Source: Astropecten irregularis
Taxonomy: Eukaryota > Echinodermata > Asteroidea > Paxillosida > Astropectinidae
Length of the DNA: 64,000 bases
Direction of reading: 5' to 3'
Assembly: GCA_963971285.1 (NCBI GenBank)
Contig: OZ020261.1
Location: forward strand, 1,488,001 to 1,552,000
Part shown: one piece after another, positions 1-64,000 of the stretch
Layout: the number at the start of each line of letters is the position of its first letter
How positions within the stretch are numbered: the stretch's first letter is position 1
Notes under the pieces: generated by a model
Database searches by the model: none
What the model saw: only the letters and a program-made list of their open reading frames with translations
Told to the model about the DNA's origin: nothing
Translations under genes and position numbers: made by a program

Positions 1-354
1 GTCTTGCATCAGTCGTATTGAGCGATCCGTCTGCAGTGCATGGCTTGGAACCAAAACTAGATGCTTGTATCATCTCGTGCTGGAAATATTTCGGATGATT
101 GATATTGACGCAATCGCATCAAATCAGCATCAATAAGAGAAACGACTGTAATCCTGGAAAGTCAGCGGAAATAGTTGAACCATTTAACATAGCATTTGAC
201 AGTAGTTACATCATTTATTTAAGCAGGACATTGGAAAGCCAGCTTCTTCTTACCATTGGTCACAAGGCGACCAACCTCCATTGCCCTCATTATCAGCTGA
301 CATTCCTTGTACATCACTCGGTACACAAACAACCACACACTGATTACCTCCAAC
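1..354 (+). other. Upstream and 5' leader of FREP1
   Basis: This stretch holds no coding frame that looks real. In FREP2 and FREP3 a TATA box lies about 340-350 bp before the start codon. The FREP1 promoter should therefore fall at about position 1-20 or just outside the window, and most of these bases are probably 5' untranslated leader. No TATA box is visible inside. Confidence 0.5.
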
Positions 355-1344
355 ATGGGATACACCATTGAAGTCTTGTTGATGATTCTCCTGGCAGGAA
401 ACTGTCAAGGGGAGTGTCTGACTCGGTTCACTCCCAACTATTACAAGGCCAACAATCGTGCTTTGCTGAATAGTGTATATAAAGCGAAGACGACAAATTC
501 TGCAGTGATCTGTGGGCGAGATTGCTCTATGGACCCACAATGTGCATCTTTTAACTTTCTTGAGAGCAATTACTACTGCCAGATGAATAACATCAGTAGG
601 GATATGGATTCGTCAATCTTTGCTGAGCTGCAAGGAAGTGCCTACTATGATTATAACTATGAAACTTCATTTCTGTCAGTACCTGACACAGTAAAGCCCC
701 AAAGCTGTCAGATGTTGCTTCAAGCTGGACACAATGACAACGGTATTTTTACCATCTATCCCCTTGGACTGAGTGACGGCATAGAGGTATACTGTGACAT
801 GACGACCGCTGGTGGAGGCTGGATAGTATTTCAGAGCCGTCAAGATGGTTCTGTTAACTTCGACCGTGACTGGGCCGACTACCAATCTGGATTTGGCAAT
901 CTATCCGGTGAGTTCTGGTTCGGAAATGACAACATTCAGAAGATGACTGCAAACGGGCACTGGAAGTTGCATGTAGACATGGAGGACTGGGATAATATAA
1001 CTGTTTGGGCTGAGTATGATGATTTTATAATCAGTGGTGAGAATTACAGACTCAATATGGGTTCATATAATGTTACGAGTACAGCAGGTGGCGCAATGTC
1101 ATATCATAATGGATATTTCTTCACAACAAAAGATGTAGATAATGATGCACATCCAGATGAAAATTTTGCATCTGAATATGGGAAAGGTGCATGGTGGTTT
1201 AATAATTGTTTTGAAGCTCAACTCAATGGTAAGTACAACCATCAGAGCAATGTAGAGTTTGAATTTGGCATACACTGGGATCAGTGGAGGGGACGTGAGT
1301 ATTCCCTGAAGGCATGCAGTATGAAAATAAGGGAAGTCTTGTAA
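355..1344 (+). CDS. FREP1: secreted apple-like + fibrinogen-domain protein
   Basis: Single-exon gene of 329 aa for a secreted lectin-like fibrinogen-related protein, a class usually linked to recognition of microbial or carbohydrate ligands. Residues 1-19 are a signal peptide ending at CQG. Residues 20-105 form an apple/PAN-like module with Cys 21, 53, 57, 63 and 75. Residues 115-329 are a fibrinogen C-terminal domain (CQMLLQAG, YCDMTTAGGGW, FQSRQDGSVNF, GEFWFGN, GAWWFNNC). The calcium site DVDND is at 260-264. The Cys normally found just after it is Phe271, so the second disulfide (partner C285) cannot form as in relatives. N-glycosylation motifs lie at N79, N182, N214 and N239. The ATG at 355 is chosen because it opens the signal peptide; the upstream in-frame TTG is not a eukaryotic start. 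AATAAA follows at 1461. Ligand unknown. Confidence 0.93.
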   Translation: MGYTIEVLLMILLAGNCQGECLTRFTPNYYKANNRALLNSVYKAKTTNSAVICGRDCSMDPQCASFNFLESNYYCQMNNISRDMDSSIFAELQGSAYYDYNYETSFLSVPDTVKPQSCQMLLQAGHNDNGIFTIYPLGLSDGIEVYCDMTTAGGGWIVFQSRQDGSVNFDRDWADYQSGFGNLSGEFWFGNDNIQKMTANGHWKLHVDMEDWDNITVWAEYDDFIISGENYRLNMGSYNVTSTAGGAMSYHNGYFFTTKDVDNDAHPDENFASEYGKGAWWFNNCFEAQLNGKYNHQSNVEFEFGIHWDQWRGREYSLKACSMKIREVL

Positions 1345-1460
1345 ACGTAACCCCTGTTTCTATTAACACACAAATCGATCCCCATTGCTGAGAGTAAGAC
1401 ACTTATCAGACATTCCCATCAACATGATTTTCATCATCAATACTTCATTTCGATTTGAGT

Positions 1461-1466
1461 AATAAA
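1461..1466 (+). terminator. Poly(A) signal of FREP1
   Basis: This is the first AATAAA after the FREP1 stop codon, 117 bp downstream, and gives a short 3' UTR. It is inferred from position only. Confidence 0.5.
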
Positions 1467-2711
1467 AACAGCGATAAGAACAACTTCTACGGGAAATTAA
1501 ACATTCATGGGAAACTGGTCAGCCTGAGTAGTTCATTAGTCTCCATTTATTCTTTCAATTACAATTACGCATGAGTCATCAACGTATTGATAATCATGTG
1601 AAATGTATTACTTTGCTGATCTGGCAAATGTTGCACCTAAATGTAGATTCTGTCTGCTGGCCTGAATCAAGAACTGTATTGAAATACTGCTTATCATGTA
1701 TTGTTTTAGCAATTGCCATATTATTGGTGTCAGTGCAATTTAATCTAGATGGACATCGTTTGACAAATGTATAGAAGTTGTTGTAATCCATCTGTGACAA
1801 ACTCTGTCAGAACGATTCAAAGACTGAGATATGCACATGTATGTGATCAGTGATCCCAGTATATGGATCCTAATTAAGAAATTAAGTTCAATGTGTTTGC
1901 TGATGTATTCTCAAAATGTCTAAACAGTAAAAACTGACAAAATCTAAATCTGATTTGTGGGTCACAGAAAATATTGATTCCAATAGCATTGTAATATCCC
2001 CTGTTATGAAATTGTTGTGTAATATAGATAGACATGGTGGGAAAGGTTGATAGAGTATGGAACAAGTCATCGTGTATTGTTTGAGTTCTGTTATATTATT
2101 CATAGGTGCGTGGTTTTAGAAATATTAGAAAACTGGATTGGTGACAGAGTAGTTTAAAGATATGGTACATTATTGATCAAGTCATTTTTAAGCAGAGAAA
2201 ATTCTTTGAACTAACCATGCTGCTTCACAAATTTCGCTAAATTTGCTTTTGTGACCAGTTTGGTTTTCAAATGCATGTTTTCAAAATTTTTAAGATTTTC
2301 ATGAAATGTTAAGAGATTATATTCACTGCAACATAAGAAAAATGTTCCCTACCTTTATGTACTCTGTTATGTTTTGCCTTCAGTTTGACATATTAAACAA
2401 TATCTATTCATTTTAGAATCCACAATCAAACACTTCACTTAAGCTTAATCACATTCGGGAAACATTGACTACCTTGAATTTACTTAAGCTTTGTTGGGAG
2501 CTAGAAGAAGTACATGTAAAAGCATAGACTTGATATTTATTACGAACGTGTAAATAGCCATGGTGAAACTAGTATAGAAGAAACTGGAAAGTGTTACTTG
2601 AGTTTTGTGTAATATCTGTGGTGATGTAAGGTGGTGGTTTAATTATAACGAGTAAATTAATATTATGCATTGAATTGAATGTAATCTTAAAAAAAAAATG
2701 ACACTTATCAA

Positions 2712-3724
2712 TCAATGATGGATCCATGATTTCAAGATGCTATCAGACAGCAAAATATTTGAGAGCAAGCTTCAGTAGGAGGTTGTGTTTTGAGGGTCAA
2801 TGTTGATATAACAAGAATGGCTCATGTGGTAGCATATTTAAATAATATTTTGTTTATGAAATTGACATTGAAAAAGCTTCAAAAAGCATTCTTTGCATTT
2901 GCTTATTATGCAAAAAAAATCAAATAAATTTAAATAAAACGGGAAAATATATAAATTTAGTTTGGATCCATCAATGATTTACAATAATGTTATTAAATGT
3001 TTATATTAGTTTTAATTCTCACGGTGATATTCACGGTTTGATTATGAGACGAATTTAGATACAGTTGCACATTTCCGATTTAAAAATTAAATGTTTACAA
3101 ATATCTTAACTATTTTCATGTTTTAATATATTGATGTTTTAGAGAAAAAATATTAAAGTTCCCCTTACCCGACTCTGAAATTTAACGAAACTTATTTAAC
3201 ATATGCTATGATGCATATACTGATATAGCATAGAATGTTTTGCTAGTCTTTGATTTGTCTTTGCATAAAAACGAAATAAAGAGCAATTCTTGATCAAAGA
3301 TATCCGCGAAAAAACCTTTTGCGAAAAATTATGCTAGGACCAATCATATAAGCACTTGAAACGTCTTACTAATCATAAATTCATAATGCCCCTTATTTTA
3401 TTCATATGTTATGGAAACCTATTCCTTTTTTTTATTGTTAGATACTTAAATGAAATGTTGATTAGTTAAATCACAATTAATGATAATTCTTCAAATAAAT
3501 CAATGATGGATCCAACTTCCCGCAACGCTATCTAATTTTTTACAAATAATACAAAACAATTATTGATACTAATGTGATAGCAGTTTGCTTTCAGTTAAAA
3601 TTGAAACAAAAAATATAAGAATGCTAAGAAGTATTGTTTGAAGAAATTTTTCAAATTAATCAAGACGGATTTTTCTGTGCTGAAAAAATGTAAAGAAACA
3701 TACAATTTGGATCGATCAATGATT
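2712..3724. repeat. Four-motif inverted module, copy A
   Basis: Four copies of the motif TCAATGATGGATCCA lie in alternating orientation: + at 2712, - at 2963, + at 3500 and - at 3707 (variant TTGGATCGATCAATGA). Each plus copy is followed 10-15 bases on by GCTATC. The motif contains the palindrome TGGATCCA. The same arrangement, with nearly the same spacing, recurs at 12094, 25550 and 27033. The pairs 1-2 and 3-4 could be two old inverted-repeat elements of about 265 and 225 bp. Confidence 0.8.
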
Positions 3725-4959
3725 AAGTATTATATAAGTGTAATTAAATGGAAGTTAAATGTTTTTATAATAAAGATACCACAGGTCCTCACAGAAAGTG
3801 AGGTAAACAAAATAATGCTTACAATATTAACTTTTATAGCATTGCATATCCATTAACCTTATTTATGTTGAATTATTTCAATACTGGAAATGATATAAAT
3901 ATCTATTTGGAAAGTGACAATGTTACAGATGTTTTGGATACGCGTTTTACATTTTATTAATCTACAGATATTTGTCATTGAAAACGAACGAGATTAAATT
4001 ACTGTAAACGGCAGACAAAATGAAAAAAAACACATTAATTAATTAAAATATGATTCGTAATTTTTTGTTGTCAGTTGAATCACACACATATATTTAACAG
4101 CCTGACTAAACAGGAATTACATTATTGGTATAAATCTATTATTTTATCATTTGTCTCAAGCTCTGAAAATCTTATTTGAATTTGAATTTTTACTAAAAAA
4201 AAATTGTTGTGAAAAGAATGACCCCAAATACTTCATGTGTAAATTGATGTTTATTTTGAAATAAATGAAGAATTTAATGATAATGTGGTGAAAAATATTC
4301 AAGTATTCAATTTTGCAGTCATTCTTGTTTTTCTGTGTGTCCGTACTTGCTCGTTTTTCATAACTTTCTTTACATGCATGACCCTTTGTTTGAGTGCTGC
4401 TTATGAAAAACTTTACTCTTTTTTAATAAAAATGCTTTATAAGATTCTGCCAATCCACTCCAAGCAGTGGTGACAAAACATATATCGGGACAGGATTACC
4501 CTTTACACCGGAGTCATTTTATATTTTAATTATTTGCTTATTGACAATAAGTCGCCGTCAGAGGGCGGCAAACACTTTATTTTGAGCGGTTTTGATTGTC
4601 AATATCTGAAATAATTTCAGTAATTATGTGATTCGGATACATCCACATGAAACAATCACACCACTCAAGTTATCTGCTGCCCTCTATAACATCGGCTGCT
4701 ACTTCGTATAACAACCTCGTGTGACAATGGGTTATGATCAGATACATATTATGGCGTGTGCTTTGTCTCACGACAAACATGGTGCAAATAACTGAAATTC
4801 AGTAGCGCGATTCACGAAAACACTTTTTTTCAGAATTTTGAAAATTTGATTACAGTAGTTTGGAGGGCCATCGTTTGAAGAGTCAGTCATTCCTCAAAAC
4901 ATCAACAATGATTGAGTTTGAGACAGAAAATTGACTCAACAGTTCGTAAACAGTGCAAA

Positions 4960-5870
4960 CAGTCACCATGGGAAATCTTGGTTCATCAGATGCTGGGTTT
5001 TTCAAGAAAAGCAAAGTATGAGTGCTCCCATAGAGTTGCAAAAGTGGTTTATATAATCCTCTTTTTTTCCATGGCTGGGAAGGTAAAAGCAGGATTACTG
5101 ATTATTTTGTTTGTGACCTATATGTTTGGCTGACTGCAGTGAATGGTGAACTTAATGATTGGCTTTTCAAATCGTCAATTATTTAGCGCCTGTAAGGTAT
5201 TCAGGAGTTCGATGGTTCGAATCCCGCTCCAGTCAACTTTTCTTTGTTCACTCTTCAATGACGTCAATTACTGCATGATATTAAAACATTTACATGAATT
5301 TATTGGTCTAACATCCAAATTTGTGGGTAGAAGTTTGATAAACGGGTTGTCCATAAGTTTGTTTTAAGTATCATACTTGTACGTTTGTTTAATTCTTAAA
5401 CAAAATTGTGAAAATTAAAAGAGAATAAGTTTGTAACTTCGTAAAATCATGATCTTCAAGAATCATGTACTTTTGGATTTTACGAACTGACAAACTCAAT
5501 TGTTTACTTGATTTTCTTAATTAAGATTCATTGCTAATCAAACTGATATGCCGATTATTTAATACAAACTCACAGAAAAGCCATTTACCAAATTTCTCCC
5601 CCAAATTAGGATATTATACTAATAAATTTACTGTTTGAAAACTCCCACATTGTTACGCTAAATTTTGGTGAACGCCCATCTTGAAATGGGGCCCTTATTT
5701 TTCCGGGTCGTAAAACGCCGAAGAAATGTCATCCTTTCTTCGACTGAACTGCTTTGAAGAAGGCCGATTGATTTCTTTCTAATCTGACACCCTAAATGCC
5801 TGAAATTCAGTTGCCGTCTAAAGGACATCTAAAACGCTTGGTTCGACCATTTGAAATGAAAAGTTTATTA
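4960..5870. repeat. ~0.9 kb segment duplicated at 7440-8225
   Basis: Blocks in this segment reappear in the same order at 7440-8225. GAGTTGCAAAAG with the following 80 bases is at 5033 and 7505. The GTGAATGGTGA block is at 5141 and 7581. The stretch with GAAGGCYGATTGATTT and AAGGACATCTAAAA is at 5758-5850 and 8129-8200. The second copy lacks the tRNA-like piece at 5186-5240. No gene is seen. Confidence 0.65.
5186..5240 (+). mobile_element. tRNA-derived SINE-like fragment
   Basis: A perfect RNA polymerase III B-box consensus, GGTTCGAATCC, lies at 5214-5224, preceded by AGCGCCTGTAAGGTATTC. The same string with small changes occurs at 50040-50085. No full cloverleaf can be folded, so this is not a tRNA gene. 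Confidence 0.45.
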
Positions 5871-6841
5871 GAATGTATACATTCCTCTTCTATTTCTCTC
5901 ATTTTGGAGTATCATTTGATGTAAGTTTGTTATTTATAGATCAACTTTTCTAAAGGAACTTTTTAAATCTCATTAAATATTTTAAAATTTAAAAAGTTTG
6001 GATGTTATATGATGTCATGGTATTTTGTTCCAAAACTTTGGAGCATGGCAGGCCTACTCATGGACTAATATTATGAATTCAGTGTCAAGAATTGCAGGGT
6101 GTTGACATATTATATGTACAATGTATATGACTGACACACAGTCCAATTCAATATGCATTTGATATCAATTAGTGTATATGAGATTCTACAAAACAGCCTC
6201 GTATTCCATGCCTGCATTGTAACTCCATATCGCATGATGTCATGCTATGAATAACAGGTGTATGACTATTCGTTTTATCATTTTCACTCACACGATTAAT
6301 TAACAGTGTATCCATTATCCAAAGCAGATTATTATTGAAATGTTTCCCACACGTAGTAACAAACCTTGCCCTGAATCCAGTACTACAATCAACATGAGCA
6401 CTTGCTAGAGAAGATAATCACAATCCTATTTCATTTGATAATGCCAAATGCTAAGGAGGCATATTGATTATCTCTTAATTGGTTTCAAAGCCTGGCTTTC
6501 ACCATTAACGGATCATGTAATGGATGTAAGCCTTATCACATGCTAGACTCTTTCATTACGGCTGCCTATTAGCAATGGCGGTCTAAATACATGTAGATGG
6601 TCTTATTGTACATGTATCAGCAATGCGTGCGGGCAATGGTATGCATAGAAACACATGCATAATATCACTGCATCATTTAACTTCAAGCACCAAAACCAAA
6701 ACATTTGTAAAGTGAAAATGTTTTCTTACAACAATATGTACCGGCAGTCAAAGGGTTGAATGGTGTATTATGCGGCTATACTATTTCACTGCATTCCATC
6801 CATCCCTGCATTCCACTACATGAAGCAGGGCAGGTACTTTA

Positions 6842-7303
6842 GGCCGCCTCACACGAGAGCTATTAGTCTTGGTCCACGACTATGTTATTACCGTACTCGA
6901 ACGTACGAACCGATTATCCGCACTGACACGCACGTACGTACACCCATTCGTAAAGGCCTTGTATTAGTGACAGGTCCGTGCGTACGTGTGTGCGGATTAC
7001 CTGTACGTACACACGTATGGTCAGTGCGGTTCGAGTATCCACACCAATACAGTCTTGAACCAAGACTAGAGAGCTATCTGCTGAGCAAAAAATCACTCCA
7101 GGCCGTTTGCTCAGCATTTACCTCACGTGTGCGGTCGATTTGTGCCTCTCGAGGCCATATGAGACCAAAATCTAACATGTTTGCTATTGGTCTCACGGCA
7201 TCAAGAGGCAGAGATCTCACCAAAGATCTACCGCGCACGTGAGGTAAGTGCTAAGCTAACGGCCTCGACATATTTTTTGCTCAGCAGCTCGTGTGCGGCG
7301 GCC
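6842..7303. mobile_element. Composite foldback insertion flanked by TTTA
   Basis: A 462-bp insertion begins GGCCGCCTCACACGAG and ends with the approximate inverse, CTCGTGTGCGGCGGCC. It is flanked by TTTA at 6838-6841 and 7304-7307. It contains two foldbacks side by side: 6858-7062, with arms starting AGCTATTAGTCTTGG, and 7064-7300, with ~60-bp arms including CTGAGCAAAAAAT and CCTCACGTG. Flank B has no insertion at the matching place (about 16084-16100). An open frame of 160 codons crosses it but shows no protein features. Confidence 0.8.
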
Positions 7304-7340
7304 TTTACAAGTACCAATATTTGTTTGGCACTTATTTGAC

Positions 7341-8344
7341 AATACCACTTAGGGTTGACGGCACGCAAGGTTTTCAGTTGGACACAAGTTACCAACCAGT
7401 GGAACCCTTAAATAAATGCGGACAACTCCTATAACAAACACCGAAGTAACATTCTAAATCCTTCTAAGTAAAGTTGAACTCAGTACAGAGTCACATTCTT
7501 ATCGAGTTGCAAAAGTTGTTATAATCTTCTTTTCCCATCACTTAAAAGGTAAAGCTGATTAACTAATGATGGCTGACTCCCGTGAATGGTGACTTTATGA
7601 TTACATTTTTGAATAATTGTGTCGCCGTCTTGTCGCCGGGAAAGGGGTTTTCAGTAATCCAGATTCAACAACAAAGCTTTTAATAACCAATTTCAACTTA
7701 ACAAATACATTTTGTTAAATGCAATTGGCACGTTACTAGTCAGGCATTATGGAAATCATCTGATTTTACCAACTGTAATTCTGAAAGGTTTAACAATTAA
7801 TTATATCACCATCGTGAGTTTTGTATCGATAAGAGGTTTTGCATTACTTTACTACCTACGTAAGGGACTCCATATTATGGTACACACAAAAATACTATAG
7901 AGTATCTGGATGAAATCCTATTGGCAATTAACTGCCTCTCTATCTATAGCAGTTAACTGCTAAGGAAATCCACGCACTCAGGGAAGCAGTTTAAAACATG
8001 GTTTATTTAATAAACCAAATCGATTACAGCAGCCTTGATATTGACTAATAACAATAAAAGCACTTGCAGTTAAGTGGTTGGATAATTGCTTTCCTTTCTC
8101 TAACTGAAATGATGGTAAGAAGGCTGATTGATTTTTGTAATCGGCCACCCCAAGTGCCTGTAATTCAATTGCCGCTTGAAGGACATCTAAAATGCTTGGT
8201 TCTATACCATTAACATTGAAAGTCTCATCACAAATGTACTTTGTTAATTGGGGTTAATAATCATTCTAGGTTAATAGACAGATCCACTTACAACACTGCA
8301 AAGGTCTAAGTTGATCTGGCGTTAATGTGTAGCAGGGACTGTGG
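7341..8344. other. FREP1-FREP2 intergenic DNA
   Basis: No coding frame is supported. The part from 7440 to 8225 is the second copy of the segment at 4960-5870. The rest, up to the TATA box at 8345, looks like ordinary AT-rich sequence. Confidence 0.6.
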
Positions 8345-8352
8345 CATATATA
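8345..8352 (+). promoter_or_regulatory. TATA box of FREP2
   Basis: TATATAAA lies about 340 bp upstream of the FREP2 start codon. The spacing is close to that of the FREP3 TATA box (about 350 bp), which supports a shared promoter layout with a ~300-base leader. Confidence 0.6.
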
Positions 8353-8683
8353 AACCCATGCAAGGAAGGCAGACGAAGCAGCTGGACGCAGAGAGATCCA
8401 TTTGACGTTGTAACTCTTGGCTGTGTACGATATGCCTACATGTACACCTCTTCAGTAACAAAACACGGGCAGTACATCACCAGTAACGATAAGCTGAAGT
8501 CATTTTCTGGACTTCGCTGTCATTATTTCTTCAAACTCGGGGACAGATGTTAAACCGTCTTAAGATTCTACCAATGTGATGGTTGCTATCTGACGAAGTT
8601 GAACTTACCTACTGGGTAACAGTGTTGAAAAGCAGGGCATCTGTGCACAAAAACGTCTGCTATTGCATTAATCAATATTCATC

Positions 8684-9682
8684 ATGGGGCCACAGGACAC
8701 CAAAGTTGTCTTCATTCTGACTCTTATGGCTGGAATCTGTCAAGTGCAGTCTTTTAATACAGTGACTGGACAATTTTACAAGGCTGACAATCGTGCTTTG
8801 CTGCATCATGTATATCAAACAAAGTCTACTACTTCTGCATCGATCTGTGGAATGTATTGCTATATGGATCCACAGTGTTCGTCCTTCAACTATCATGAAA
8901 GTAGCCACTCCTGCGAAATGAATATCATAACGCGGGCGGATACATCTTGTAACTTTCCTGTTCTACAAGGAAGTGCATACTTTGACAGTAACTATGAAAC
9001 GTCGTTCATGTCAGTTACAGTATCGTCCCCCTCAAAATACCAAAGTTGTCAGACGTTTTTCAATGATGGTCACCGTGACAATGGAATCTACACCATCTAT
9101 CCTCTTGGAATGAGTGATGGCATACAGGGATATTGTGACATGACAACTGGTGGTGGAGGCTGGATAGTATTTCAAAGGCGTCAAGATGGCTCTGTTGACT
9201 TTTACCGTGACTGGGCTGAGTACCAATCTGGATTTGGCAATCTATGCGGTGAGTTTTGGTTGGGAAATAATATTTTGCGTAATATAACTTCTTCTGGAAC
9301 GTGGGAGTTGAGAGTTGACCTGGGAGATTGGGAGGGTAACTCTGGATGGGCTGAATATGGTCACTTTAAGATCGAGGGAGAAAAATACACCCTGAAAATT
9401 GGCTCATATCATGCTTCGAGTACTGTAGGAGATTCAATGGCATATACTAATGCGCAGAAATTCACAACAAAGGATCAAGACAATGACGATCGGGCAGGTG
9501 TAAACTGTGCAAGCGCACATAAAGGTGCATGGTGGTTCAAAGGTTGTTATCACGCTCACCTCAATGGAAACTACTACAATCACGAAAATGGAGGACATTG
9601 GCTCGGTGTGCAATGGTATTCGTGGAAGGGAGAATATTATTCACTTAAAGAATGCAGCATGAAAATTAGGCAAGTTAATTAA
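8684..9682 (+). CDS. FREP2: secreted apple-like + fibrinogen-domain protein
   Basis: Single-exon gene of 332 aa, a paralogue of FREP1 and FREP3. The signal peptide covers about residues 1-20 (hydrophobic VVFILTLMAG). The apple/PAN-like module covers about 24-108, with Cys 55, 59, 65, 77 and 89; the cysteine at the start of this module in the other two genes (C21) is absent. The fibrinogen domain spans about 120-332 (SCQTFF, GYCDMTTGGGGW, FQRRQDGSVDFYRDW, GEFWLGN). Its calcium site DQDND is at 264-268, followed by an intact NCA (C275) and C288. C188 in NLCGEFW is extra. The ATG at 8684 has an in-frame leader peptide directly after it. The best signals for 3' end formation are ATTAAA at 9935 and AATAAA at 10450. 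Likely secreted recognition protein; ligand unknown. Confidence 0.93.
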   Translation: MGPQDTKVVFILTLMAGICQVQSFNTVTGQFYKADNRALLHHVYQTKSTTSASICGMYCYMDPQCSSFNYHESSHSCEMNIITRADTSCNFPVLQGSAYFDSNYETSFMSVTVSSPSKYQSCQTFFNDGHRDNGIYTIYPLGMSDGIQGYCDMTTGGGGWIVFQRRQDGSVDFYRDWAEYQSGFGNLCGEFWLGNNILRNITSSGTWELRVDLGDWEGNSGWAEYGHFKIEGEKYTLKIGSYHASSTVGDSMAYTNAQKFTTKDQDNDDRAGVNCASAHKGAWWFKGCYHAHLNGNYYNHENGGHWLGVQWYSWKGEYYSLKECSMKIRQVN

Positions 9683-10477
9683 ACAAAGTACATGTGTACA
9701 TCACTGACCCATACAGCACACCATCCGGAATATTACCCACAGCATAAACGCTACTCAATTAATTCAGCTTTAAGGGATAACAAACATGTAACAAGCAATA
9801 ATTCATGTTGCATAACAAATATTGTATCCAATGATGGATCCCAGGGGATGTTAATGTTTAGGCCTGAGGCTTCCACCGATTTCTTTCTGTTTTCTGTCAT
9901 ATCAATGTATTAAGTTCGACCAGAACAAATTATGACATTAAAACTGAAATGTGACTCGCATAAAATTGTAGTAGTCACAATTGAAACACCATTGAAAACC
10001 CACATGACAATATTTTGATTAGAATATAATGTGATTGATTGGGAATATAATTTTTCTCAATTTGGGCGAAATTGGGCACAGAAAAAATTTATACTATATT
10101 TGTATATAATAACAAACTTAAAATCAATAATTTGGAAAATATCCAAAATGGGGCAAGATCGGGCCATGTATGTTTGTTAATTGAAAAGGCTAGAATGATT
10201 GTAGTTTGTGGTTTGAAAAATATGCTTTTGTGTTATTTCTTTTCCCCCCAACATTCAAACTAATTTACGAAAAAAGGTAGTGTGTAGTGTGTTTTTAAGT
10301 AAACAAGATTACTTACAAATCATGGGACATCATTTACGGTTCCCTTTAACTTTATGTTATGTCAACCAACAAACTATGTACATTCAGAATGCCACGTGCA
10401 TAACATTTAGGGGCATGCTCCCACATGATAGCATATTAAGTAGAACATCAAATAAATACTGCTTGGAAAAGTATTCA
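9683..10477. other. FREP2 3' region, no further gene
   Basis: AT-rich sequence that does not match flank A or C. It holds one isolated copy of the module motif, CCAATGATGGATCCC at 9828-9842, and possible poly(A) signals at 9935 and 10450. The homologous flank B begins only at the FREP relic at 10478, so this stretch probably is FREP2's own downstream DNA. Confidence 0.55.
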
Positions 10478-10525
10478 TTATTCCCTGATGTCATGCAGCA
10501 TAAAAAAATAAGGGAGGTCTTGTAA
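10478..10525 (+). pseudogene. 3'-terminal relic of a fourth FREP gene
   Basis: These 48 bases match the last codons of FREP1 and FREP3. TTATTCCCTG, then the frame reading CSIKKIREVL and a TAA stop, correspond to YSLKACSMKIREVL-stop in the intact genes. The FREP1-type 3' flank follows directly (AAACATACTCCTGTTTTTAT beside AAACGTAACCCCTGTTTCTA). Nothing upstream of about 10475 resembles a fibrinogen domain. The gene was therefore cut by a duplication or deletion breakpoint inside its last ~50 coding bases. One Lys codon has been added relative to FREP1. Confidence 0.8.
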
Positions 10526-12093
10526 ACATACTCCTGTTTTTATAATAAAGAAACAAATTGATCCCCATTGCTGGAACACTTATCAGACATAACCATGGAC
10601 ATACATTTTATCATCAATCAATTTCTATCTCAGCAATAGGAACAGCAATAAGAACAACTTTTAGGGGAAATTAAACGTGTTTTGAAAAAGGTCAGTTTGA
10701 GGTGTTAATTAGTCTTTGTTCATTATTCTTACAATTACAATTACGCATGAATCAGCAACGTATTGATAATCATGTGAAAAGTATTACTTTGCTGTTTCAA
10801 TGATCTGGCAAATGTTGCACCTAAATGTAGATTCTGTCTGCTGGCCTGAATCAAGAACTGTATTGAAAAACTGCTTATCATGTATTGTTTTAGCAATTGT
10901 CATATTATTGGTGTGAGTGCAATTTAATCTAGATAGACATCGTTTGACAAAATGTACAAGTTGTTGTAATCCATCTGTGACAAACTCTGTCAGAACGATT
11001 CAAAGACTGAGATATGCACATGTATGTGATCAGTGATCCCAGTTTATGGATCCTAATGAAGAAATTATGTTCAATGTGTTGCTGATGTATTCTCAAAATG
11101 TCTAAACAATAACAATTGACAAAATCGAAATCTGATTTGTCCTCACAGACTGGGTCACAGAAAAAAATATTCCACTAGCATTGAAAAATCAATCGTGACA
11201 TTGTGAAGTAATCTAGATGAACATGGTGGAAAAGGAGTGTAGAGTATGGAACAATTTCTGTTGTATTATTCATGAGTGCGTGTTTTTTGAAATACTAGAA
11301 AACTGTCGTGTAAACTGTAAACTGTATTCATAACAGATATATTAAAAGGAATTGTACCCAATTGAATAAGTAATTTTTAAGCAGAGAACATTATTTCAAC
11401 GGCACTATAATGCTTTATTCATGTGCAAAATCATATTTCATTTCGTTAGATTTGCTTTTGTGACAATTTGTTTTTATTTCAAATGCATGTTTTCAAATTT
11501 GTCAAGATGTTCATGTTTTGCCTTTACTTTTACATAAGTCATTTTTGAGCAACTAAACCATAATGCCTGAGCCATGTGCACAATTCTATTGCATTTCATT
11601 TAATTTGTTTTGGTGATATGGAGGTTTCAAAATGCAGTTTTTTTTTTATTTGGCAGCAGTTCAAATATTAAAAAGAGAGGAGGTAGTAATATTAACTGTA
11701 TTAACCGTTGACATTCAAAGACGTTATTGATGTTTATCAATAATGGACCCTACCTTTAGTACTGTGAGATGTATTGCATTTGTTTTTATATGATAAACAA
11801 ATAATCCATTCATTTAAGTATTCACAAAGAACACTTCACGTAAGCTTATCACGTTCGGGAAACATTGAATACCTAGAGTTTACTGAACCTTTTTTGGGAG
11901 CTAAATGAAGTACCATGTACATGTACATGTAAAAACACAAACATTTGTTGCGTACGTGTAAATATACACGGTGAAACTAGTATAGAAGAAACTGGAAAGT
12001 GTTACTTGAGTTTTGTCTAATATCTGTGGTGATGTAAGGTGGTGGTTTAATTATAACGAGTAAATTAATATTATGCACTGAATTTAATGTAAC

Positions 12094-13102
12094 CAATGAT
12101 GGATCCATGATTTCAAGATGCTATCACGGCCCTCTTGAGCTCAATTTCAGACAGCAAAATATTTGAGAGCAAGCTTCAGTAAAAGGTTGTGTTTTGAGGG
12201 TCAATGTTGATATAACAAGAATGGCTCATGTGATAGCATATTTAAAATAGTATTTTTGTTTATGAAATTGACATTGAAAATGCTTCAAAAAGCATTCTTT
12301 GCATTTGCTTAATATGCAACAAAAAGTCAAATCAATTTAAATGAAACGGGAAAATTAAGGCCCTTATAGTTTGGATCCATCAATGATTTACACTAATTTT
12401 ATGAAATGTTTAAATGAGTTTTAATTTTCACGGTGATATTTACGATTTAATAATGTAGATTTGTTCGCGTAGTTGCACAATTCCTATTTTTTGTTTGCAA
12501 ATATATGGAGTATTTCATGCTTATTGATGTTTTAGAGAAAAATATTAAATTACCCTGACCCGACACTGAAATTTAACGAAATATATGTAACATATGCAAT
12601 TATGCATAATATGACATAGAATGCTGCGCAAGTCTTTGATTTGTCTTCGCTTAAAAACGAAATCAAGAGCAGTTCATGATCAAAGATTTCAACGAAAGAT
12701 TTATTTTCCGAAAACTTATGCTAGGACCAATTAACCAATCTAAGCACTTGAAACGTCTTATTAATCATAATGCCCCTTTACTTATTCATATCTTAGAGAA
12801 ACGTTCGTTATTCGTTATTGTTAGATATTTAAATGAAATGAATGTTAATGCTTGAAATTAATCAATGATGGATCCAACTTCCCGCAATGCTATCTCATTG
12901 TTATTTTTTTTTTACAAAAAATACCCCCCAAAAATTTGGAAAATAATGTGATAGCAGTTTGTTTCTAGTTATAATAGTAATAATTTTTAAGAATGTGAAG
13001 AAGTATTGTTTGGAGACATTTTGGAATTATATAAGAAGGGTATTTTTCTTTGCTGAAAAAATGTAAAAAACACAACATACAATTTGGATCGATCAATGAT
13101 TA
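12094..13102. repeat. Four-motif inverted module, copy B
   Basis: Motif copies lie at 12094 (+), 12370 (-), 12862 (+) and 13083 (-). Order, orientation and spacing match copy A. The minus copy at 12370 reads TTTGGATCCATCAATGATTT. Confidence 0.8.
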
Positions 13103-15659
13103 AGAATTATATCAGTGTGATTAAATGGAAGTTAAATGTTTTTATAATAAAAATACCACAGGTCCATACAGAAAGTGAGGTAAACAAATGCTTACAAGAT
13201 TGACATCTTTCATAACACTGCATTGCCATTAAACCTATTCCTGTTGATTTATTGCAATACTGGAAATGATATAAATATCTATTTGGAAAGTGCCCATGTT
13301 ACAGATGTTTTGGATACACGTTTTACATATTATACAGATATTTGTCATAGAAAACGAATGAGATTAAAATACTGTAAACGCCAGACAAAACGAAAGAGAT
13401 TCACTAATTAATTAAAATATTATTTGGAAATTCTTTGTTGTTTGAATCACACACATATATTTAACAGCCTGACTAAACAGCAATTACATTTTGGCATAAA
13501 TCAATCAATTAATGTTTTGTCTCAAGCCCTGGGGACGTATTTGAATTTTTACCGAAAATGTTGTGGTGAAAACAATTACCGCAATACATAATTGCGTACA
13601 TGTATGTTTAATATGAAATAAATGAAGAATGTAATGATAGTGTGGTAAAAATATTCACGTATTCAATTTTGCCGTCATTTTTGTTTTCTGTGTGTCCGTA
13701 CTTGCTCGTTTTTCATAACTTTCTTAAAATGCATGACCCTTTGTTTGAGTGCTGCTTATGAACAACTTTACTCTTTTCAATAAAAATCCTTTATAAGATT
13801 CTGCCAATCCACTCCAAGCAGTGGTGGCAAAATATATATCGGAGACAGGATTACACTTAGCCCAAGCTAAAAAATATACACAAGTCCTTCTATATTTTAA
13901 TTATTTGCTAATTGACAATAAGTTGCCGTCAGAGGGCGGCAAACATTTTATTTTGAGAAGTTTGGATTGTCATTTTTTATAATTTCAGTAGTGTGTTATC
14001 AGGATACATCCACATGAAACAATCACACACCACTCAGGTTATCTGCTGCCCTCTATCACACTGGATGGTACTTAACTACCACGTGTGGCAATGGGTTACG
14101 ATCAGATACCCATGGCGTGTGATTTGGTTCGTGACAAAAATTATTAAGATGCCTGAAATTCAGAAGCGCGTTTCATGAAAAAAAGCTTCCTTCAGATATT
14201 TCCTTCATAGAAATTGATTACAGTAGTTTGGAGGGGCACCGTTAGTTTGTAGAGGCAGTCATTTCTACGACAGGAAGGGGTGTATGAATACTTGTGTTCT
14301 TAAAAATATCCAAGGTCAAACACATAGAAACAGAGATTTAAAACACATGCTAAAACATTTATAATCTTTTGTCAAGCAAGTGTATCAAATGAATATGTTA
14401 TGATATTCATCATGTTCCCTGTATAGATCCATGCCTTGGCAAGTCGGTCTTGAGGTTAGTATATTCGTTAGTATATTCTTTAATACAAGCTTCTTGTTAA
14501 CCATATAAACACTCGCCATTTAGAATGAAATATCAACTTAACATAAAGAAATAATTGATTTCAAATTGGTTTGAAAATACTTGAAAGAACAACATGATTT
14601 GCGATTCCACTACTTCTAATTACACGGAAGGTTGTTTCTTTCTTATTAAACGCCATTAATTATTTCATTGTTACCCCAAAATAAATTACAAATTTATATT
14701 ATATTATTTCATATTCTTCCTTTGTTATGATGGTTTATGTCAGTGCTGACAGCTATTTATATTTTCCTGTACATGTATTATTTTTTGTTTCGGTTCTACT
14801 AATGGATAATCTCGCGAGATATCAATATTGTGCTTATTATTTATGTAACCTTCAGTCCATTCAATTATTTTGTGTGTCAATTCCAAATGTCAAAATAGAA
14901 TCGACAAACAACTCTCGAATATAACATCGTTATGGCCGGTTATTTGTTCAATAACCATTGTTCTTCACTTCACCTAACAGATGAGAAATGTATGACTGAA
15001 ATTTGCGTTTATATTGCAGGACCCTTCATAATATAATTATGTCGTGGTATTTTGCTTCAAGAATTTGGCTAATAAACATGGCAGGCCTACCCACGACTAT
15101 ACTGCTGTGAATAATTCAGTGTCATGAATTGCAGGGTATTAACATATTGTATGCATATTGCATATGACTGACACACAGTCCAATTGATATCAATTAGTGG
15201 ATATGAGATTCTACACAACAGCCTCATACATCTACCCTCCACTGTATGTAACTCCATATGGCATGTCACATAAATAAAACATGCAATGAGTATTTGTTGT
15301 ATCATTTTCACTCACACGATTATTACAAATGTATCCAAAGCAGATTATTTTGGACATGGAGAAAATAATCATTATAATACTATTTCATTTGATAATGCCA
15401 AACGCTAAAGAGGCATATTGATGATCTCTTTATTGGTTTCAAAGCCTGGCCTTCACCATTAACAAATCTTGTAATGGATGAAAGTATTATCATATGCTAG
15501 ACTCTTTCATTACGGCTGCCTATTAGCAATGGCGGTCTAAATACATGTAGATGGTCTTATTGTACATGTCTATATCGTCAGTGTGCAGGTAATGGTGTGC
15601 ACAGAATCATGTTCACAATATCACTGCATCATTTGACTTCACTCACCAAAACCAAACTA

Positions 15660-15970
15660 TTTTGTCCACGCCATCTCTGAGTGGACACACGATTGTTTTA
15701 CACACCTTATGTGGACTTTTTTCTCATGTACTGATCAAATGGACAACTTCACACCATTGGTATTTGAACTGTACCCATTTTTTCATGATGAAAGTTTGAC
15801 CGAATATCACTTGAATTTGCGATAGATAAAGACACATTAAAATGTTTCCTTTTTGGCATTTCCGTTGGCATCAAACATTATGTGGATGTGTCCGAGTCCA
15901 CATAACGTCTTGGGACCCTGAATTATGTGGACGTCCTTTGTCATGAGGTCCACATTGTGTATGCTACACA
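15660..15970. mobile_element. ~310-bp insertion specific to flank B
   Basis: Flank A runs straight from CCAAAACCAAAAC to sequence matching 15975 onward, while flank B carries about 310 extra bases rich in GTGGAC and GTCCAC words (GAGTGGACAC, TATGTGGAC, GTCCACAT). The repeated short inverted words suggest a non-autonomous element, but clean termini and a target duplication were not identified. Confidence 0.45.
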
Positions 15971-16309
15971 GAAACAGTATGCACCAAAAGTAAAATACTG
16001 AATGCTGTATTATGCGGCAGTACCTATTCAATGCATACAGCAACATATTATATCTCTGCATTCCACTGCATTGAAGCATTGCAGGTACTTTACGAGGTTA
16101 CAAGTACCCCAATGTAAATGTTGGCACTGTAGGTAGTATTTGGCACTTTTTTGACAATATCACTTAGTGTTGACGATAAGGGGTTTATGTTAATAGCATG
16201 TTGTCAAATCGTCATAAGATTTCAAACCGCTGATTCAAACAAAATATGTAGAAATCAATATTTCTTAAAGACAAGCCAAAGATATCATTTTTAACAAGCA
16301 CAATTTCAC

Positions 16310-16430
16310 GAAGTGAGTGTCAACACATCTTAATTGCTAAGCAACATGTGATGTCACAATAGAAATCACTATGGTGATACTGGACAACTCATCTTAAGTT
16401 CTTTGTGAAATCCAGCCCTGAATTGGTCCT
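16310..16430 (-). repeat. Interspersed repeat shared with 41935-42050
   Basis: Read on the minus strand it begins GGATTTCACAAAGAACTTAA and contains GATGAGTTGTCC and TTGCTTAGCAATTAAGAT. The plus strand at 41935-42050 has the same words in the same order (GATTTCACAAGG, GATGAGTTGTTC, TTGCTTAGCAATTAAGAT). Confidence 0.55.
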
Positions 16431-16627
16431 TAGACCCAATACAAAATTGAATGAACAAATTATAGATTCAAACGTTAAAATAAAATAATGCCATGTTAAG
16501 AATGAACCCCATTATAAACACCGAAACAATTCGGAAGGTCTGTCCTTGGGTCTGTTCGACATGCATGTGTTTACTTTCTCATCCACACAAAAAACAGCAT
16601 ATTTCTATTACAAGAAAACATTCCTCC

Positions 16628-17585
16628 ATTTCCCACGGCTCGCAATCATGCTGTGAAACAATGCAATGGCCTATAAATGCAAATTGTGTCCAGGCGGCCA
16701 TAACAGCATGAAATATATAATATGAAAGATGCACATTTCCAATGAAATAAATGGGAACAACAGTTAAAGGTTATTGATTTTCTGCGAAGAAAACGGAACC
16801 CGCTGGAAAAATATAAAGGAGGAATCATGGGGATGGCTTCATATGTACATGGTATACATGTTAGCCTTTATCACGTACGTAGGTAATATCATACATTGAT
16901 TTTTATCAAAGAAATACAGATTCATGGGCAAAAATATCAAGGAAGTCAGTAACAGTTATCTGTGAAAATTTCAGTCCCACACGGTACCCATTTTGAGAGA
17001 AAACATTGAAAAAAACAACGGCCAAAGTATTTCTTAAGTCTTTTGTCTTTTATTTTTGATCTTTAAAAGAACAAAAATTATTTTGGTCACTGGTTTTACT
17101 GGATAAATACAGCATCTCAGGCGAAAAAATGTTTAACGGTATGATTTTACTTTCACCATCTTCATACCCTGTAAGTTATAGGTAAATCTGTGGAGATTTC
17201 TGTTTCGGAATGCTACCAAAGTATGATATAGTACCTTTAAAAGAAAAGATTCACCCATTTCCTATTGCTGGCAACTATGCTGTAAAATAGCCAATTGATG
17301 CAAATTGTGTCCAGGCGGCCACTACCTCATGAAATATATGATATGACAGATGCACGTTTCCTATGAAATAAATGGGAACAACAACTAAAGGTTATTGATT
17401 TTCAGCGAGGAAAACGGAACCCGCTGGAAACAAGTACAAATGACGTACAAGTACAATTTGTACAAGTACAAATTCTTTATACTGTATTTGACATAATGAA
17501 TCTCCCAAAATATAAGTACAAATTACGAACAATGGGGAATGGCATCACATGTACATGGTCGACATGTAAGCCTTTATCACGCACG
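16628..17585. repeat. Tandem pair of ~250-330 bp units split by an element
   Basis: Unit 1 (16628-16874) and unit 2 (17258-17585) share GCAAATTGTGTCCAGGCGGC, TGAAATAAATGGGAACAACA and AAAACGGAACCCGCTGGAAA in the same order. They are separated by an AGGTA-family element at 16881-17236. Unit 2 also contains a local run of ACAAGTACAA words at 17430-17470. No gene is seen. Confidence 0.75.
16881..17236. mobile_element. AGGTA/TTAA family element (full)
   Basis: About 356 bp, starting AGGTAATATCATAC and ending with the inverse form AAAGTATGATATAGTACCT, with TTAA immediately after the right end. The internal landmarks TTTATCAAAGAAATACAGAT, GGATAAATACAGCATCTCAG and CACCATCTTCATACC match the other copies. 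The left TTAA is not preserved. Confidence 0.8.
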
Positions 17586-18257
17586 TTAACGTACGACTTA
17601 TGCAGATATTAAAAAGGCTGAATACTTCATTTATAATACATAGAGGGCCCGAAATTTCAACCCTAGCAGGATTTTTCTCAGTTTGAGGGGAAATTAGTAT
17701 TGGCATAATGTGCTGGCATCACATCCCGATATTAAAGAGTGTTATATAGGCTCCCCCTTATAAGATGACGTAATGTTGAATTAACATTTAATATAGAACA
17801 TGCTATTATCTGAGAATTACTTTGGAGACTACTTTTGGGTCTGAGATATAGGCCTAACTGCTTAACAATGTGATGCAACAACTGCATGCTTGTAAATGCT
17901 TCATTATTGTCACTGCACAACTGCACAACTGACTGTGACTTTTGCAGAGATAAAGACGAATTAATGCTTAGAATATGGAGGGCTTGGCATTTCAATCCTG
18001 ACAGGTTGTTTCTCAAAGAAAAGAATGAACATATGATTTGGATGACATGCTGTTTAACAAGATAATGCATTGAATACAACATACATTATGCTGGACAGTG
18101 CATACTAAATATGCATCTTGCTCTCGTCTGGGAAATACGTACGTTTGGCCATCAGATCTGAGGTGATTTCCCCTTTGAAAAACTTCAAAGATTTAGACCA
18201 TAGCCACTGCTTTTAACAAGACGCACGTCCATCATAATTTAAAAAAATCTTATCTTC

Positions 18258-18442
18258 TCAACGTTTCGACTAGCCTGCTCTAATCCTCATCAGAGGACCA
18301 TAGAGCAGGCTAGTCGAAACGTTGAGACCTTACGAGAAGTACAAACTATATAGAAGTGCGAAAGTACGAATGATTCTTACATGGTGTTTCCGCAAACTGA
18401 TCCAAAACCAATTGTCACCATGCAAAGCCTCAAACCTTTCTT
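18258..18442. mobile_element. Foldback retroposon-like element with 12-bp target duplication
   Basis: 185-bp truncated member. The flanking repeat AATCTTATCTTC occurs at 18246-18257 and 18443-18454. The minus strand has CTGATGA at 18286-18292, then a GATTAG/CTAGTC hairpin and GAAAC. The right end reads CATGGTGTTTCCGCAAAC and continues to CATGCAAAGCCTCAAA, as in the copies at 34596 and 36349. Confidence 0.75.
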
Positions 18443-19264
18443 AATCTTATCTTCATCGATGACTTGTTTTCGAAAATGTTCATTGCTCAAATTAAAAGAC
18501 TGAAATAAATTCTTCTTCCAAATTTCTTTGAACCCTGAAAACCTGATAAAAAGCTGTGCTACCATTTTAGTGAAACACAATTTCAAGATGACTTTCAATT
18601 ATTTAGTAGCAGATGGAGGGGAATCGTCTAGTGAAAATAAAGGTGGTAGGGATTGGTTAATACGAACGGTTCCAGCATTAGAGCCATGATCTTAATTCAA
18701 ACCTTAAAGTTAAGCCATACTTAGGATTCAAAGATGAGCTTGATAAAGAGCTTAGTTAACAGGTTAAAAAAATCAGTTCCCGAGCACCACATGAAGAAAA
18801 TAGTGCACCAGAATCTTCATTGGTTCTGTTATTCTCCTGCTTCTACCTTCATCTTGCAACCACAAAGCACCTCATTTGAAATAAATATCAAACAATAAAT
18901 TCAATACTGATGGTTTGCGTCCTTGCGGAAGATGGGTGTAATGGCTGACAAAGGCATGTTCTTTACGGTCAGTGAAAACCATTTTCAGAGCGTGGGTGTT
19001 GCTAAAATCAATATAGCAGGGCAACAACAACTGAATGACTGAGCAGTGCGACTGTGAATTTCTATTTTTTTACTGACCAGCTTGAAAATACTAAAATACA
19101 TCAAATATGAAATACCAATCACCTTATAAAACTAAGGGGTATAATTGTAGGACTTTCTGAAGATTAAGACAACTAAAAGGGAAGAATACTTTTGTGAATA
19201 CTGAAATATGATATACAATAATAAATGCTAATTAGCCTACAATACTCCTTCCTGAATACCTTAA

Positions 19265-19619
19265 AGGTAGTATCATACTTCGGTTTTTGTCAAAGAAATA
19301 CAGATTCGTGGGCAAAAATATCAAGGAAGATACAATAACAGTCATCTGTGAAAATTTCAGTCCCATACGTTGCCCATTTTTGAGAAAACAGCGAAAACGG
19401 CCACAGTATATCTTAAGTCTTTTCTCTTTTATTTTTGATCTTTTAAAAGATCAAAAAGATTTTCGGTAGTTGTTTTACTAATTTCTGGATAAATACACCA
19501 TTTCAGGCGGAAACAAATTAACAGCATGTTTCTACCAGCACCATCTTCATACCCTTTAAGTTATACGTAAATCTGTGAACATTTCTGTTTTGGTATCTTA
19601 CCAAAGTATGATACTACCT
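19265..19619. mobile_element. AGGTA/TTAA family element (full)
   Basis: 355 bp with TTAA at 19261-19264 and 19620-19623. Ends are AGGTAGTATCATACTTCGGT and CCAAAGTATGATACTACCT, an inverted repeat of about 19 bp. It is one of the best preserved copies and shows the complete internal order of landmarks. Confidence 0.85.
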
Positions 19620-20398
19620 TTAAACCATAAAGTTGAGGTTGAGAGCTTGAAAGAAACGGGTCATGATGAATTGAAAAGATAACAGTACAGAAAATGTAGG
19701 TGTAACTTAAAAACTTACATAAGGAACTAATATCTACATAAACTTTGATTCGTAGTAACAACCACTTCAACAGACGTAAAGTAGTGAAACATCATTAATG
19801 GGTATATAAACTGGAATAGCTACGATAGACTTCAATATGGAAGAAAATGGGCAAGGTCACAAATCAACCCCATCCTATACCAAAGCAAGTTGAGGGTTGA
19901 GTTGAGTCTGTCCTTGGCTCTGGCATCGCATCGATATGCAGGCCTTACACAAGCTTGTGCTCTATAGGTTTCTGCCTCCTCGTCCTATTCTAATCATTTG
20001 CGTTGCATTTTGTTAATTATTGACTTGTTATGAAGACGAAAGACGAAATGAAATGAAAATAGACTCCCTTTTATGTATTGCATCCATGCAGTAGAAAGAT
20101 GTAACGGAAACAAAAGAATCATTCAAAGCTAAATATTATAAACATATGAGAAAGATGCAAGTTTGCTATGTTTTTTTGCGAGGAAATCAGAACAAGTACA
20201 AAGGACAACTCTTGCGGATGGATTCAGTGGAATTAACCTATACCTACAATATTAAACAGATAGCAAGGCGTTAACATGTACACAAGTATTGCATCATTTG
20301 TACAGGTTTGATCAGTGTGAGGTGAAACTGACTTAACAAGTCCTGCAACCAGTCCATGTAAATACTGCAATATTCTACAGAGTCTATCTTGTCGGTCA

Positions 20399-20590
20399 GA
20401 ATAAAGAATGGTTTTGATCTTACCCCGAAATCAAAACTGTTTTCGGTCATTGTTTGACTAATTTCTGAATAAATACACCATTCCAGACAGAAATATTTTA
20501 ACGGTGTGTTTCTACCAGCACCATCTTCATACCCTGAAAGTTGTACGTGAACATTGTTTGGGTATGTTACCAATCCTATACTGTAACTTT
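20399..20590. mobile_element. AGGTA/TTAA family, partial (second subfamily)
   Basis: Only the right half is recognisable: GGTTTTGATCTTACCCCGA, GAATAAATACACCATTCCAG and GTTTCTACCAGCACCATCTT. The GATCTTACCCCGA block marks a subfamily also seen at 33288 and 43447. Confidence 0.65.
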
Positions 20591-21660
20591 AATATACAAC
20601 TTTGTCATGACAAGAACTGAAGAATAAAAAAAACAAAAAACGGAGCAGGAATTTATAGTTATCTGTTGGGATGTAGTGTTTTGCTCTCTTGTGTGTAGGT
20701 GGAGAATTCTGTTTGCTGTAATTTGTTCAGGTCAGCGATATTAGGTTGAACCTTACCATTACAGCTAGCAAGGTAGGAAAAAATTTATTTTTCGTGGAAA
20801 TGGCCATTAAGGTGATTGATTTTTGTTGGCACTAAAAACGTGTGAGAACAGGTTGTACCTATACACGTAGATACATTTTATTAATAAAAATTTGTCATTT
20901 TCGTATTACGATTTGCAATGAAATCTTAAATCATTTCACAAATTAAATTCCATATGAAATATTACCAACAAAAACCAACACTGCTACAAGAACGAAATAT
21001 TTTCTAAAGGTAACTTCATATTTTGGTGTTGCATCTGAAAAAATGAATAAATAATAATAATAATGTATAACGCCAACAACTCGTACTTGTCTAGGTGTAG
21101 GAAGTGCGCAAAGATAGCAAATGCACACTTTGACATATGATGTGCACAATTTATTTGACTTGTATTCAAGTACTTGACAATTATTGATCAATAGTCCTCA
21201 ACAGACAGACTTCGTTTTGCAAAGTTGGAAGAAAATTGGAGATCCACTCATAAAATCTACATCTAACGTCATTTAATTAAAACAACACTATTATCTCCGA
21301 CCCATGAGTTCATAAGCAAGTACATTCACGCCATAGTATTTCTCAAAAAATCGTGTTCAAGAGAAGTTTGGATATGCTAGTTCTTTTCCCCTCAATAATA
21401 ATTCCCATTTCATCAGCAAAATAATGCAAGCTCCACACAAAGTAATACGATTTATTGACGAATATTGCACACACGGGGCAAACATGTCACGTTTCAGTAA
21501 TTCCCTACACAGCCTTGTGGCCTTATCGAGATGGACATTTCCAGAAAGATTAAAGGCAACCAGCTCGCTAGCAAATATCATAATCAATATTGCATATCAG
21601 TTGACCAATAGGAGCTGACTTTTTCTGGAGGAATAATGAATATTCATTACGTGAGCTCAA
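20591..21660. other. No gene seen
   Basis: About 1.1 kb of AT-rich sequence upstream of the FREP3 promoter. Frames of up to about 80 codons exist on both strands but show no domain, signal peptide or conserved pattern. No clear element ends were found. Confidence 0.5.
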
Positions 21661-21665
21661 GCTGT

Positions 21666-21732
21666 GATTGGTTCAACTCCAGCGATTTCATACACGTATA
21701 AACCATTAGACAAATGGGCTATGCAGTCAGTT
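21666..21732 (+). promoter_or_regulatory. FREP3 core promoter
   Basis: An inverted CCAAT box (ATTGG, 21667-21671) is followed by TATAAA at 21697-21702. An initiator-like TCAGTTC lies near 21727, about 30 bp after the TATA box. This predicts a leader of about 320 bases before the ATG at 22048. The TATA-to-ATG distance is almost that of FREP2. Confidence 0.6.
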
Positions 21733-21819
21733 CTCATCGCAATATTCAGACTGTGCGGACAGTGAAAATCAGTGAAAATCTATGACAGGACTGAAGACCA
21801 ACTGTTGTCTGGAGGAGTA

Positions 21820-21998
21820 GACACATGCTTTGAAATTCATTTCAAGGATTATCATTTGAAATCTTTCTGATTGACAGACGGTGTTTAAACTTATTTTCAA
21901 AGAATTTTCAGAAAGGATCATCATTTCATAGACACTTGCTTTGAAATTCATTTCAAAGAATTCTGAATAAGAATCTTTCTGATTGACAGACGGTGTGA
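21820..21998 (+). repeat. Imperfect direct repeat in the FREP3 leader
   Basis: Two copies (21820-21886 and 21930-21998) share AGACAC.TGCTTTGAAATTC, TTTCAA and AATCTTTCTGATTGACAGAC followed by GGTGT. They lie in the predicted 5' untranslated leader. A function is not evident. Confidence 0.7.
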
Positions 21999-22047
21999 AG
22001 ACATTAAATATCAAATTCAAACGATTGTGCTGTTGCTGATCTTCAAG

Positions 22048-23037
22048 ATGAGAGTCATCATTGCTTTCTTGTTTCTGACACTAATGGCTGGGGACTGCCA
22101 AGGGGAGTGTCCGGCTCGGTACACGCCCATGTATTACAAAGGCAACAATTTCACTTTGCAGCATAACGCGTATAAAGCAAAGACAACATCTTCGATGATT
22201 TGTGGCAGAGATTGCTCCATGGATCCCCAGTGTGTTTCGTTCAACTATCATGAGAGTAACCACTCCTGCGAAATGAACAATGCTCACAGAAGTATGGATT
22301 CCTGCAACTTTGTTTACAAACCAGGTAGTGCCTACTTTGACAATAACTATGAAACACCTCCATTTGCAGCATCATACCATGCTAAATACAAAAGCTGTCA
22401 GATGCTGCTTGAAGCTGGTCACCAGGAGGACGGCATATATACTATCTACCCTCATGGAATGAAAGATGGCATACAGGTGTACTGCGATATGAATACTACT
22501 GGTGGAGACTGGATAGTATTTCAGAGGCGTCAAGATGGTTCTGTTGACTTTTACCATGACTGGGCTGGCTACCAATCCGGATTCGGCGATTTAGCTGGTG
22601 AGTTCTGGCTGGGTAATGACAATTTGCGTGATATAACCTCTTGTGGAAAATTTGAGCTTAGGGTAGAGCTGGAGGATTGGGATGGGGGCAAAGTGTGGGC
22701 AGAATATGGTCAGTTTAAGGTCACAGGTGAGAAATACACACTCACTCTTGGCTCATATAATCGTTTGAGTACAGCAGGTAACTCAATGGCAGACATGAAT
22801 GGAATTCCATTCACAACAAAGGATCAGGATAATGATGGATGGGATGGTGAAAACTGTGCATATCGGTTTGGGCTAGGTGCCTGGTGGTTCACTTCAAAGT
22901 GCTCCAGCTGTGACCTCAATGTCAAATACAGTTGGTCCACCAAAGTAGGATTTGCACGCGGTATATACTGGTATCACTTCCATGGATTTTATTATTCCCT
23001 GAAGGCATGCAGCATGGAAATAAGGGAAGTTCTGTAA
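22048..23037 (+). CDS. FREP3: secreted apple-like + fibrinogen-domain protein
   Basis: Single-exon gene of 329 aa. The signal peptide covers residues 1-19 (MRVIIAFLFLTLMAG, ending CQG). The apple/PAN-like module covers 20-105 with Cys 21, 52, 56, 62, 74 and 86, the fullest set of the three. The fibrinogen domain spans about 116-329 (SCQMLLEAG, YCDMNTTGGDW, FQRRQDGSVDFYHDW, GEFWLGNDNLRD). Its calcium site DQDND (259-263) is followed by GWDGENCA with C270 intact. The second half is unusual: TSKCSSCDLNVKY has two Cys (285, 288) and NV where FREP1 and FREP2 have NG. C199 is extra. The start is the ATG at 22048, which opens the signal peptide; an in-frame GTG at 22027 is not used. AATAAA follows at 23141. 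Likely secreted recognition protein; ligand unknown. Confidence 0.93.
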   Translation: MRVIIAFLFLTLMAGDCQGECPARYTPMYYKGNNFTLQHNAYKAKTTSSMICGRDCSMDPQCVSFNYHESNHSCEMNNAHRSMDSCNFVYKPGSAYFDNNYETPPFAASYHAKYKSCQMLLEAGHQEDGIYTIYPHGMKDGIQVYCDMNTTGGDWIVFQRRQDGSVDFYHDWAGYQSGFGDLAGEFWLGNDNLRDITSCGKFELRVELEDWDGGKVWAEYGQFKVTGEKYTLTLGSYNRLSTAGNSMADMNGIPFTTKDQDNDGWDGENCAYRFGLGAWWFTSKCSSCDLNVKYSWSTKVGFARGIYWYHFHGFYYSLKACSMEIREVL

Positions 23038-23140
23038 ACAAAAGGTTTCTGAAAAAAAAATCAATCCTCTTTTCAATATTGGAATAATAATTTGAGACAA
23101 TTTCGTTTCAAATTTTGTTTACTGCTACCCATGGCAGTTA

Positions 23141-23146
23141 AATAAA
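23141..23146 (+). terminator. Poly(A) signal of FREP3
   Basis: AATAAA lies 104 bp after the FREP3 stop codon, close to the spacing in FREP1. It is inferred from position only. Confidence 0.5.
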
Positions 23147-23712
23147 CTAATTGAGTAATATAAAATAATTACTTTCATTGTTTTTATTAACAACAATTCA
23201 AATTTTAAGGGGATAAGACAATGATTTCTGAAGAAGTTGTTCAAATTGACAAAAAGGAAAACTTCTTGGTGTCTATTAGCTTAAATGTATTCTTGCGCTA
23301 GACTTATTTCATCTGAGGCCTAATATTCTTCTGTCTTGAAATATTCCTGTGAATTGTATTATGGATGGGGCATGACATGCTTCCATTTCAATGACTTCGT
23401 GATATCAAGTTATTCAGGCTCTCTCTGAAATATATTTCCGATTGTTTATCAACCCAAATCAATAAGGACATCATTTTCACATGTTGGGACACTAAAGAAT
23501 GAATTATTTTATTGGAGGCATGGCGTGTGAGGCATTATGCATGAAATGTTTTCTTTTAATTAGTAGTACAAGTGATTCTGTGTGTGTTCACATGTATAGT
23601 ACCTTATGTTTTTCGATTTACAAGGATTTATTTACATTCATTTGTCTAACTTAGATTTTAGGCTATAGCATGGCAGAAGTAGATAAAGTAATAGGTTTGC
23701 GGTAACACCATA
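23147..23712. other. FREP3 downstream DNA, no gene seen
   Basis: AT-rich sequence between the FREP3 3' UTR and the foldback element at 23713. It shows only weak resemblance to the first part of flank A, and no coding frame is supported. Confidence 0.5.
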
Positions 23713-23847
23713 TATCTATATCTTTTGTGAGTATGGGGCGGCTCTGAAATTCTTCATTCTCCTGAAGATGGCCAGAGCATGCTGGTCTAAACATCGAGTT
23801 AACCGGCTTTTTTCAGAGCCACCCCATACTCACGAAGAGATAAATAT
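23713..23847. mobile_element. Foldback element with CTGAAGA-hairpin-AAAC core
   Basis: The arms are GTGAGTATGGGGCGGCTCTG (23729-23748) and its near inverse CAGAGCCACCCCATACTCAC (23814-23833). The centre holds CTGAAGA (23762) followed by the hairpin GGCCAGAGCATGCTGGTC and TAAAC. This is the same shape as the cores at 18.3 and 34.7 kb, but the arm sequences differ. Confidence 0.65.
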
Positions 23848-24429
23848 AATGTCACAAGCTGTTGCCGCGAACCAATTGCTTTATTCATTTGCCTAGTTAT
23901 TAAACAGATTGGGCTTATCATACCTATTACAGAGTTGGATTTGATTTTTAATTTCAGAATCGGAAAAAAACATTGGGACATGGGTAAAATATGTATCATA
24001 GATTGATGAAATGCAATCTGTGTGTTTCTTGCTGAAAAACAGTATGCCTAAGTCATCAAGTATGCATAATCATTTGGAAAAGATACTCAACTTCATCCTG
24101 AAGATGGCCAGAGCATGCTGGTCTAAACATCGAGTTAACCGGCTTTTTTCAGAGCCACCCCATACTCACGAAGAGATAAATATAATGTCACAAGCTGTTG
24201 CCGCGAACCAATTGCTTTATTCATTCGCCTAGTTATTATACAGATTGGGCTTATCATACCTATTACAGAGTTGGATTTCATTTTTAATTTCAGAATCGGA
24301 AAAAAAACTTCGGGACATGGGTAAAATATGTATCATAGATTGATGAAATGCAATCTGTGTGTTTCTTGCTGAAAAACAGTATGCCTAAGTCATCAAGTAT
24401 GCATAATCATTTGGAAAAGATACTCAACT
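23761..24429 (+). repeat. Recent tandem duplication, 2 x ~336 bp
   Basis: 23761-24096 and 24097-24429 are nearly identical; I see only a handful of differences (for example ATTCATTTGCC against ATTCATTCGCC). The unit starts inside the foldback at 23713 and carries its core and right arm, so the second copy has the right arm without a left one. No coding frame is supported. Confidence 0.9.
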
Positions 24430-25549
24430 GTTTCACTGATTCCTGCTAAATGTAGCACATAATTGCGAATCATCTCTGCTGCCTAGAATTAAGAGCTATT
24501 AAGAGGAATTTCATTTTGACGGACATAGTTTGACAAAATAATAGAAGCAGGTGTACATTTTCTGAGACCAAAATCTGTCAAAATGAGTCAAAAGCAGCAA
24601 ATTGGCCAGACTGAAATATACACATGATCACAAATGGAAGACTGGAAATTTTGATTTGGTATATTTTATAAGAAGCCTTGTTTTGTGCTGTTGAGTTGTT
24701 AGTTTGAACATTCTGTTGAATATTTCTGATGGATACTTTGTGTATTAACAGCAAACACAGAGTGGGTCCAAAAACATTGATTTGATCAGATTTGTGATAT
24801 CAATTGTGATATTGTGATGTTATATAGATATACATGGTCACAAAAGTAAATAGTATGTGGAACTTGCTATCATGTATTGTTTGAATTCTGCGATATTACT
24901 CAGCGTATGCGTGATTTTAGAAATATTATTTGAAAACTGTATTTGTGACAGACTTATTTAAACTGTAGGTACATCATTGATCAATTCAAATATGAAAGAC
25001 AATTTTTCATTTTTTAAAAATGCAAGTCGACAAATTGATTAGTAAAATCTTTCCCATTGCTAATGATGTTTTCGGGAAACAAAAGATATTTGGCTTTCAG
25101 ACTGAAACTTAACAATTATTTTAATGATGTTGATCAATAATGTACCTTTAAGTACTCTGAGATGTAGTGACTTTGCTTATACATGATATTTGGTTAACAA
25201 AAATCAAGACACAAAATAATGATAATGCTAAAACTAGACTAATGCCCCTCACATTTGGAAAATAGTGAATTTTAGCTTGTGTTTTCTGACACAAGCTTTT
25301 TTGGATAACAGATAAAATACCCTGCACAATTAAAGGCAAGGGCATGACATCTGTAATGTTAGTAGACATGGAGGAAAATTAGTATAGCGTAACTGGAAAC
25401 GGTTACTTGAGTATTGTTTCAATATTGTGATACACGTAATGTGAGTTGGTGAAATAATTGAGTATATTTCCCCTCTTTTTTTAACTCAATTGAATTTGTA
25501 GGCTTTGAAAATATTTTATGAAATGTAATAACCATTTAACAATTTTTTA

Positions 25550-26598
25550 TCAATGATGGATCCAAGTTTTCAAGATGCTATCTCTTGTGTCTTTGAGCAA
25601 CATTGTGTAGACAGCCTTCTTGAATATAATTCGAAATATTCGAATGCAACCTACAGAAGGGTGTGTTGTTAGGGTCAATGTTGAAATACATGAAGTGACA
25701 GTATCTTTAATTTTAAAATTTGAATGAAAGAGACAGCAAAAAATTGAAAAGCATTTGTTTCCATTGCTTCATATGGAATGAAATTTAAACAAAAATTGAT
25801 GAAAAGGGAAAATGAAAGCCCTCATAGTTTGCATCCATCAATGAATAAATAATAATTGTCGTTTTTCTGAATTACTTTTAATTATCGTAGTGGTATATAC
25901 TTATTAATTATTAAATAATATTCGGCCGTACGCAATGCTAATTCCAGAAGTAGCACATAGGTTGCTTTTTTTTTCTTTTTCAAAAGACAATACAGTATTT
26001 TGAGATAATACTACTAAACAATGACTCTTACTGAGCATTATTTCACATTGATTAAAAAAAAAATGCAACGAACGTTTTCAATGAACTCTTATCTACATTT
26101 GGGCAGACACTGGACGATGATCTCTGAAATCCTCCATTGAAAATCCCTTTTCATTAAAGAGAAATCCTGAGCAGTTCATGAAAAACAAGACCTAACTGTT
26201 TTTGTTACAATGCTCGAAGATTTACAGTTATCATAATTATCAAACGTTTACAATTTTAAATGGCCCTTAAGATTTTACCATAAAGAATTGAAATATTAAT
26301 TCCTTGATAATAGTTAGATATTTTAATTAAATGTTTATCAAATTTTATTACTTTCAGTTTTTTAATCAATGATGGATCCAACATTTTACTGTGCTATCTC
26401 AATGTTATTTTGAATAATTAAGGAGAACTGTTTTTGAAACTCACGAGATAATTTTTTTTCTGAAAAAAAAAGAGGAAGAATATTTATGGTGATTCTGCTA
26501 AAAAAAAGTCTGAAAAATTTGTTTGAAAAATACACAAAAGAAAATTGCTCTAAGTTGAAGATGTGCAAAGGAATACACTTTGGATCGATCAATGATTA
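25550..26598. repeat. Four-motif inverted module, copy C1
   Basis: Motif copies lie at 25550 (+), 25829 (-, TTGCATCCATCAATGA), 26366 (+) and 26579 (-). Plus copies are again followed by GCTATCTC. Spacing matches copies A and B. Confidence 0.8.
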
Positions 26599-27032
26599 AC
26601 ATTTATATGTATATCAGTGTGAAAAAAAAATGAATGTTAACTGTTTTTATGTAACAAATACCACAAGTTCACGTTCCTGGAATTGATGTTAACCAATGCT
26701 TAAATTTGGGTGAAAAGATCAAGGCACAAACTAATAACTCACATTTGAAAAAAAGTGAATATCCTGAATTTACTCAAGCTTTGTTGGATGACAAATAAAA
26801 TACCTTGCAGAATTAAAGGCAAAGACATGATATCTGTACTGTTAGTAGACATGGAGGAACATTAGTATACCATAACTGGAAACGGTTACTTGAGTATTGT
26901 CTCAATATTGTGATACACGTAATGTGAGTTGGTGAATTAATTGAGTACATTTTCCTTCTTTTTTCAATTCAATTGAATGTGTAGGCTTTGAAAATATTTG
27001 ATGAAATGTAATAACCATTTAGCAATTTTTAA

Positions 27033-28064
27033 TCAATGATGGATCCAAGTTTTCAAGATGCTATCTCTTGTGTCTTTGAGCAACATTGTGTAAAGAGCCG
27101 TCTTGAATATTATTCGAAATATTCGAATGCAACCTACAGAAGGGTGTGTTGTTAGGGTCAATGTTAAAATACATGAAGTGACAGTATCTTTAATATTAAA
27201 ATTTGAATGAAAGAGACAGCAAAACATTTAAAAGCATTTGTTTCCGTTGCTTCATATGGAATGAAATTTTAAAATAATTGATGAACAGGGAAAATGAAAG
27301 CCCTCATAGTTTGCATCCATCAATGAATAAAACATAATTGTCGTTTTTTCTGAATTACTTTTAATTATCTTTGTGGTATATACTTATTAATTATTAAATA
27401 ATATTCGGCCGTATGCAATGCTAATACCAGAAGTAGCACATAGGTTGTTTTTTCTGTTTTCAAAAGACAATACAGCATTTGAGATAATACTACTAAACAA
27501 TGACTCTTATTGGGCATTGTTTCACACTGATTTTAAAAAAATGCAACGAACGTTTTCAATGAACTTTTATCTACATTTTGGCAGACAGATGATATCTGGA
27601 CGATTATGTCTGAAATCCTCCAGTGAAATTTCCCTTTTCATTAAAATGAAAACAAGACCTAACTGTTTTTGTTACAATGATCGAAGATTTACAGTTATCA
27701 TAATTATCAAACGTTTACAATTTTAAATGGCCCTTAAGATTTTACCATAAAGAATTGAAATGTGAATTCTTTGATAATAGTTAGATATTTTAATTAAATG
27801 TTTATCAAATTTTATCACTTTCAGTTTTTTTAATCAATGATGGATCCAACATTTTATTGTGCTATCTCATTGTTATTTTGAATAATTATGAAAAACTGTT
27901 TTTGAAACTCCCGGGATAATTTTATTCTGAAAAAAAAGAAGAAGAAGATTTATGGTGATTCTGCTAAGAAAAAGTCTGAAAACATTGTTGGAAAAATGCA
28001 CAAAATAAAATTGCTCTTAGTTGAAGATGTGCACAGGAATACACTTTGGATCGATCAATGATTA
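27033..28064. repeat. Four-motif inverted module, copy C2
   Basis: Motif copies lie at 27033 (+), 27311 (-), 27833 (+) and 28046 (-). It is offset from C1 by about 1483 bp and much closer to C1 than to A or B, so C1 and C2 arose by a later tandem duplication. Confidence 0.8.
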
Positions 28065-28871
28065 ACATTTATATGTATATCAGTGTGAAAAAATTGAATG
28101 TTAAATGTTTTTATGTAAGAAATACCACAAGTCCACGTTCCTGGAACTGATGTTAACCAATGCTTAAACTACTGACAATTGTCTGTATTGCCAGATACCC
28201 ATTTTATATTGAGTTCTTCAAACACTGAAAATATATCAGTAACTCGCCTTTCAAATAGAAGCTTAAAATGTTGGATTAAAACCTTGTTACCGTTGAAGAA
28301 TCCATGCCTTATGAAAACCTAAGTTGAAGTATGATACACACAATTTTCAGTCCTTATGTACAGACGAGGTTGTATGTTATTAGCTTCATAATATTACTAA
28401 CGAATGACAGTTAACAGTTAACATTAAACAATGAAGAATTATAAAAAATAAATATGATGTGAAAATACTTTTACTTAATAGCAAATCCATGTCACTTACA
28501 TATTTTGATGATTCTATATCAATTTTTTCTCTCAAACTTTAAAGTTTTTATTGAAATTTCCCTTGTACCCCAAAAATATGTTATGAAAAGACAAATCTGA
28601 ATTACTGTACTGATTTGTAAAATGATGGATATTTTTGAATAAATGAAGCATTTTAGTGAGTGGTAAAAAAAAGTATAACATTTTGACCTTTTTGTTTGTC
28701 TGTGTGTCCGTGTTAATACGTATATAGGCCTATTCATTATTTACTTTGCATGCTTCACATTTTGGGTGTTGCTAAAGATGGAAAAGGTTGTTATTATGCA
28801 GGCTTAACTCTGCCAATACACTTTCAGCAGTGGTGACAACATTTTACCAGAGGAACAGAATCATCTTTTAC

Positions 28872-29270
28872 ACTTGAGTCCAAGTCAAGGATATATGCAA
28901 AACGCTCTAAATATATTGATTCTTTTATGTGCCTATTATTTTGTATTTCATTGCCGTCAGAGGGCGACAAACACTTTATATTGAGGAATTAATTCTGTCA
29001 GTTTAACAAACAAGCGAAAACATTTACCAATGGGTAGATCTTTGCACTTTAACGGTAATTTCATACTTTGTTTCTTGAGTCGAAGTCAAGGATATGCACA
29101 ACGCTCTTAATATATTGATTCTTTTATGTGCCTATTTGTATTTCATTATTGTAAGAGGGCGACAAACACTTTATATCGAGGAGTTTATTTGGGCAGTTAT
29201 CCAACAAACGAATACATTTACCAATGGGCAGATCTTTGCACTTTAACGGTAACTTCATATTTTGTTTCTT
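28872..29270 (+). repeat. Tandem duplication, 2 x ~200 bp
   Basis: 28872-29073 and 29074-29270 share CTTGAGTC.AAGTCAAGGAT, ATATTGATTCTTTTATGTGC, GAGGGCGACAAACACTTTAT and GATCTTTGCACTTTAACGGT in the same order. The conserved GTCAGAGGGCGRCAAAC word of all three flanks lies in the first unit. Confidence 0.85.
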
Positions 29271-29969
29271 GCCAATATCGAGAAAGAAACATTAGCAGTA
29301 TAGTTATCTGTATATTAAGGGTATTGCCTTAAGAATCTGCTATTCCTCTCCTATTCTACTGCCATTTTACAGGATAACTAACAAAAAACAAAGGGGACAG
29401 AATTGTCCTTTAAACCAGAGACCAAGCTAATGATAAACACACGGTTTTTTATTCTGATTCGGCTGCTTTATAATTGGTTATGTATTGCCGTCAGAGGGCG
29501 GCAAACAATTATTTTCAGAGTAATTCACTGGTGTGTGATATGGAATCGCATTCAGACACCACTAAAGTTATCTGCTGCCCTCTATCACAAGGCCTATCAC
29601 TTAGAAATAATCACCAGTGGCAAGTTTCATGGCCTGTGACGTTATGATTTGGCGAAAAGCATTGTTTTTATTTATGAAATGCTGCAGCGCACTTTGTTAA
29701 TATCTTTGTTCAGAAGAACACGGTCACTATTTGGAAGAGGTATGGTGTTTTTGCAGAGGCAGGCATTCGGATTCTAAAATGTTAGAATATGTAGGTACAT
29801 GTATATTTTACTGGGACACAGTTGCTGCCAAGAACACACAGATTTTTGTCTAGTTTTTCTAGACTAGTTTTACCAATTAAAACATGGATTAAAACCAGAC
29901 AGAAGACTCTTTCCACTACCTACACGTGCCGATAAACAGACTTAGATTTTGTATCCCTTTGGCTCTTAA

Positions 29970-30110
29970 AGGTAATATCATACTTTGGTTTTTATCAAAG
30001 AAATACAGATTCGTGGGCAGATATCAAGGAAGATACAGTTAAAGTATCCTGTGAAAATTTCGGGCCCATACATTGCCCACTTTTTGAGAAAACTATGAAA
30101 AACTTGTTTG
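29970..30110. mobile_element. AGGTA/TTAA family, left part only
   Basis: TTAA at 29966-29969 is followed by AGGTAATATCATACTTTGGT and the internal start of the family up to about AAACTATGAAAAAC. The right half is missing. Confidence 0.7.
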
Positions 30111-30537
30111 CTTAACGTTTTGGTTTGAGCCCGAACGGAGTTGCAACTGGGGCTTATTAAAGAACTTTACTACTACACGAATTACAAGTACGAGTACGAA
30201 CTAACCTTCAACATTCGCCGTGTTAATGCCGTCGGAGAAAACATCGGGAAAGTAGTTCTTGTCGTTGTTACCCAATACACCAGTCTGTGATGAGATGCAC
30301 AAATCATAAGGATGGAAAACTCATAATACGTCCCACTTGCATTCAATTGTCTTCCTAATATTGCTTTATATACTAAGCACAGTCAATTTCTTCCTCCATG
30401 ATTTCACACACTGTCGATTAGTCAAAGCGGCGACGGATTGGCGCCCTCAAGAGTAATCAAAGCGTGCTATCGCCTCAAGCAGCGCCCTCATTTGAAAGGA
30501 CGTGAGCTCTATTAGTTGCCCTGGTTTTTATTATGAC

Positions 30538-30782
30538 TGGAGCCTTTCTCAAAGCTCGGCTCCGGCTGTAGCTCCAGCTCCGGCTCCATTTCGTTAACCA
30601 ATTCTAAAATAACTGGTATCAAAACAGAGGCTTTTGGCTGCAGTTCGGAAGTAGATTCTCTGGTTTGAAAAAGAAAACAGAGCTTCAGCTTCAATGAAAA
30701 ACCACAACCTATATTTTCAGCATGGATGACAGAGACGTAGCCGAAACCTGAGCCGGAGCCGAGGTTTGGAAAAGGACCCTGG
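30538..30782. mobile_element. GGCTCC-ended inverted-repeat element
   Basis: About 245 bp. The left end is CCTTTCTCAAAGCTCGGCTC and the right end GAGCCGAGGTTTGGAAAAGG. Inside, the conserved words are CAGAGCTTCAGCTTCAATGA and ACAACCTATATTTTCAGCAT. It is related to copies at 35240, 37310, 39207, 42520, 49401 and 49736. Confidence 0.75.
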
Positions 30783-31669
30783 TTTTCAGGACATGGGTTA
30801 TGTTAAGGGTTTAGAAAACAATTTACAAGTGCTGGACAACAAATTAGACTTTTCAAAAGAAAAGTAGAGGACGAACCAGCATTTTTCTCTTATTGACACA
30901 TTATTAATATGAACATAGTTGTTTTTATTATACATTTAAGTTCCATATATTTTATACGTTTCTTGAAAGATTCACTATTGTACAATATATCATTAATCAA
31001 TAGGATATACTTTAAAGCCATCTTACTTAATTTTTTTTTTTTTTATAGATTTTGCCAATCATTCATATGCCAGGTTCATACATGGTACGAACATCGCATG
31101 CAAATTCAAATTAGATATTTACAAGTTTTAGCTTAGTGCAAATTGTTAATATGCAAATTAATATGACGTCATCGTTTGCTCAGCTTAACATTCTGCATAA
31201 GCTGAACTTTAATTTTATATACAATGTTTGTATTTCTTTACAGTGATACAGTGATATAATACACGTGGCAATATTAATTTTATTCTTACATAATATCATA
31301 ATTTATTAGTATTACAATTTACAACACATCACATTATATTTATTACATCTCTTTATGTTCTTTTCATAACGATACAGTGGAATAATATATCTTTCAGCTT
31401 TACCCTTAATATTCATTATCAAAATATTTGTTTCTCAAATTGAATTACAAAACCTAAGAGACAAAGTTTTTGGAAACTAAGACAAACTCAAAAAGGTGCA
31501 AAAAAGAAAAACTGTTAAAATGTTCCCTTTTTAATAAAAAAATTATGTGAAAATATTATATTTAAATGACATTGTATTGTATTGTATTTATATTTGAATG
31601 TTTACTCTGCTAAACTTTATGCCTAAGATCCAATAATTATAGCGCCCTCACATGATAATAAAATAAAAA
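30783..31669. other. AT-rich stretch, no gene seen
   Basis: Low-complexity AT-rich DNA with a T run near 31030-31045. No coding frame, element end or RNA gene is supported. Confidence 0.5.
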
Positions 31670-31671
31670 AC

Positions 31672-32110
31672 CGAACCTCGTTAATACGAACTCTCTTAAG
31701 AGGAGATCCCGCTTAAGACGAGCATATTGCGCCGGTCCCGACCGAGTTGTGCACTTTTCTATGGGGATATATTTGCCTCATATGAGCACTGATAATACGG
31801 AAAACCTAATACGAGCTTTTTTGGTTGTCCCAGTTGCGTGAAAGTCATTGTAAACAACCCATTTAGTGTAAATTTTTAGTAGTTGTATCAGGGTTCTTGG
31901 TCATCTTATTTAGGACACACGATTCTCGTAGTATAACGCAAAATCTCGTTTGCCAATTATTAGGCACACTGAATTTCCTAAGCAACTGACGTGACTTTGA
32001 GAGTGAAGTCAGTTTTGATATATCGTTCAGCATTTCCTCAGCAAATAGAAATAAATGCCGTGTTTGGCTGCATTTCATCAAGGAGTGACAATAATGCATA
32101 AGTGGCCGTG
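31672..32110 (-). mobile_element. pogo/Tigger-like DNA transposon, 3' remnant
   Basis: Read on the minus strand, the end carries AATACGAGCT, CTCGTCTTAAGCGGGATC and GAGTTCGTATTAACGAGGTT. These tandem CGTATTA/CGTCTTA words are typical of pogo/Tigger-type termini. Just inside (31863-32099, minus) is an open frame with AEEMLNDISKLTSLSKSRQL, compatible with the poorly conserved transposase C-terminus. The catalytic part and the other end were not found. The family call rests on the terminus. Confidence 0.4.
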
Positions 32111-33283
32111 ATTTTCAGTGTAGCATCCGAGGTTTTCAAGCAAAATTAGATCAAATTTTGACTTCTTTTTGATTTCGGTTGGCTGTGCTTGCTTTGGTGC
32201 GGGAAAAACTGTCCAGGGTTTATACGCATGTAATTGTAAGGGAGTCATGCATTTAATGGTGTATAGTCACCTGGTACAATCCTACCATTGTTACATGATG
32301 GGCTCCAAAGTGGAACTAACATATGGCCACTTATATGTTCAATATAATATCAAATCATAATAAAGCCAATTTGGTTCAAAAAGTTCAGTTTCGCAACTCT
32401 ACCTCCTCCACTGAGCATTCAAGCACGCCCTCTATCGCTCACTGTAGCACCAGCTCTCTCATAATCCTCCAAGCACACTCATCCATTCCACAAGAACCCA
32501 TCCAATAACCATGCATCTTATATCAGCCCCCGTTCACCGGCTTGCATTTAATCTTAATGGCTCTTGCTAAGGACGAGTTTGTATGCATTCCTTTCGAATA
32601 TCACATTGTAGACCGACGTCCAACCTAGCCGTAGCCATAACTTGTTACTGTTTAGTTAAGGCTTGCTCTTCACTGACGTCTTTCAATTCCAGTTCTAGTG
32701 CTTTGAGGACCACGAACAACAACAAACGTGCTGGCTTGTGGGAAGTTTTAACGCACGATCATACTGCATATAAATGCAAACTGTAAAGATGACTTACCAA
32801 CTAAACACCAAGCTGGTGTCATAGGGTTGATTCCAATCCTGCCGCCATTGGACTTAATTTGTATCTGACATTATACATGCTTCAATCTTCAAGAAACTGC
32901 ACTAGTATTGCCACCATATTAACACACTAACAATGTGGCAGTGCACAAGGAAGAACTACTAACTGGCAAGCACACACGTATATATGCTGGCATATATGCA
33001 GTGTAGCAATCCAACAATACAATTAATTGTATGACCAATTAATGTAATGCATGTGTAACCACGCACTATTGAATCTGAGATTATTCAGGATACGCTGGCG
33101 ATAGAGCACATCTTTGTGCAGCGTATAGCGTAGTTGGCAGGGCAATGATTATGTCTATTGGTAACCAGCGGTAGAGCACAGTCAGGGGACCAGGCGATTT
33201 GCCACACAGCGTTTCATACCCGTCTTCTTTGTTAGCAGTATGAAGTATATCTTCATATTTAGCAACCCATTTGGGAATATCTC
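32111..33283. other. No gene seen
   Basis: Mixed-composition DNA with several frames of 60-110 codons and no recognisable domain. The end (33085-33240) contains words such as CCAGCGGTAGAGCAC that look like repeat-derived sequence, but a family could not be assigned. Confidence 0.4.
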
Positions 33284-33287
33284 TTAA

Positions 33288-33652
33288 AGGTATAATACAT
33301 GATTGGTAAAGGTCAAAGAACAACATCCACACTTTGTCTAACTCAACATAATACATAAATAACACACCTGTGAAATTTTGACTTCGATCGGACATCTGAG
33401 TCATGAGAAAATAGCGAAAAACCAACTCAATTCTTGTTATAAATCATGACTAAGAATGGCTTTGATCTTACCCCGAGATAAAACCTGATCAAAACTGGTC
33501 TTTGTTTAACAAATTTCTGAATAAATACAACATTTCATGCGGAAATATTTTAACGGTATGTTTCTACCAGCACCATCTTCATACCTTGAAAGTTAAAGAT
33601 ATATTTGTGGGCATTTTTGTGGGCATATATCTGTCGAGTATGTTATATACCT
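33288..33652. mobile_element. AGGTA/TTAA family, second subfamily (full)
   Basis: 365 bp between TTAA at 33284-33287 and TTAA at 33653-33656. It begins AGGTATAATACATGATTGG and ends TGTTATATACCT. Its left half differs from the main family, while the right half keeps GAATAAATACAACATTTCAT and CACCATCTTCATACC. Confidence 0.8.
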
Positions 33653-33656
33653 TTAA

Positions 33657-33864
33657 GGCCTTTTCACACGACGCTAAAAGCTCTCAACCATTGAGAAATT
33701 CTCTCATGGGTCTGGACCTCGGTCAAAATATCTCAAGGATTCACGAGGGACGTGGATGGGTCACTCTCAAGCATTGGTGTCCTTACACACGATGACACTT
33801 TTGTAAGATTTCGCACCCATGAGAGAATTTCTGCGAGTTTTTCTTAGCGTCGTGTGAAAGGGCC
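33657..33864. mobile_element. GGCC/TTAA inverted-repeat element
   Basis: 208 bp, with ends GGCCTTTTCACACGACGCTA and TAGCGTCGTGTGAAAGGGCC. It lies between TTAA at 33653-33656 (shared with the neighbouring AGGTA element) and TTAA at 33865-33868. TTAA target duplications are the hallmark of the piggyBac superfamily. Confidence 0.85.
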
Positions 33865-34583
33865 TTAATATTTAATGGACATTTAGGGTGACATCATCAT
33901 AAAACTCTCCCAATTTGTTAATGCATTGCACAGCAAAACCTACTGAATGGCTCTTTAGTTTTTGGTGACTTATGCCTCATTTCGTCCTGGTTGGACCACA
34001 TTATACTTTAAAATAACAGTAATCAATGATATTGCTCAAACCGTTCTTTAGTTCGCCCTTTTTTTGTTAATATGTAGCCTACGCAACATGACGCTTTTGA
34101 TCATGATCGCTGAGACATATTCAAGTTATTAATAAACATAGGTGTAGGCTGTGGAATTTATCACAGGTTTTGCGATTTGTTTGCACGGTTGAGGTAATAC
34201 ATAACATTGCAGTGACAAGATAAAACTGTTCATTTCAGCGGTCACTAAAAGTTATTTATACACAACAATCTTTCATTTTAGAGGCATTTTATGTCGAATG
34301 GCAGTGTCATTGGGCAGGAGAAATCGCTCCACAGGCAGGCGATGTGTCTTCAGAAATATGCAGCGAAATTTAGACCCTGTCGTGAAATCAATCAGGAGAT
34401 TGGAAAAAAGGGCAAGGATTTTTTGCGAAGTCGATGCCCATGATATAAACACGATGGATCGAGTGGCACATTGACATTTGTGGATCGCTAACAGAAAGTC
34501 ACAGGAAGAAACTTGTCAATGTTTGTAAGTTCTGCACCAAATCACACAAATCGGATAAGCCGAGTAACCCTTATTTTGTAGAA
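33865..34583. other. No gene seen
   Basis: About 0.7 kb without a supported gene. 34290-34570 is somewhat richer in GC and has short open frames, but no splice-flanked pattern or domain could be recognised. Confidence 0.4.
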
Positions 34584-34595
34584 TCTAGATCAATA

Positions 34596-34904
34596 TCATG
34601 TGGATCGGTTTGCGGAAAAAAACATGTAAGAATCGTAAGTTCGTACTTTCGCAATTCTATTTCGTTCGCACTTTTCGTAGGGTCTCAACGTTTCGACTAG
34701 CCTGCTCTAGTCATCATCAGGATACTCCAGAAGACTCCTTATGGGTCTCCTGATGACTAGAGCAGGCTAGTCGAAACGTTGAGATAGACCTTACGAGAAG
34801 TGCGAACGAAATAGAAACTTCTGCGAAAGTACGAACAATTCTTACATGGTGTTTCTGCAAACCGATCCACATACCATTTGTCACCTTGCAAAGCCTCAAA
34901 TCTG
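34596..34904. mobile_element. Foldback retroposon-like element, longest copy, 12-bp target duplication
   Basis: 309 bp flanked by TCTAGATCAATA at 34584-34595 and 34905-34916. The two arms run from TGTGGATCGGTTTGCGG and from its inverse at the right. Both arms carry the core: on the plus strand CTGATGA at 34750, hairpin CTAG-AGCAGG-CTAG, and GAAAC at 34773. The right end extends beyond the arm to CACCTTGCAAAGCCTCAAA. The long, variable-site target duplication indicates target-primed insertion rather than cut-and-paste. Confidence 0.8.
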
Positions 34905-35239
34905 TCTAGATCAATAAATGTCAAAGAAAGGTTAGCTGCTGGTTTTGTGTGTTGATTGTGTACATCTTCTTTGAAGCAAAGTTATAAATAAGGTTTAAAT
35001 TATAAATATGGGATACACCATACATTATTATAACAGCAAATTGATCATCCTGACACATTCCACTGGATTTGGCAAAAACAAATGGATATCATATTTTTAC
35101 ATTGGCATGCAAACTCTTCTCTAGCACAAATTTCCTTCTTGTACGCTCCATAAAGTTTACTTCATTTACTGCATTCCCATATGCTCTCTGCTATTTTCTT
35201 TCTCCCAGGGCCAAATTGACGCCTAGTCATTACTCTCTA

Positions 35240-35485
35240 AAGAGCGACCTCTGCAAGAGGCTCTCTGCAACGAGCTCAGGCTGCGGATCCGACTCCATTT
35301 CGTGAGTCCATTCTAAAATAACGGATATCAAATTAGAGGCTTTTGGCTGCTGCTGCGGTTTGAAAGTAGATAGAAAATAGAGCTTCAGTTTCAATGAAAA
35401 CACACAACCTTTATTTTCAGTATAATTAGGACAGAGACGAAGCCGGAGCCGGAGCCTGAGCCGATCGAGCTTTGGGAAAGGCCCC
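35240..35485. mobile_element. GGCTCC-ended element, worn copy
   Basis: Internal landmarks AGAGCTTCAGTTTCAATGA and ACAACCTTTATTTTCAG, and the right end GAGCCGATCGAGCTTTGGGA, match the family. The left end is eroded (GAGCTCAGGCTGCGG). Confidence 0.65.
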
Positions 35486-35560
35486 ATGTTGCAGGTTGCC
35501 TGATGAAGGCTAGCAGTTCCAGCAGCCGAAACGTCGCTACCAGCAACACTACAACGCGTG
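35486..35560 (+). repeat. CTGATGA-hairpin-GAAAC motif, isolated copy
   Basis: CTGATGA at 35500-35506 is followed by a GGCT...AGCC hairpin and GAAAC at 35528-35532. The flanks GTTGC (35495) and GCAAC (about 35544) could pair around it. A frame crosses it, but no protein is claimed. Confidence 0.5.
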
Positions 35561-35780
35561 ACATTGATCACATTTTTCCTTATCTACTGATTAAGAATAA
35601 CCTTTCCCGTTCTATTTACATAGTGGTCCTCATTCACCAAGAAACCCAAATCTTTCATTTTACACACAAAGTATACTGGACAGGGAGTTTGCTTGCCCAT
35701 CATGACCTAGTCATTGACCCTAGTGGAGTACATGTAGGATGTCGGTACCACTGTCCAGATTGAGAAGTTGTGGAATCTGG

Positions 35781-35913
35781 GGTTGATTTCACAAAGCCCT
35801 ACGATCGATCGTAACTCGAGTGACGAAGTTTAACCCATCGTATCCTACGTAGGGCTGCAATGCATCAAGCCCTACGATTGATAGAATGTTACGACGAGTT
35901 TGGTGTAATCTAC
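35781..35913. mobile_element. ACGATCGATCGT foldback element
   Basis: Short element with ends GGTTGATTTCACAAAGCCC and GTTTGGTGTAATCTAC and internal CCTACGATCGATCGTAACTC and CCTACGTAGGGCTGCAATGC. The same family occurs at 46431, 53112, 56806 and 63563. Confidence 0.75.
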
Positions 35914-36016
35914 TTCAATTGGCTTGGTGGTTAGGATAAAGTCAATTGACGTTAGACAGTTGCTGCTTACACGGTCACAAAACTAAGAGCTATGAGCTGA
36001 GACATTTTCTCAGAGC

Positions 36017-36264
36017 TTAGACAAGTGGCGTGCCGGACTTAGATGCGTTGTTGTTGTTGGTGCCGTTGGTCTTGGGGAGTTTGGATAGTTGTAGGTACTC
36101 CGTGCTGTGATCGTGAGAGCGGAAATCAGTCGTCTGACTGGCCCCGTTGTTACCGTGACGGGCCGTGGTGACATCCCGGCACTGGTGGTATGACTTACGT
36201 CTGTCTGGCACGCTCACACAGGGACAACAGGAGAAGGCCCGCTGAAACTCCTTCCTGAAGCGAG
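36017..36264 (-). CDS. Orexin-type GPCR, last exon (helix 8 and C-tail)
   Basis: Final exon of the minus-strand receptor. The acceptor CTCTGCAG lies just before CTCGCTTCAGG. The exon opens with two bases completing the codon after NFLS, then reads RFRKEFQRAFSCCPC, a typical helix 8 with palmitoylation-type cysteines, as in orexin receptors. The cytoplasmic tail of 81 residues is rich in Ser, Thr and Asn and ends SGTPLV with TAA at 36017-36019. Length 248 = 2 + 82x3 fits the phase of the preceding exon. An AGGTA-family element lies in the intron 34 bp upstream. Confidence 0.85.
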
Positions 36265-36297
36265 CTGCAGAGACCATCAAAGACACAAAGATAATGA

Positions 36298-36760
36298 AGG
36301 TGGTAGGCCTATCATACTTTGGGTTTTTGTCAAAGAAATGCAGGTTCAAGAAAAATTTGAGGCTTTGCATGGTGACAATTGGTATGTGGATCGGTTAGTG
36401 GAAACACCACGTAATATTCGCAATTTGAGACCTAATTGCGAGAAGTGCGAACGATATAGAAGTGCGAAAGTACGAACGAATATTACATGGTGTTTCCACA
36501 AACCGATCCACATAAATGCAGGTTCACAGGCAAAAACTATCCAGTAAGAGACGGTGACAGTCATCTGTGAAATTTCAAGTCCCATAAAGGAGAAAACAGT
36601 GAAAAACGCAGTAGCGTAGACACGTAATCAGACTTGGAGGTATGATCCTGTAGCTGGGTCGTACTTCCATATACGTTTGTGCACAAATACATAGATACAT
36701 GTAAGTTATAAATAAATCTGTGAAGATTTCTGTGTGGGTATGTTACCAATCCTGTACCTA
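36298..36760. mobile_element. AGGTA family element interrupted by a foldback
   Basis: The left part (36298-36348) and right part (36514-36760) belong to one AGGTA-family copy: ATCATACTTTGGGTTTTTGT, ACAGTCATCTGTGAAATTTC, AAATCTGTGAAGATTTCTGT. It lies in the last intron of the receptor gene. The interrupting element is listed separately. Confidence 0.75.
36349..36513. mobile_element. Foldback retroposon-like element nested in an AGGTA element, 13-bp target duplication
   Basis: 165 bp flanked by AAATGCAGGTTCA at 36336-36348 and 36514-36526. The duplicated 13 bases belong to the host element, so the duplication is unambiguous. The left end is the inverse of the constant end of the 34.6-kb copy (TTTGAGGCTTTGCATGGTGA), and the right end stops at CCGATCCACAT, where the other copy's short arm also stops. 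The CTGATGA core is absent. Confidence 0.85.
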
Positions 36761-37189
36761 TAAGACAGCTACGGCAATATTGGCAATGCTGCAACCTGTG
36801 GAAATATTATACTTGTTTGATATAATATTTTGAATCAAGTTGAGCCGATGATACGTCGTTTCCCCCAGGGGTAAAGTGATTGAGTATCACACAATGTTGC
36901 TATAAGATTGACAGGTTCAGAAAATCAAACATCCCTGCTTAAGGGAACATAAACATGTTGCTTGACATTTCGAAGGCTTGGAAATGCTTCAGGGCTGAAC
37001 TGAATATGGTAGCTTTGTGAGAGGGTTATCAGATTTCACTCCACAGGTCAACGGCTGGTTGGCTTTTTTTCGTCCATCCATTCTCAAATCTGAAATCTGA
37101 ATCCTGAATGGGTTTGACTAGTCTTTGAACATACACAATGCATCTGCATGCATTTAAAGTAGGCTTAATGCACTGAATACAATCTGTCT

Positions 37190-37309
37190 ATGGCTGTGTC
37201 CGAAACGGGCTTCCAGAGCTACGGCTAGGTCTATTGTCTCGGTGTCCCCGTGTATTTCCAATGGAGCAAAGACATAGATCTAGCTCTAGACAAGAAATTC
37301 GGATGTTCA
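37190..37309. mobile_element. Short GGCTGTGTCCGAA element, first copy
   Basis: About 120 bp: TGGCTGTGTCCGAAACGGGC, CTACGGCTAGGTCTATTGTC and TATTTCCAATGGAG, ending AAATTCGGATG. The other copy at 37961-38083 keeps the inverse end CGGATGCAGCCAT. Here the right end runs into a GGCTCC element. Confidence 0.7.
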
Positions 37310-37520
37310 GGCTCCGTCTCAGGCTCCGGCTCCATTTTTACGAATCCATTCCGAAATACATTGTCAAAATAGAAGCTTTTGGCTGCAGTTTTGAAGTAGA
37401 TTCTCTTGTTTGAAAGGGAAAACAGAGCTTCAGCTTCAATTAAATACTACAACCTATATTTTCAGCATATGGATGTCAGAGCTGGAGCCTGAGCCTGAGC
37501 CTGAGTTTTGTAAACCCCCT
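37310..37520. mobile_element. GGCTCC-ended element
   Basis: CAGGCTCCGTCTCAGGCTCC on the left and GAGCCTGAGCCTGAGCCTGA on the right, with CAGAGCTTCAGCTTCAATTA inside. It directly abuts the GGCTGTGTCCGAA element, suggesting insertion into that element's end. Confidence 0.65.
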
Positions 37521-37534
37521 ATGTAAGGAATTCG

Positions 37535-37660
37535 GGGGCCTCACAATAGTGCGCCACCAAGAGTTTTTATCGCATTGGCCAATCACAATTCACTAAATTT
37601 GTCGACAAAATGCACACCTGGAAATGGTCGACAGATTCCGCGCCGATGCCAAGGTTAGGA
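37535..37660. repeat. Half copy of the TAGTGCGCCA element
   Basis: CACAATAGTGCGCCACCAAG, GCATTGGCCAATCACAATTC and TTTGTCGACAAAATG resemble parts of the complete element at 47666-47819. Confidence 0.5.
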
Positions 37661-37752
37661 CAAACCCCCCCATGATAGGTCATGTGACGTCACAAATTGA
37701 CGTCACAATGAATCATATGTGACGTCATGATACGCCTGCGCAGTATACTCAC

Positions 37753-37898
37753 CACTCAAGAAGTTGTAGATGATAGGATTGATAGCGTTGTTGAAGTACA
37801 TCATGAAATGAGCGACCACAAACGCCACGGTGATGACGTTGAGTTTCTGCTCGTCTGGTTCCCCGGCTTCCACACCACTTTTAATGACGTCCATGTAC
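37753..37898 (-). CDS. Orexin-type GPCR, exon with TM7
   Basis: Acceptor TGCAACAG precedes GTACATGGACGTC. The exon completes a Lys codon and reads YMDVIKSGVEAG, then LNVITVAFVVAHFMMYFNNA and INPIIYNFLS. This is extracellular loop 3 and TM7 with the NPxxY-type motif NPIIY, and NFLS is characteristic of orexin receptors. The donor is GTGAGTAT after AGTG. Length 146 = 1 + 48x3 + 1 matches both neighbouring exons. Confidence 0.88.
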
Positions 37899-37960
37899 CT
37901 GTTGCAGAAAAACCAATAAAGAAACCAGACTTTTTAGAGTAATGTATAATCTTGCAGGAA

Positions 37961-38083
37961 TAGGCTGTGTCCAAATAGGGCTTCCCGATCTACGGCTAGG
38001 TCTATTGTCTAGGTGTCTCCGTGTATTTCCAATGGAGTGAAGACCTAGACCTAGCTCTAGACAACAAATTCGGATGCAGCCAT
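37961..38083. mobile_element. Short GGCTGTGTCCGAA element, second copy
   Basis: TAGGCTGTGTCC at the left, ATTCGGATGCAGCCATA at the right, and the same interior as 37190-37309. It lies in the receptor intron next to the TM7 exon. Confidence 0.75.
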
Positions 38084-38152
38084 AACACTACAAAACTTGA
38101 TGACAATAAAAGAGTCAGTCGGAGGGTATTGGTGGCGCCCTCCGTCAAAATA

Positions 38153-38358
38153 ATACACGGGTTTACACCATGGCAGCCATCTTAGATTTTCGTCGCAACT
38201 TCAAAACGAGGCACTTCCACTCATGCGCACTTTCCGAAGTGTAAGCCCGTCCATTGTCGAAGACAATACACGGGTTTACACTTCGGCAGTTTTGATCGCG
38301 ACTTTAAAACGAGGCACTATCACGCATGCGCTTTTTTGGAAGTGTAAACCCGTGTATT
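38153..38358. mobile_element. ATACACGGGTTTACAC element, tandem pair
   Basis: The second unit (38266-38358) is a complete ~93-bp inverted-repeat element with ends ATACACGGGTTTACACTTC and GAAGTGTAAACCCGTGTAT. The first unit (38153-38250) has the same layout with a worn right end (AAGTGTAAGCCCGT). Both contain AAAACGAGGCACT and CATGCGC. Confidence 0.75.
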
Positions 38359-38420
38359 TCAATCGCGATAAGATCATAGAAAAACCTATAGACCGACAGC
38401 GCCTTTGAAAATCAACGTCT

Positions 38421-38977
38421 GGATACCGTAATCGTGAAGGCACCCGACTATTGCCAAACCATTGGCACAAGGGTTTCTTTTGAAGGATGAAAGCGAATTG
38501 ATATGCATTTTAAAACCACAGGTCAGTATTAAGTATATGCCACATGCCATTGCACAGTAATGTTTTTTCTAAAATAATGAAAAGATTGAATGAAAACGTT
38601 CGTGTTTCAAATTGAATCAGCACTTATGAGAGAGAACTAGCGCGAGATAACGTGCGCAACTGGCCTCTTTCAGAATCTTTCGCGAGATTTCGAACCGTTT
38701 ACGTGCGTCGCGCTGCCAATGTTTTCATTAACATGGCGGCTTTCCTGAAATTACACTCTAGCGCCCGCTATTGTCCGTCTATAGGTCATTAAATTGTATG
38801 TCTGTGGTTAATTGGGATACATTATTAAGATGTCTTTGCTCGGAACGTGACGTACTGAAGTACGTTTAGTCATGACTGATTTTGTACAATGACTTTATCC
38901 CGATTCAATGCCACGTTAATGTAACATGTTTTGGCAATAGTTTGGCAATAGTCGGGTGCCGTCACAATAACGGTACC
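38421..38977. mobile_element. ~557-bp inverted-repeat element
   Basis: Left end GGATACCGTAATCGTGAAGG followed by CACCCGACTATTGCCAAAC. The right end is the inverse: TTTGGCAATAGTCGGGTGCC, then GTCACAATAACGGTACC. Arms are about 40 bp. A second inner pair (CTATAGACCGACAGCGCC near 38390 and CGCCCGCTATTGTCCGTCTA near 38763) suggests further nesting. No transposase is seen. Confidence 0.65.
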
Positions 38978-39064
38978 CCGCAGTTCATTTGAATAGGCAC
39001 TTTCCGTCTAAACATGAATCCGACTTGATGTAATTAGCCCTGCGGTGTATCAGGGGACGTACAC

Positions 39065-39165
39065 CCTGCTGTAAAAAAAAATGCGGCGGAGTGTAAATTC
39101 AAATGGCGGGCGGGGACACCACAGTAATGGCGGATGGTATATCGTGCCGTTGATAGGTCTATTAT
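39065..39165. repeat. Half copy of the 60.8-kb palindromic element
   Basis: GCGGCGGAGTGTAAATTC, AGTAATGGCGGATGGTATAT and CGTGCCGTTGATAGGTCTAT match the right arm of 60832-61097 in order. Confidence 0.6.
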
Positions 39166-39206
39166 TATTCATGTATATAGTACAGACAGGCTGCCCTTGG
39201 GAACCT

Positions 39207-39452
39207 AGGGCCCTTTTCCAAATCTCGGCTCCGGCTCAGGCTCCGGCTCCGGCGCTGTCATCCATATCCTGAAAATATAGGTTGTGGCTTGTCATTGAAG
39301 CTGAAGCTCCGTTTTCTTGGTCAAATAGAGTATCTACTTCCAAACCGTAGCCAGATGCCTCTATTTTGATACACGTTATAGTTTAAAATTGATTCACGAA
39401 ATTGAACCGGAGCCGGAGCCTGAGCCGGAGCCGAGGTTTGGAAAAGGGCCCT
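39207..39452. mobile_element. GGCTCC-ended element, best-preserved copy
   Basis: The ends GGGCCCTTTTCCAAATCTCG and GAGGTTTGGAAAAGGGCCC form a terminal inverted repeat that continues into GGCTCC/GGAGCC arrays. TA precedes and follows the ends, consistent with a mariner-like TA target duplication. Interior words GAAGCTGAAGCTCCGTTTTC and AAATATAGGTTGTGGCTTG are shared with the other copies. Confidence 0.8.
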
Positions 39453-39529
39453 AGACAGGCTAATGCGTTTACATTATTTACAAGCTAAAGTATAGTCTTT
39501 ACCTCAAGCTTTAGGCTTATGTTCTCGTG

Positions 39530-39860
39530 CAGTGAATCGCTGCCGTGCATATGAATACATCTTGAGGCATAAACCCTTTATGGTGTTTGCTCGGGGTCGT
39601 GTTACGCCGCCAGGGCATGGGTTGGAATGGGCAGCACCGCGGGAAGCATTACATCGCAATTGTCGAGTCAGATTCATGACCAGCTAGGGGGGAATTTACC
39701 TACTGCCGCAGAAACTGTAAACTCGGCGCCCGATGGGCAACGCCGTGCCCGGGGCACTGCTCGCCAATCACGGCCAGTCCTGGAAGTTTCACTCGGAATG
39801 TTTCACCCAGGAAACATGTTTAGGAGAGATTTATCAGAATTAATCGGCTTGCCCTTAGTA
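39530..39860. other. GC-rich stretch of unknown nature
   Basis: Noticeably richer in GC than its surroundings, with an 82-codon plus-strand frame ending at 39875. No domain or splice pattern was recognised, and the frame runs into a GGGCCAATTTC repeat. It could be a fragment of a larger unrecognised element. Confidence 0.35.
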
Positions 39861-40286
39861 GGGCCAATTTCATAGAGCTGCTTAAGCACAAAATTTGCTT
39901 AAGCGTAGAAATTCGTTTTTTAATGGTGTTTTCCATTTAGGGAACCTGTGAACTTTCATGATTAGTTTTAGGCCACAGAACAGCACTAGATTCACACTCT
40001 GTCTAATCCTGCATATACATGATCTGCCTGTGACAATTTGAGCTCAATCTGACATGTGAGTCACGGAAAAATACATGTACATTTTGTGTCTTATAAAATA
40101 TCAAATGGTTTTGATCTTGCCGCGACCTAATGTATTTATTTTACACTCTTCTAAACAAATACAGCATTTCAGCCAGGAATATTTTAGCAGGGTGTTTCTA
40201 TATCATGTCCATCTTTGGAAAGTTTAAGTTATAGGTAAATCTGTGAACATTTCCTTTTGGTTTGTTACAAATCCTGTACTGTACCT
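39861..40286. mobile_element. GGGCCAATTTC fragment followed by an AGGTA-family partial
   Basis: 39861-39975 begins GGGCCAATTTCATAGAGCTG and CTTAAGCAC. From about 39975 to 40286 a worn second-subfamily AGGTA element follows (GGTTTTGATCTTGCCGCGAC, AACAAATACAGCATTTCAGC), ending TACTGTACCT with TTAA at 40287-40290. Confidence 0.65.
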
Positions 40287-40789
40287 TTAACAGCCAGTGG
40301 GATTGGATATCAACTGCGTGTATGTAGTAATAATCCAAGCCTTACAGTGACTTAATTGCCTCGGGCGGGCCGTCATAACAAACACACGTATCAAACACTG
40401 CGCCATAAACCGTTTCGTTTTACACACCTTTGGCTTTATAACGGCAAGCGTGCAGTTTCCTGCCCACGTACTGATGCAGAAGTTATAGAGCAACGTGATT
40501 GTAAGGTAATATACTAGCGGCAATACCCATAACAAAAGCAGCCTGATATTAGGTTCCCTATACATGTATATGCTCCCTATTGTGCCATGAGGCGCACCCG
40601 TCTAATATAAATGTCGTTGAGTAACATATAGGTTATTAAGGACAAAACATGTCATTGTTTTATTTTAATTAGCTGCAACTTATTAAAATAAAAGCTAGCT
40701 AGCTGGTAATTCAACTATTTTCAAAGTTTATAAGACCAAACAAATTTCAACGGCAAAAAACAGTAACAGAAATAGAAAAAAAGCAAGAG

Positions 40790-41284
40790 TAATAGCACCT
40801 GCAACAACAACAGCAACAGAAATCGCAACCGTGATACCATTAGCAGCAGCAGCAACAGCAAGATTAATAGTAATAGCAACAAGAGCAACAGCAACAGCAA
40901 GAGCAACAGCCACAATTACAACAGCAACAGCACAATCAACAGCAACGGCAACAGCCACAATTACAACAGCAACAGCATCGTCAACACCAACAGCAGCAGC
41001 AACAGCAACAGCCACAATTACAACAGCAACAGCATCATCAACAGCATAAGCACCAGCAACATCAACAGCAACATTACATCAACAGCAACAGCCACAATTA
41101 CAAAAGTAACAGCAGCAACAGAAAAAGCAGCAGCAACATTACATCAACATCTACAGCAACAGCAACAGCAACAGCAATATCAACAGCAACAGCCACAGTT
41201 ACAACAGCAACAGCATCATCAACAGCAAAAGCAGCAGCAACATCAACAGCAACATTACATCAACAGCAACATCCACAATTACAA

Positions 41285-41315
<31 letters not shown>

Positions 41316-41400
41316 AACAACAACGACAACAACAACGACATATACAGCAACGCCAACAGAAACAGAAACATACAACAGCATCAACAACAAATAAAGAAAC
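40790..41400. repeat. Long (ACAGCA)n-type trinucleotide microsatellite
   Basis: About 600 bp of CAA, CAG and CGA triplets (CAACAGCAACAGC and variants), with a purer ACGACAACGACAACGAC run at about 41288-41315. Higher-order copies of CAACAGCCACAATTACAACA recur every 60-110 bp, so the array partly grew by duplication of longer units. Open frames across it are triplet artefacts. Confidence 0.95.
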
Positions 41401-42257
41401 CACGAAAAAACCAACGGTCTACTACACGTTTCAGCAATAATATTCCCTCTGCACATTAATCATACCTTTTACGCGTCTTAATGCGGAATATAATCTGATA
41501 GCAGTCATAAGTTTTCTATGTATTAGGAATTACACTGACAAGATTACTGATCATTTCTGAGAACTGCACTTTGGCTGCATCAAACTTAATTGGCTGCACT
41601 TACATACGAGGAACACATAATCAAATTTGCTAGCTAAGCTCCACACCTCTAAATTTGTAACTAAAGATATTACAAGATGCCCGGGCGGGTAATGACCCCG
41701 ATTGACTGCGTTGCTATGGAAACAATTTGCCTCTGGCTCCGGCGATGATCATAATATGGCAGATTTTTGCTTTTAGTTTTGCGGCTCTTTTTGACGTTTT
41801 GTCAAGATTTGATTGACAGAGATTTACCGCTTGGAAAAACTGGGTAAACCATATCTGCCGGGGACCAGTTATAAGCAAAATATATCTTATGAACTATTGG
41901 TAGGTAACCGCTCTGTTGGGCAGACCAGCAGTCGATTTCACAAGGTTTTACAATTCATCTTTTAGATGAGTTGTTCATGTTTCCATAGCGGCTATAGTAT
42001 TGTGACATTACATTTTGCTTAGCAATTAAGATTGATATGCATGTTACGATCTGTCTTAGCCTTTCGTGTAATCGAGAACTGTTCCGTGCTTTTAAGGAAG
42101 TTAATGGACGGGGTATTTTCATCCGCTGCGGATGAACAAAACGCGCATATTATGGGAAGTCGCCTTAAGCCAATCCAAATACCGCAGTACAGCACACGTT
42201 AAGTTGCGCACTTCATACGCGCGCGCGCAAAGCGCGACAATGAACGCATGTCAGACA

Positions 42258-42493
42258 GGGGCCAATTCATAGAGATGCTCAACACAAAAACTTGCTTAGC
42301 ACAAAAACGGTTTGCCGAATAAAAAAACCGCCATTGAAAATTCCATTTGATATTCATGGTCAGCCAACAACAGCCAAAGACCAAATGCAAGTGATGCACA
42401 ACACATGGAATTTTGGTTGCTAATCCTGTTTTTATTAGGCCTAAGACAGAAATGTCATGTTTTGTGTGCTAAGCAGCTCCATGAAATTGGCCT
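42258..42493. mobile_element. GGGCCAATTTCATAGAG element (full)
   Basis: About 236 bp from GGGGCCAATTCATAGAGATG to the inverse end GCAGCTCCATGAAATTGGCC. Interior CATGGAATTTTGGTTGCTAA and CCTGTTTTTATTAGG. Related copies are at 39861, 44211, 47320, 51586 and 58632. Confidence 0.75.
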
Positions 42494-42519
42494 CAGAACA
42501 CCCAACCGCGAATGGCTTT

Positions 42520-42665
42520 TGACGTTAATTTTAAAGCTCCGTTTTGTTGTTCGAAACAAAAATATAATTTTCCAACTTAATCGTAGCCAAAAGCCTCTAT
42601 GTTAACTACTAGTCTTGTACAATGGATGTTCAAGATAGATCTGAAGCCGAAGTCGGAGCCGGAGC
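42520..42665. mobile_element. GGCTCC-ended element, partial
   Basis: AAAGCTCCGTTTTGTTGTTC, GTAGCCAAAAGCCTCTATG and a right end GAAGTCGGAGCCGGAGCC. The left terminus is missing. Confidence 0.5.
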
Positions 42666-43440
42666 CAATGTTAAACAAAGTAAAACAAAACAAAACAAAC
42701 CAAAAAGTCATCAACGGCTCTGGCTACGACTTGAGTTACTCCCTCTAGCGGTGGAATGACCGCAAACCCTGCGCGTTTAATGGCTTGAAAGCCCATGCGC
42801 TTTAGCGGAAATGACGGTGGAGGTTTTTAAATAAACCAGATCGGTTTAGCGGAGTGACACCTGACCGACACCGGGCGATATGACACCTGCCCCGGGTCAG
42901 AGGGTCGATAACACCCGCTCGTTGCTTCGTCAGTTACCGGTGCCGTGTGGCTCTTGAAGAGCGTAGGAGAAAAGTATCTTAAAGATCCAACATAATGCTG
43001 CATTCCAGAGGATAAGTTATATTTTTGTCTTTTTGTTTCAGACATGCATCGTGGACTTTACAAAAAAGAGGAAATCCTAATCTTTACCATTATGTTGTAC
43101 AGTGGTTTTCACTTTTCAATGGCATAAGAGTGAAGTGAAAAAGAGGAAATCAACAGACCAAATGAAAAGCTGACTTCCTGTTGTTTGCAATGTTAATATT
43201 AACGACAATAATCACTCCATTACGAAATTTCCCTCTGAAATGCTGACGTCTACAGGAAAACTGCATCCACATCCTAAAAAACCGCATCAATATCAAATAA
43301 AATCACCAATGTACACGATTTTACTCCTTAACAAAAATCCGAAGCCGCTATCCTTCAAAACCGTGAAAACAGATATATGTCTACATCTTCGTTTATTGAT
43401 ATGCTTTTTGGAATAGATATTAGCAACTAAGGAACAGTAT
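42666..43440. other. No gene seen
   Basis: Receptor intron sequence without a supported exon. An A-rich run (AAACAAAACAAAACAAA) lies at 42674-42700. 42725-42960 is GC-rich, with no recognisable element ends. Confidence 0.4.
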
Positions 43441-43446
43441 CTTTAA

Positions 43447-43772
43447 AGGTATAATACATGATTGGTAAAGGCCACTGCACTCGCACTCGCACTCTGATCC
43501 TATGTGCATGAAATAACAAACCTGTGAAAATTTGAGCTCACGAGAAAACAGCGAAAAACCGACTCATTTTCTTATAAAACATAGGAATAGTTTTGATCTT
43601 ACCCCGAGAACACAACTGTTTCGGTCTTTGTTTTACTAATTTCTGGATAAATACACCGTTTTGTATGGAATATTTTAACGGTATGTTTCTATCATCACCA
43701 TCTTCATATCCTGACAGTTAAACATCTGTGAACATTTCGGTTTGGGTATGTTACAAATCCTGTACTGTACCT
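43447..43772. mobile_element. AGGTA/TTAA family, second subfamily
   Basis: 326 bp between TTAA at 43443-43446 and 43773-43776. It begins AGGTATAATACATGATTGGT and ends TCCTGTACTGTACCT, with GATCTTACCCCGAGA and GGATAAATACACCGTTTT inside. Confidence 0.8.
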
Positions 43773-44210
43773 TTAAAAGGACTCACGCATTGTACCTTTG
43801 AACTGTACATTTTATGAGCCAGCAAAGGATATTACCTTCCATTTGATACCTACAGGCCATAGCCTATGTGCTATGGATAAAATGACAGCTACTTTTAAAG
43901 CAATAAAGCAAAAATTGAATAAATGATATATGGTAATAAAAAAAAATAAAAAAAAGGCTGGTCAAATCTTCTCTCATCGTGCAGTCTGTTTTAATAAAAT
44001 TCATTGCATTTAAATTTTCCAAGTGCCTAGATTTCCAGAAATCTGAGCTACAATCATGTATTTCCTTCAAAAATATTTATACCTTGTCTGTTTTTCTTGT
44101 TTACTTCAGTTTTTGAATAATTTTTCTTGTTTGTTTTTCATTTCCCTTCGTCCACAACTCGGGTGTGACCTCCAAGTACGTATTTGGTGAGAACCAGTAG
44201 GTCATATCTT

Positions 44211-44795
44211 GGGCCGATTTCATAGAGCCTCTTAAAGGTAATATCATACTTTGGTTTTTGTCAAAGGAATACAGATTCATGGGAACAAATATCAAGACAG
44301 ATACAGTAAAAGTCATCTGTGACAATTTCAGCCCCGTACGGAGCCGACTTTTTTAGAAAACAGTGAAAAATGGCCACAGTATTTCTTAAGTCTTTTCTTT
44401 TTTATTTGTGATCTTTAAACGATCAGAAATAATTCCGGTCACTGGTTTGACTCCTTTCTGGATATATACAGCATTTCAGGCAGAAACATTTTAACGGAAT
44501 GTTTCTACCATCACCATCTTTATACCCTGTAAGTTATAGGTAAATCTGTGAAGATTTCTGTTTCGGTATGCTACCAAAGTATGATAATACCTTTAAGCAT
44601 TAAAAACCTTGGTCAATAAAATCAGTACCGCAACCAAAACTCCTTATGAATGCTATGCCCAGAAAACAATGGCCGAGCCGAATACAAGTCAAAAGCAGAT
44701 CACATGAAAATTTGGTTGGCAATCCTGTTTGATCAAGGAAGACTTTTAATGCTCAAATTAATGTTGTGCTTAAGCAGCTCTATGAAATTGCCACC
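44211..44795. mobile_element. GGGCCAATTTCATAGAG element split by an AGGTA element
   Basis: The host runs from GGGCCGATTTCATAGAGCCTC to GCAGCTCTATGAAATTGCC. The nested element 44236-44592 sits at the host's TTAA within CTTAAGCA, a sequence kept unsplit in other copies (for example 39881). Confidence 0.85.
44236..44592. mobile_element. AGGTA/TTAA family element (full, nested)
   Basis: 357 bp, AGGTAATATCATACTTTGGT to CCAAAGTATGATAATACCT, with TTAA at 44232-44235 and 44593-44596. The uninterrupted host sequence has a single TTAA here, so TTAA is shown to be the target duplication of this family. Confidence 0.9.
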
Positions 44796-45641
44796 AGATG
44801 TAATGTTTTTTCTTCGCTTTTGCTTTAGCTTTTTCCCCTAGAAAATGGTGCACTGCATCTTTAATTGCGTCTTAGGTAAGGGTGTATAGGTTAGATGTGA
44901 TCTCTTTACTACAGTCACTTATACATTATCCACCAATGTCTAGGGGATACTCATACGGCCTGTGAATGGATTTGTACCGGTGAATCCGGAGCAGCTACAC
45001 CGTGCTATCTCAGCGCCTCAGTTATCCGCCTAGGGGTTTGTAAAAACCGCAGGTAGCCTACGGGAGTCATGTAATTTTATGCCATTTCGACCCACGCGCC
45101 GTGGACGCGCAAAAGCCGTAAGTGTCCCCCATGGATTTGGCCTGAAAGTTCAGCACACAGTATATCTATCGAGGGCCGTACTATTGGGATATAATAATGC
45201 GTTTTCGGTCTACTCTAGTACTTTTATGACCACAATGAATCATAATAATGATAAATTTGACCGATATTTGGAGGCATTAAAGCTGTACAATATGACTCAT
45301 CTCAATTAGTTCTTTTTTTAATTCGGAATGGCGATGCTGATAAAAATGGTATAAAGTGAAGTTGGCAAGCATTTCTTTTGAAAAGTGCTTTCGAATTAAG
45401 AACTAATATTTGAATTGTCATCTGTATTTTCAATGATTTGAATTTTGATGGCCTTGGCGGAAGCTTAGCCAGAGCCAAAGGCGATGTTTTGGAAGTGCCA
45501 GTTTGAAATAGCCTCATTTGAAAACAAAATGCTCGCACTTTTTGCCAAAATTCATTTTTGAAACTGGAGGACGAAGAATGGTTTTAGCCTACGCAGTTTA
45601 CACTAAGCAATTTGAAGGGTTATTATCTCCAAGGAAACAAT

Positions 45642-46079
45642 AGTCCCAAGTATAATCCCAAAATCCGTCCGCCGAGCTTATTCATAAAAGCTAAGCACTC
45701 AGAATATTATAATTGAGAGAGTTCTATGAAATTGAGGGATTGAAGAAATAGGGCACTGGACCTCCTGACTGGACAATGGGCTTCCATTTGTGACCATTTT
45801 CGATGCAATCGGATGAGAAAGTGGGTCTATTTAACCCGCTTTACAGAGGGATTTTTTTTATTAAATGGCCGGTGAACTGGAGTGAACCATACTTTGGTTA
45901 AGGGACGGTCGGCTGAGAATGAGTATATCTCAAACATTCAAATGAAAGGTGACATGTTCATCATCATTTATTTTGTGCAACTCAAACACCTGGGAGAGTT
46001 CTAAGTATTTTTAAATGATTTTGAAGAATAAGGAGGTATCACTGTTGTCTTTGGGAGTTTTTTTTACTTGGGTGCAACC
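45642..46079. mobile_element. GGGTGCACCC element, old copy
   Basis: Diverged relative of the pair at 54565 and 55865. It shares AAATCCGTCCGCCGAGCT, GGCTTCCATTTGTGACCATT, GAGTATATCTCAAA and the right end TTTACTTGGGTGCAACC. The left end is worn. It lies in the receptor intron. Confidence 0.75.
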
Positions 46080-46246
46080 AGTAAGACCGCTTACCATTTA
46101 AACTAACTCACGTAAAGGTCAAACCTGCCAAGAAATGCTTACTGTATTAAAGTGAAGGTTGCTGCTCTCAGCTATAGAAACGGAGTTATACATGATTATA
46201 TACCATTCTTTTTAGTGCATTTCCGGTCCCAAATAAGAGGACTTAC

Positions 46247-46356
46247 TTGATAAGATTCAGGAAATGCGTAGGCAGGTTACAGATGGCGAACATGACCACC
46301 ACCACAATCAACATCCGGGCCACTTTACGTCTGGATTCCAGCTGCGTCTCTGTGGA
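46247..46356 (-). CDS. Orexin-type GPCR, exon with TM6
   Basis: The acceptor is ACCATTAAAG behind a pyrimidine tract. The exon reads STETQLESRRKVARMLIVVV and VMFAICNLPTHFLNLI, i.e. the end of intracellular loop 3 and TM6. AICNLP replaces the common CWxP and resembles AICYLP of orexin receptors. The donor is GTAAGTCC after ATCAA. Length 110 = 36x3 + 2, in phase with the TM7 exon. Confidence 0.88.
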
Positions 46357-46430
46357 CTTTAATGGTAGAAGAGAGAAAATTGCAATGGTACCAGTCTATA
46401 CAGTTGGACACTGACGCAATAGTCGTCCAG

Positions 46431-46506
46431 GGTCGATTTCACGAAGCCCTACGATCGATCGTAACTCGAGTTACGAAGGATAACCCATCATATCCTATGT
46501 AGGGCA
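46431..46506. mobile_element. ACGATCGATCGT element, left half
   Basis: GGTCGATTTCACGAAGCCC, CTACGATCGATCGTAACTCG and GGATAACCCATCATATCC; the right half is missing after TATGTAGGGC. Confidence 0.7.
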
Positions 46507-46700
46507 ATGACAATTAAGTGGTTTTCACAGTCACTAGCTGCACAATCTCTGGATGCGGCTGCAAATTACACACGCACCGATGGCAGCCACTAGCAAGTGA
46601 CTGCAGCCGTTTCCATAGACTTGTGTGTTATTTGCGGTCGCAGCTATAGAATTGGCATATGGCCTTATTTACATTCATTGGTTATAACGTCCAGTGTTAA

Positions 46701-47270
46701 GGCCTATTTACACATACGCGACTTTGTCGCACACGCGCAGCTGTTCAAAAGTAAGCGATATGTCGCGCGACTTTTTCCAAATTTTGTGATAAAAATCAAA
46801 ATTAGACCTTCTCTTTTTCAAAAAATTGCCACCTTATATGCCTCATCTTCTTCGTGCTCGGAAGAATACATTTTGCTTAGGGGCCTACTTGTTTTTTTTT
46901 AGCAGCTAGAGTAATCCTATACCCTAAAAAGGAGATCATAATGGCATAATTATGTTGTCTTTTCACCTGGCGTCTATATTAAATGTTTGTTAGATGCCTC
47001 GTACAATTTATTATATTTCTGGACCTCAGTTATTATTTTCTTGTCAATCTTTCCCAAGCAATCAATAGAGCTGGCATGTGAGGACATAGGGAAATACGTG
47101 TGCAACTTTTTTTGTCGCGCGACAAAATCACTTTCAATTTGATTTCAAAAAGTCGCGCGACAGGTCGCACTACTTTGTCGCGTAAATGTAAACACGCCCA
47201 TTGATTTGTGCGCAGTTAAAAATACAGGCGACATTGTCGCGCGACAAAGTCGCGTATGTGTAAATAGGCC
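46701..47270. mobile_element. GGCC/TTAA-type element with GTCGCGCGAC words
   Basis: 570 bp with ends GGCCTATTTACACATACGCG and CGCGTATGTGTAAATAGGCC, continuing into ACTTTGTCGC/GCGACAAAGT. TTAA lies on the left (46697-46700) and TTTA on the right. Repeated GTCGCGCGAC palindromes lie inside near both ends. Its termini resemble those of 33657-33864, so both may belong to one piggyBac-type group. No transposase is present. Confidence 0.75.
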
Positions 47271-47319
47271 TTTATTGTTACCTTACTGCTAAACAATACT
47301 GTGTTATTTCCCATCATCT

Positions 47320-47559
47320 GGGCCAATTTCATACAGCTGCCAAAGCACCAATATTTACTTAAGCACAAGAAACTTGGTACATAAAATCAGTATGCCAGCC
47401 AATACTCCTTGTGAATGTTATGCTCAGCAAACAATGGCCGAATACAAGCCAAATCAGTAAACATCACATGCAAATTTGGTTGGCAATCCTGTTTGATCAA
47501 GGAAGACTTTTCATGCTTTGGCAATGTTTGTGCTTAAGCAGGTCTATGAAATTGGCCAC
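47320..47559. mobile_element. GGGCCAATTTCATAGAG element
   Basis: GGGCCAATTTCATACAGCTG on the left and CAGGTCTATGAAATTGGCC on the right. Interior AAATTTGGTTGGCAATCCTG and TTTGATCAAGGAAGACTTTT as at 44.7 kb. Confidence 0.8.
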
Positions 47560-47665
47560 TGGTCAACAAGGTCAAGTCAAGTATAATGGAGTCGAATGCC
47601 AAGTTGAAATGTCATCAGATTTTTGCAACATCCCTTCCTGACGTAAGCTTCTATTGAATACCGGC

Positions 47666-47819
47666 GTTTCAAAATAGTGCGCCATCATGAGTTTGCAACG
47701 CGTTGACCAATGTGTCAAAACTACGCATCTTTCCACATGCGCAGTTTGTCGACAAAATTAATTTCGCACATTGTGATTGGCCAACGCGTAACAAACTCAT
47801 TGTGGCGCACTTTTGTGAA
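47666..47819. mobile_element. TAGTGCGCCA foldback element
   Basis: About 154 bp with ends TTTCAAAATAGTGCGCCATC and TGTGGCGCACTTTTGTGAA. The inner arms GCAACGCGTTGACCAA and TTGGCCAACGCGTAAC make the whole element fold back. Confidence 0.8.
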
Positions 47820-47898
47820 TCTCCCAAATTGCACGTGAAAGCTTGCACCGGTGAAGAAATGAACCAGGCTTTACGTGAAAGAGTCACGGGCCTTTATA

Positions 47899-48019
47899 AG
47901 GCCTGTTTGTTTTACGCACAAGATCACGAATCCTGCTGATCCAGATCCCATTTTAGCGTACCCTGCGTAAGACGTGAATTCGTAGATCTGGGATCCCGTG
48001 CATTAAACAAACAGGCCCA
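47899..48019. mobile_element. GGCCTGTTTGTTTTACGCAC inverted-repeat element
   Basis: About 120 bp, from GGCCTGTTTGTTTTACGCAC to the inverse GCATTAAACAAACAGGCC, with GATCACGAATCC and GATCTGGGATCCC as inner pair. It ends 43 bp from a receptor exon. Confidence 0.75.
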
Positions 48020-48061
48020 TAGTGTTAGCTCAGGATTTGAAGGAGAATGATAGTCGGGTAC

Positions 48062-48256
48062 CTTGTTCATTGGCGTGGATTTGCTGTGTCCCCTGGCGCT
48101 CTCGGATCTGTTGGTCTCGTCCGTCGGGATACCAGACCACAGCCGCCTACAAACCAGCGAGTAGGCCACGCCCATGAGTATCAGTGGAACGATATAAGTC
48201 ACGATCACCTTGGCGATGTGATAGACCCTCTGCCACGTGGTACCATCCCAGCCCCT
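48062..48256 (-). CDS. Orexin-type GPCR, exon with TM5 and loop 3
   Basis: Acceptor TTTTCTACAG, then RGWDGTTWQRVYHIAKVIVT and YIVPLILMGVAYSLVCRRLW: the end of extracellular loop 2 and TM5. The pattern CFERGW...YH...VTY..PL.LM..AY..V.RRLW is that of orexin/allatotropin receptors. The loop SGIPTDETNRSESARGHSKS follows. The donor is GTACCCGA, a weaker GT site. Length 195 = 65x3, phase 0 on both sides. Confidence 0.88.
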
Positions 48257-48354
48257 CTGTAGAAAAATATTTAAAAATAGTAAAGATGATATTTCGGCAT
48301 CATTTCAGTCATAGCAACCTACGATAGTCTTTTTTTTTTAACACCAATTCAAGC

Positions 48355-48930
48355 TTTAAAGGTACTATCATTCTGGTAGCATACCGGAACAGAAATATTG
48401 ACATATTTTACTTACAAAGTATAAAGTGGTTCTGGTAGAAACATTATGTTAAAATGTGTCTGCCTGAAATGCTGTATTTATCCAGAAAAACTTATGACCA
48501 AAAGCAATTTTGATCTTTTACAGATCAAAAATAACGGTAAAAAGATTTCTGAAATACTGTGGGCGCTTGCCACTGTTTTCTCAAGAAGTGGGCAACTTTA
48601 TACTGGTTTTTGTCAAAGAAATGCAGATTCATGGGCAAAAATGAACAAAATAAAGGAACAAACATCTGTAAGTCACATACAGTCCCCATATTTTGAGAAA
48701 ACAGTGAAAACGCTCACGTTATGTTCAAATTTCACTATTTGTTTTTATCTCACCACAAGATCACGAGTAGCCTGGTCTTTACTCTTTCTGGGTGAAACCA
48801 GTATTTCAGACACAGACATTTCCACGGTATGTTTCTACCAGCACCATCTTCATACCCTATAAGTTATCGTAAATCTGTCAACATTTCTGTTTTGGTTTCT
48901 TACCAAAGTATGATACTACCGTTAAAGGAA
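48355..48930. mobile_element. Two AGGTA-family elements head to head
   Basis: 48355-48600 is an inverted copy (AAAGGTACTATCATTCTGGT, AGCATACCGGAACAGAAATA, TGTATTTATCCAGAAAA). At TTTTTGTCAAAGAAATGCAG (48606) it passes into a forward copy ending CCAAAGTATGATACTACC at about 48923, followed by GTTAA. Together they make a large imperfect palindrome in the intron. Confidence 0.75.
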
Positions 48931-49049
48931 GACTTTGTGCTTAGCAAATGTCCGTGCCAAAATGGCTGTGTGAAATTGTCTATTGGTCGTCAGAGACGTG
49001 GACGACTCTTTTGATTTTGTTTGGTTTTTTGTTTATTATTCTTTCTTAC

Positions 49050-49286
49050 CTCAAAACATCGCGTCATCCAGACTGGCTTGCCGATGAACTCGCCACCAGC
49101 GTGTGACTCGGAGCCCAAGAAGACAGCCTGTGGAACCATGATAGTGAAAGACACGATCCAGATGGAGGCCACGATGAACAGGGTACGCGATGCACGGATG
49201 TGGAACTTAAGCGGTCTGCAGATGGCTAGGTAGCGGTCCACGGCCATGGCTGCTAGGGTGTATACAGACACGGACAGCGATACTTC
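49050..49286 (-). CDS. Orexin-type GPCR, exon with TM3 and TM4
   Basis: Acceptor TTCATCACAG, then EVSLSVSVYTLAAMAVDRYL, AICRPLKFHIRASRTLFIVA and SIWIVSFTIMVPQAVFLGSE. This is TM3 with an intact DRY motif, loop 2, TM4 and part of extracellular loop 2, ending TRCFE, with the Cys that bridges to TM3. SVSV, IWIVS and IMVPQA are strong orexin/allatotropin receptor signatures; in that family the preceding exon ends in YLQ. Donor GTAAGAAAG. Length 237 = 79x3, phase 0. Upstream exon(s) for TM1-TM2 were not found up to 64000. With the other four exons, 311 residues are recovered. Confidence 0.9.
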
Positions 49287-49400
49287 CTGTGATGAAGAGA
49301 TAGACACCAAAGATGGGTCATTGTCAATCGCGAGTAACAGTTCGAGAAAAAATGGCGCCAGTTTTAACATAAGCCGCTTATGGATTTCACAAAACACCTG

Positions 49401-49419
49401 GGGCATTTCTCAAAGCTCA

Positions 49420-49505
<86 letters not shown>

Positions 49506-49728
49506 TTCGGCTCCGGCTCCGGCTTCATCTCTATTTTCAAACGCTGACAATATAGGTTGTGGTTTGCCATTGAAGCTGAAGCTCTGTTGTCCTTTTCAAA
49601 CCAGAGAATCTACTTCCTAACTGCAGCACAAAGCCTGTATTTTGATACCTGTAATTTTGAAACGGATTCACGAAATGGATATATGCGGAGCCGAAGCCGG
49701 AGCTGGAGCCGAGCTTTGAGAAATGCCC
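49401..49728. mobile_element. GGCTCC-ended element with expanded terminal microsatellite
   Basis: Ends GGGCATTTCTCAAAGCTCAG and CGAGCTTTGAGAAATGCCC. The left end contains about 16 GGCTCC units (49430-49525), far more than the two to four in other copies. Interior as in the family (ACAATATAGGTTGTGGTTTG). Confidence 0.85.
49430..49525. repeat. (GGCTCC)n microsatellite, ~16 units
   Basis: A nearly pure hexanucleotide array inside the left terminus of the element at 49401-49728. The last units read GGCTTC. Frames across it read as EP or PA repeats and are not proteins. Confidence 0.97.
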
Positions 49729-49735
49729 ATATGAG

Positions 49736-49915
49736 GCCTTTTCTAAACATTGGTTTCGGCTCCGGCTCTGGCTTCGTCTCTGTCCTCCAAATGCTGCGAA
49801 TACAGGTTGTGGCTTCTCGTTCAATGTGAAGTCAAATGTCTTGTTCAAAAGCGTATCTACTTCCAAGCCGCAGCCAAAGCCTCTACTTTAAAAACATTTA
49901 CTTTAAAATGGATTA
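49736..49915. mobile_element. GGCTCC-ended element, left part
   Basis: CTTTTCTAAACATTGGTTTC, GGCTCCGGCTCTGGCTTC, ATACAGGTTGTGGCTTCTCG and CAAAGCCTCTACTTTAAAA. The right terminus is absent. It lies directly beside the previous copy. Confidence 0.65.
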
Positions 49916-50004
49916 TTGATCACAAATGAACAGCAAAAAAAGGGGGCGCTGGGTCTATATAGAAACTATATACAGGGCCTGGCTGACTAATTGTGTTCAA
50001 CAAT

Positions 50005-50095
50005 TAAACCTGGCTGGTCACATACGACACGGTCACAGTCAGCGCCGGTACGGTATTCTGGAGGTCGCTGGTTCGAATATCGCGCGTACATTTTT
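50005..50095 (+). mobile_element. tRNA-derived SINE-like fragment
   Basis: AGCGCCGGTACGGTATTCTG and the B-box-like GGTTCGAATAT at 50070-50080 repeat the string at 5186-5240. No cloverleaf forms. Confidence 0.45.
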
Positions 50096-50200
50096 ATTCG
50101 TTTACTATTGAATGGCTTAAATTTAACAGGCCCTTGTGGTTATTTGATATACAGAATAGCAGGATAAATGTATCAGTAAATTACTTCGATGTCCGAAATA

Positions 50201-50465
50201 AACTAAAATAAGGTAGGGTTGTGGTGACACCATGTAATCTCTTCTGTGAGAGTGTGTGGTTCTGAGAAGAACCGGTGGTATTATCTCGACGTTCCGAACA
50301 GTGTGCTCTGTTCAACCCTAGCAGAGTGAGTGCAGTCACTCTCCTGAGGACGAACAGAGCACACTGTTCGGAACGTCGAGATAGCCACTGGTTCTTCTCA
50401 GATCCACACACTCTCACAGAAGAGATTACATGGTGTCACCACAATCCTACTTTCTTTTAGTACTT
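50201..50465. mobile_element. Large foldback element with CTGAGGA-hairpin-GGAAC core
   Basis: Arms of about 100 bp: GTGGTGACACCATGTAATCT on the left against AGATTACATGGTGTCACCAC on the right, then TCTCGACGTTCCGAACAGTG against CACTGTTCGGAACGTCGAGA. The centre has CTGAGGA (50344), a GAACAG/CTGTTC hairpin and GGAACG. Layout equals the 34.6-kb element, but the arm sequence is different and no target duplication was found. Confidence 0.8.
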
Positions 50466-51585
50466 CCACCATGCATAGCATCAAGTCTTATTTCTCGAAA
50501 TACACTAGACAATAATTATGCGGCAAACAAGAATTATAGAGAAACAGTATAGAAAAACTTAAACAATATTGAGCCAAATAGTTCCCGATAGCAGACGGAC
50601 AGCTGTTTAGAGCATGCAGTGTCATTTGGCCGCTTTATAAAATCAGTCACAAAACAGCCACATAACTGTCAATAGCTGCCAACTGTAGCCAAAATGCAGA
50701 ACGCAATTTTGACATTTTAAAAGCCATGGCCTTATTTCTTGTCTCCATACCCAAGAAAGCAACAAATCTCTCCGAAGTACAGAATCGCGAAAAATGTGTT
50801 ATTCTTTGCCCTGCGGAGATCGCCAAATTGTCTGTAGTTGGGGTAGGGGGTATGAAAGCCTGTAGCAAGGTTAGGAACAACAGAAAATGTGCCAGTTAAG
50901 GGAGCGAAGTTGAGGGACATGATATTTGCGCCAAAAAGTCATTATTGCTGATTTCCATGGTGCTTTATTGCTCTCCACTGGCAGTCAGTGAAATCGAGGC
51001 TAATTTCCGCCCGTGGAAGTCCCTTTTGTCTCTCTTAACCATGGCAACTGGGCTGCTAACCACATCACGATTAATCAAGGTGTTTTGTGCAAGGCAAGCC
51101 ACGCCCATTGCACTAGTCTTAATTCCAGTCTGCTCAAGTTATAACAGCCTATGGGGAATGATCACGTCTGCTTTGTGGTGCACTGCAAAAAAAAATATCA
51201 GGCATTATGCGCCTTGCACTGGTGTAAATACGATATAACTTTGGGGGTTTTATGGTGAAAATTAATGTTGACGTTTTGAGTCAAAATTTGGAAACATTTT
51301 ACCACTAAACAATAGTTTAGATTAGACAACATTCTGCTAGGATGTAACGTTTGCCTTTGTGCGAGCCCTTTAAAGAACGAAACCGACTCATTGATAAGAC
51401 TACCTTTTCTCGGTTCATAAGATCGCCTAGTAGAGACCATATCGTATAAAAATAAGGATCTTGCCATTGGACTCATTTTGATAGAGTGGATTGGCATTCA
51501 GATATGCTCAAAATGAGTTACAATGTGTATGCAATGTGTAGTTTCATAGTTGGGCATTCTTCGGAGGGAATACTTAAAGCCCTAA
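50466..51585. other. No gene seen
   Basis: Several frames of 60-100 codons on both strands, none with a recognisable domain, splice pattern or amphipathic regularity. No element ends were recognised. Confidence 0.4.
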
Positions 51586-51795
51586 GGCCAATTTCCTCAA
51601 GCACACATTTGCTTAAATTGAAAAGGTCTTCCTTGATCAAACAGGATTACCAACCAAATGTATTTACTGATTTTGACTTGTATTCGGCCATTGGTTGCTG
51701 AGCAAACCATTCACGAGGAGTTTTAGCTGGAATACTGATTATATCTACCAAGTTATATGGTGCCTAAGCAAAGTTTGGTGCTTTAGCAGCTTAAA
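51586..51795. mobile_element. GGGCCAATTTC-family element, worn, opposite orientation
   Basis: AGGCCAATTTCCTCAAGCAC, then GTCTTCCTTGATCAAACAGG and TACCAACCAAATGTATTTAC. The interior reads inverse to the copy at 47320. The right end fades near TTTAGCAGC. Confidence 0.65.
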
Positions 51796-53105
51796 AGCGC
51801 TGCGCACTTGCGCTAAAAGTAGCATCGAACCTCAGACAAACATTGCAACGTGGCCATGCAAACGTGCGGTGAGTGGAAGTATGTGTGCGCGTAGCGCGTG
51901 GTGTGACGTCATTAGTGCGGAACGCTATTAAGCGCCGCACATTTGTTTCTGACCAATCACAGCCGTGGATTATGTCCATCACGCGTTCAACAAATTATAC
52001 GCGCGCGTATGGAGCGTGCGACAGGAACGCACAGTGTAACGTTGGGGAGGAACGCATGTTCATTGCCCACGTGTGCAGTGGGCCTGGGAGGGGCTAACTG
52101 GATTAGTCTATTCGCATGTTAAGAAAAGTACAATCATGCTTAATTCAAAGGCGTGTACGCGAGGTTCGTGTAGCAGCACACAAAGAGCGCCCAATTCTTC
52201 CGCACAACTTTTCAGACATCGTGAAAATTCATTCCTACCCCAATCCTAAATCCACCCAACCCCGATCTGATGATCATTCGCCCCCACAGATATTGCCACC
52301 GCTGTGTGCAACGAGAATTACCACCCAGACACTATGACCAAGCATACAGTCTGACAATGATTGCTGGCTAAAGGGACTTGGTGCACTCAATTCTAGACCT
52401 TCAGGCTATCGATGCAGCTAGCCGGTAGGCCATGGATCTCACTTGAACCAGATCCATACCAAAGTAGGTCTACCCTCTTCATTGAGCATCCCAACGCCAC
52501 TGCCCTTCCCTTACACTTTCCATCCATTAGTTGACAGACAACCAGTATCTATGGTTACCGCACCAAGCAACTGCTTTCCAAACAAAAGGACAGAACACCG
52601 AGGAGTTTTACTTTATATAACGGCGGCTTTGCTTCTTCGTGCCCAGGGGCGGATTGAAACGATGCTGGTCGAACGGACGGACGGACCCCGTTTAGCTCGC
52701 GGTTATTTCAGGCCCTAGATGAATAATTTCAAGCGAATGAAGACGCCGGATTATAGCCTTTGAAAAGCAGAATCCAGAACGAGAAGAGAAAAAGAGGGAA
52801 TTGGGTTAGAGAGAAAAATGGTTTTGTGGTCGGCAGCCCGCGGCAAAATCACTAATAGTCTGACTTTGCGTCTAGCCTGTATGGTGAACACCACAAGGCG
52901 CAGGCCCGAGTTTTCATCGGGAAGGCCAATTTAAAAGAAGTGTCAAATCTCGCCAAGTGAGATGTAATCAGTGGGCTTAGACGAGGCTGGATAAAAGCAA
53001 TAGCATCCCAATTGGCCGAAGTTTTGTGATATTTGGATTGACTTCAGTCGTTTGTAACATGACACAGATTTGGAAGGTTTCAACGCGGCAAGTTAGCAAA
53101 AACAA
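51796..53105. other. CpG-rich part followed by plain intergenic DNA
   Basis: 51800-52090 is CpG-rich (TATACGCGCGCGTATGGAGC) and shares short words with 42205-42250. 52100-53105 contains no supported gene. The 91-codon frame at 52443-52718 has no recognisable features. Confidence 0.4.
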
Positions 53106-53111
53106 CGCCCC

Positions 53112-53252
53112 GGGTCGATTTCACCAAACTCATCACAATTTTCTATAAATCGTAGGACTTGTCACACATCGCAGCCCTACGTAGGATACGATGGGTTATC
53201 CTTCGTAACTTGAGCTACGATCGATCGTAGGGCTTCATGAATTCGATCTCAG
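53112..53252. mobile_element. ACGATCGATCGT element (full, inverted)
   Basis: GGTCGATTTCACCAAACTC to CGTAGGGCTTCATGAATTCG, with CCTACGTAGGATACGATGGG and ACTTGAGCTACGATCGATCG inside. Orientation is opposite to the 35781 copy. Confidence 0.8.
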
Positions 53253-53269
53253 GTTTAGGGGGAGCTTAA

Positions 53270-53626
53270 AGGTAATTTGTATCATACTTTGGTTTTTGTC
53301 AAAGAAATACAGATTCATGGGCAGCGTTTTATACCAAGGAAGACACACTAACAGCCATCTGTGAAATTTCCAGTCCCATACGATGGCCACCTTTTGAGAA
53401 AACAGTGACAAACGCCCACAGTATTTTAAAATATGTTATATTTGATCTTTATAAGATCAAAATTATTTCCGGTCATTGGTTTTATTATTTTCTGGATAAA
53501 TGCAGCATTTCAGGCAGAACAATTTGAACGGTATCTTTCTACTGTCGCCATTTTTATACCCTGTAATTTATAGGTAAATCTGAGAAGATTACTGTTTCGG
53601 TATGATACTAAAGAATGATAGTACCT
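53270..53626. mobile_element. AGGTA/TTAA family element (full)
   Basis: 357 bp between TTAA at 53266-53269 and 53627-53630. AGGTAATTTGTATCATACTT at the left, GAATGATAGTACCT at the right, GATCTTTATAAGATCAAAAT in the middle. Confidence 0.85.
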
Positions 53627-53630
53627 TTAA

Positions 53631-54564
53631 CATTAACCGAATAAACGTTTTTTAACGTTACTTCAATAAGCTTAAATAAAAGGAAGAATCATTGAGGTAT
53701 GGGTGTTAAAACACTCATTCATTAAAAAGGATAACTTGTCAACGACAAAACAAAATCTGTTCTGAAGTAAAAAAAAAAAAAAGAAAAAAAAAAAGGGAAA
53801 CAAAAAAGAGAAGTTAAATCAAGTAAAAAAAACTATTGCAAAATGCTCATCAACCAAAATAATGACCTGAAATATATAAAATGCTTGAAGTGCTTGGAGG
53901 GCCTGATGTTTTGATCCTAGCAGGATCTTTCTCAAAGGCTTCACGTGTAAAATCATTGTAAACATCCTTGAGAAATGAAAGGTCCTATAATCATTTGAAA
54001 TTTATAAACGGATATAGGATTCATCAGTTCACTCGTTTGAAAATGTTACATGTAATCGCTACAGCACTAGTACCACGTATTATTCATATTACTTTTATTA
54101 GGTGGAAATGATTACAGTAACTTAATGGCTTTGCAACAATTGCTTATTTTTTGCGGCCACGGATTTGACACACGGCCCCCACTGACTCCTTTCTGAAAAA
54201 TCATTCCTTTTATATGGCCCTGACGTTGATAAACACATGACGTCCGGATAACGGATGTCACACAATGGCAGCCCAGCGGGTATCCGGGTTATTGTGATCC
54301 GGAGTACATCGTCAATTATCGTTCCGGATAATCATCGGACATGCTCCGGGTTATCCTCCGGGACATGACATGTGGTTTTGTGCTTGTTGTGTATACACCG
54401 TGTAACATCCGGATTGGAACCCGGATTACTATAACCAATTCCGAGTTAATAAATCATACTGTTGCTTACAATATCTGCTTGAGTAAGTCTTACAGACTTT
54501 TTTTTCAGAAAAAAAAAGGTTATCCATTGATCATCCAATGGAGATCCATGGACTTGACACGTAG
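53631..54564. other. No gene seen
   Basis: An A-rich run at 53768-53825. GATCCTAGCAGGATC at 53915 belongs to a recurring hairpin motif (see findings). 54238-54450 has many repeats of TCCGG (CCGGATAACG, CCGGGTTAT, ATCCGGATTGG), probably an old inverted-repeat element. No gene. Confidence 0.45.
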
Positions 54565-55044
54565 GGGTGCACCCAAGTAAATAGGGCCAAAATCCGTCCG
54601 CCGAGCTCATTAATAAAAGTTAAGCACTCAATATATTTTAAATAAGAGAGTTGTGAGAGCTATGAAAATGAAGGATTGAAGAAATATGGCACTGGACCTC
54701 CTGCCTGGACTCTGGGCTTCCATTTGTGACCATTTTTGATGCAATTGGGTGAGAAAGTGGGTCTATTTCAGCCGCTTTGCAGAGGGATGTTTTTTTGAAA
54801 ATGGCTTCTTTGACTGGAGTGATCCATACCTTGTTTTAGGGGTGTTCAGCTGAGAATGAGTATATCTCAAAAATTCAATGGTCACCCTACCATAAATTGA
54901 AAAGAAAATGAAAGGTGACATGTTGGTCATCATTTTTCTGTGTAACTTGAACAGCTGTGAGAGTTCTGTATATTTTTAAATGATTTTTGAAGTTTGATGA
55001 TTTATCACTGTTGTCTATAGGAGTTTATTTACTTGGGTGCAACC
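54565..55044. mobile_element. GGGTGCACCC element, left copy of a pair
   Basis: 480 bp with ends GGGTGCACCCAAGTAAA and TTTACTTGGGTGCAACC (17-bp inverted repeat). Left neighbour bases are GTAG, right neighbour bases TATA. Nearly identical to 55865-56344. Confidence 0.9.
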
Positions 55045-55864
55045 TATAGTGCAGAATGGTGGCGTCCATTTTGTTTTGGATGGTGATATGTAAACATGTG
55101 TTTTTTTTGCTGCTGTCTCTCTATAACAGGCTCCAAAAAGACATAAAACTGGAAATGACATGAAAAACAGGCTTATGGCATGTTGTATCTCTGGGTTTTC
55201 AGTGTTTTATTTTAAAAAAGTACAGTGGAGTAAACATTTTGTCAGAAGTGTCAACGACTGCACAAAGTAAACACAGGGTACATGTGTAAGGCATTTGGAT
55301 GGAATCAAAACATGGTATGTAATGCACAGAAAATGGTGTGTTTTTTCTGTAGTTTTGATATTTTCTGTGGGTGGAAATAATCTTGGACTGTAGTACACCT
55401 AGGGTGTGTTACTTCATACATGTATTTCACTACTAGGCTGTCTAAAAGAGATCACCTTGTGCATTAAATGAGTGTGTGTCCTCAAAATCTTTGACAAGCC
55501 CCCCCCCCCCCTTCCATCCTTTATCCACCCCCAAAGTGGGACCCCAAAGTGGCTATGTCCACTGCAAAATGATCCCAGATGAACACATGAAGCAAGAAAT
55601 TTGTGTAACAGAGAGGATTTACACCAGATTTGGTGTTGTGGAATGGAGAATTCTCATGTTCAAAATCTTAGCATGTTAATAAGCTATATGCTTTCCCATG
55701 TACAACTGTACACAAAACATGGCCGCCACCCCAGATGCGAACCCCTGCCATTTCGCAGAGGAGCAATATTTTTCAATTTTCTTTTCAAATAAGTGACCTT
55801 TGGAATATTCTGCTTCCCCTCAGTGTGGTATGGTGTCAAAATATGGACACTATCTGCTCTTATA
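55045..55864. other. 820-bp segment between two identical elements
   Basis: It begins TATAG and ends CTTATA. A C run (55499-55510) is inside. No gene or terminus was recognised. Its frames of 60-70 codons have no features. Confidence 0.6.
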
Positions 55865-56344
55865 GGGTGCACCCAAGTAAATAGGGCCAAAATCCGTCCG
55901 CCGAGCTCATTAATAAAAGTTAAGCACTCAATATATTTTAAATAAGAGAGTTGTGAGAGCTATGAAAATGAAGGATTGAAGAAATATGGCACTGGACCTC
56001 CTGCCTGGACTCTGGGCTTCCATTTGTGACCATTTTTGATGCAATTGGGTGAGAAAGTGGGTCTATTTCAGCCGCTTTGCAGAGGGATGTTTTTTTGAAA
56101 ATGGCTTCTTTGACTGGAGTGATCCATACCTTGTTTTAGGGGTGTTCAGCTGAGAATGAGTATATCTCAAAAATTCAATGGTCACCCTACCATAAATTGA
56201 AAAGAAAATGAAAGGTGACATGTTGGTCATCATTTTTCTGTGTAACTTGAACAGCTGTGAGAGTTCTGTATATTTTTAAATGATTTTTGAAGTTTGATGA
56301 TTTATCACTGTTGTCTATGGGAGTTTATTTACTTGGGTGCAACC
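55865..56344. mobile_element. GGGTGCACCC element, right copy of a pair
   Basis: 480 bp, same length and almost the same sequence as 54565-55044. Left neighbour bases are TATA, right neighbour bases GTAG. Confidence 0.9.
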
Positions 56345-56805
56345 GTAGGGTACATGTCGACGTTTCTCATGACCCAAAACTTAAACAAAATTCTTATGGT
56401 TATATACCTGTGAACTCCTTAGGATTTATTTTCTCGTTTGAAATGAAGATGCGACTTCGATCAACTTCAGCTCGAACGCGCGATCGTCTTTAACTTAACA
56501 GCACGGACGACACGTAGGACCGATTTTCCAAACCGTTATGAGGATTCGGCTTAAGCTATGCATCTATCCTCTCAAAGCTTACAAATGCAGGGTGTTGCTT
56601 ATCGGCGTAGAGGGCGCTATTTCCTTTTGTTTAGGACAGAGTATTGGGGAGTCGGGTGTTTGGTTTATGCTTTACAAGTTACACCTCTGCCGTCCCAGGC
56701 TCGGTCAACAAGTGGATTGGCCTTTCAGCCCGTATACCTGTTTACATTGGTAAAATACTCTAGGGTTTTCCTCCTACCTCTAATCAGTTTTCTTCTACTA
56801 AACCT
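56345..56805. other. No gene seen
   Basis: Intergenic DNA with overlapping 70-90-codon frames and no recognisable domain. Confidence 0.4.
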
Positions 56806-56930
56806 GGGGTTGATTTCACCAAACTTATCGTAACTTAGTATTAATCGTAGGACTCATATGATGCATTGCAACCCTACGTTGGATACGCTGGGGTATCCTT
56901 CGCAACTCGAGTTACGATCGATCGTAAAGT
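56806..56930. mobile_element. ACGATCGATCGT element (inverted)
   Basis: GGGGTTGATTTCACCAAAC, CCCTACGTTGGATACGCTGG and CGAGTTACGATCGATCGTA. Confidence 0.75.
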
Positions 56931-57079
56931 CCACCACCTAGCTACTGTGTTTAGGGTGTACTTGACGGATCCTTGACTTCATTACGTTAAAACATTAATA
57001 CTGTTGGGGCTGCTCAAAGCCTATGCATGTACTTCCATATTGCGTAAAGATTGAATTTGAAAAGTGAACAAAGCAAAAT

Positions 57080-57155
57080 TTACTATAGCGGGGTTCGAAC
57101 CAGTTACTCCGGAATGGCCACGTCGGCACTCTTACCAACTAAGCTTTCAAGCCTT
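57080..57155 (-). mobile_element. tRNA-like sequence, probably SINE head
   Basis: On the minus strand AGCTTAGTTGGTAAGAGT matches an A box and GGTTCGAACCC a B box at tRNA-like spacing. The acceptor and T stems do not pair well, so a functional tRNA is unlikely. Confidence 0.5.
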
Positions 57156-57602
57156 ATGTTAGTGGTGTTCCTAATAGTCAATTATCTTCTTTTTGAAATT
57201 TGGTAGATGGAATTTGTTAGTAAAGAAACTAAAGCTAGAGCCAAAGCTCAGCCGAAGCTTTGAAAATATCAATCATACTATTGGCCGTTTGACAAAATGT
57301 TGTGTGGGCTCAAGTAAATTTACAGTCTTGATGGATAGGGATCAATCGTGCAACTCAGCACGCACCCGACACGAAAAACATCGCGCGGTCCACGATCGCG
57401 TGAACTTTCGTACAACTGTTTCCGTAACGACCACGCGGCGTTTTTAACGCGACAACTCCGCGGGCTTCAAGATTGATGAATGGTGCAGATGCCGACTCAC
57501 AGACGATCGAGGAAAAAGAAAATCGGAGTCGACGTCTTGCAGACAAGTGGGGCAGAAAGGGATCTACTTGATATCAAGAGGGGTTGCATCCACTACAGCT
57601 CC
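57156..57602. other. No gene seen
   Basis: 57200-57270 has AAAGCTAGAGCCAAAGCTC, a possible worn GGCTCC-element piece. 57355-57530 is CpG-rich. No supported gene. Confidence 0.35.
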
Positions 57603-57604
57603 TT

Positions 57605-57840
57605 TAAAGGTACAATCATACTTTGGTAGCATACCGAAACAGAAATCTTCACAAATGTAACTATAACGTTCAGGGTATAACGATAGTGATGGTAGAAACA
57701 TACCGTTCGGGTTTTTCTGCCTGAAATGCTGTTTTGATCAAGAAAAGAGAAATAACAAATAAACCAAAAACAATTTTGATCTTTAAAACATAAAACAAAA
57801 GTGAACATATTTTTAAGATACCGTGCGCGTTTTTCACTGT
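57605..57840. mobile_element. AGGTA family, inverted partial
   Basis: TTAAAGGTACAATCATACTT, GGTAGCATACCGAAACAGAA, TTCAGGGTATAACGATAGTG and CTGCCTGAAATGCTG. The distal end after TTTTTCACTG is missing. Confidence 0.7.
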
Positions 57841-58631
57841 TTTTTTGTTTTGTTCAGATACACATTCGTGTTTTATTATAGCCTACTGTCCGAGTAATGG
57901 GCAATACCTTTTCTATAGTCTCTTCATACTTCAACATACTCCTATAGACCAAACACATTTTATACATCAACTTCGAACAAAGGACATCCCTTCTAGAGAA
58001 GAATGGTTTAATTGTAGTTCCTCTATCCTCTTGTCCTCGATCTTAAAGGGCGGCTGCAGTGCTTTTTTTAGTCAGGTTTTTTTATTGCCTTCATACAGAG
58101 AATATACTGACAAATAATGAATGGCAACTCTTATTTTGGTTTCAAACCAGCATTTGGTTTTCTTTTGAACGGCTTTGCAAAATGGGGGATTTTCATGCAT
58201 ACTCATGTAGGGAACCAACAGCCAAAATATAATGAAAAAACATAAACAAATGAAGAGGCAAACATGACCCCCAGAAATGGTTTGTCAAAAAATTACACCA
58301 CCAGTTGAGTGAAAGGAACATTCAGCACACAAAAAACATTGAGGGGGAAAGTTTTGTCAGAAAATCTATGAAACAACCGCAACTTTTTGTGCACAAATCA
58401 TTTGAGTTACTACTCTTAGTTCCCAGATGACATCACAGTTTTGCTCATGAATATGGAAATGCTTATTAGCATACAAACTGAAAAACCTGTTTTTAACCCT
58501 GAATCAGTGTGAGGAAGTGGGTAAAATCACAATCTCCATGTATAGTTTTTATATTGGCACATGTCCAGGCAATAATATTCGCATTGCAGAGACCCTTTAA
58601 GACAGGACATGTATACACCATAAAAGGTTCA
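57841..58631. other. No gene seen
   Basis: Intergenic DNA without a supported gene, repeat end or RNA. Confidence 0.4.
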
Positions 58632-58818
58632 GGGCCAATTTCACGGCGCTGCTTTGCACAAAATGTGCTAAGCATGACATTTCTGTCTTAAAACAGGGTT
58701 GAAAACCAAATTTCCATGAATATCAAATGGAATTTTCACTGGTGGTTTGTTTTATAGGGCAAGACATTTGTGTGCTAAGCAAAGTTGTGTGCTTAGCGGT
58801 TCTATGAAATTGAGCCCT
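58632..58818. mobile_element. GGGCCAATTTC-family element
   Basis: GGGCCAATTTCACGGCGCTG to TTCTATGAAATTGAGCCC. Interior CCATGAATATCAAATGGAAT and GTGTGCTAAGCAAAG. Confidence 0.75.
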
Positions 58819-59389
58819 GGACAGCCATTTTGTATCCAAATTCTCCACAGTTGCCTCTACTCTTTCTACAATGAAGGGATTCTAGACTTGGTGACCAGCC
58901 GGTAGGCGTCATTAGCCATACCGTAGAGCTATTCAATGCACCGGCTGCATAATGCTTCCGTCTGACTTTACACCGTTCATATCCCCTGCATTGTCTCAGG
59001 TTTCCACTGACGGCCGGAGAAAGTTAGCATCTGAGAGTCTACCTTGAATGGTTGGAGGGGATAAAGCCTCATTCTCACAGGCCGTGACGGTGGTAATGAT
59101 ATCCAAGTTATTGATCTGGTGGCCTTTCCAATGCAGTTTCTTGGGGTGGCAAATCACGCATAGCTCACGGTACTATGCGATTTGCTAGGCAAGCATGTCC
59201 AGCTTGCAACAAGCTGGAACGAACAGCTACGCGCATTGACAAAGTGCAGCTATCTTGAGACCCGTTGCACTGTGGTCATTTTTTAAGGGCACTGCCTTTA
59301 CGACGCAAAGAAGACCTATTTTCTGACATTTCTTCAAAAGTTCATAATATGACAATGATAGAACGCTTCTAATCTATAGCACAGCTACA

Positions 59390-59690
59390 TTTATATTGCA
59401 CAGCAACTTTATTAATAATAATAATCTGTGCATTACAAATCTATTATTATCCCTGGTCATCGGTCCATAATTGACATTCCTGAAACTATCTCAGCTCCCT
59501 TGGGAATATACAGCCTTGGCTGCTGTAAGGCGCACAAAGGCTAATCAAGCACAAAGCCATCTCTATCCTTACAGGTGCCCATTTACACCTGGGTTAAGAG
59601 AAGCAATATGTGACCAGCTTGCCCAACGACGCAAGCACCACTAGCCCATGGCTGGATTCGAACACACAATCTGTTGATTGACAGACATAG
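59390..59690 (-). mobile_element. SINE-like retroposon, minus strand
   Basis: On the minus strand it starts near GTGTTCGAATCCAGCC (B-box type). It continues with GGGCAAGCTGGTC, CTTCTCTTAACCCAGGTGTA and AATGGGCACCTGTAAGG, and ends in an AATAAT-rich tail. The ACCCAGGTGTAAATGGG block resembles the conserved body of SINEs in several invertebrate genomes. Exact ends are uncertain. Confidence 0.5.
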
Positions 59691-60830
59691 GCAAGGCAAG
59701 CAGTCGATGTTATATTTGGTCAAATGCATAACGCGGGGACGCCATCTTTAAGTACAAACTCAAAAGACCTTTCTTCTGCAACGTCACAGCCCAAGTTTTT
59801 GCCAACCAGCACAGCGGAAACTATGGCGAGCCGTCAAAGCCAGGCATGACAAACAATTTAAACACAACGTTTCATTAACATTGAAAGATATTGCTGAATG
59901 TAATGAACACAACACAAGCAATGATGGTATGTATTTTGTACAGCTATGGAAAGTTTGTAAAAATGTTGAATTTGGTCATGCCTTTTGTCAAGAAGATGAT
60001 TTTATTTGCAACATTTGGCCGCCCATACCAAGTATTGCCAAGCAGCATGTCCGTGTTTGTAAACAAAAGGAAGGTCTATAGGGCATCTTCCATGAATATG
60101 GCGGTCATGGCGAACCAAATCGAGGAAAATGAAATCAAGTAGCATATCAACTTTATTATTATGTCAGAATGTATAACATTGTTATGATATTATTTTGGCA
60201 AATTACGCACAATGTTATGTCATGTATATCCCAAAGATTGAGTCAATAAGGTCAAAATCATAGTCAAACAGGTGGGATACCATTGTGCATAAATTGTGCA
60301 TCAAACCCACCTGAGGAAAACCAGACGAAACACTTCAAACTCCATGGACTACATTCAGGAACCTTACACTTTCTCACTATTGATTTGTTGAAAGTTCGTT
60401 GCCTGATTTAAAGCCGACCTGACAGTCACAACTTGAGTAACAAAGTTGAGAGGTTTCCAGTCGATAACGTGGCCTGGAATATCTGCCAGGAGTTAGGCTC
60501 TAGTGCAGCGCGTTATTTAAAGCGGCAACCGCGATGGTGGTGGTAGTGTTGCTGCTGCATTACTGCTAATATGTGCTGCTCGTGTTGCTGTGTCGTTGCT
60601 GCTGAAGTGTTGCTAATATGGTTAAAGCCTTAAAGGTTAGCTAAAATCAAAACTCATCTCAAAGTTAAATACATCAGTTCTGTATTGTTATAAAACTCAA
60701 CCCAACTATCATTGTTTGTGCTAAAACATATCGTATATATATTTTAGACCCATTACCACCCCAATTTCGCGACGAAAAACCTTGCTTACGTCACATGCAG
60801 AACACCACGCAGTATCGTAATGTGGTGCGA
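59691..60830. other. No gene seen
   Basis: Intergenic DNA. 60530-60615 is a GTTGCTGCTG-type low-complexity run. The overlapping frames at 59881-60142 have no features. Confidence 0.4.
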
Positions 60831-60831
60831 G

Positions 60832-61097
60832 TCTATACATCGATCCGACGGCGCGACCATGGAGGTAGGAAACACCCGCCATTACTGCAGTGTCCCCGCG
60901 CGTATTTTGTCCGGCAACACAAGAATTTACGTCCGCCGCACTCTATACTGCAGAGTGTTCATCCCCTAATCATGGGATATACACTTTGCAATTATAGAGT
61001 GCGGTGGAGCGTAAATTCTTTTGTTGCCGGACAAAAGGCAGCATGGGACACACCGGTAATGGCGGAGAGTATATCGTGCCGTCGGATCGGTCTATAC
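60832..61097. mobile_element. Palindromic element with ~130-bp arms
   Basis: Left arm: ATCGATCCGACGGCGCGACC, then TTTTGTCCGGCAACACAAGA and GCACTCTATACTGCAGAGTG. Right arm: the inverse, ATAGAGTGCGGTGGAGCG, TTGTTGCCGGACAAAAGG and CCGTCGGATCGGTCTATACC. Loop near CCCTAATCATGGG. A half copy is at 39065-39165. Confidence 0.85.
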
Positions 61098-61934
61098 CTG
61101 CTCTGTAAGTGACGTCACACGCATTGTTGCGTGGATTGGTTCCAAGGGTGGTTTTTGGGGTGCGGGGCATGCATGTACTAATTTTTTTTAACTTGTAAGT
61201 AAAAAATTAAGCGCCAGCATAAAAATAAACATTTATATATAGTTATTAATTATGTTTTAAGCAATGATTTTAAAGCAATTTCATCCCTTTCCCAAATTTG
61301 ATTACAGTAAAACTTTAAGGAAGACACAGTGTAGCTTTGTTATTGTATTCTTGCCTTTTCCGCCCCAAACATCTCCTTGGTACACTTTGTGGCAGTTTTG
61401 ACGATCTTTAAGAGGCTTCGTTTGTACCCAACAAGCCTGAGCACAGATCTATAACCGTTGACAGTGTTTCTTCTTCACAGTAATCAATGATGATGGATGA
61501 AGACACCGCTAGTCAATACTCAACAGATGATATATCGGGTCTTTGCCGGCAGCTAACTCTCCAGACCTAATGCCGTGTCCCCAAGCAATAAATCAAGAAA
61601 CTTCAGCTCGACTCTCTCTGGACTACGTGCGTCCTAAACAGGCACGCTATGCCATTAAAGGTTGCTGGTACGATTGGTATAAAGGGCAATAAATATCACT
61701 ATTTAGTTCTTGTTTTGTTCTTGTACTCTTGTCATTTAGCCTTCGATAAAGATCCTGCTAGAATCGGAACGCGTCAGGCCCTCCTAACTCCAAGCATATT
61801 TTAAGTTTCAGCATCCGATTTTACGAAACTTCAAACGTTGCGTATAATTATTCGCAACATTTGTGCATTGCGTAAGTCTGCGCAACTTTTCGTGAAATCG
61901 TCTGCAGGTCAGTATTTTGGCTGATTAACAATGA

Positions 61935-62070
61935 GGGACTTTGGAGAATCGGTCTTGAGTCAACAGCGCACGCGCAAACCATGCTTGCGCAATTGTGAGC
62001 ATGCGCGCGTTGATTTGCGCGTGCGCGCGCGTGCGCTGTTGACTTGAAGACCCGTTCTCCAAAGTCTCCC
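61935..62070. mobile_element. 136-bp inverted-repeat element with GCGCGC arms
   Basis: GGGACTTTGGAGAATCGGTC on the left and GACCCGTTCTCCAAAGTCTCCC on the right in inverse order (ends GGGACTTTGGAGAA/TTCTCCAAAGTCTCCC), continuing into GTCAACAGCGCACGCGC and its inverse. An alternating purine-pyrimidine run (GCGCGTGCGCGCGCGTGCGC) lies near the centre. Confidence 0.85.
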
Positions 62071-62224
62071 ATTTGACACAGTTAATTAAGTGTGATGACC
62101 AGATTTATTTAGTTTTGCTTTGACGGTGGAATGTTTCCCATAGAGTCTGAAATCAAATTAAAACAGAACATTTTGACAATTTAAAAAGGAACTATTAACA
62201 GAGTGCAATTGGAAATAAACACAC

Positions 62225-62520
62225 TTTAAAATAGTATCATACTTTGGTTAGTTTTGTAGCATACCGAAACAGAAATCTTCATAGATTATACCTATAACTC
62301 ACAGGGTTTAAAGATGGCGATGGTAGAAACATACCGTAAACATTTTGTTCTGTATTAAATGCTGTATTTATCCAGAAAAGAGCAAAACAAAATACTGAAA
62401 ACAAAATTGAACTCCGAGATCAAAATATCACAATTACAATAACCTTTTTTCTACAATTTCGCGTAACAATTTGCAACGGTTTTTGATGTTTTCTACTGTT
62501 TCTAATGATCAATTAAGCTG
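62225..62520. mobile_element. AGGTA family, inverted partial
   Basis: ATAGTATCATACTTTGGTTA, GTAGCATACCGAAACAGAAA, GATGGTAGAAACATACCGT and TGCTGTATTTATCCAGAAAA; the far end is missing. Confidence 0.7.
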
Positions 62521-63562
62521 GAAAAAGTAAGTAAAAATTGACGTGTTTTTTTTTAATGAATTAAATTGTAATGGTTAATAGTTTTAATTTTGGTAAGAGA
62601 AACCGTCGTGCTGTGATGAGAAAAAAGGAAATATGTAGGCTAAAAGATACGGAACACCGGAAAGTGAAACTTGCAAGTGCAATAGAATCTGCGCCTGGCA
62701 TACGCGCTGCGCTTCGGGTTGTACTTGCTAAGTATCATACCCCGACCACAGCACGCGATGGTTGACTAACTGATAGCTGCAACGGATTCGTTTATTGATT
62801 GAATTTCTTGGAGGGATTCGAGAGGCAAGAACGATCGAGGAGGAGGAGGCGTAAATGGGGTCAGGGAACCAGGTCCGAGGACCAGGGATTCAGAGTGTGA
62901 TGAATTGCCTCGTGCCCAATACGCCGCACTCATGAGAGTATTGATGCAAAAGAGGAAGTGCAAAAAAACTAGATATTCAATATGGTGGCTGCGGTGGTTC
63001 TGCTATCTCTTGCCACTTAAAGATTCCTCTCGCTGCCAGTTTACTCTAGATTTTTTCTTTAACAAGCCTCCTGGTAATGCTCTGTCGGCTGATTAATTGT
63101 TTGTTATCATTGTCTAATGTCATTATCCACTTAATATGTTTTCACAGCTTGAGGGAGTAATTGCGTTAAGGAAATAAACACGTGCTTTTGAAGTGAGGTT
63201 TGGGGCCGACGCAGCAGTGAATGGGGACGGCGTGAACTCGCAGCGGTAGCTAGAAGGGAAGATTTGTGAGGAATGCTCGTCTGATCGCGAGCGCCGTAGC
63301 GGCAGAAATGTTCACTCTAGCGCTCCCTTGAGGTGATTAACGAAACAGTTGCAAGTTCGCAGTACACGTAACCGCTTGACCCCGTATGCATATGGGTCAT
63401 GCCATCAAATTGGGTCACGATTTTTTGACGGTGTCCAATACACAACCCATAGAGTGAAATAATTCTTTAACACAACAACATGTTTTAAGCCTTCACAATG
63501 AACGCATATTTCCCATCCAAACTTCAAATTAGAACTGTGATACCACCATGCCTATACATCTG
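62521..63562. other. No gene established
   Basis: A 64-codon basic frame at 62571-62765 and a CpG-rich part at 63200-63370 were examined. Neither shows a domain or convincing splice signals. The CpG-rich part could belong to a promoter, but nothing fixes this. Confidence 0.35.
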
Positions 63563-63712
63563 AGGTTGGATTTCACGAAGCCCTACGATCGATTCCAACC
63601 CGAGTTACGAAGGATAACCCATTATAACCTATGACTTCTACATAGGGCTGCAATGTATCATAAGTCCTACGATTGATCGTAAGTTAAGATGAGTTTTGTG
63701 AAATCGACCACA
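63563..63712. mobile_element. ACGATCGATCGT element (full)
   Basis: Ends GGTTGGATTTCACGAAGCCC and GTTTTGTGAAATCGACCAC. Interior CATAGGGCTGCAATGTATCA and GTCCTACGATTGATCGTAAG. About 150 bp, the most complete copy. Confidence 0.85.
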
Positions 63713-64000
63713 GGTCCCAGAACTCTGCATTTTGCTACTTGAATGTCCTTTGGCTATCCTTAAAAAAATCTGAACACATGAAGAGAATCAACATTATGCT
63801 AAGCACGCCCTCTCTCTCACTCAGTTCGTCAAGTGCCAAACGCACTTGTAGGTAGAGCACAAGCCATGAGGAATTCCACTGCGTAACATATACCCAAAGG
63901 CTCTTGGAACTTCGATGGAGCTTCTTAAGAGCACCCTTTCCAATTCCTTACTCAAAGCGTTGCTCATAGTTGACCAGACGCGTTTGTCGTCCGTGCAACA

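What the first reader, a model, noticed from the sequence alone, without database searches (positions are those of the whole stretch)
18246..36526. Foldback elements with 12-13 bp target duplications: a retroposon dressed as a palindrome
Three related copies (18258-18442, 34596-34904, 36349-36513) each have an exact flanking repeat: AATCTTATCTTC, TCTAGATCAATA and AAATGCAGGTTCA. In the third, the duplicated bases belong to a host AGGTA element, so the duplication is certain. One end is constant (CATGCAAAGCCTCAAA side) and the other varies: two copies stop at CCGATCCACAT, one is truncated further in. DNA-transposon foldbacks have fixed short duplications. Duplications of 12-13 bp at unrelated sites with one-sided truncation are what target-primed retroposition gives, as known for Penelope-like elements. 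A non-autonomous, self-complementary retroposon of this kind would be unusual.
Basis: partly seen in the sequence, partly recalled or inferred. Interest (0 to 1): 0.8.

Follow-up and report, generated by a model that had tools for sequence, protein, structure and literature searches.

The report
Foldback Penelope-type retroposons with hammerhead motifs
Short self-complementary repeats in an animal-like genome look like protein-less relatives of Penelope retrotransposons: they carry a hammerhead-ribozyme-like motif, their ends match the places where a Penelope enzyme is known to start copying, and two older copies also carry a histone-mRNA-like hairpin.

Summary
The three foldbacks lie exactly where stated, with exact 12, 12 and 13-bp flanking duplications. 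For copy 3 the joined flanks align across the join with six undisturbed relatives of the host repeat, which have the duplicated stretch once, in diverged form. Two older relatives (50206-50495; about 23680-23900) also fold back: 5 of 5 copies.

Arms follow the layout of a Penelope-like element (PLE) pLTR: minimal hammerhead-like motif, CATGGTG...CACCATG hairpin, tail of about 32-36 nt. In the Anolis PLE PAc, reverse transcription starts at two sites that bound such a tail, and both target strands are extended. The "constant end" is the tail; the end CCGATCCACAT fits the tail-less start site rather than a truncation. Inverted pLTRs with one tail are published, so this is a new variant of a known kind. 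No recognisable PLE gene was found (50 of 60 ORFs scanned), and no genome was available.

Unexpected: both older copies match the histone-mRNA 3' stem-loop (Rfam, 36.1 bits above threshold, 29.7 below).

The parts
18246..18257 (.). left target duplication of copy 1, AATCTTATCTTC (second copy 18443-18454)
   Evidence: exact 12-bp repeat
18258..18442 (+). copy 1: left (inverted) arm, hinge, right arm, tail
18262..18293 (-). minimal hammerhead-like motif of the copy-1 left arm, CTGATGA-G-GATTAG/agcagg/CTAGTC-GAAACGTT
   Evidence: descriptor scan; Rfam Hammerhead_3 only 19.6 bits against gathering 48.5
18407..18442 (+). tail of copy 1 (about 36 nt; start set by alignment with copies 2 and 3)
   Evidence: alignment, positions
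18380..18422 (+). CATGGTG ... CACCATG stem enclosing site 1 (copy 1)
   Evidence: sequence; predicted fold
34584..34595 (.). left target duplication of copy 2, TCTAGATCAATA (second copy 34905-34916)
   Evidence: exact 12-bp repeat
34596..34904 (+). copy 2: two long arms, hinge, tail 34873-34904 (32 nt)
34689..34720 (-). minimal hammerhead-like motif of the copy-2 left arm, full core
34750..34778 (+). hammerhead-like motif of the copy-2 right arm, 3 nt shorter in the core than the left arm
36336..36348 (.). target duplication of copy 3, AAATGCAGGTTCA (second copy 36514-36526), inside a dispersed host repeat
   Evidence: empty-site alignment
36349..36513 (-). copy 3: foldback without hammerhead motif; tail 36349-36383 (35 nt), outer left end ATGTGGATCGG at 36513
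50206..50495 (+). copy c50: older relative, near-continuous palindrome; flanks 50194-50205 CGAAATAAACTA / 50496-50507 CGAAATACACTA
   Evidence: nhmmer; duplication 11 of 12; fold
50344..50375 (+). hammerhead-like motif of c50 (GGAACG in place of GAAACG)
50234..50278 (-). histone-mRNA 3' stem-loop match in the c50 left arm, element sense (right-arm copy 50385-50429 +, 25.9 bits)
   Evidence: Rfam RF00032 36.1 bits, gathering 34
23680..23900 (+). copy c23 (limits approximate): older relative, asymmetric hinge, no duplication found
23762..23793 (+). hammerhead-like motif of c23 (TAAACA in place of GAAACG)
23800..23845 (+). histone-mRNA 3' stem-loop match in c23, below the curated threshold
   Evidence: Rfam RF00032 29.7 bits (gathering 34), E 6.7e-7 in 221 bases
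24096..24429 (+). second copy of a 336-bp direct duplication that holds the right arm of c23 and sequence 3' of it
   Evidence: 97-98% identity

Best explanation
These are short retroposons made of the hammerhead-to-tail segment (about 120-165 nt) of a Penelope-like pLTR, most likely copied in trans by a Penelope-like enzyme. Proposed steps: an RNA with the order hammerhead, hairpin, tail is bound by the PLE protein. The endonuclease nicks both target strands 12-13 bp apart. One 3' end primes reverse transcription at the tail end of the RNA (site 2). The other 3' end primes a second cDNA of the same kind of RNA at site 1, before the tail. The two cDNAs run toward the RNA 5' end and join, often at short self-complementary sequences in or near the hammerhead, giving a head-to-head foldback with a tail on one side only. 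Repair of the stagger gives the 12-13-bp duplication. Shown by sequence: duplications, empty site of copy 3, foldback, one-sided tail, hammerhead-like motif. Inferred: the PLE enzyme, the RNA intermediate, the two start sites here, and two-sided priming. Copy 1's left arm starts 2 nt past the predicted hammerhead cut, which could mean a cleaved RNA served as its template (one case only).
For: Duplications of 12, 12 and 13 bp and an 11-of-12 match, with the empty site aligned for copy 3. All 5 copies fold back with the same polarity; the tail is on one side in the 4 copies where a tail was recognised. CTGATGA..GAAACG: 4 matches in the window, 0.03 expected. CTGANGA-N-6 bp-6 nt-6 bp-GAAACG in copies 1, 2, c50, c23 with 0, 0, 1 and 2 core changes; stem II pairs in 30 of 30 cells, changes on both sides at 2 of 6 pairs (limits below). 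PAc has the same extra nucleotide and a 6-bp stem II in its printed sequence, read by eye. PAc order: hammerhead cut after +29, CAUGGCC +50-56, GGCCAUG +94-100, AAAGCC +101-106, then an RT start at +111-118 (paper). Here: cut, CATGGTG, site 1, CACCATG, AAAGCC, and the element ends 13, 9 and 12 nt after AAAGCC in copies 1-3 (PAc +111-118 is 5-12 nt after it). Tails about 36, 32, 35 nt; the paper gives 30-40 bp and says the tail is the stretch between the two start sites. PAc cuts and extends both strands in vitro. Rotifer Pen2a_Av: inverted pLTRs, 31-bp tail on one, 9-bp duplication.
Against: No RT or endonuclease hit in the 50 of 60 ORFs of 85 aa or more that were scanned, so the partner is inferred. 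Rfam hammerhead models do not reach threshold (19.6 of 48.5 bits for copy 1; no hammerhead row for copies 2, 3, c50, c23). The rows were picked by a descriptor that demanded a paired stem II and left out the copy-2 right arm, so 30 of 30 is partly built in; in its shuffle control 88 of 500 reached the number of pairs with two-sided change, 14 of 500 the covariation score, 2 of 500 the percentage paired. Alignment to the PAc tail region is weak: shuffles as good in 31/500 (c1), 219/500 (c2), 11/500 (c3), 488/500 (c50), 416/500 (c23). The hairpin is predicted for c1, c3 and c50 (c50 only in the longer fold), not for c2, and not seen in c23. The position of PAc's second start site was not in the text I saw. 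Palindromic hinges in c1, c2, c50 and the likeness of arms within a copy also fit self-priming. c23 has no duplication; copy 3 has no hammerhead. In PAc, hammerhead mutants did not change insertion, the hammerhead cut only with protein present, and no reads ended at the cut.
Confidence: 0.78

Rival explanations
1. Same element and enzyme, but the inverted arm arises by snap-back: the first cDNA folds back on a short hairpin near the RNA 5' end and copies itself, rather than by a second priming on the other strand.
For: Predicted hinge loops of 4, 4 and 6 nt in copies 1, 2 and c50; in copy 3 the arms are 56 nt apart with a 6-bp hairpin and 8-nt loop in that gap, a tight hinge only if the right arm has lost sequence. 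Arms within a copy are 94-100% identical in c1, c2, c3, c50 (25 to 127 aligned bases, gaps left out, 17 in c2) against 87.5-94.4% between arms of copies 1-3. Arkhipova et al. inferred self-priming from palindromes at inverted Penelope junctions (PMC3846280).
Against: Snap-back copying should be able to run on through the tail toward the target. Instead the left arm stops at or near site 1 in copies 2, 3 and c50 and includes the tail in none of them. The c23 arms are 61 nt apart with the hammerhead only in the right arm.
Confidence: 0.35
2. A foldback or MITE-type DNA transposon with long inverted repeats.
For: Inverted repeats dominate each copy; outer left end alike in two copies.
Against: The right end extends 32-36 nt beyond the inverted repeat in copies 1-3, so there are no matching termini. 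The left end differs in copy 1. Hinges differ. Motifs follow the PLE order. No transposase domain in the 50 ORFs scanned.
Confidence: 0.07
3. A metazoan retrozyme: a small hammerhead element that spreads through circular RNA.
For: Small element with a type I-like hammerhead motif and duplications longer than 4 bp (PMC7229834 passages). c23 is followed by a 336-bp direct repeat.
Against: Published retrozymes are described as tandem copies with classical type I hammerheads. Here the arms are inverted, and the motif is of the minimal PLE kind, below Rfam threshold. The 336-bp repeat is 98% identical and runs past the arm, so it reads as a local duplication.
Confidence: 0.06
4. A LINE-driven SINE with 5' inversion by twin priming.
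For: Twin priming also gives inverted 5' parts flanked by target duplications (PMC2837659 abstract in the listing).
Against: No poly(A) or simple-repeat 3' end and no tRNA gene in the window (ARAGORN). The order of motifs is that of PLEs.
Confidence: 0.05

Closest known systems
Rotifer Penelope families Pen2a_Av / Pen3a_Av (PMC3846280, passages)
   Same: inverted pLTRs, mostly head to head, a 31-bp tail on one inverted pLTR, duplications of 8-10 bp, palindromes at the inverted junction, other sequences captured between pLTRs with duplications
   Different: those copies carry the RT-EN ORF or a captured gene; here only pLTR arms are left and duplications are 12-13 bp; the word hammerhead does not occur in that paper's main text
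Anolis Poseidon element PAc (PMC11167929, parts 1-3 of 4)
   Same: hammerhead with an extra nucleotide before a 6-bp stem II, then CAUGG..CCAUG, AAAGCC and an RT start; tail of 30-40 bp between two start sites
   Different: PAc is autonomous and tandem, and its ORF starts in the hammerhead. Here copy 2 has an ATG at that place but a stop after 5 codons, copy 1 has AGG, c50 ACG; c23 has the ATG with 42 open codons, which 182 of 2000 shuffles also give
Metazoan non-LTR retrozymes (PMC7229834, PMC7761336, passages)
   Same: small non-coding hammerhead retroelements, for which PLEs are named as likely mobilisers
   Different: tandem, circular-RNA based, classical type I hammerheads
Dispersed minimal type I hammerheads of animal genomes (PMC7761336, citing Cervera and de la Pena 2014, which I could not read)
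   Same: minimal hammerheads in non-coding DNA, in some cases in PLE pLTRs
   Different: the passages I read do not describe their host elements; foldbacks such as these may be some of them
Short, nonautonomous Penelope elements of heliconiine butterflies (PMC6685494, passage)
   Same: short non-autonomous PLE relatives
   Different: only named in the passage seen; no structure given

Membership tests
Penelope-like elements (autonomous) | single ORF with telomerase-like RT and (in canonical PLEs) GIY-YIG endonuclease | tested here: not met
   no RT or GIY-YIG hit in the 50 of 60 window ORFs scanned, three of which overlap copy 3
Penelope-like elements (pLTR features) | minimal type I hammerhead in the pLTR | tested here: inconclusive
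   motif layout in 4 of 5 copies, stem II kept (rows partly selected for it); Rfam models below threshold; cleavage not tested
Penelope-like elements (pLTR features) | 30-40-bp tail on one end only | tested here: met
   about 36, 32 and 35 nt on one side of copies 1-3
Penelope-like elements (pLTR features) | inverted head-to-head pLTR arrangement | tested here: met
   5 of 5 copies
Penelope-like elements (pLTR features) | hairpin at the RT start sites as in PAc | tested here: inconclusive
   7-bp CATGGTG/CACCATG stem predicted for copies 1 and 3 (one G-U pair in copy 3) and for c50 in the whole-arm fold but not the shorter one; one mismatch and not predicted in copy 2; not seen in c23
Penelope-like elements (pLTR features) | target duplications of variable length, 8-10 bp in rotifers | tested here: met
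   12, 12, 13 and 11-of-12; none found for c23; wider ranges for other PLEs are recalled
Metazoan retrozyme | tandem units with classical type I hammerhead and circular RNA | tested here: not met
   arms inverted, not tandem; hammerhead below Rfam threshold; circular RNA not testable here
Foldback / MITE DNA transposon | matching terminal inverted repeats at both ends | tested here: not met
   right end extends 32-36 nt past the repeat in copies 1-3
Histone-type 3' end signal (RF00032) | stem-loop scoring above Rfam's gathering score | tested here: met
   36.1 bits (gathering 34) in the c50 left arm; 25.9 in its right arm and 29.7 in c23 are below it; pattern GGYYYTNNNNARRRCCACM 3 matches against 0.02 expected, two of them the 336-bp duplicate
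Histone-type 3' end signal (RF00032) | cleavage with SLBP and U7 snRNP | not testable with these tools
   a GAAGAGA stretch lies 13 nt after the stem in c50 and c23; its reading as a U7 site is recalled, not tested

The most novel reading that the evidence does not exclude
A lineage of Penelope-type retroposons carries in its pLTR, downstream of the hammerhead, a histone-mRNA-type 3' processing signal (stem-loop plus a U7-like purine stretch). PLE transcripts would then end like replication-dependent histone mRNAs, without poly(A) and in S phase, while reverse transcription starts internally at the upstream pLTR, and the DNA record of insertion is a two-sided TPRT foldback.
Probability: 0.25. 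Interest if true: 0.8.

Novelty: new variant of a known kind. Interest (0 to 1): 0.5.

Why it matters
How Penelope-like elements insert is still open: two start sites, extension of both strands and a one-sided tail are known, but the later steps are, in the words of the PAc paper, yet to be validated. Short foldbacks with intact target duplications and an empty site are simple in vivo records of that reaction. Collected genome-wide they would separate two-sided priming from snap-back. They may also be carriers of some of the minimal hammerheads reported as scattered in animal non-coding DNA. The histone-type stem-loop in two older copies, if functional, would be a new way for a retroelement to form its RNA 3' end.

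Tried and rejected
Looking for copies outside the window gave nothing: no genome is held for it, and three pattern scans returned 0 stretches (23-base exact pattern in viral contigs; degenerate 22-base pattern in viral contigs, and genome contigs). So copy number, end clustering and the autonomous partner were not tested beyond 64 kb.

Rfam rows for microRNA families over the foldbacks are below their gathering scores and I take them as the hairpin shape. The loose hammerhead descriptor also hits chance sequence: 0-4 hits in each of 10 Markov-shuffled windows against 7 in the window, of which 5 belong to this family; 23228 looks like chance. The motif at 35500 has another stem (4 bp, 12-nt loop) and sits just outside another dispersed repeat, so I did not count it as a copy. 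I did not count 24096-24429 as an independent copy, being part of a local duplication.

I tested whether the arms are relics of PLE coding sequence, since c23 has an ATG where the PAc ORF starts. It did not hold: the c23/c50 peptides in that frame score 36 (3 of 1000 shuffles reach it), but the two other matched frames score 41 and 38, so this is DNA likeness, not coding; c23 and c50 against the PAc peptide are no better than shuffles (170 and 332 of 1000); a 42-codon open frame arises in 182 of 2000 shuffles.

I considered that palindromic hinges prove snap-back, and rejected it as proof: two like cDNA ends can also join at self-complementary stretches. Copy 1's left end as use of a hammerhead-cleaved RNA stays a remark (one case).

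ORF scan: 50 of the 60 stop-to-stop frames of 85 aa or more went to Pfam. Ten were left out: six low-complexity frames at 40.7-41.5 kb, 49234-49617, and three antisense frames of the fibrinogen genes. Besides Fibrinogen_C, PAN and 7tm (with weaker GPCR models on one 7tm frame), only sub-threshold rows appeared (zf-CCHC_6 0.049, DUF4410 0.0032, DUF3094 0.093).

Literature: ten searches. 'histone stem-loop' with 'Penelope' gave 0 papers, with 'retrotransposon' 0 papers; the phrases are narrow, so this is weak evidence of absence. Phrases for non-autonomous Penelope or PLE, pLTR-only or solo pLTR gave 2 papers.

Papers seen: PMC11167929, parts 1-3 of 4; passages only of PMC3846280, PMC7229834, PMC6155905, PMC6431247, PMC7761336, PMC6685494; PMC2837659 in a listing. 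Not held and not read: PMC8557442, PMC2377424, PMC4209133 (also asked by DOI), PMC5785218.


Full report
What is there. The window is eukaryotic by content: frames with PAN plus Fibrinogen_C domains and rhodopsin-type GPCR exons. No genome is held for it. Inverted arms: copy 1, 27 nt at 100%; copy 2, six segments between 34598 and 34872 at 85-100%; copy 3, 38 nt at 95%.

The duplication in copy 3 is a true target duplication. Joining its two flanks, with one AAATGCAGGTTCA, gives a sequence that aligns across the join with six other places in the window: 16887, 19271, 29976, 44242, 53280 and, over 37 bases only, 48605. In the alignment all six have the matching stretch once, with some substitutions; the exact 13 bp occurs nowhere else in the window. 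They belong to a dispersed repeat of about 370 bp. The joined flanks of copies 1 and 2 matched only themselves, so their duplications rest on exact 12-bp identity; 0 of 200,000 random 12-mer pairs were identical.

More copies. A profile of six half-arms finds older relatives. With eleven arms in the profile, the next hit outside them has E 0.8. c50 (50206-50495) is a near-continuous palindrome with a possible 12-bp duplication, CGAAATAAACTA / CGAAATACACTA; its score of 9.5 lies between the 95th (9.0) and 99th (11.0) percentile of 200 random flank pairs, whose maximum was 20, so it is suggestive only. c23 (about 23680-23900) has no detectable duplication. A profile of the two c50 arms finds c23 at E 8.5e-12 and copies 2 and 1 at about 1e-4, so the groups are related. 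A 336-bp local duplication (23760-24092 / 24096-24429, 98%) repeats the right half of c23. All 5 independent copies are foldbacks, and no further solo arm was found at that sensitivity.

Anatomy of an arm, read in the sense that puts the tail at the 3' end. First comes a motif CTGANGA, one nucleotide, a 6-bp stem with a 6-nt loop, then GAAACG. It is complete in the left arms of copies 1 and 2, has one change in c50 (GGAACG) and two in c23 (TAAACA); the right arm of copy 2 is 3 nt shorter in the core, and copy 3 lacks the motif. The stem is kept in 30 of 30 cells, with changes on both sides at 2 of 6 pairs; the short outer stem TCTC/GAGA is kept in 75% of cells. Limits: five rows, two of them copies of one locus, chosen by a descriptor that demands the stem; 88 of 500 shuffles reach the count of two-sided pairs and 14 of 500 the covariation score. 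Rfam's hammerhead models do not reach threshold (best 19.6 of 48.5 bits). The Anolis element PAc, whose hammerhead was tested biochemically, has the same extra nucleotide before a 6-bp stem II in its printed sequence (read by eye).

Second, a stem CATGGTG ... CACCATG spans the position where the left arms of copies 2 and 3 begin (CCGATCCACAT). It is predicted for copies 1 and 3 and for c50 in the whole-arm fold though not in the shorter one; copy 2 has a mismatch and c23 shows none. Third, the tail: CACCATGCAAAGCCTCAAA and a few more bases, ending at the duplication. In PAc, computed on the printed sequence, the order is hammerhead core -5 to +1, GAAACGUC to +29, CAUGGCC +50-56, GGCCAUG +94-100, AAAGCC +101-106. 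The paper places the commonest RT start at +111-118, reports two adjacent start sites, and says that the stretch between them is the PLE tail, an optional 30-40-bp extension. The place of the second site was not in the text I saw; 30-40 bp upstream falls in the loop of that stem (inference). Here the right ends lie 13, 9 and 12 nt after AAAGCC in copies 1-3, and the tails are about 36, 32 and 35 nt. Plain alignment with PAc is weak: 31, 219, 11, 488 and 416 of 500 shuffles do as well for c1, c2, c3, c50 and c23. The argument is one of shared order, spacing and short motifs, not of alignment score. A test for relic coding sequence was negative.

How it works. The right end is read as reverse transcription started at the tail end. 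The left end in copies 2 and 3 (and, by eye, within roughly 10 nt in c50) is read as the tail-less start site. PAc protein cuts and extends both strands of a target in vitro, and the RT start does not appear to differ between strands. Two cDNAs primed 12-13 bp apart on opposite strands, one from each start site, would give this product: head-to-head arms, tail on one side, long duplication. I rate this as the likeliest route, but not by much over snap-back of a single cDNA. Predicted hinge loops are 4, 4 and 6 nt in copies 1, 2 and c50. In copy 3 the arms are 56 nt apart, with a small hairpin in the gap; in c23 they are 61 nt apart. Arms within a copy are 94-100% identical in c1, c2, c3 and c50 (88% in c23), gaps left out, against 87.5-94.4% between arms of copies 1-3. 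These facts fit snap-back, and Arkhipova and co-workers drew that conclusion, on an antisense template, for rotifer Penelope. Two-sided priming can also give them if cDNA ends join at self-complementary stretches and both templates come from one source. The stop of the left arm before the tail is what tips me to two-sided priming. In copy 1 the left arm instead starts 2 nt past the predicted hammerhead cut. In PAc the hammerhead was not needed for insertion in vitro, cut only when protein was added, and no RNA-seq reads ended at the cut.

Is it a Penelope-like element? It lacks the defining ORF, so it is not filed as one; it is a non-autonomous element that works like a PLE pLTR and was probably moved by a PLE enzyme. 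The partner was not found: 50 of 60 frames of 85 aa or more gave no RT or GIY-YIG hit, and scans of the viral and prokaryote collections gave 0 matches, as expected for an animal repeat.

An unexpected part. The only Rfam hit in the window at curated threshold is the histone-mRNA 3' stem-loop at 50234-50278 (36.1 bits, gathering 34, E 7.9e-7). It lies inside the left arm of c50, in element sense; the right-arm copy scores 25.9. c23 has its own, 29.7 bits, below threshold, E 6.7e-7 in 221 bases. Between c50 and c23 the stem differs by a paired change (GGU..ACC to GGC..GCC). A consensus pattern finds three matches in the window against 0.02 expected; two of the three are the 336-bp duplicate. 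A GAAGAGA stretch follows the stem by 13 nt in both; that this resembles a U7-binding element is my recollection. Copies 1-3 gave no Histone3 row. c50 and c23 are related, so the two matches are not independent. Function is untested. The cut expected from histone biology (recalled) would remove the downstream tail, so it could not serve the same arm as template; in a pLTR-ORF-pLTR transcript it could form the 3' end in the second pLTR.

Novelty. Inverted pLTRs, one-sided tail and duplications are in print (PMC3846280), minimal hammerheads in PLEs and scattered in animal genomes are in print (PMC7761336), and short non-autonomous Penelope elements are named (PMC6685494). An element reduced to hammerhead-hairpin-tail arms that folds back in every copy seen here, with an empty site, is a new variant as far as the ten searches show. 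I found no report of a histone-type stem-loop in such elements (narrow phrases).

Noticed in passing
50234-50278 (-), 50385-50429 (+), 23800-23845 (+): Matches to the histone-mRNA 3' stem-loop (Rfam RF00032; 36.1, 25.9 and 29.7 bits, gathering 34) inside both older foldbacks, in element sense, with a GAAGAGA stretch 13 nt downstream; no such row for copies 1-3.
   Followed up: partly
35500-35533 (+): Another hammerhead-like motif (CTGATGA-A-GGCT..AGCC-GAAACGTC) at the edge of a different dispersed repeat (35273-35487, relatives at 30571, 37311, 39208, 49502, 49731); the frame through its ATG is open to 35760, with no Pfam hit.
   Followed up: partly
23760-24092 and 24096-24429: 336-bp direct duplication, 98% identical, covering the right arm of c23 and sequence 3' of it.
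   Followed up: partly
301-1341, 8672-9679, 21967-23034 (+): Three single-frame genes with PAN plus Fibrinogen_C domains, about 71% identical at DNA level.
   Followed up: no
16881, 19260, 29965, 44231, 48604, 53265 and others: Dispersed repeat of about 370 bp (the host of copy 3), copies in both orientations, pairs at about 69-86% identity.
   Followed up: no
54565-55044 and 55865-56344: 480-bp repeat 99.8% identical, 1.3 kb apart, with an older relative at 45645-46079.
   Followed up: no
49420-49524: (GCTCCG) tandem array, 17.5 copies, 97% matches, next to a GPCR exon; similar hexamer stretches occur at 30.5, 35.4 and 39.2 kb in a shared repeat family.
   Followed up: no
25248-26704 and 26738-28168: Direct duplication of about 1.45 kb at 90.5% identity.
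   Followed up: no
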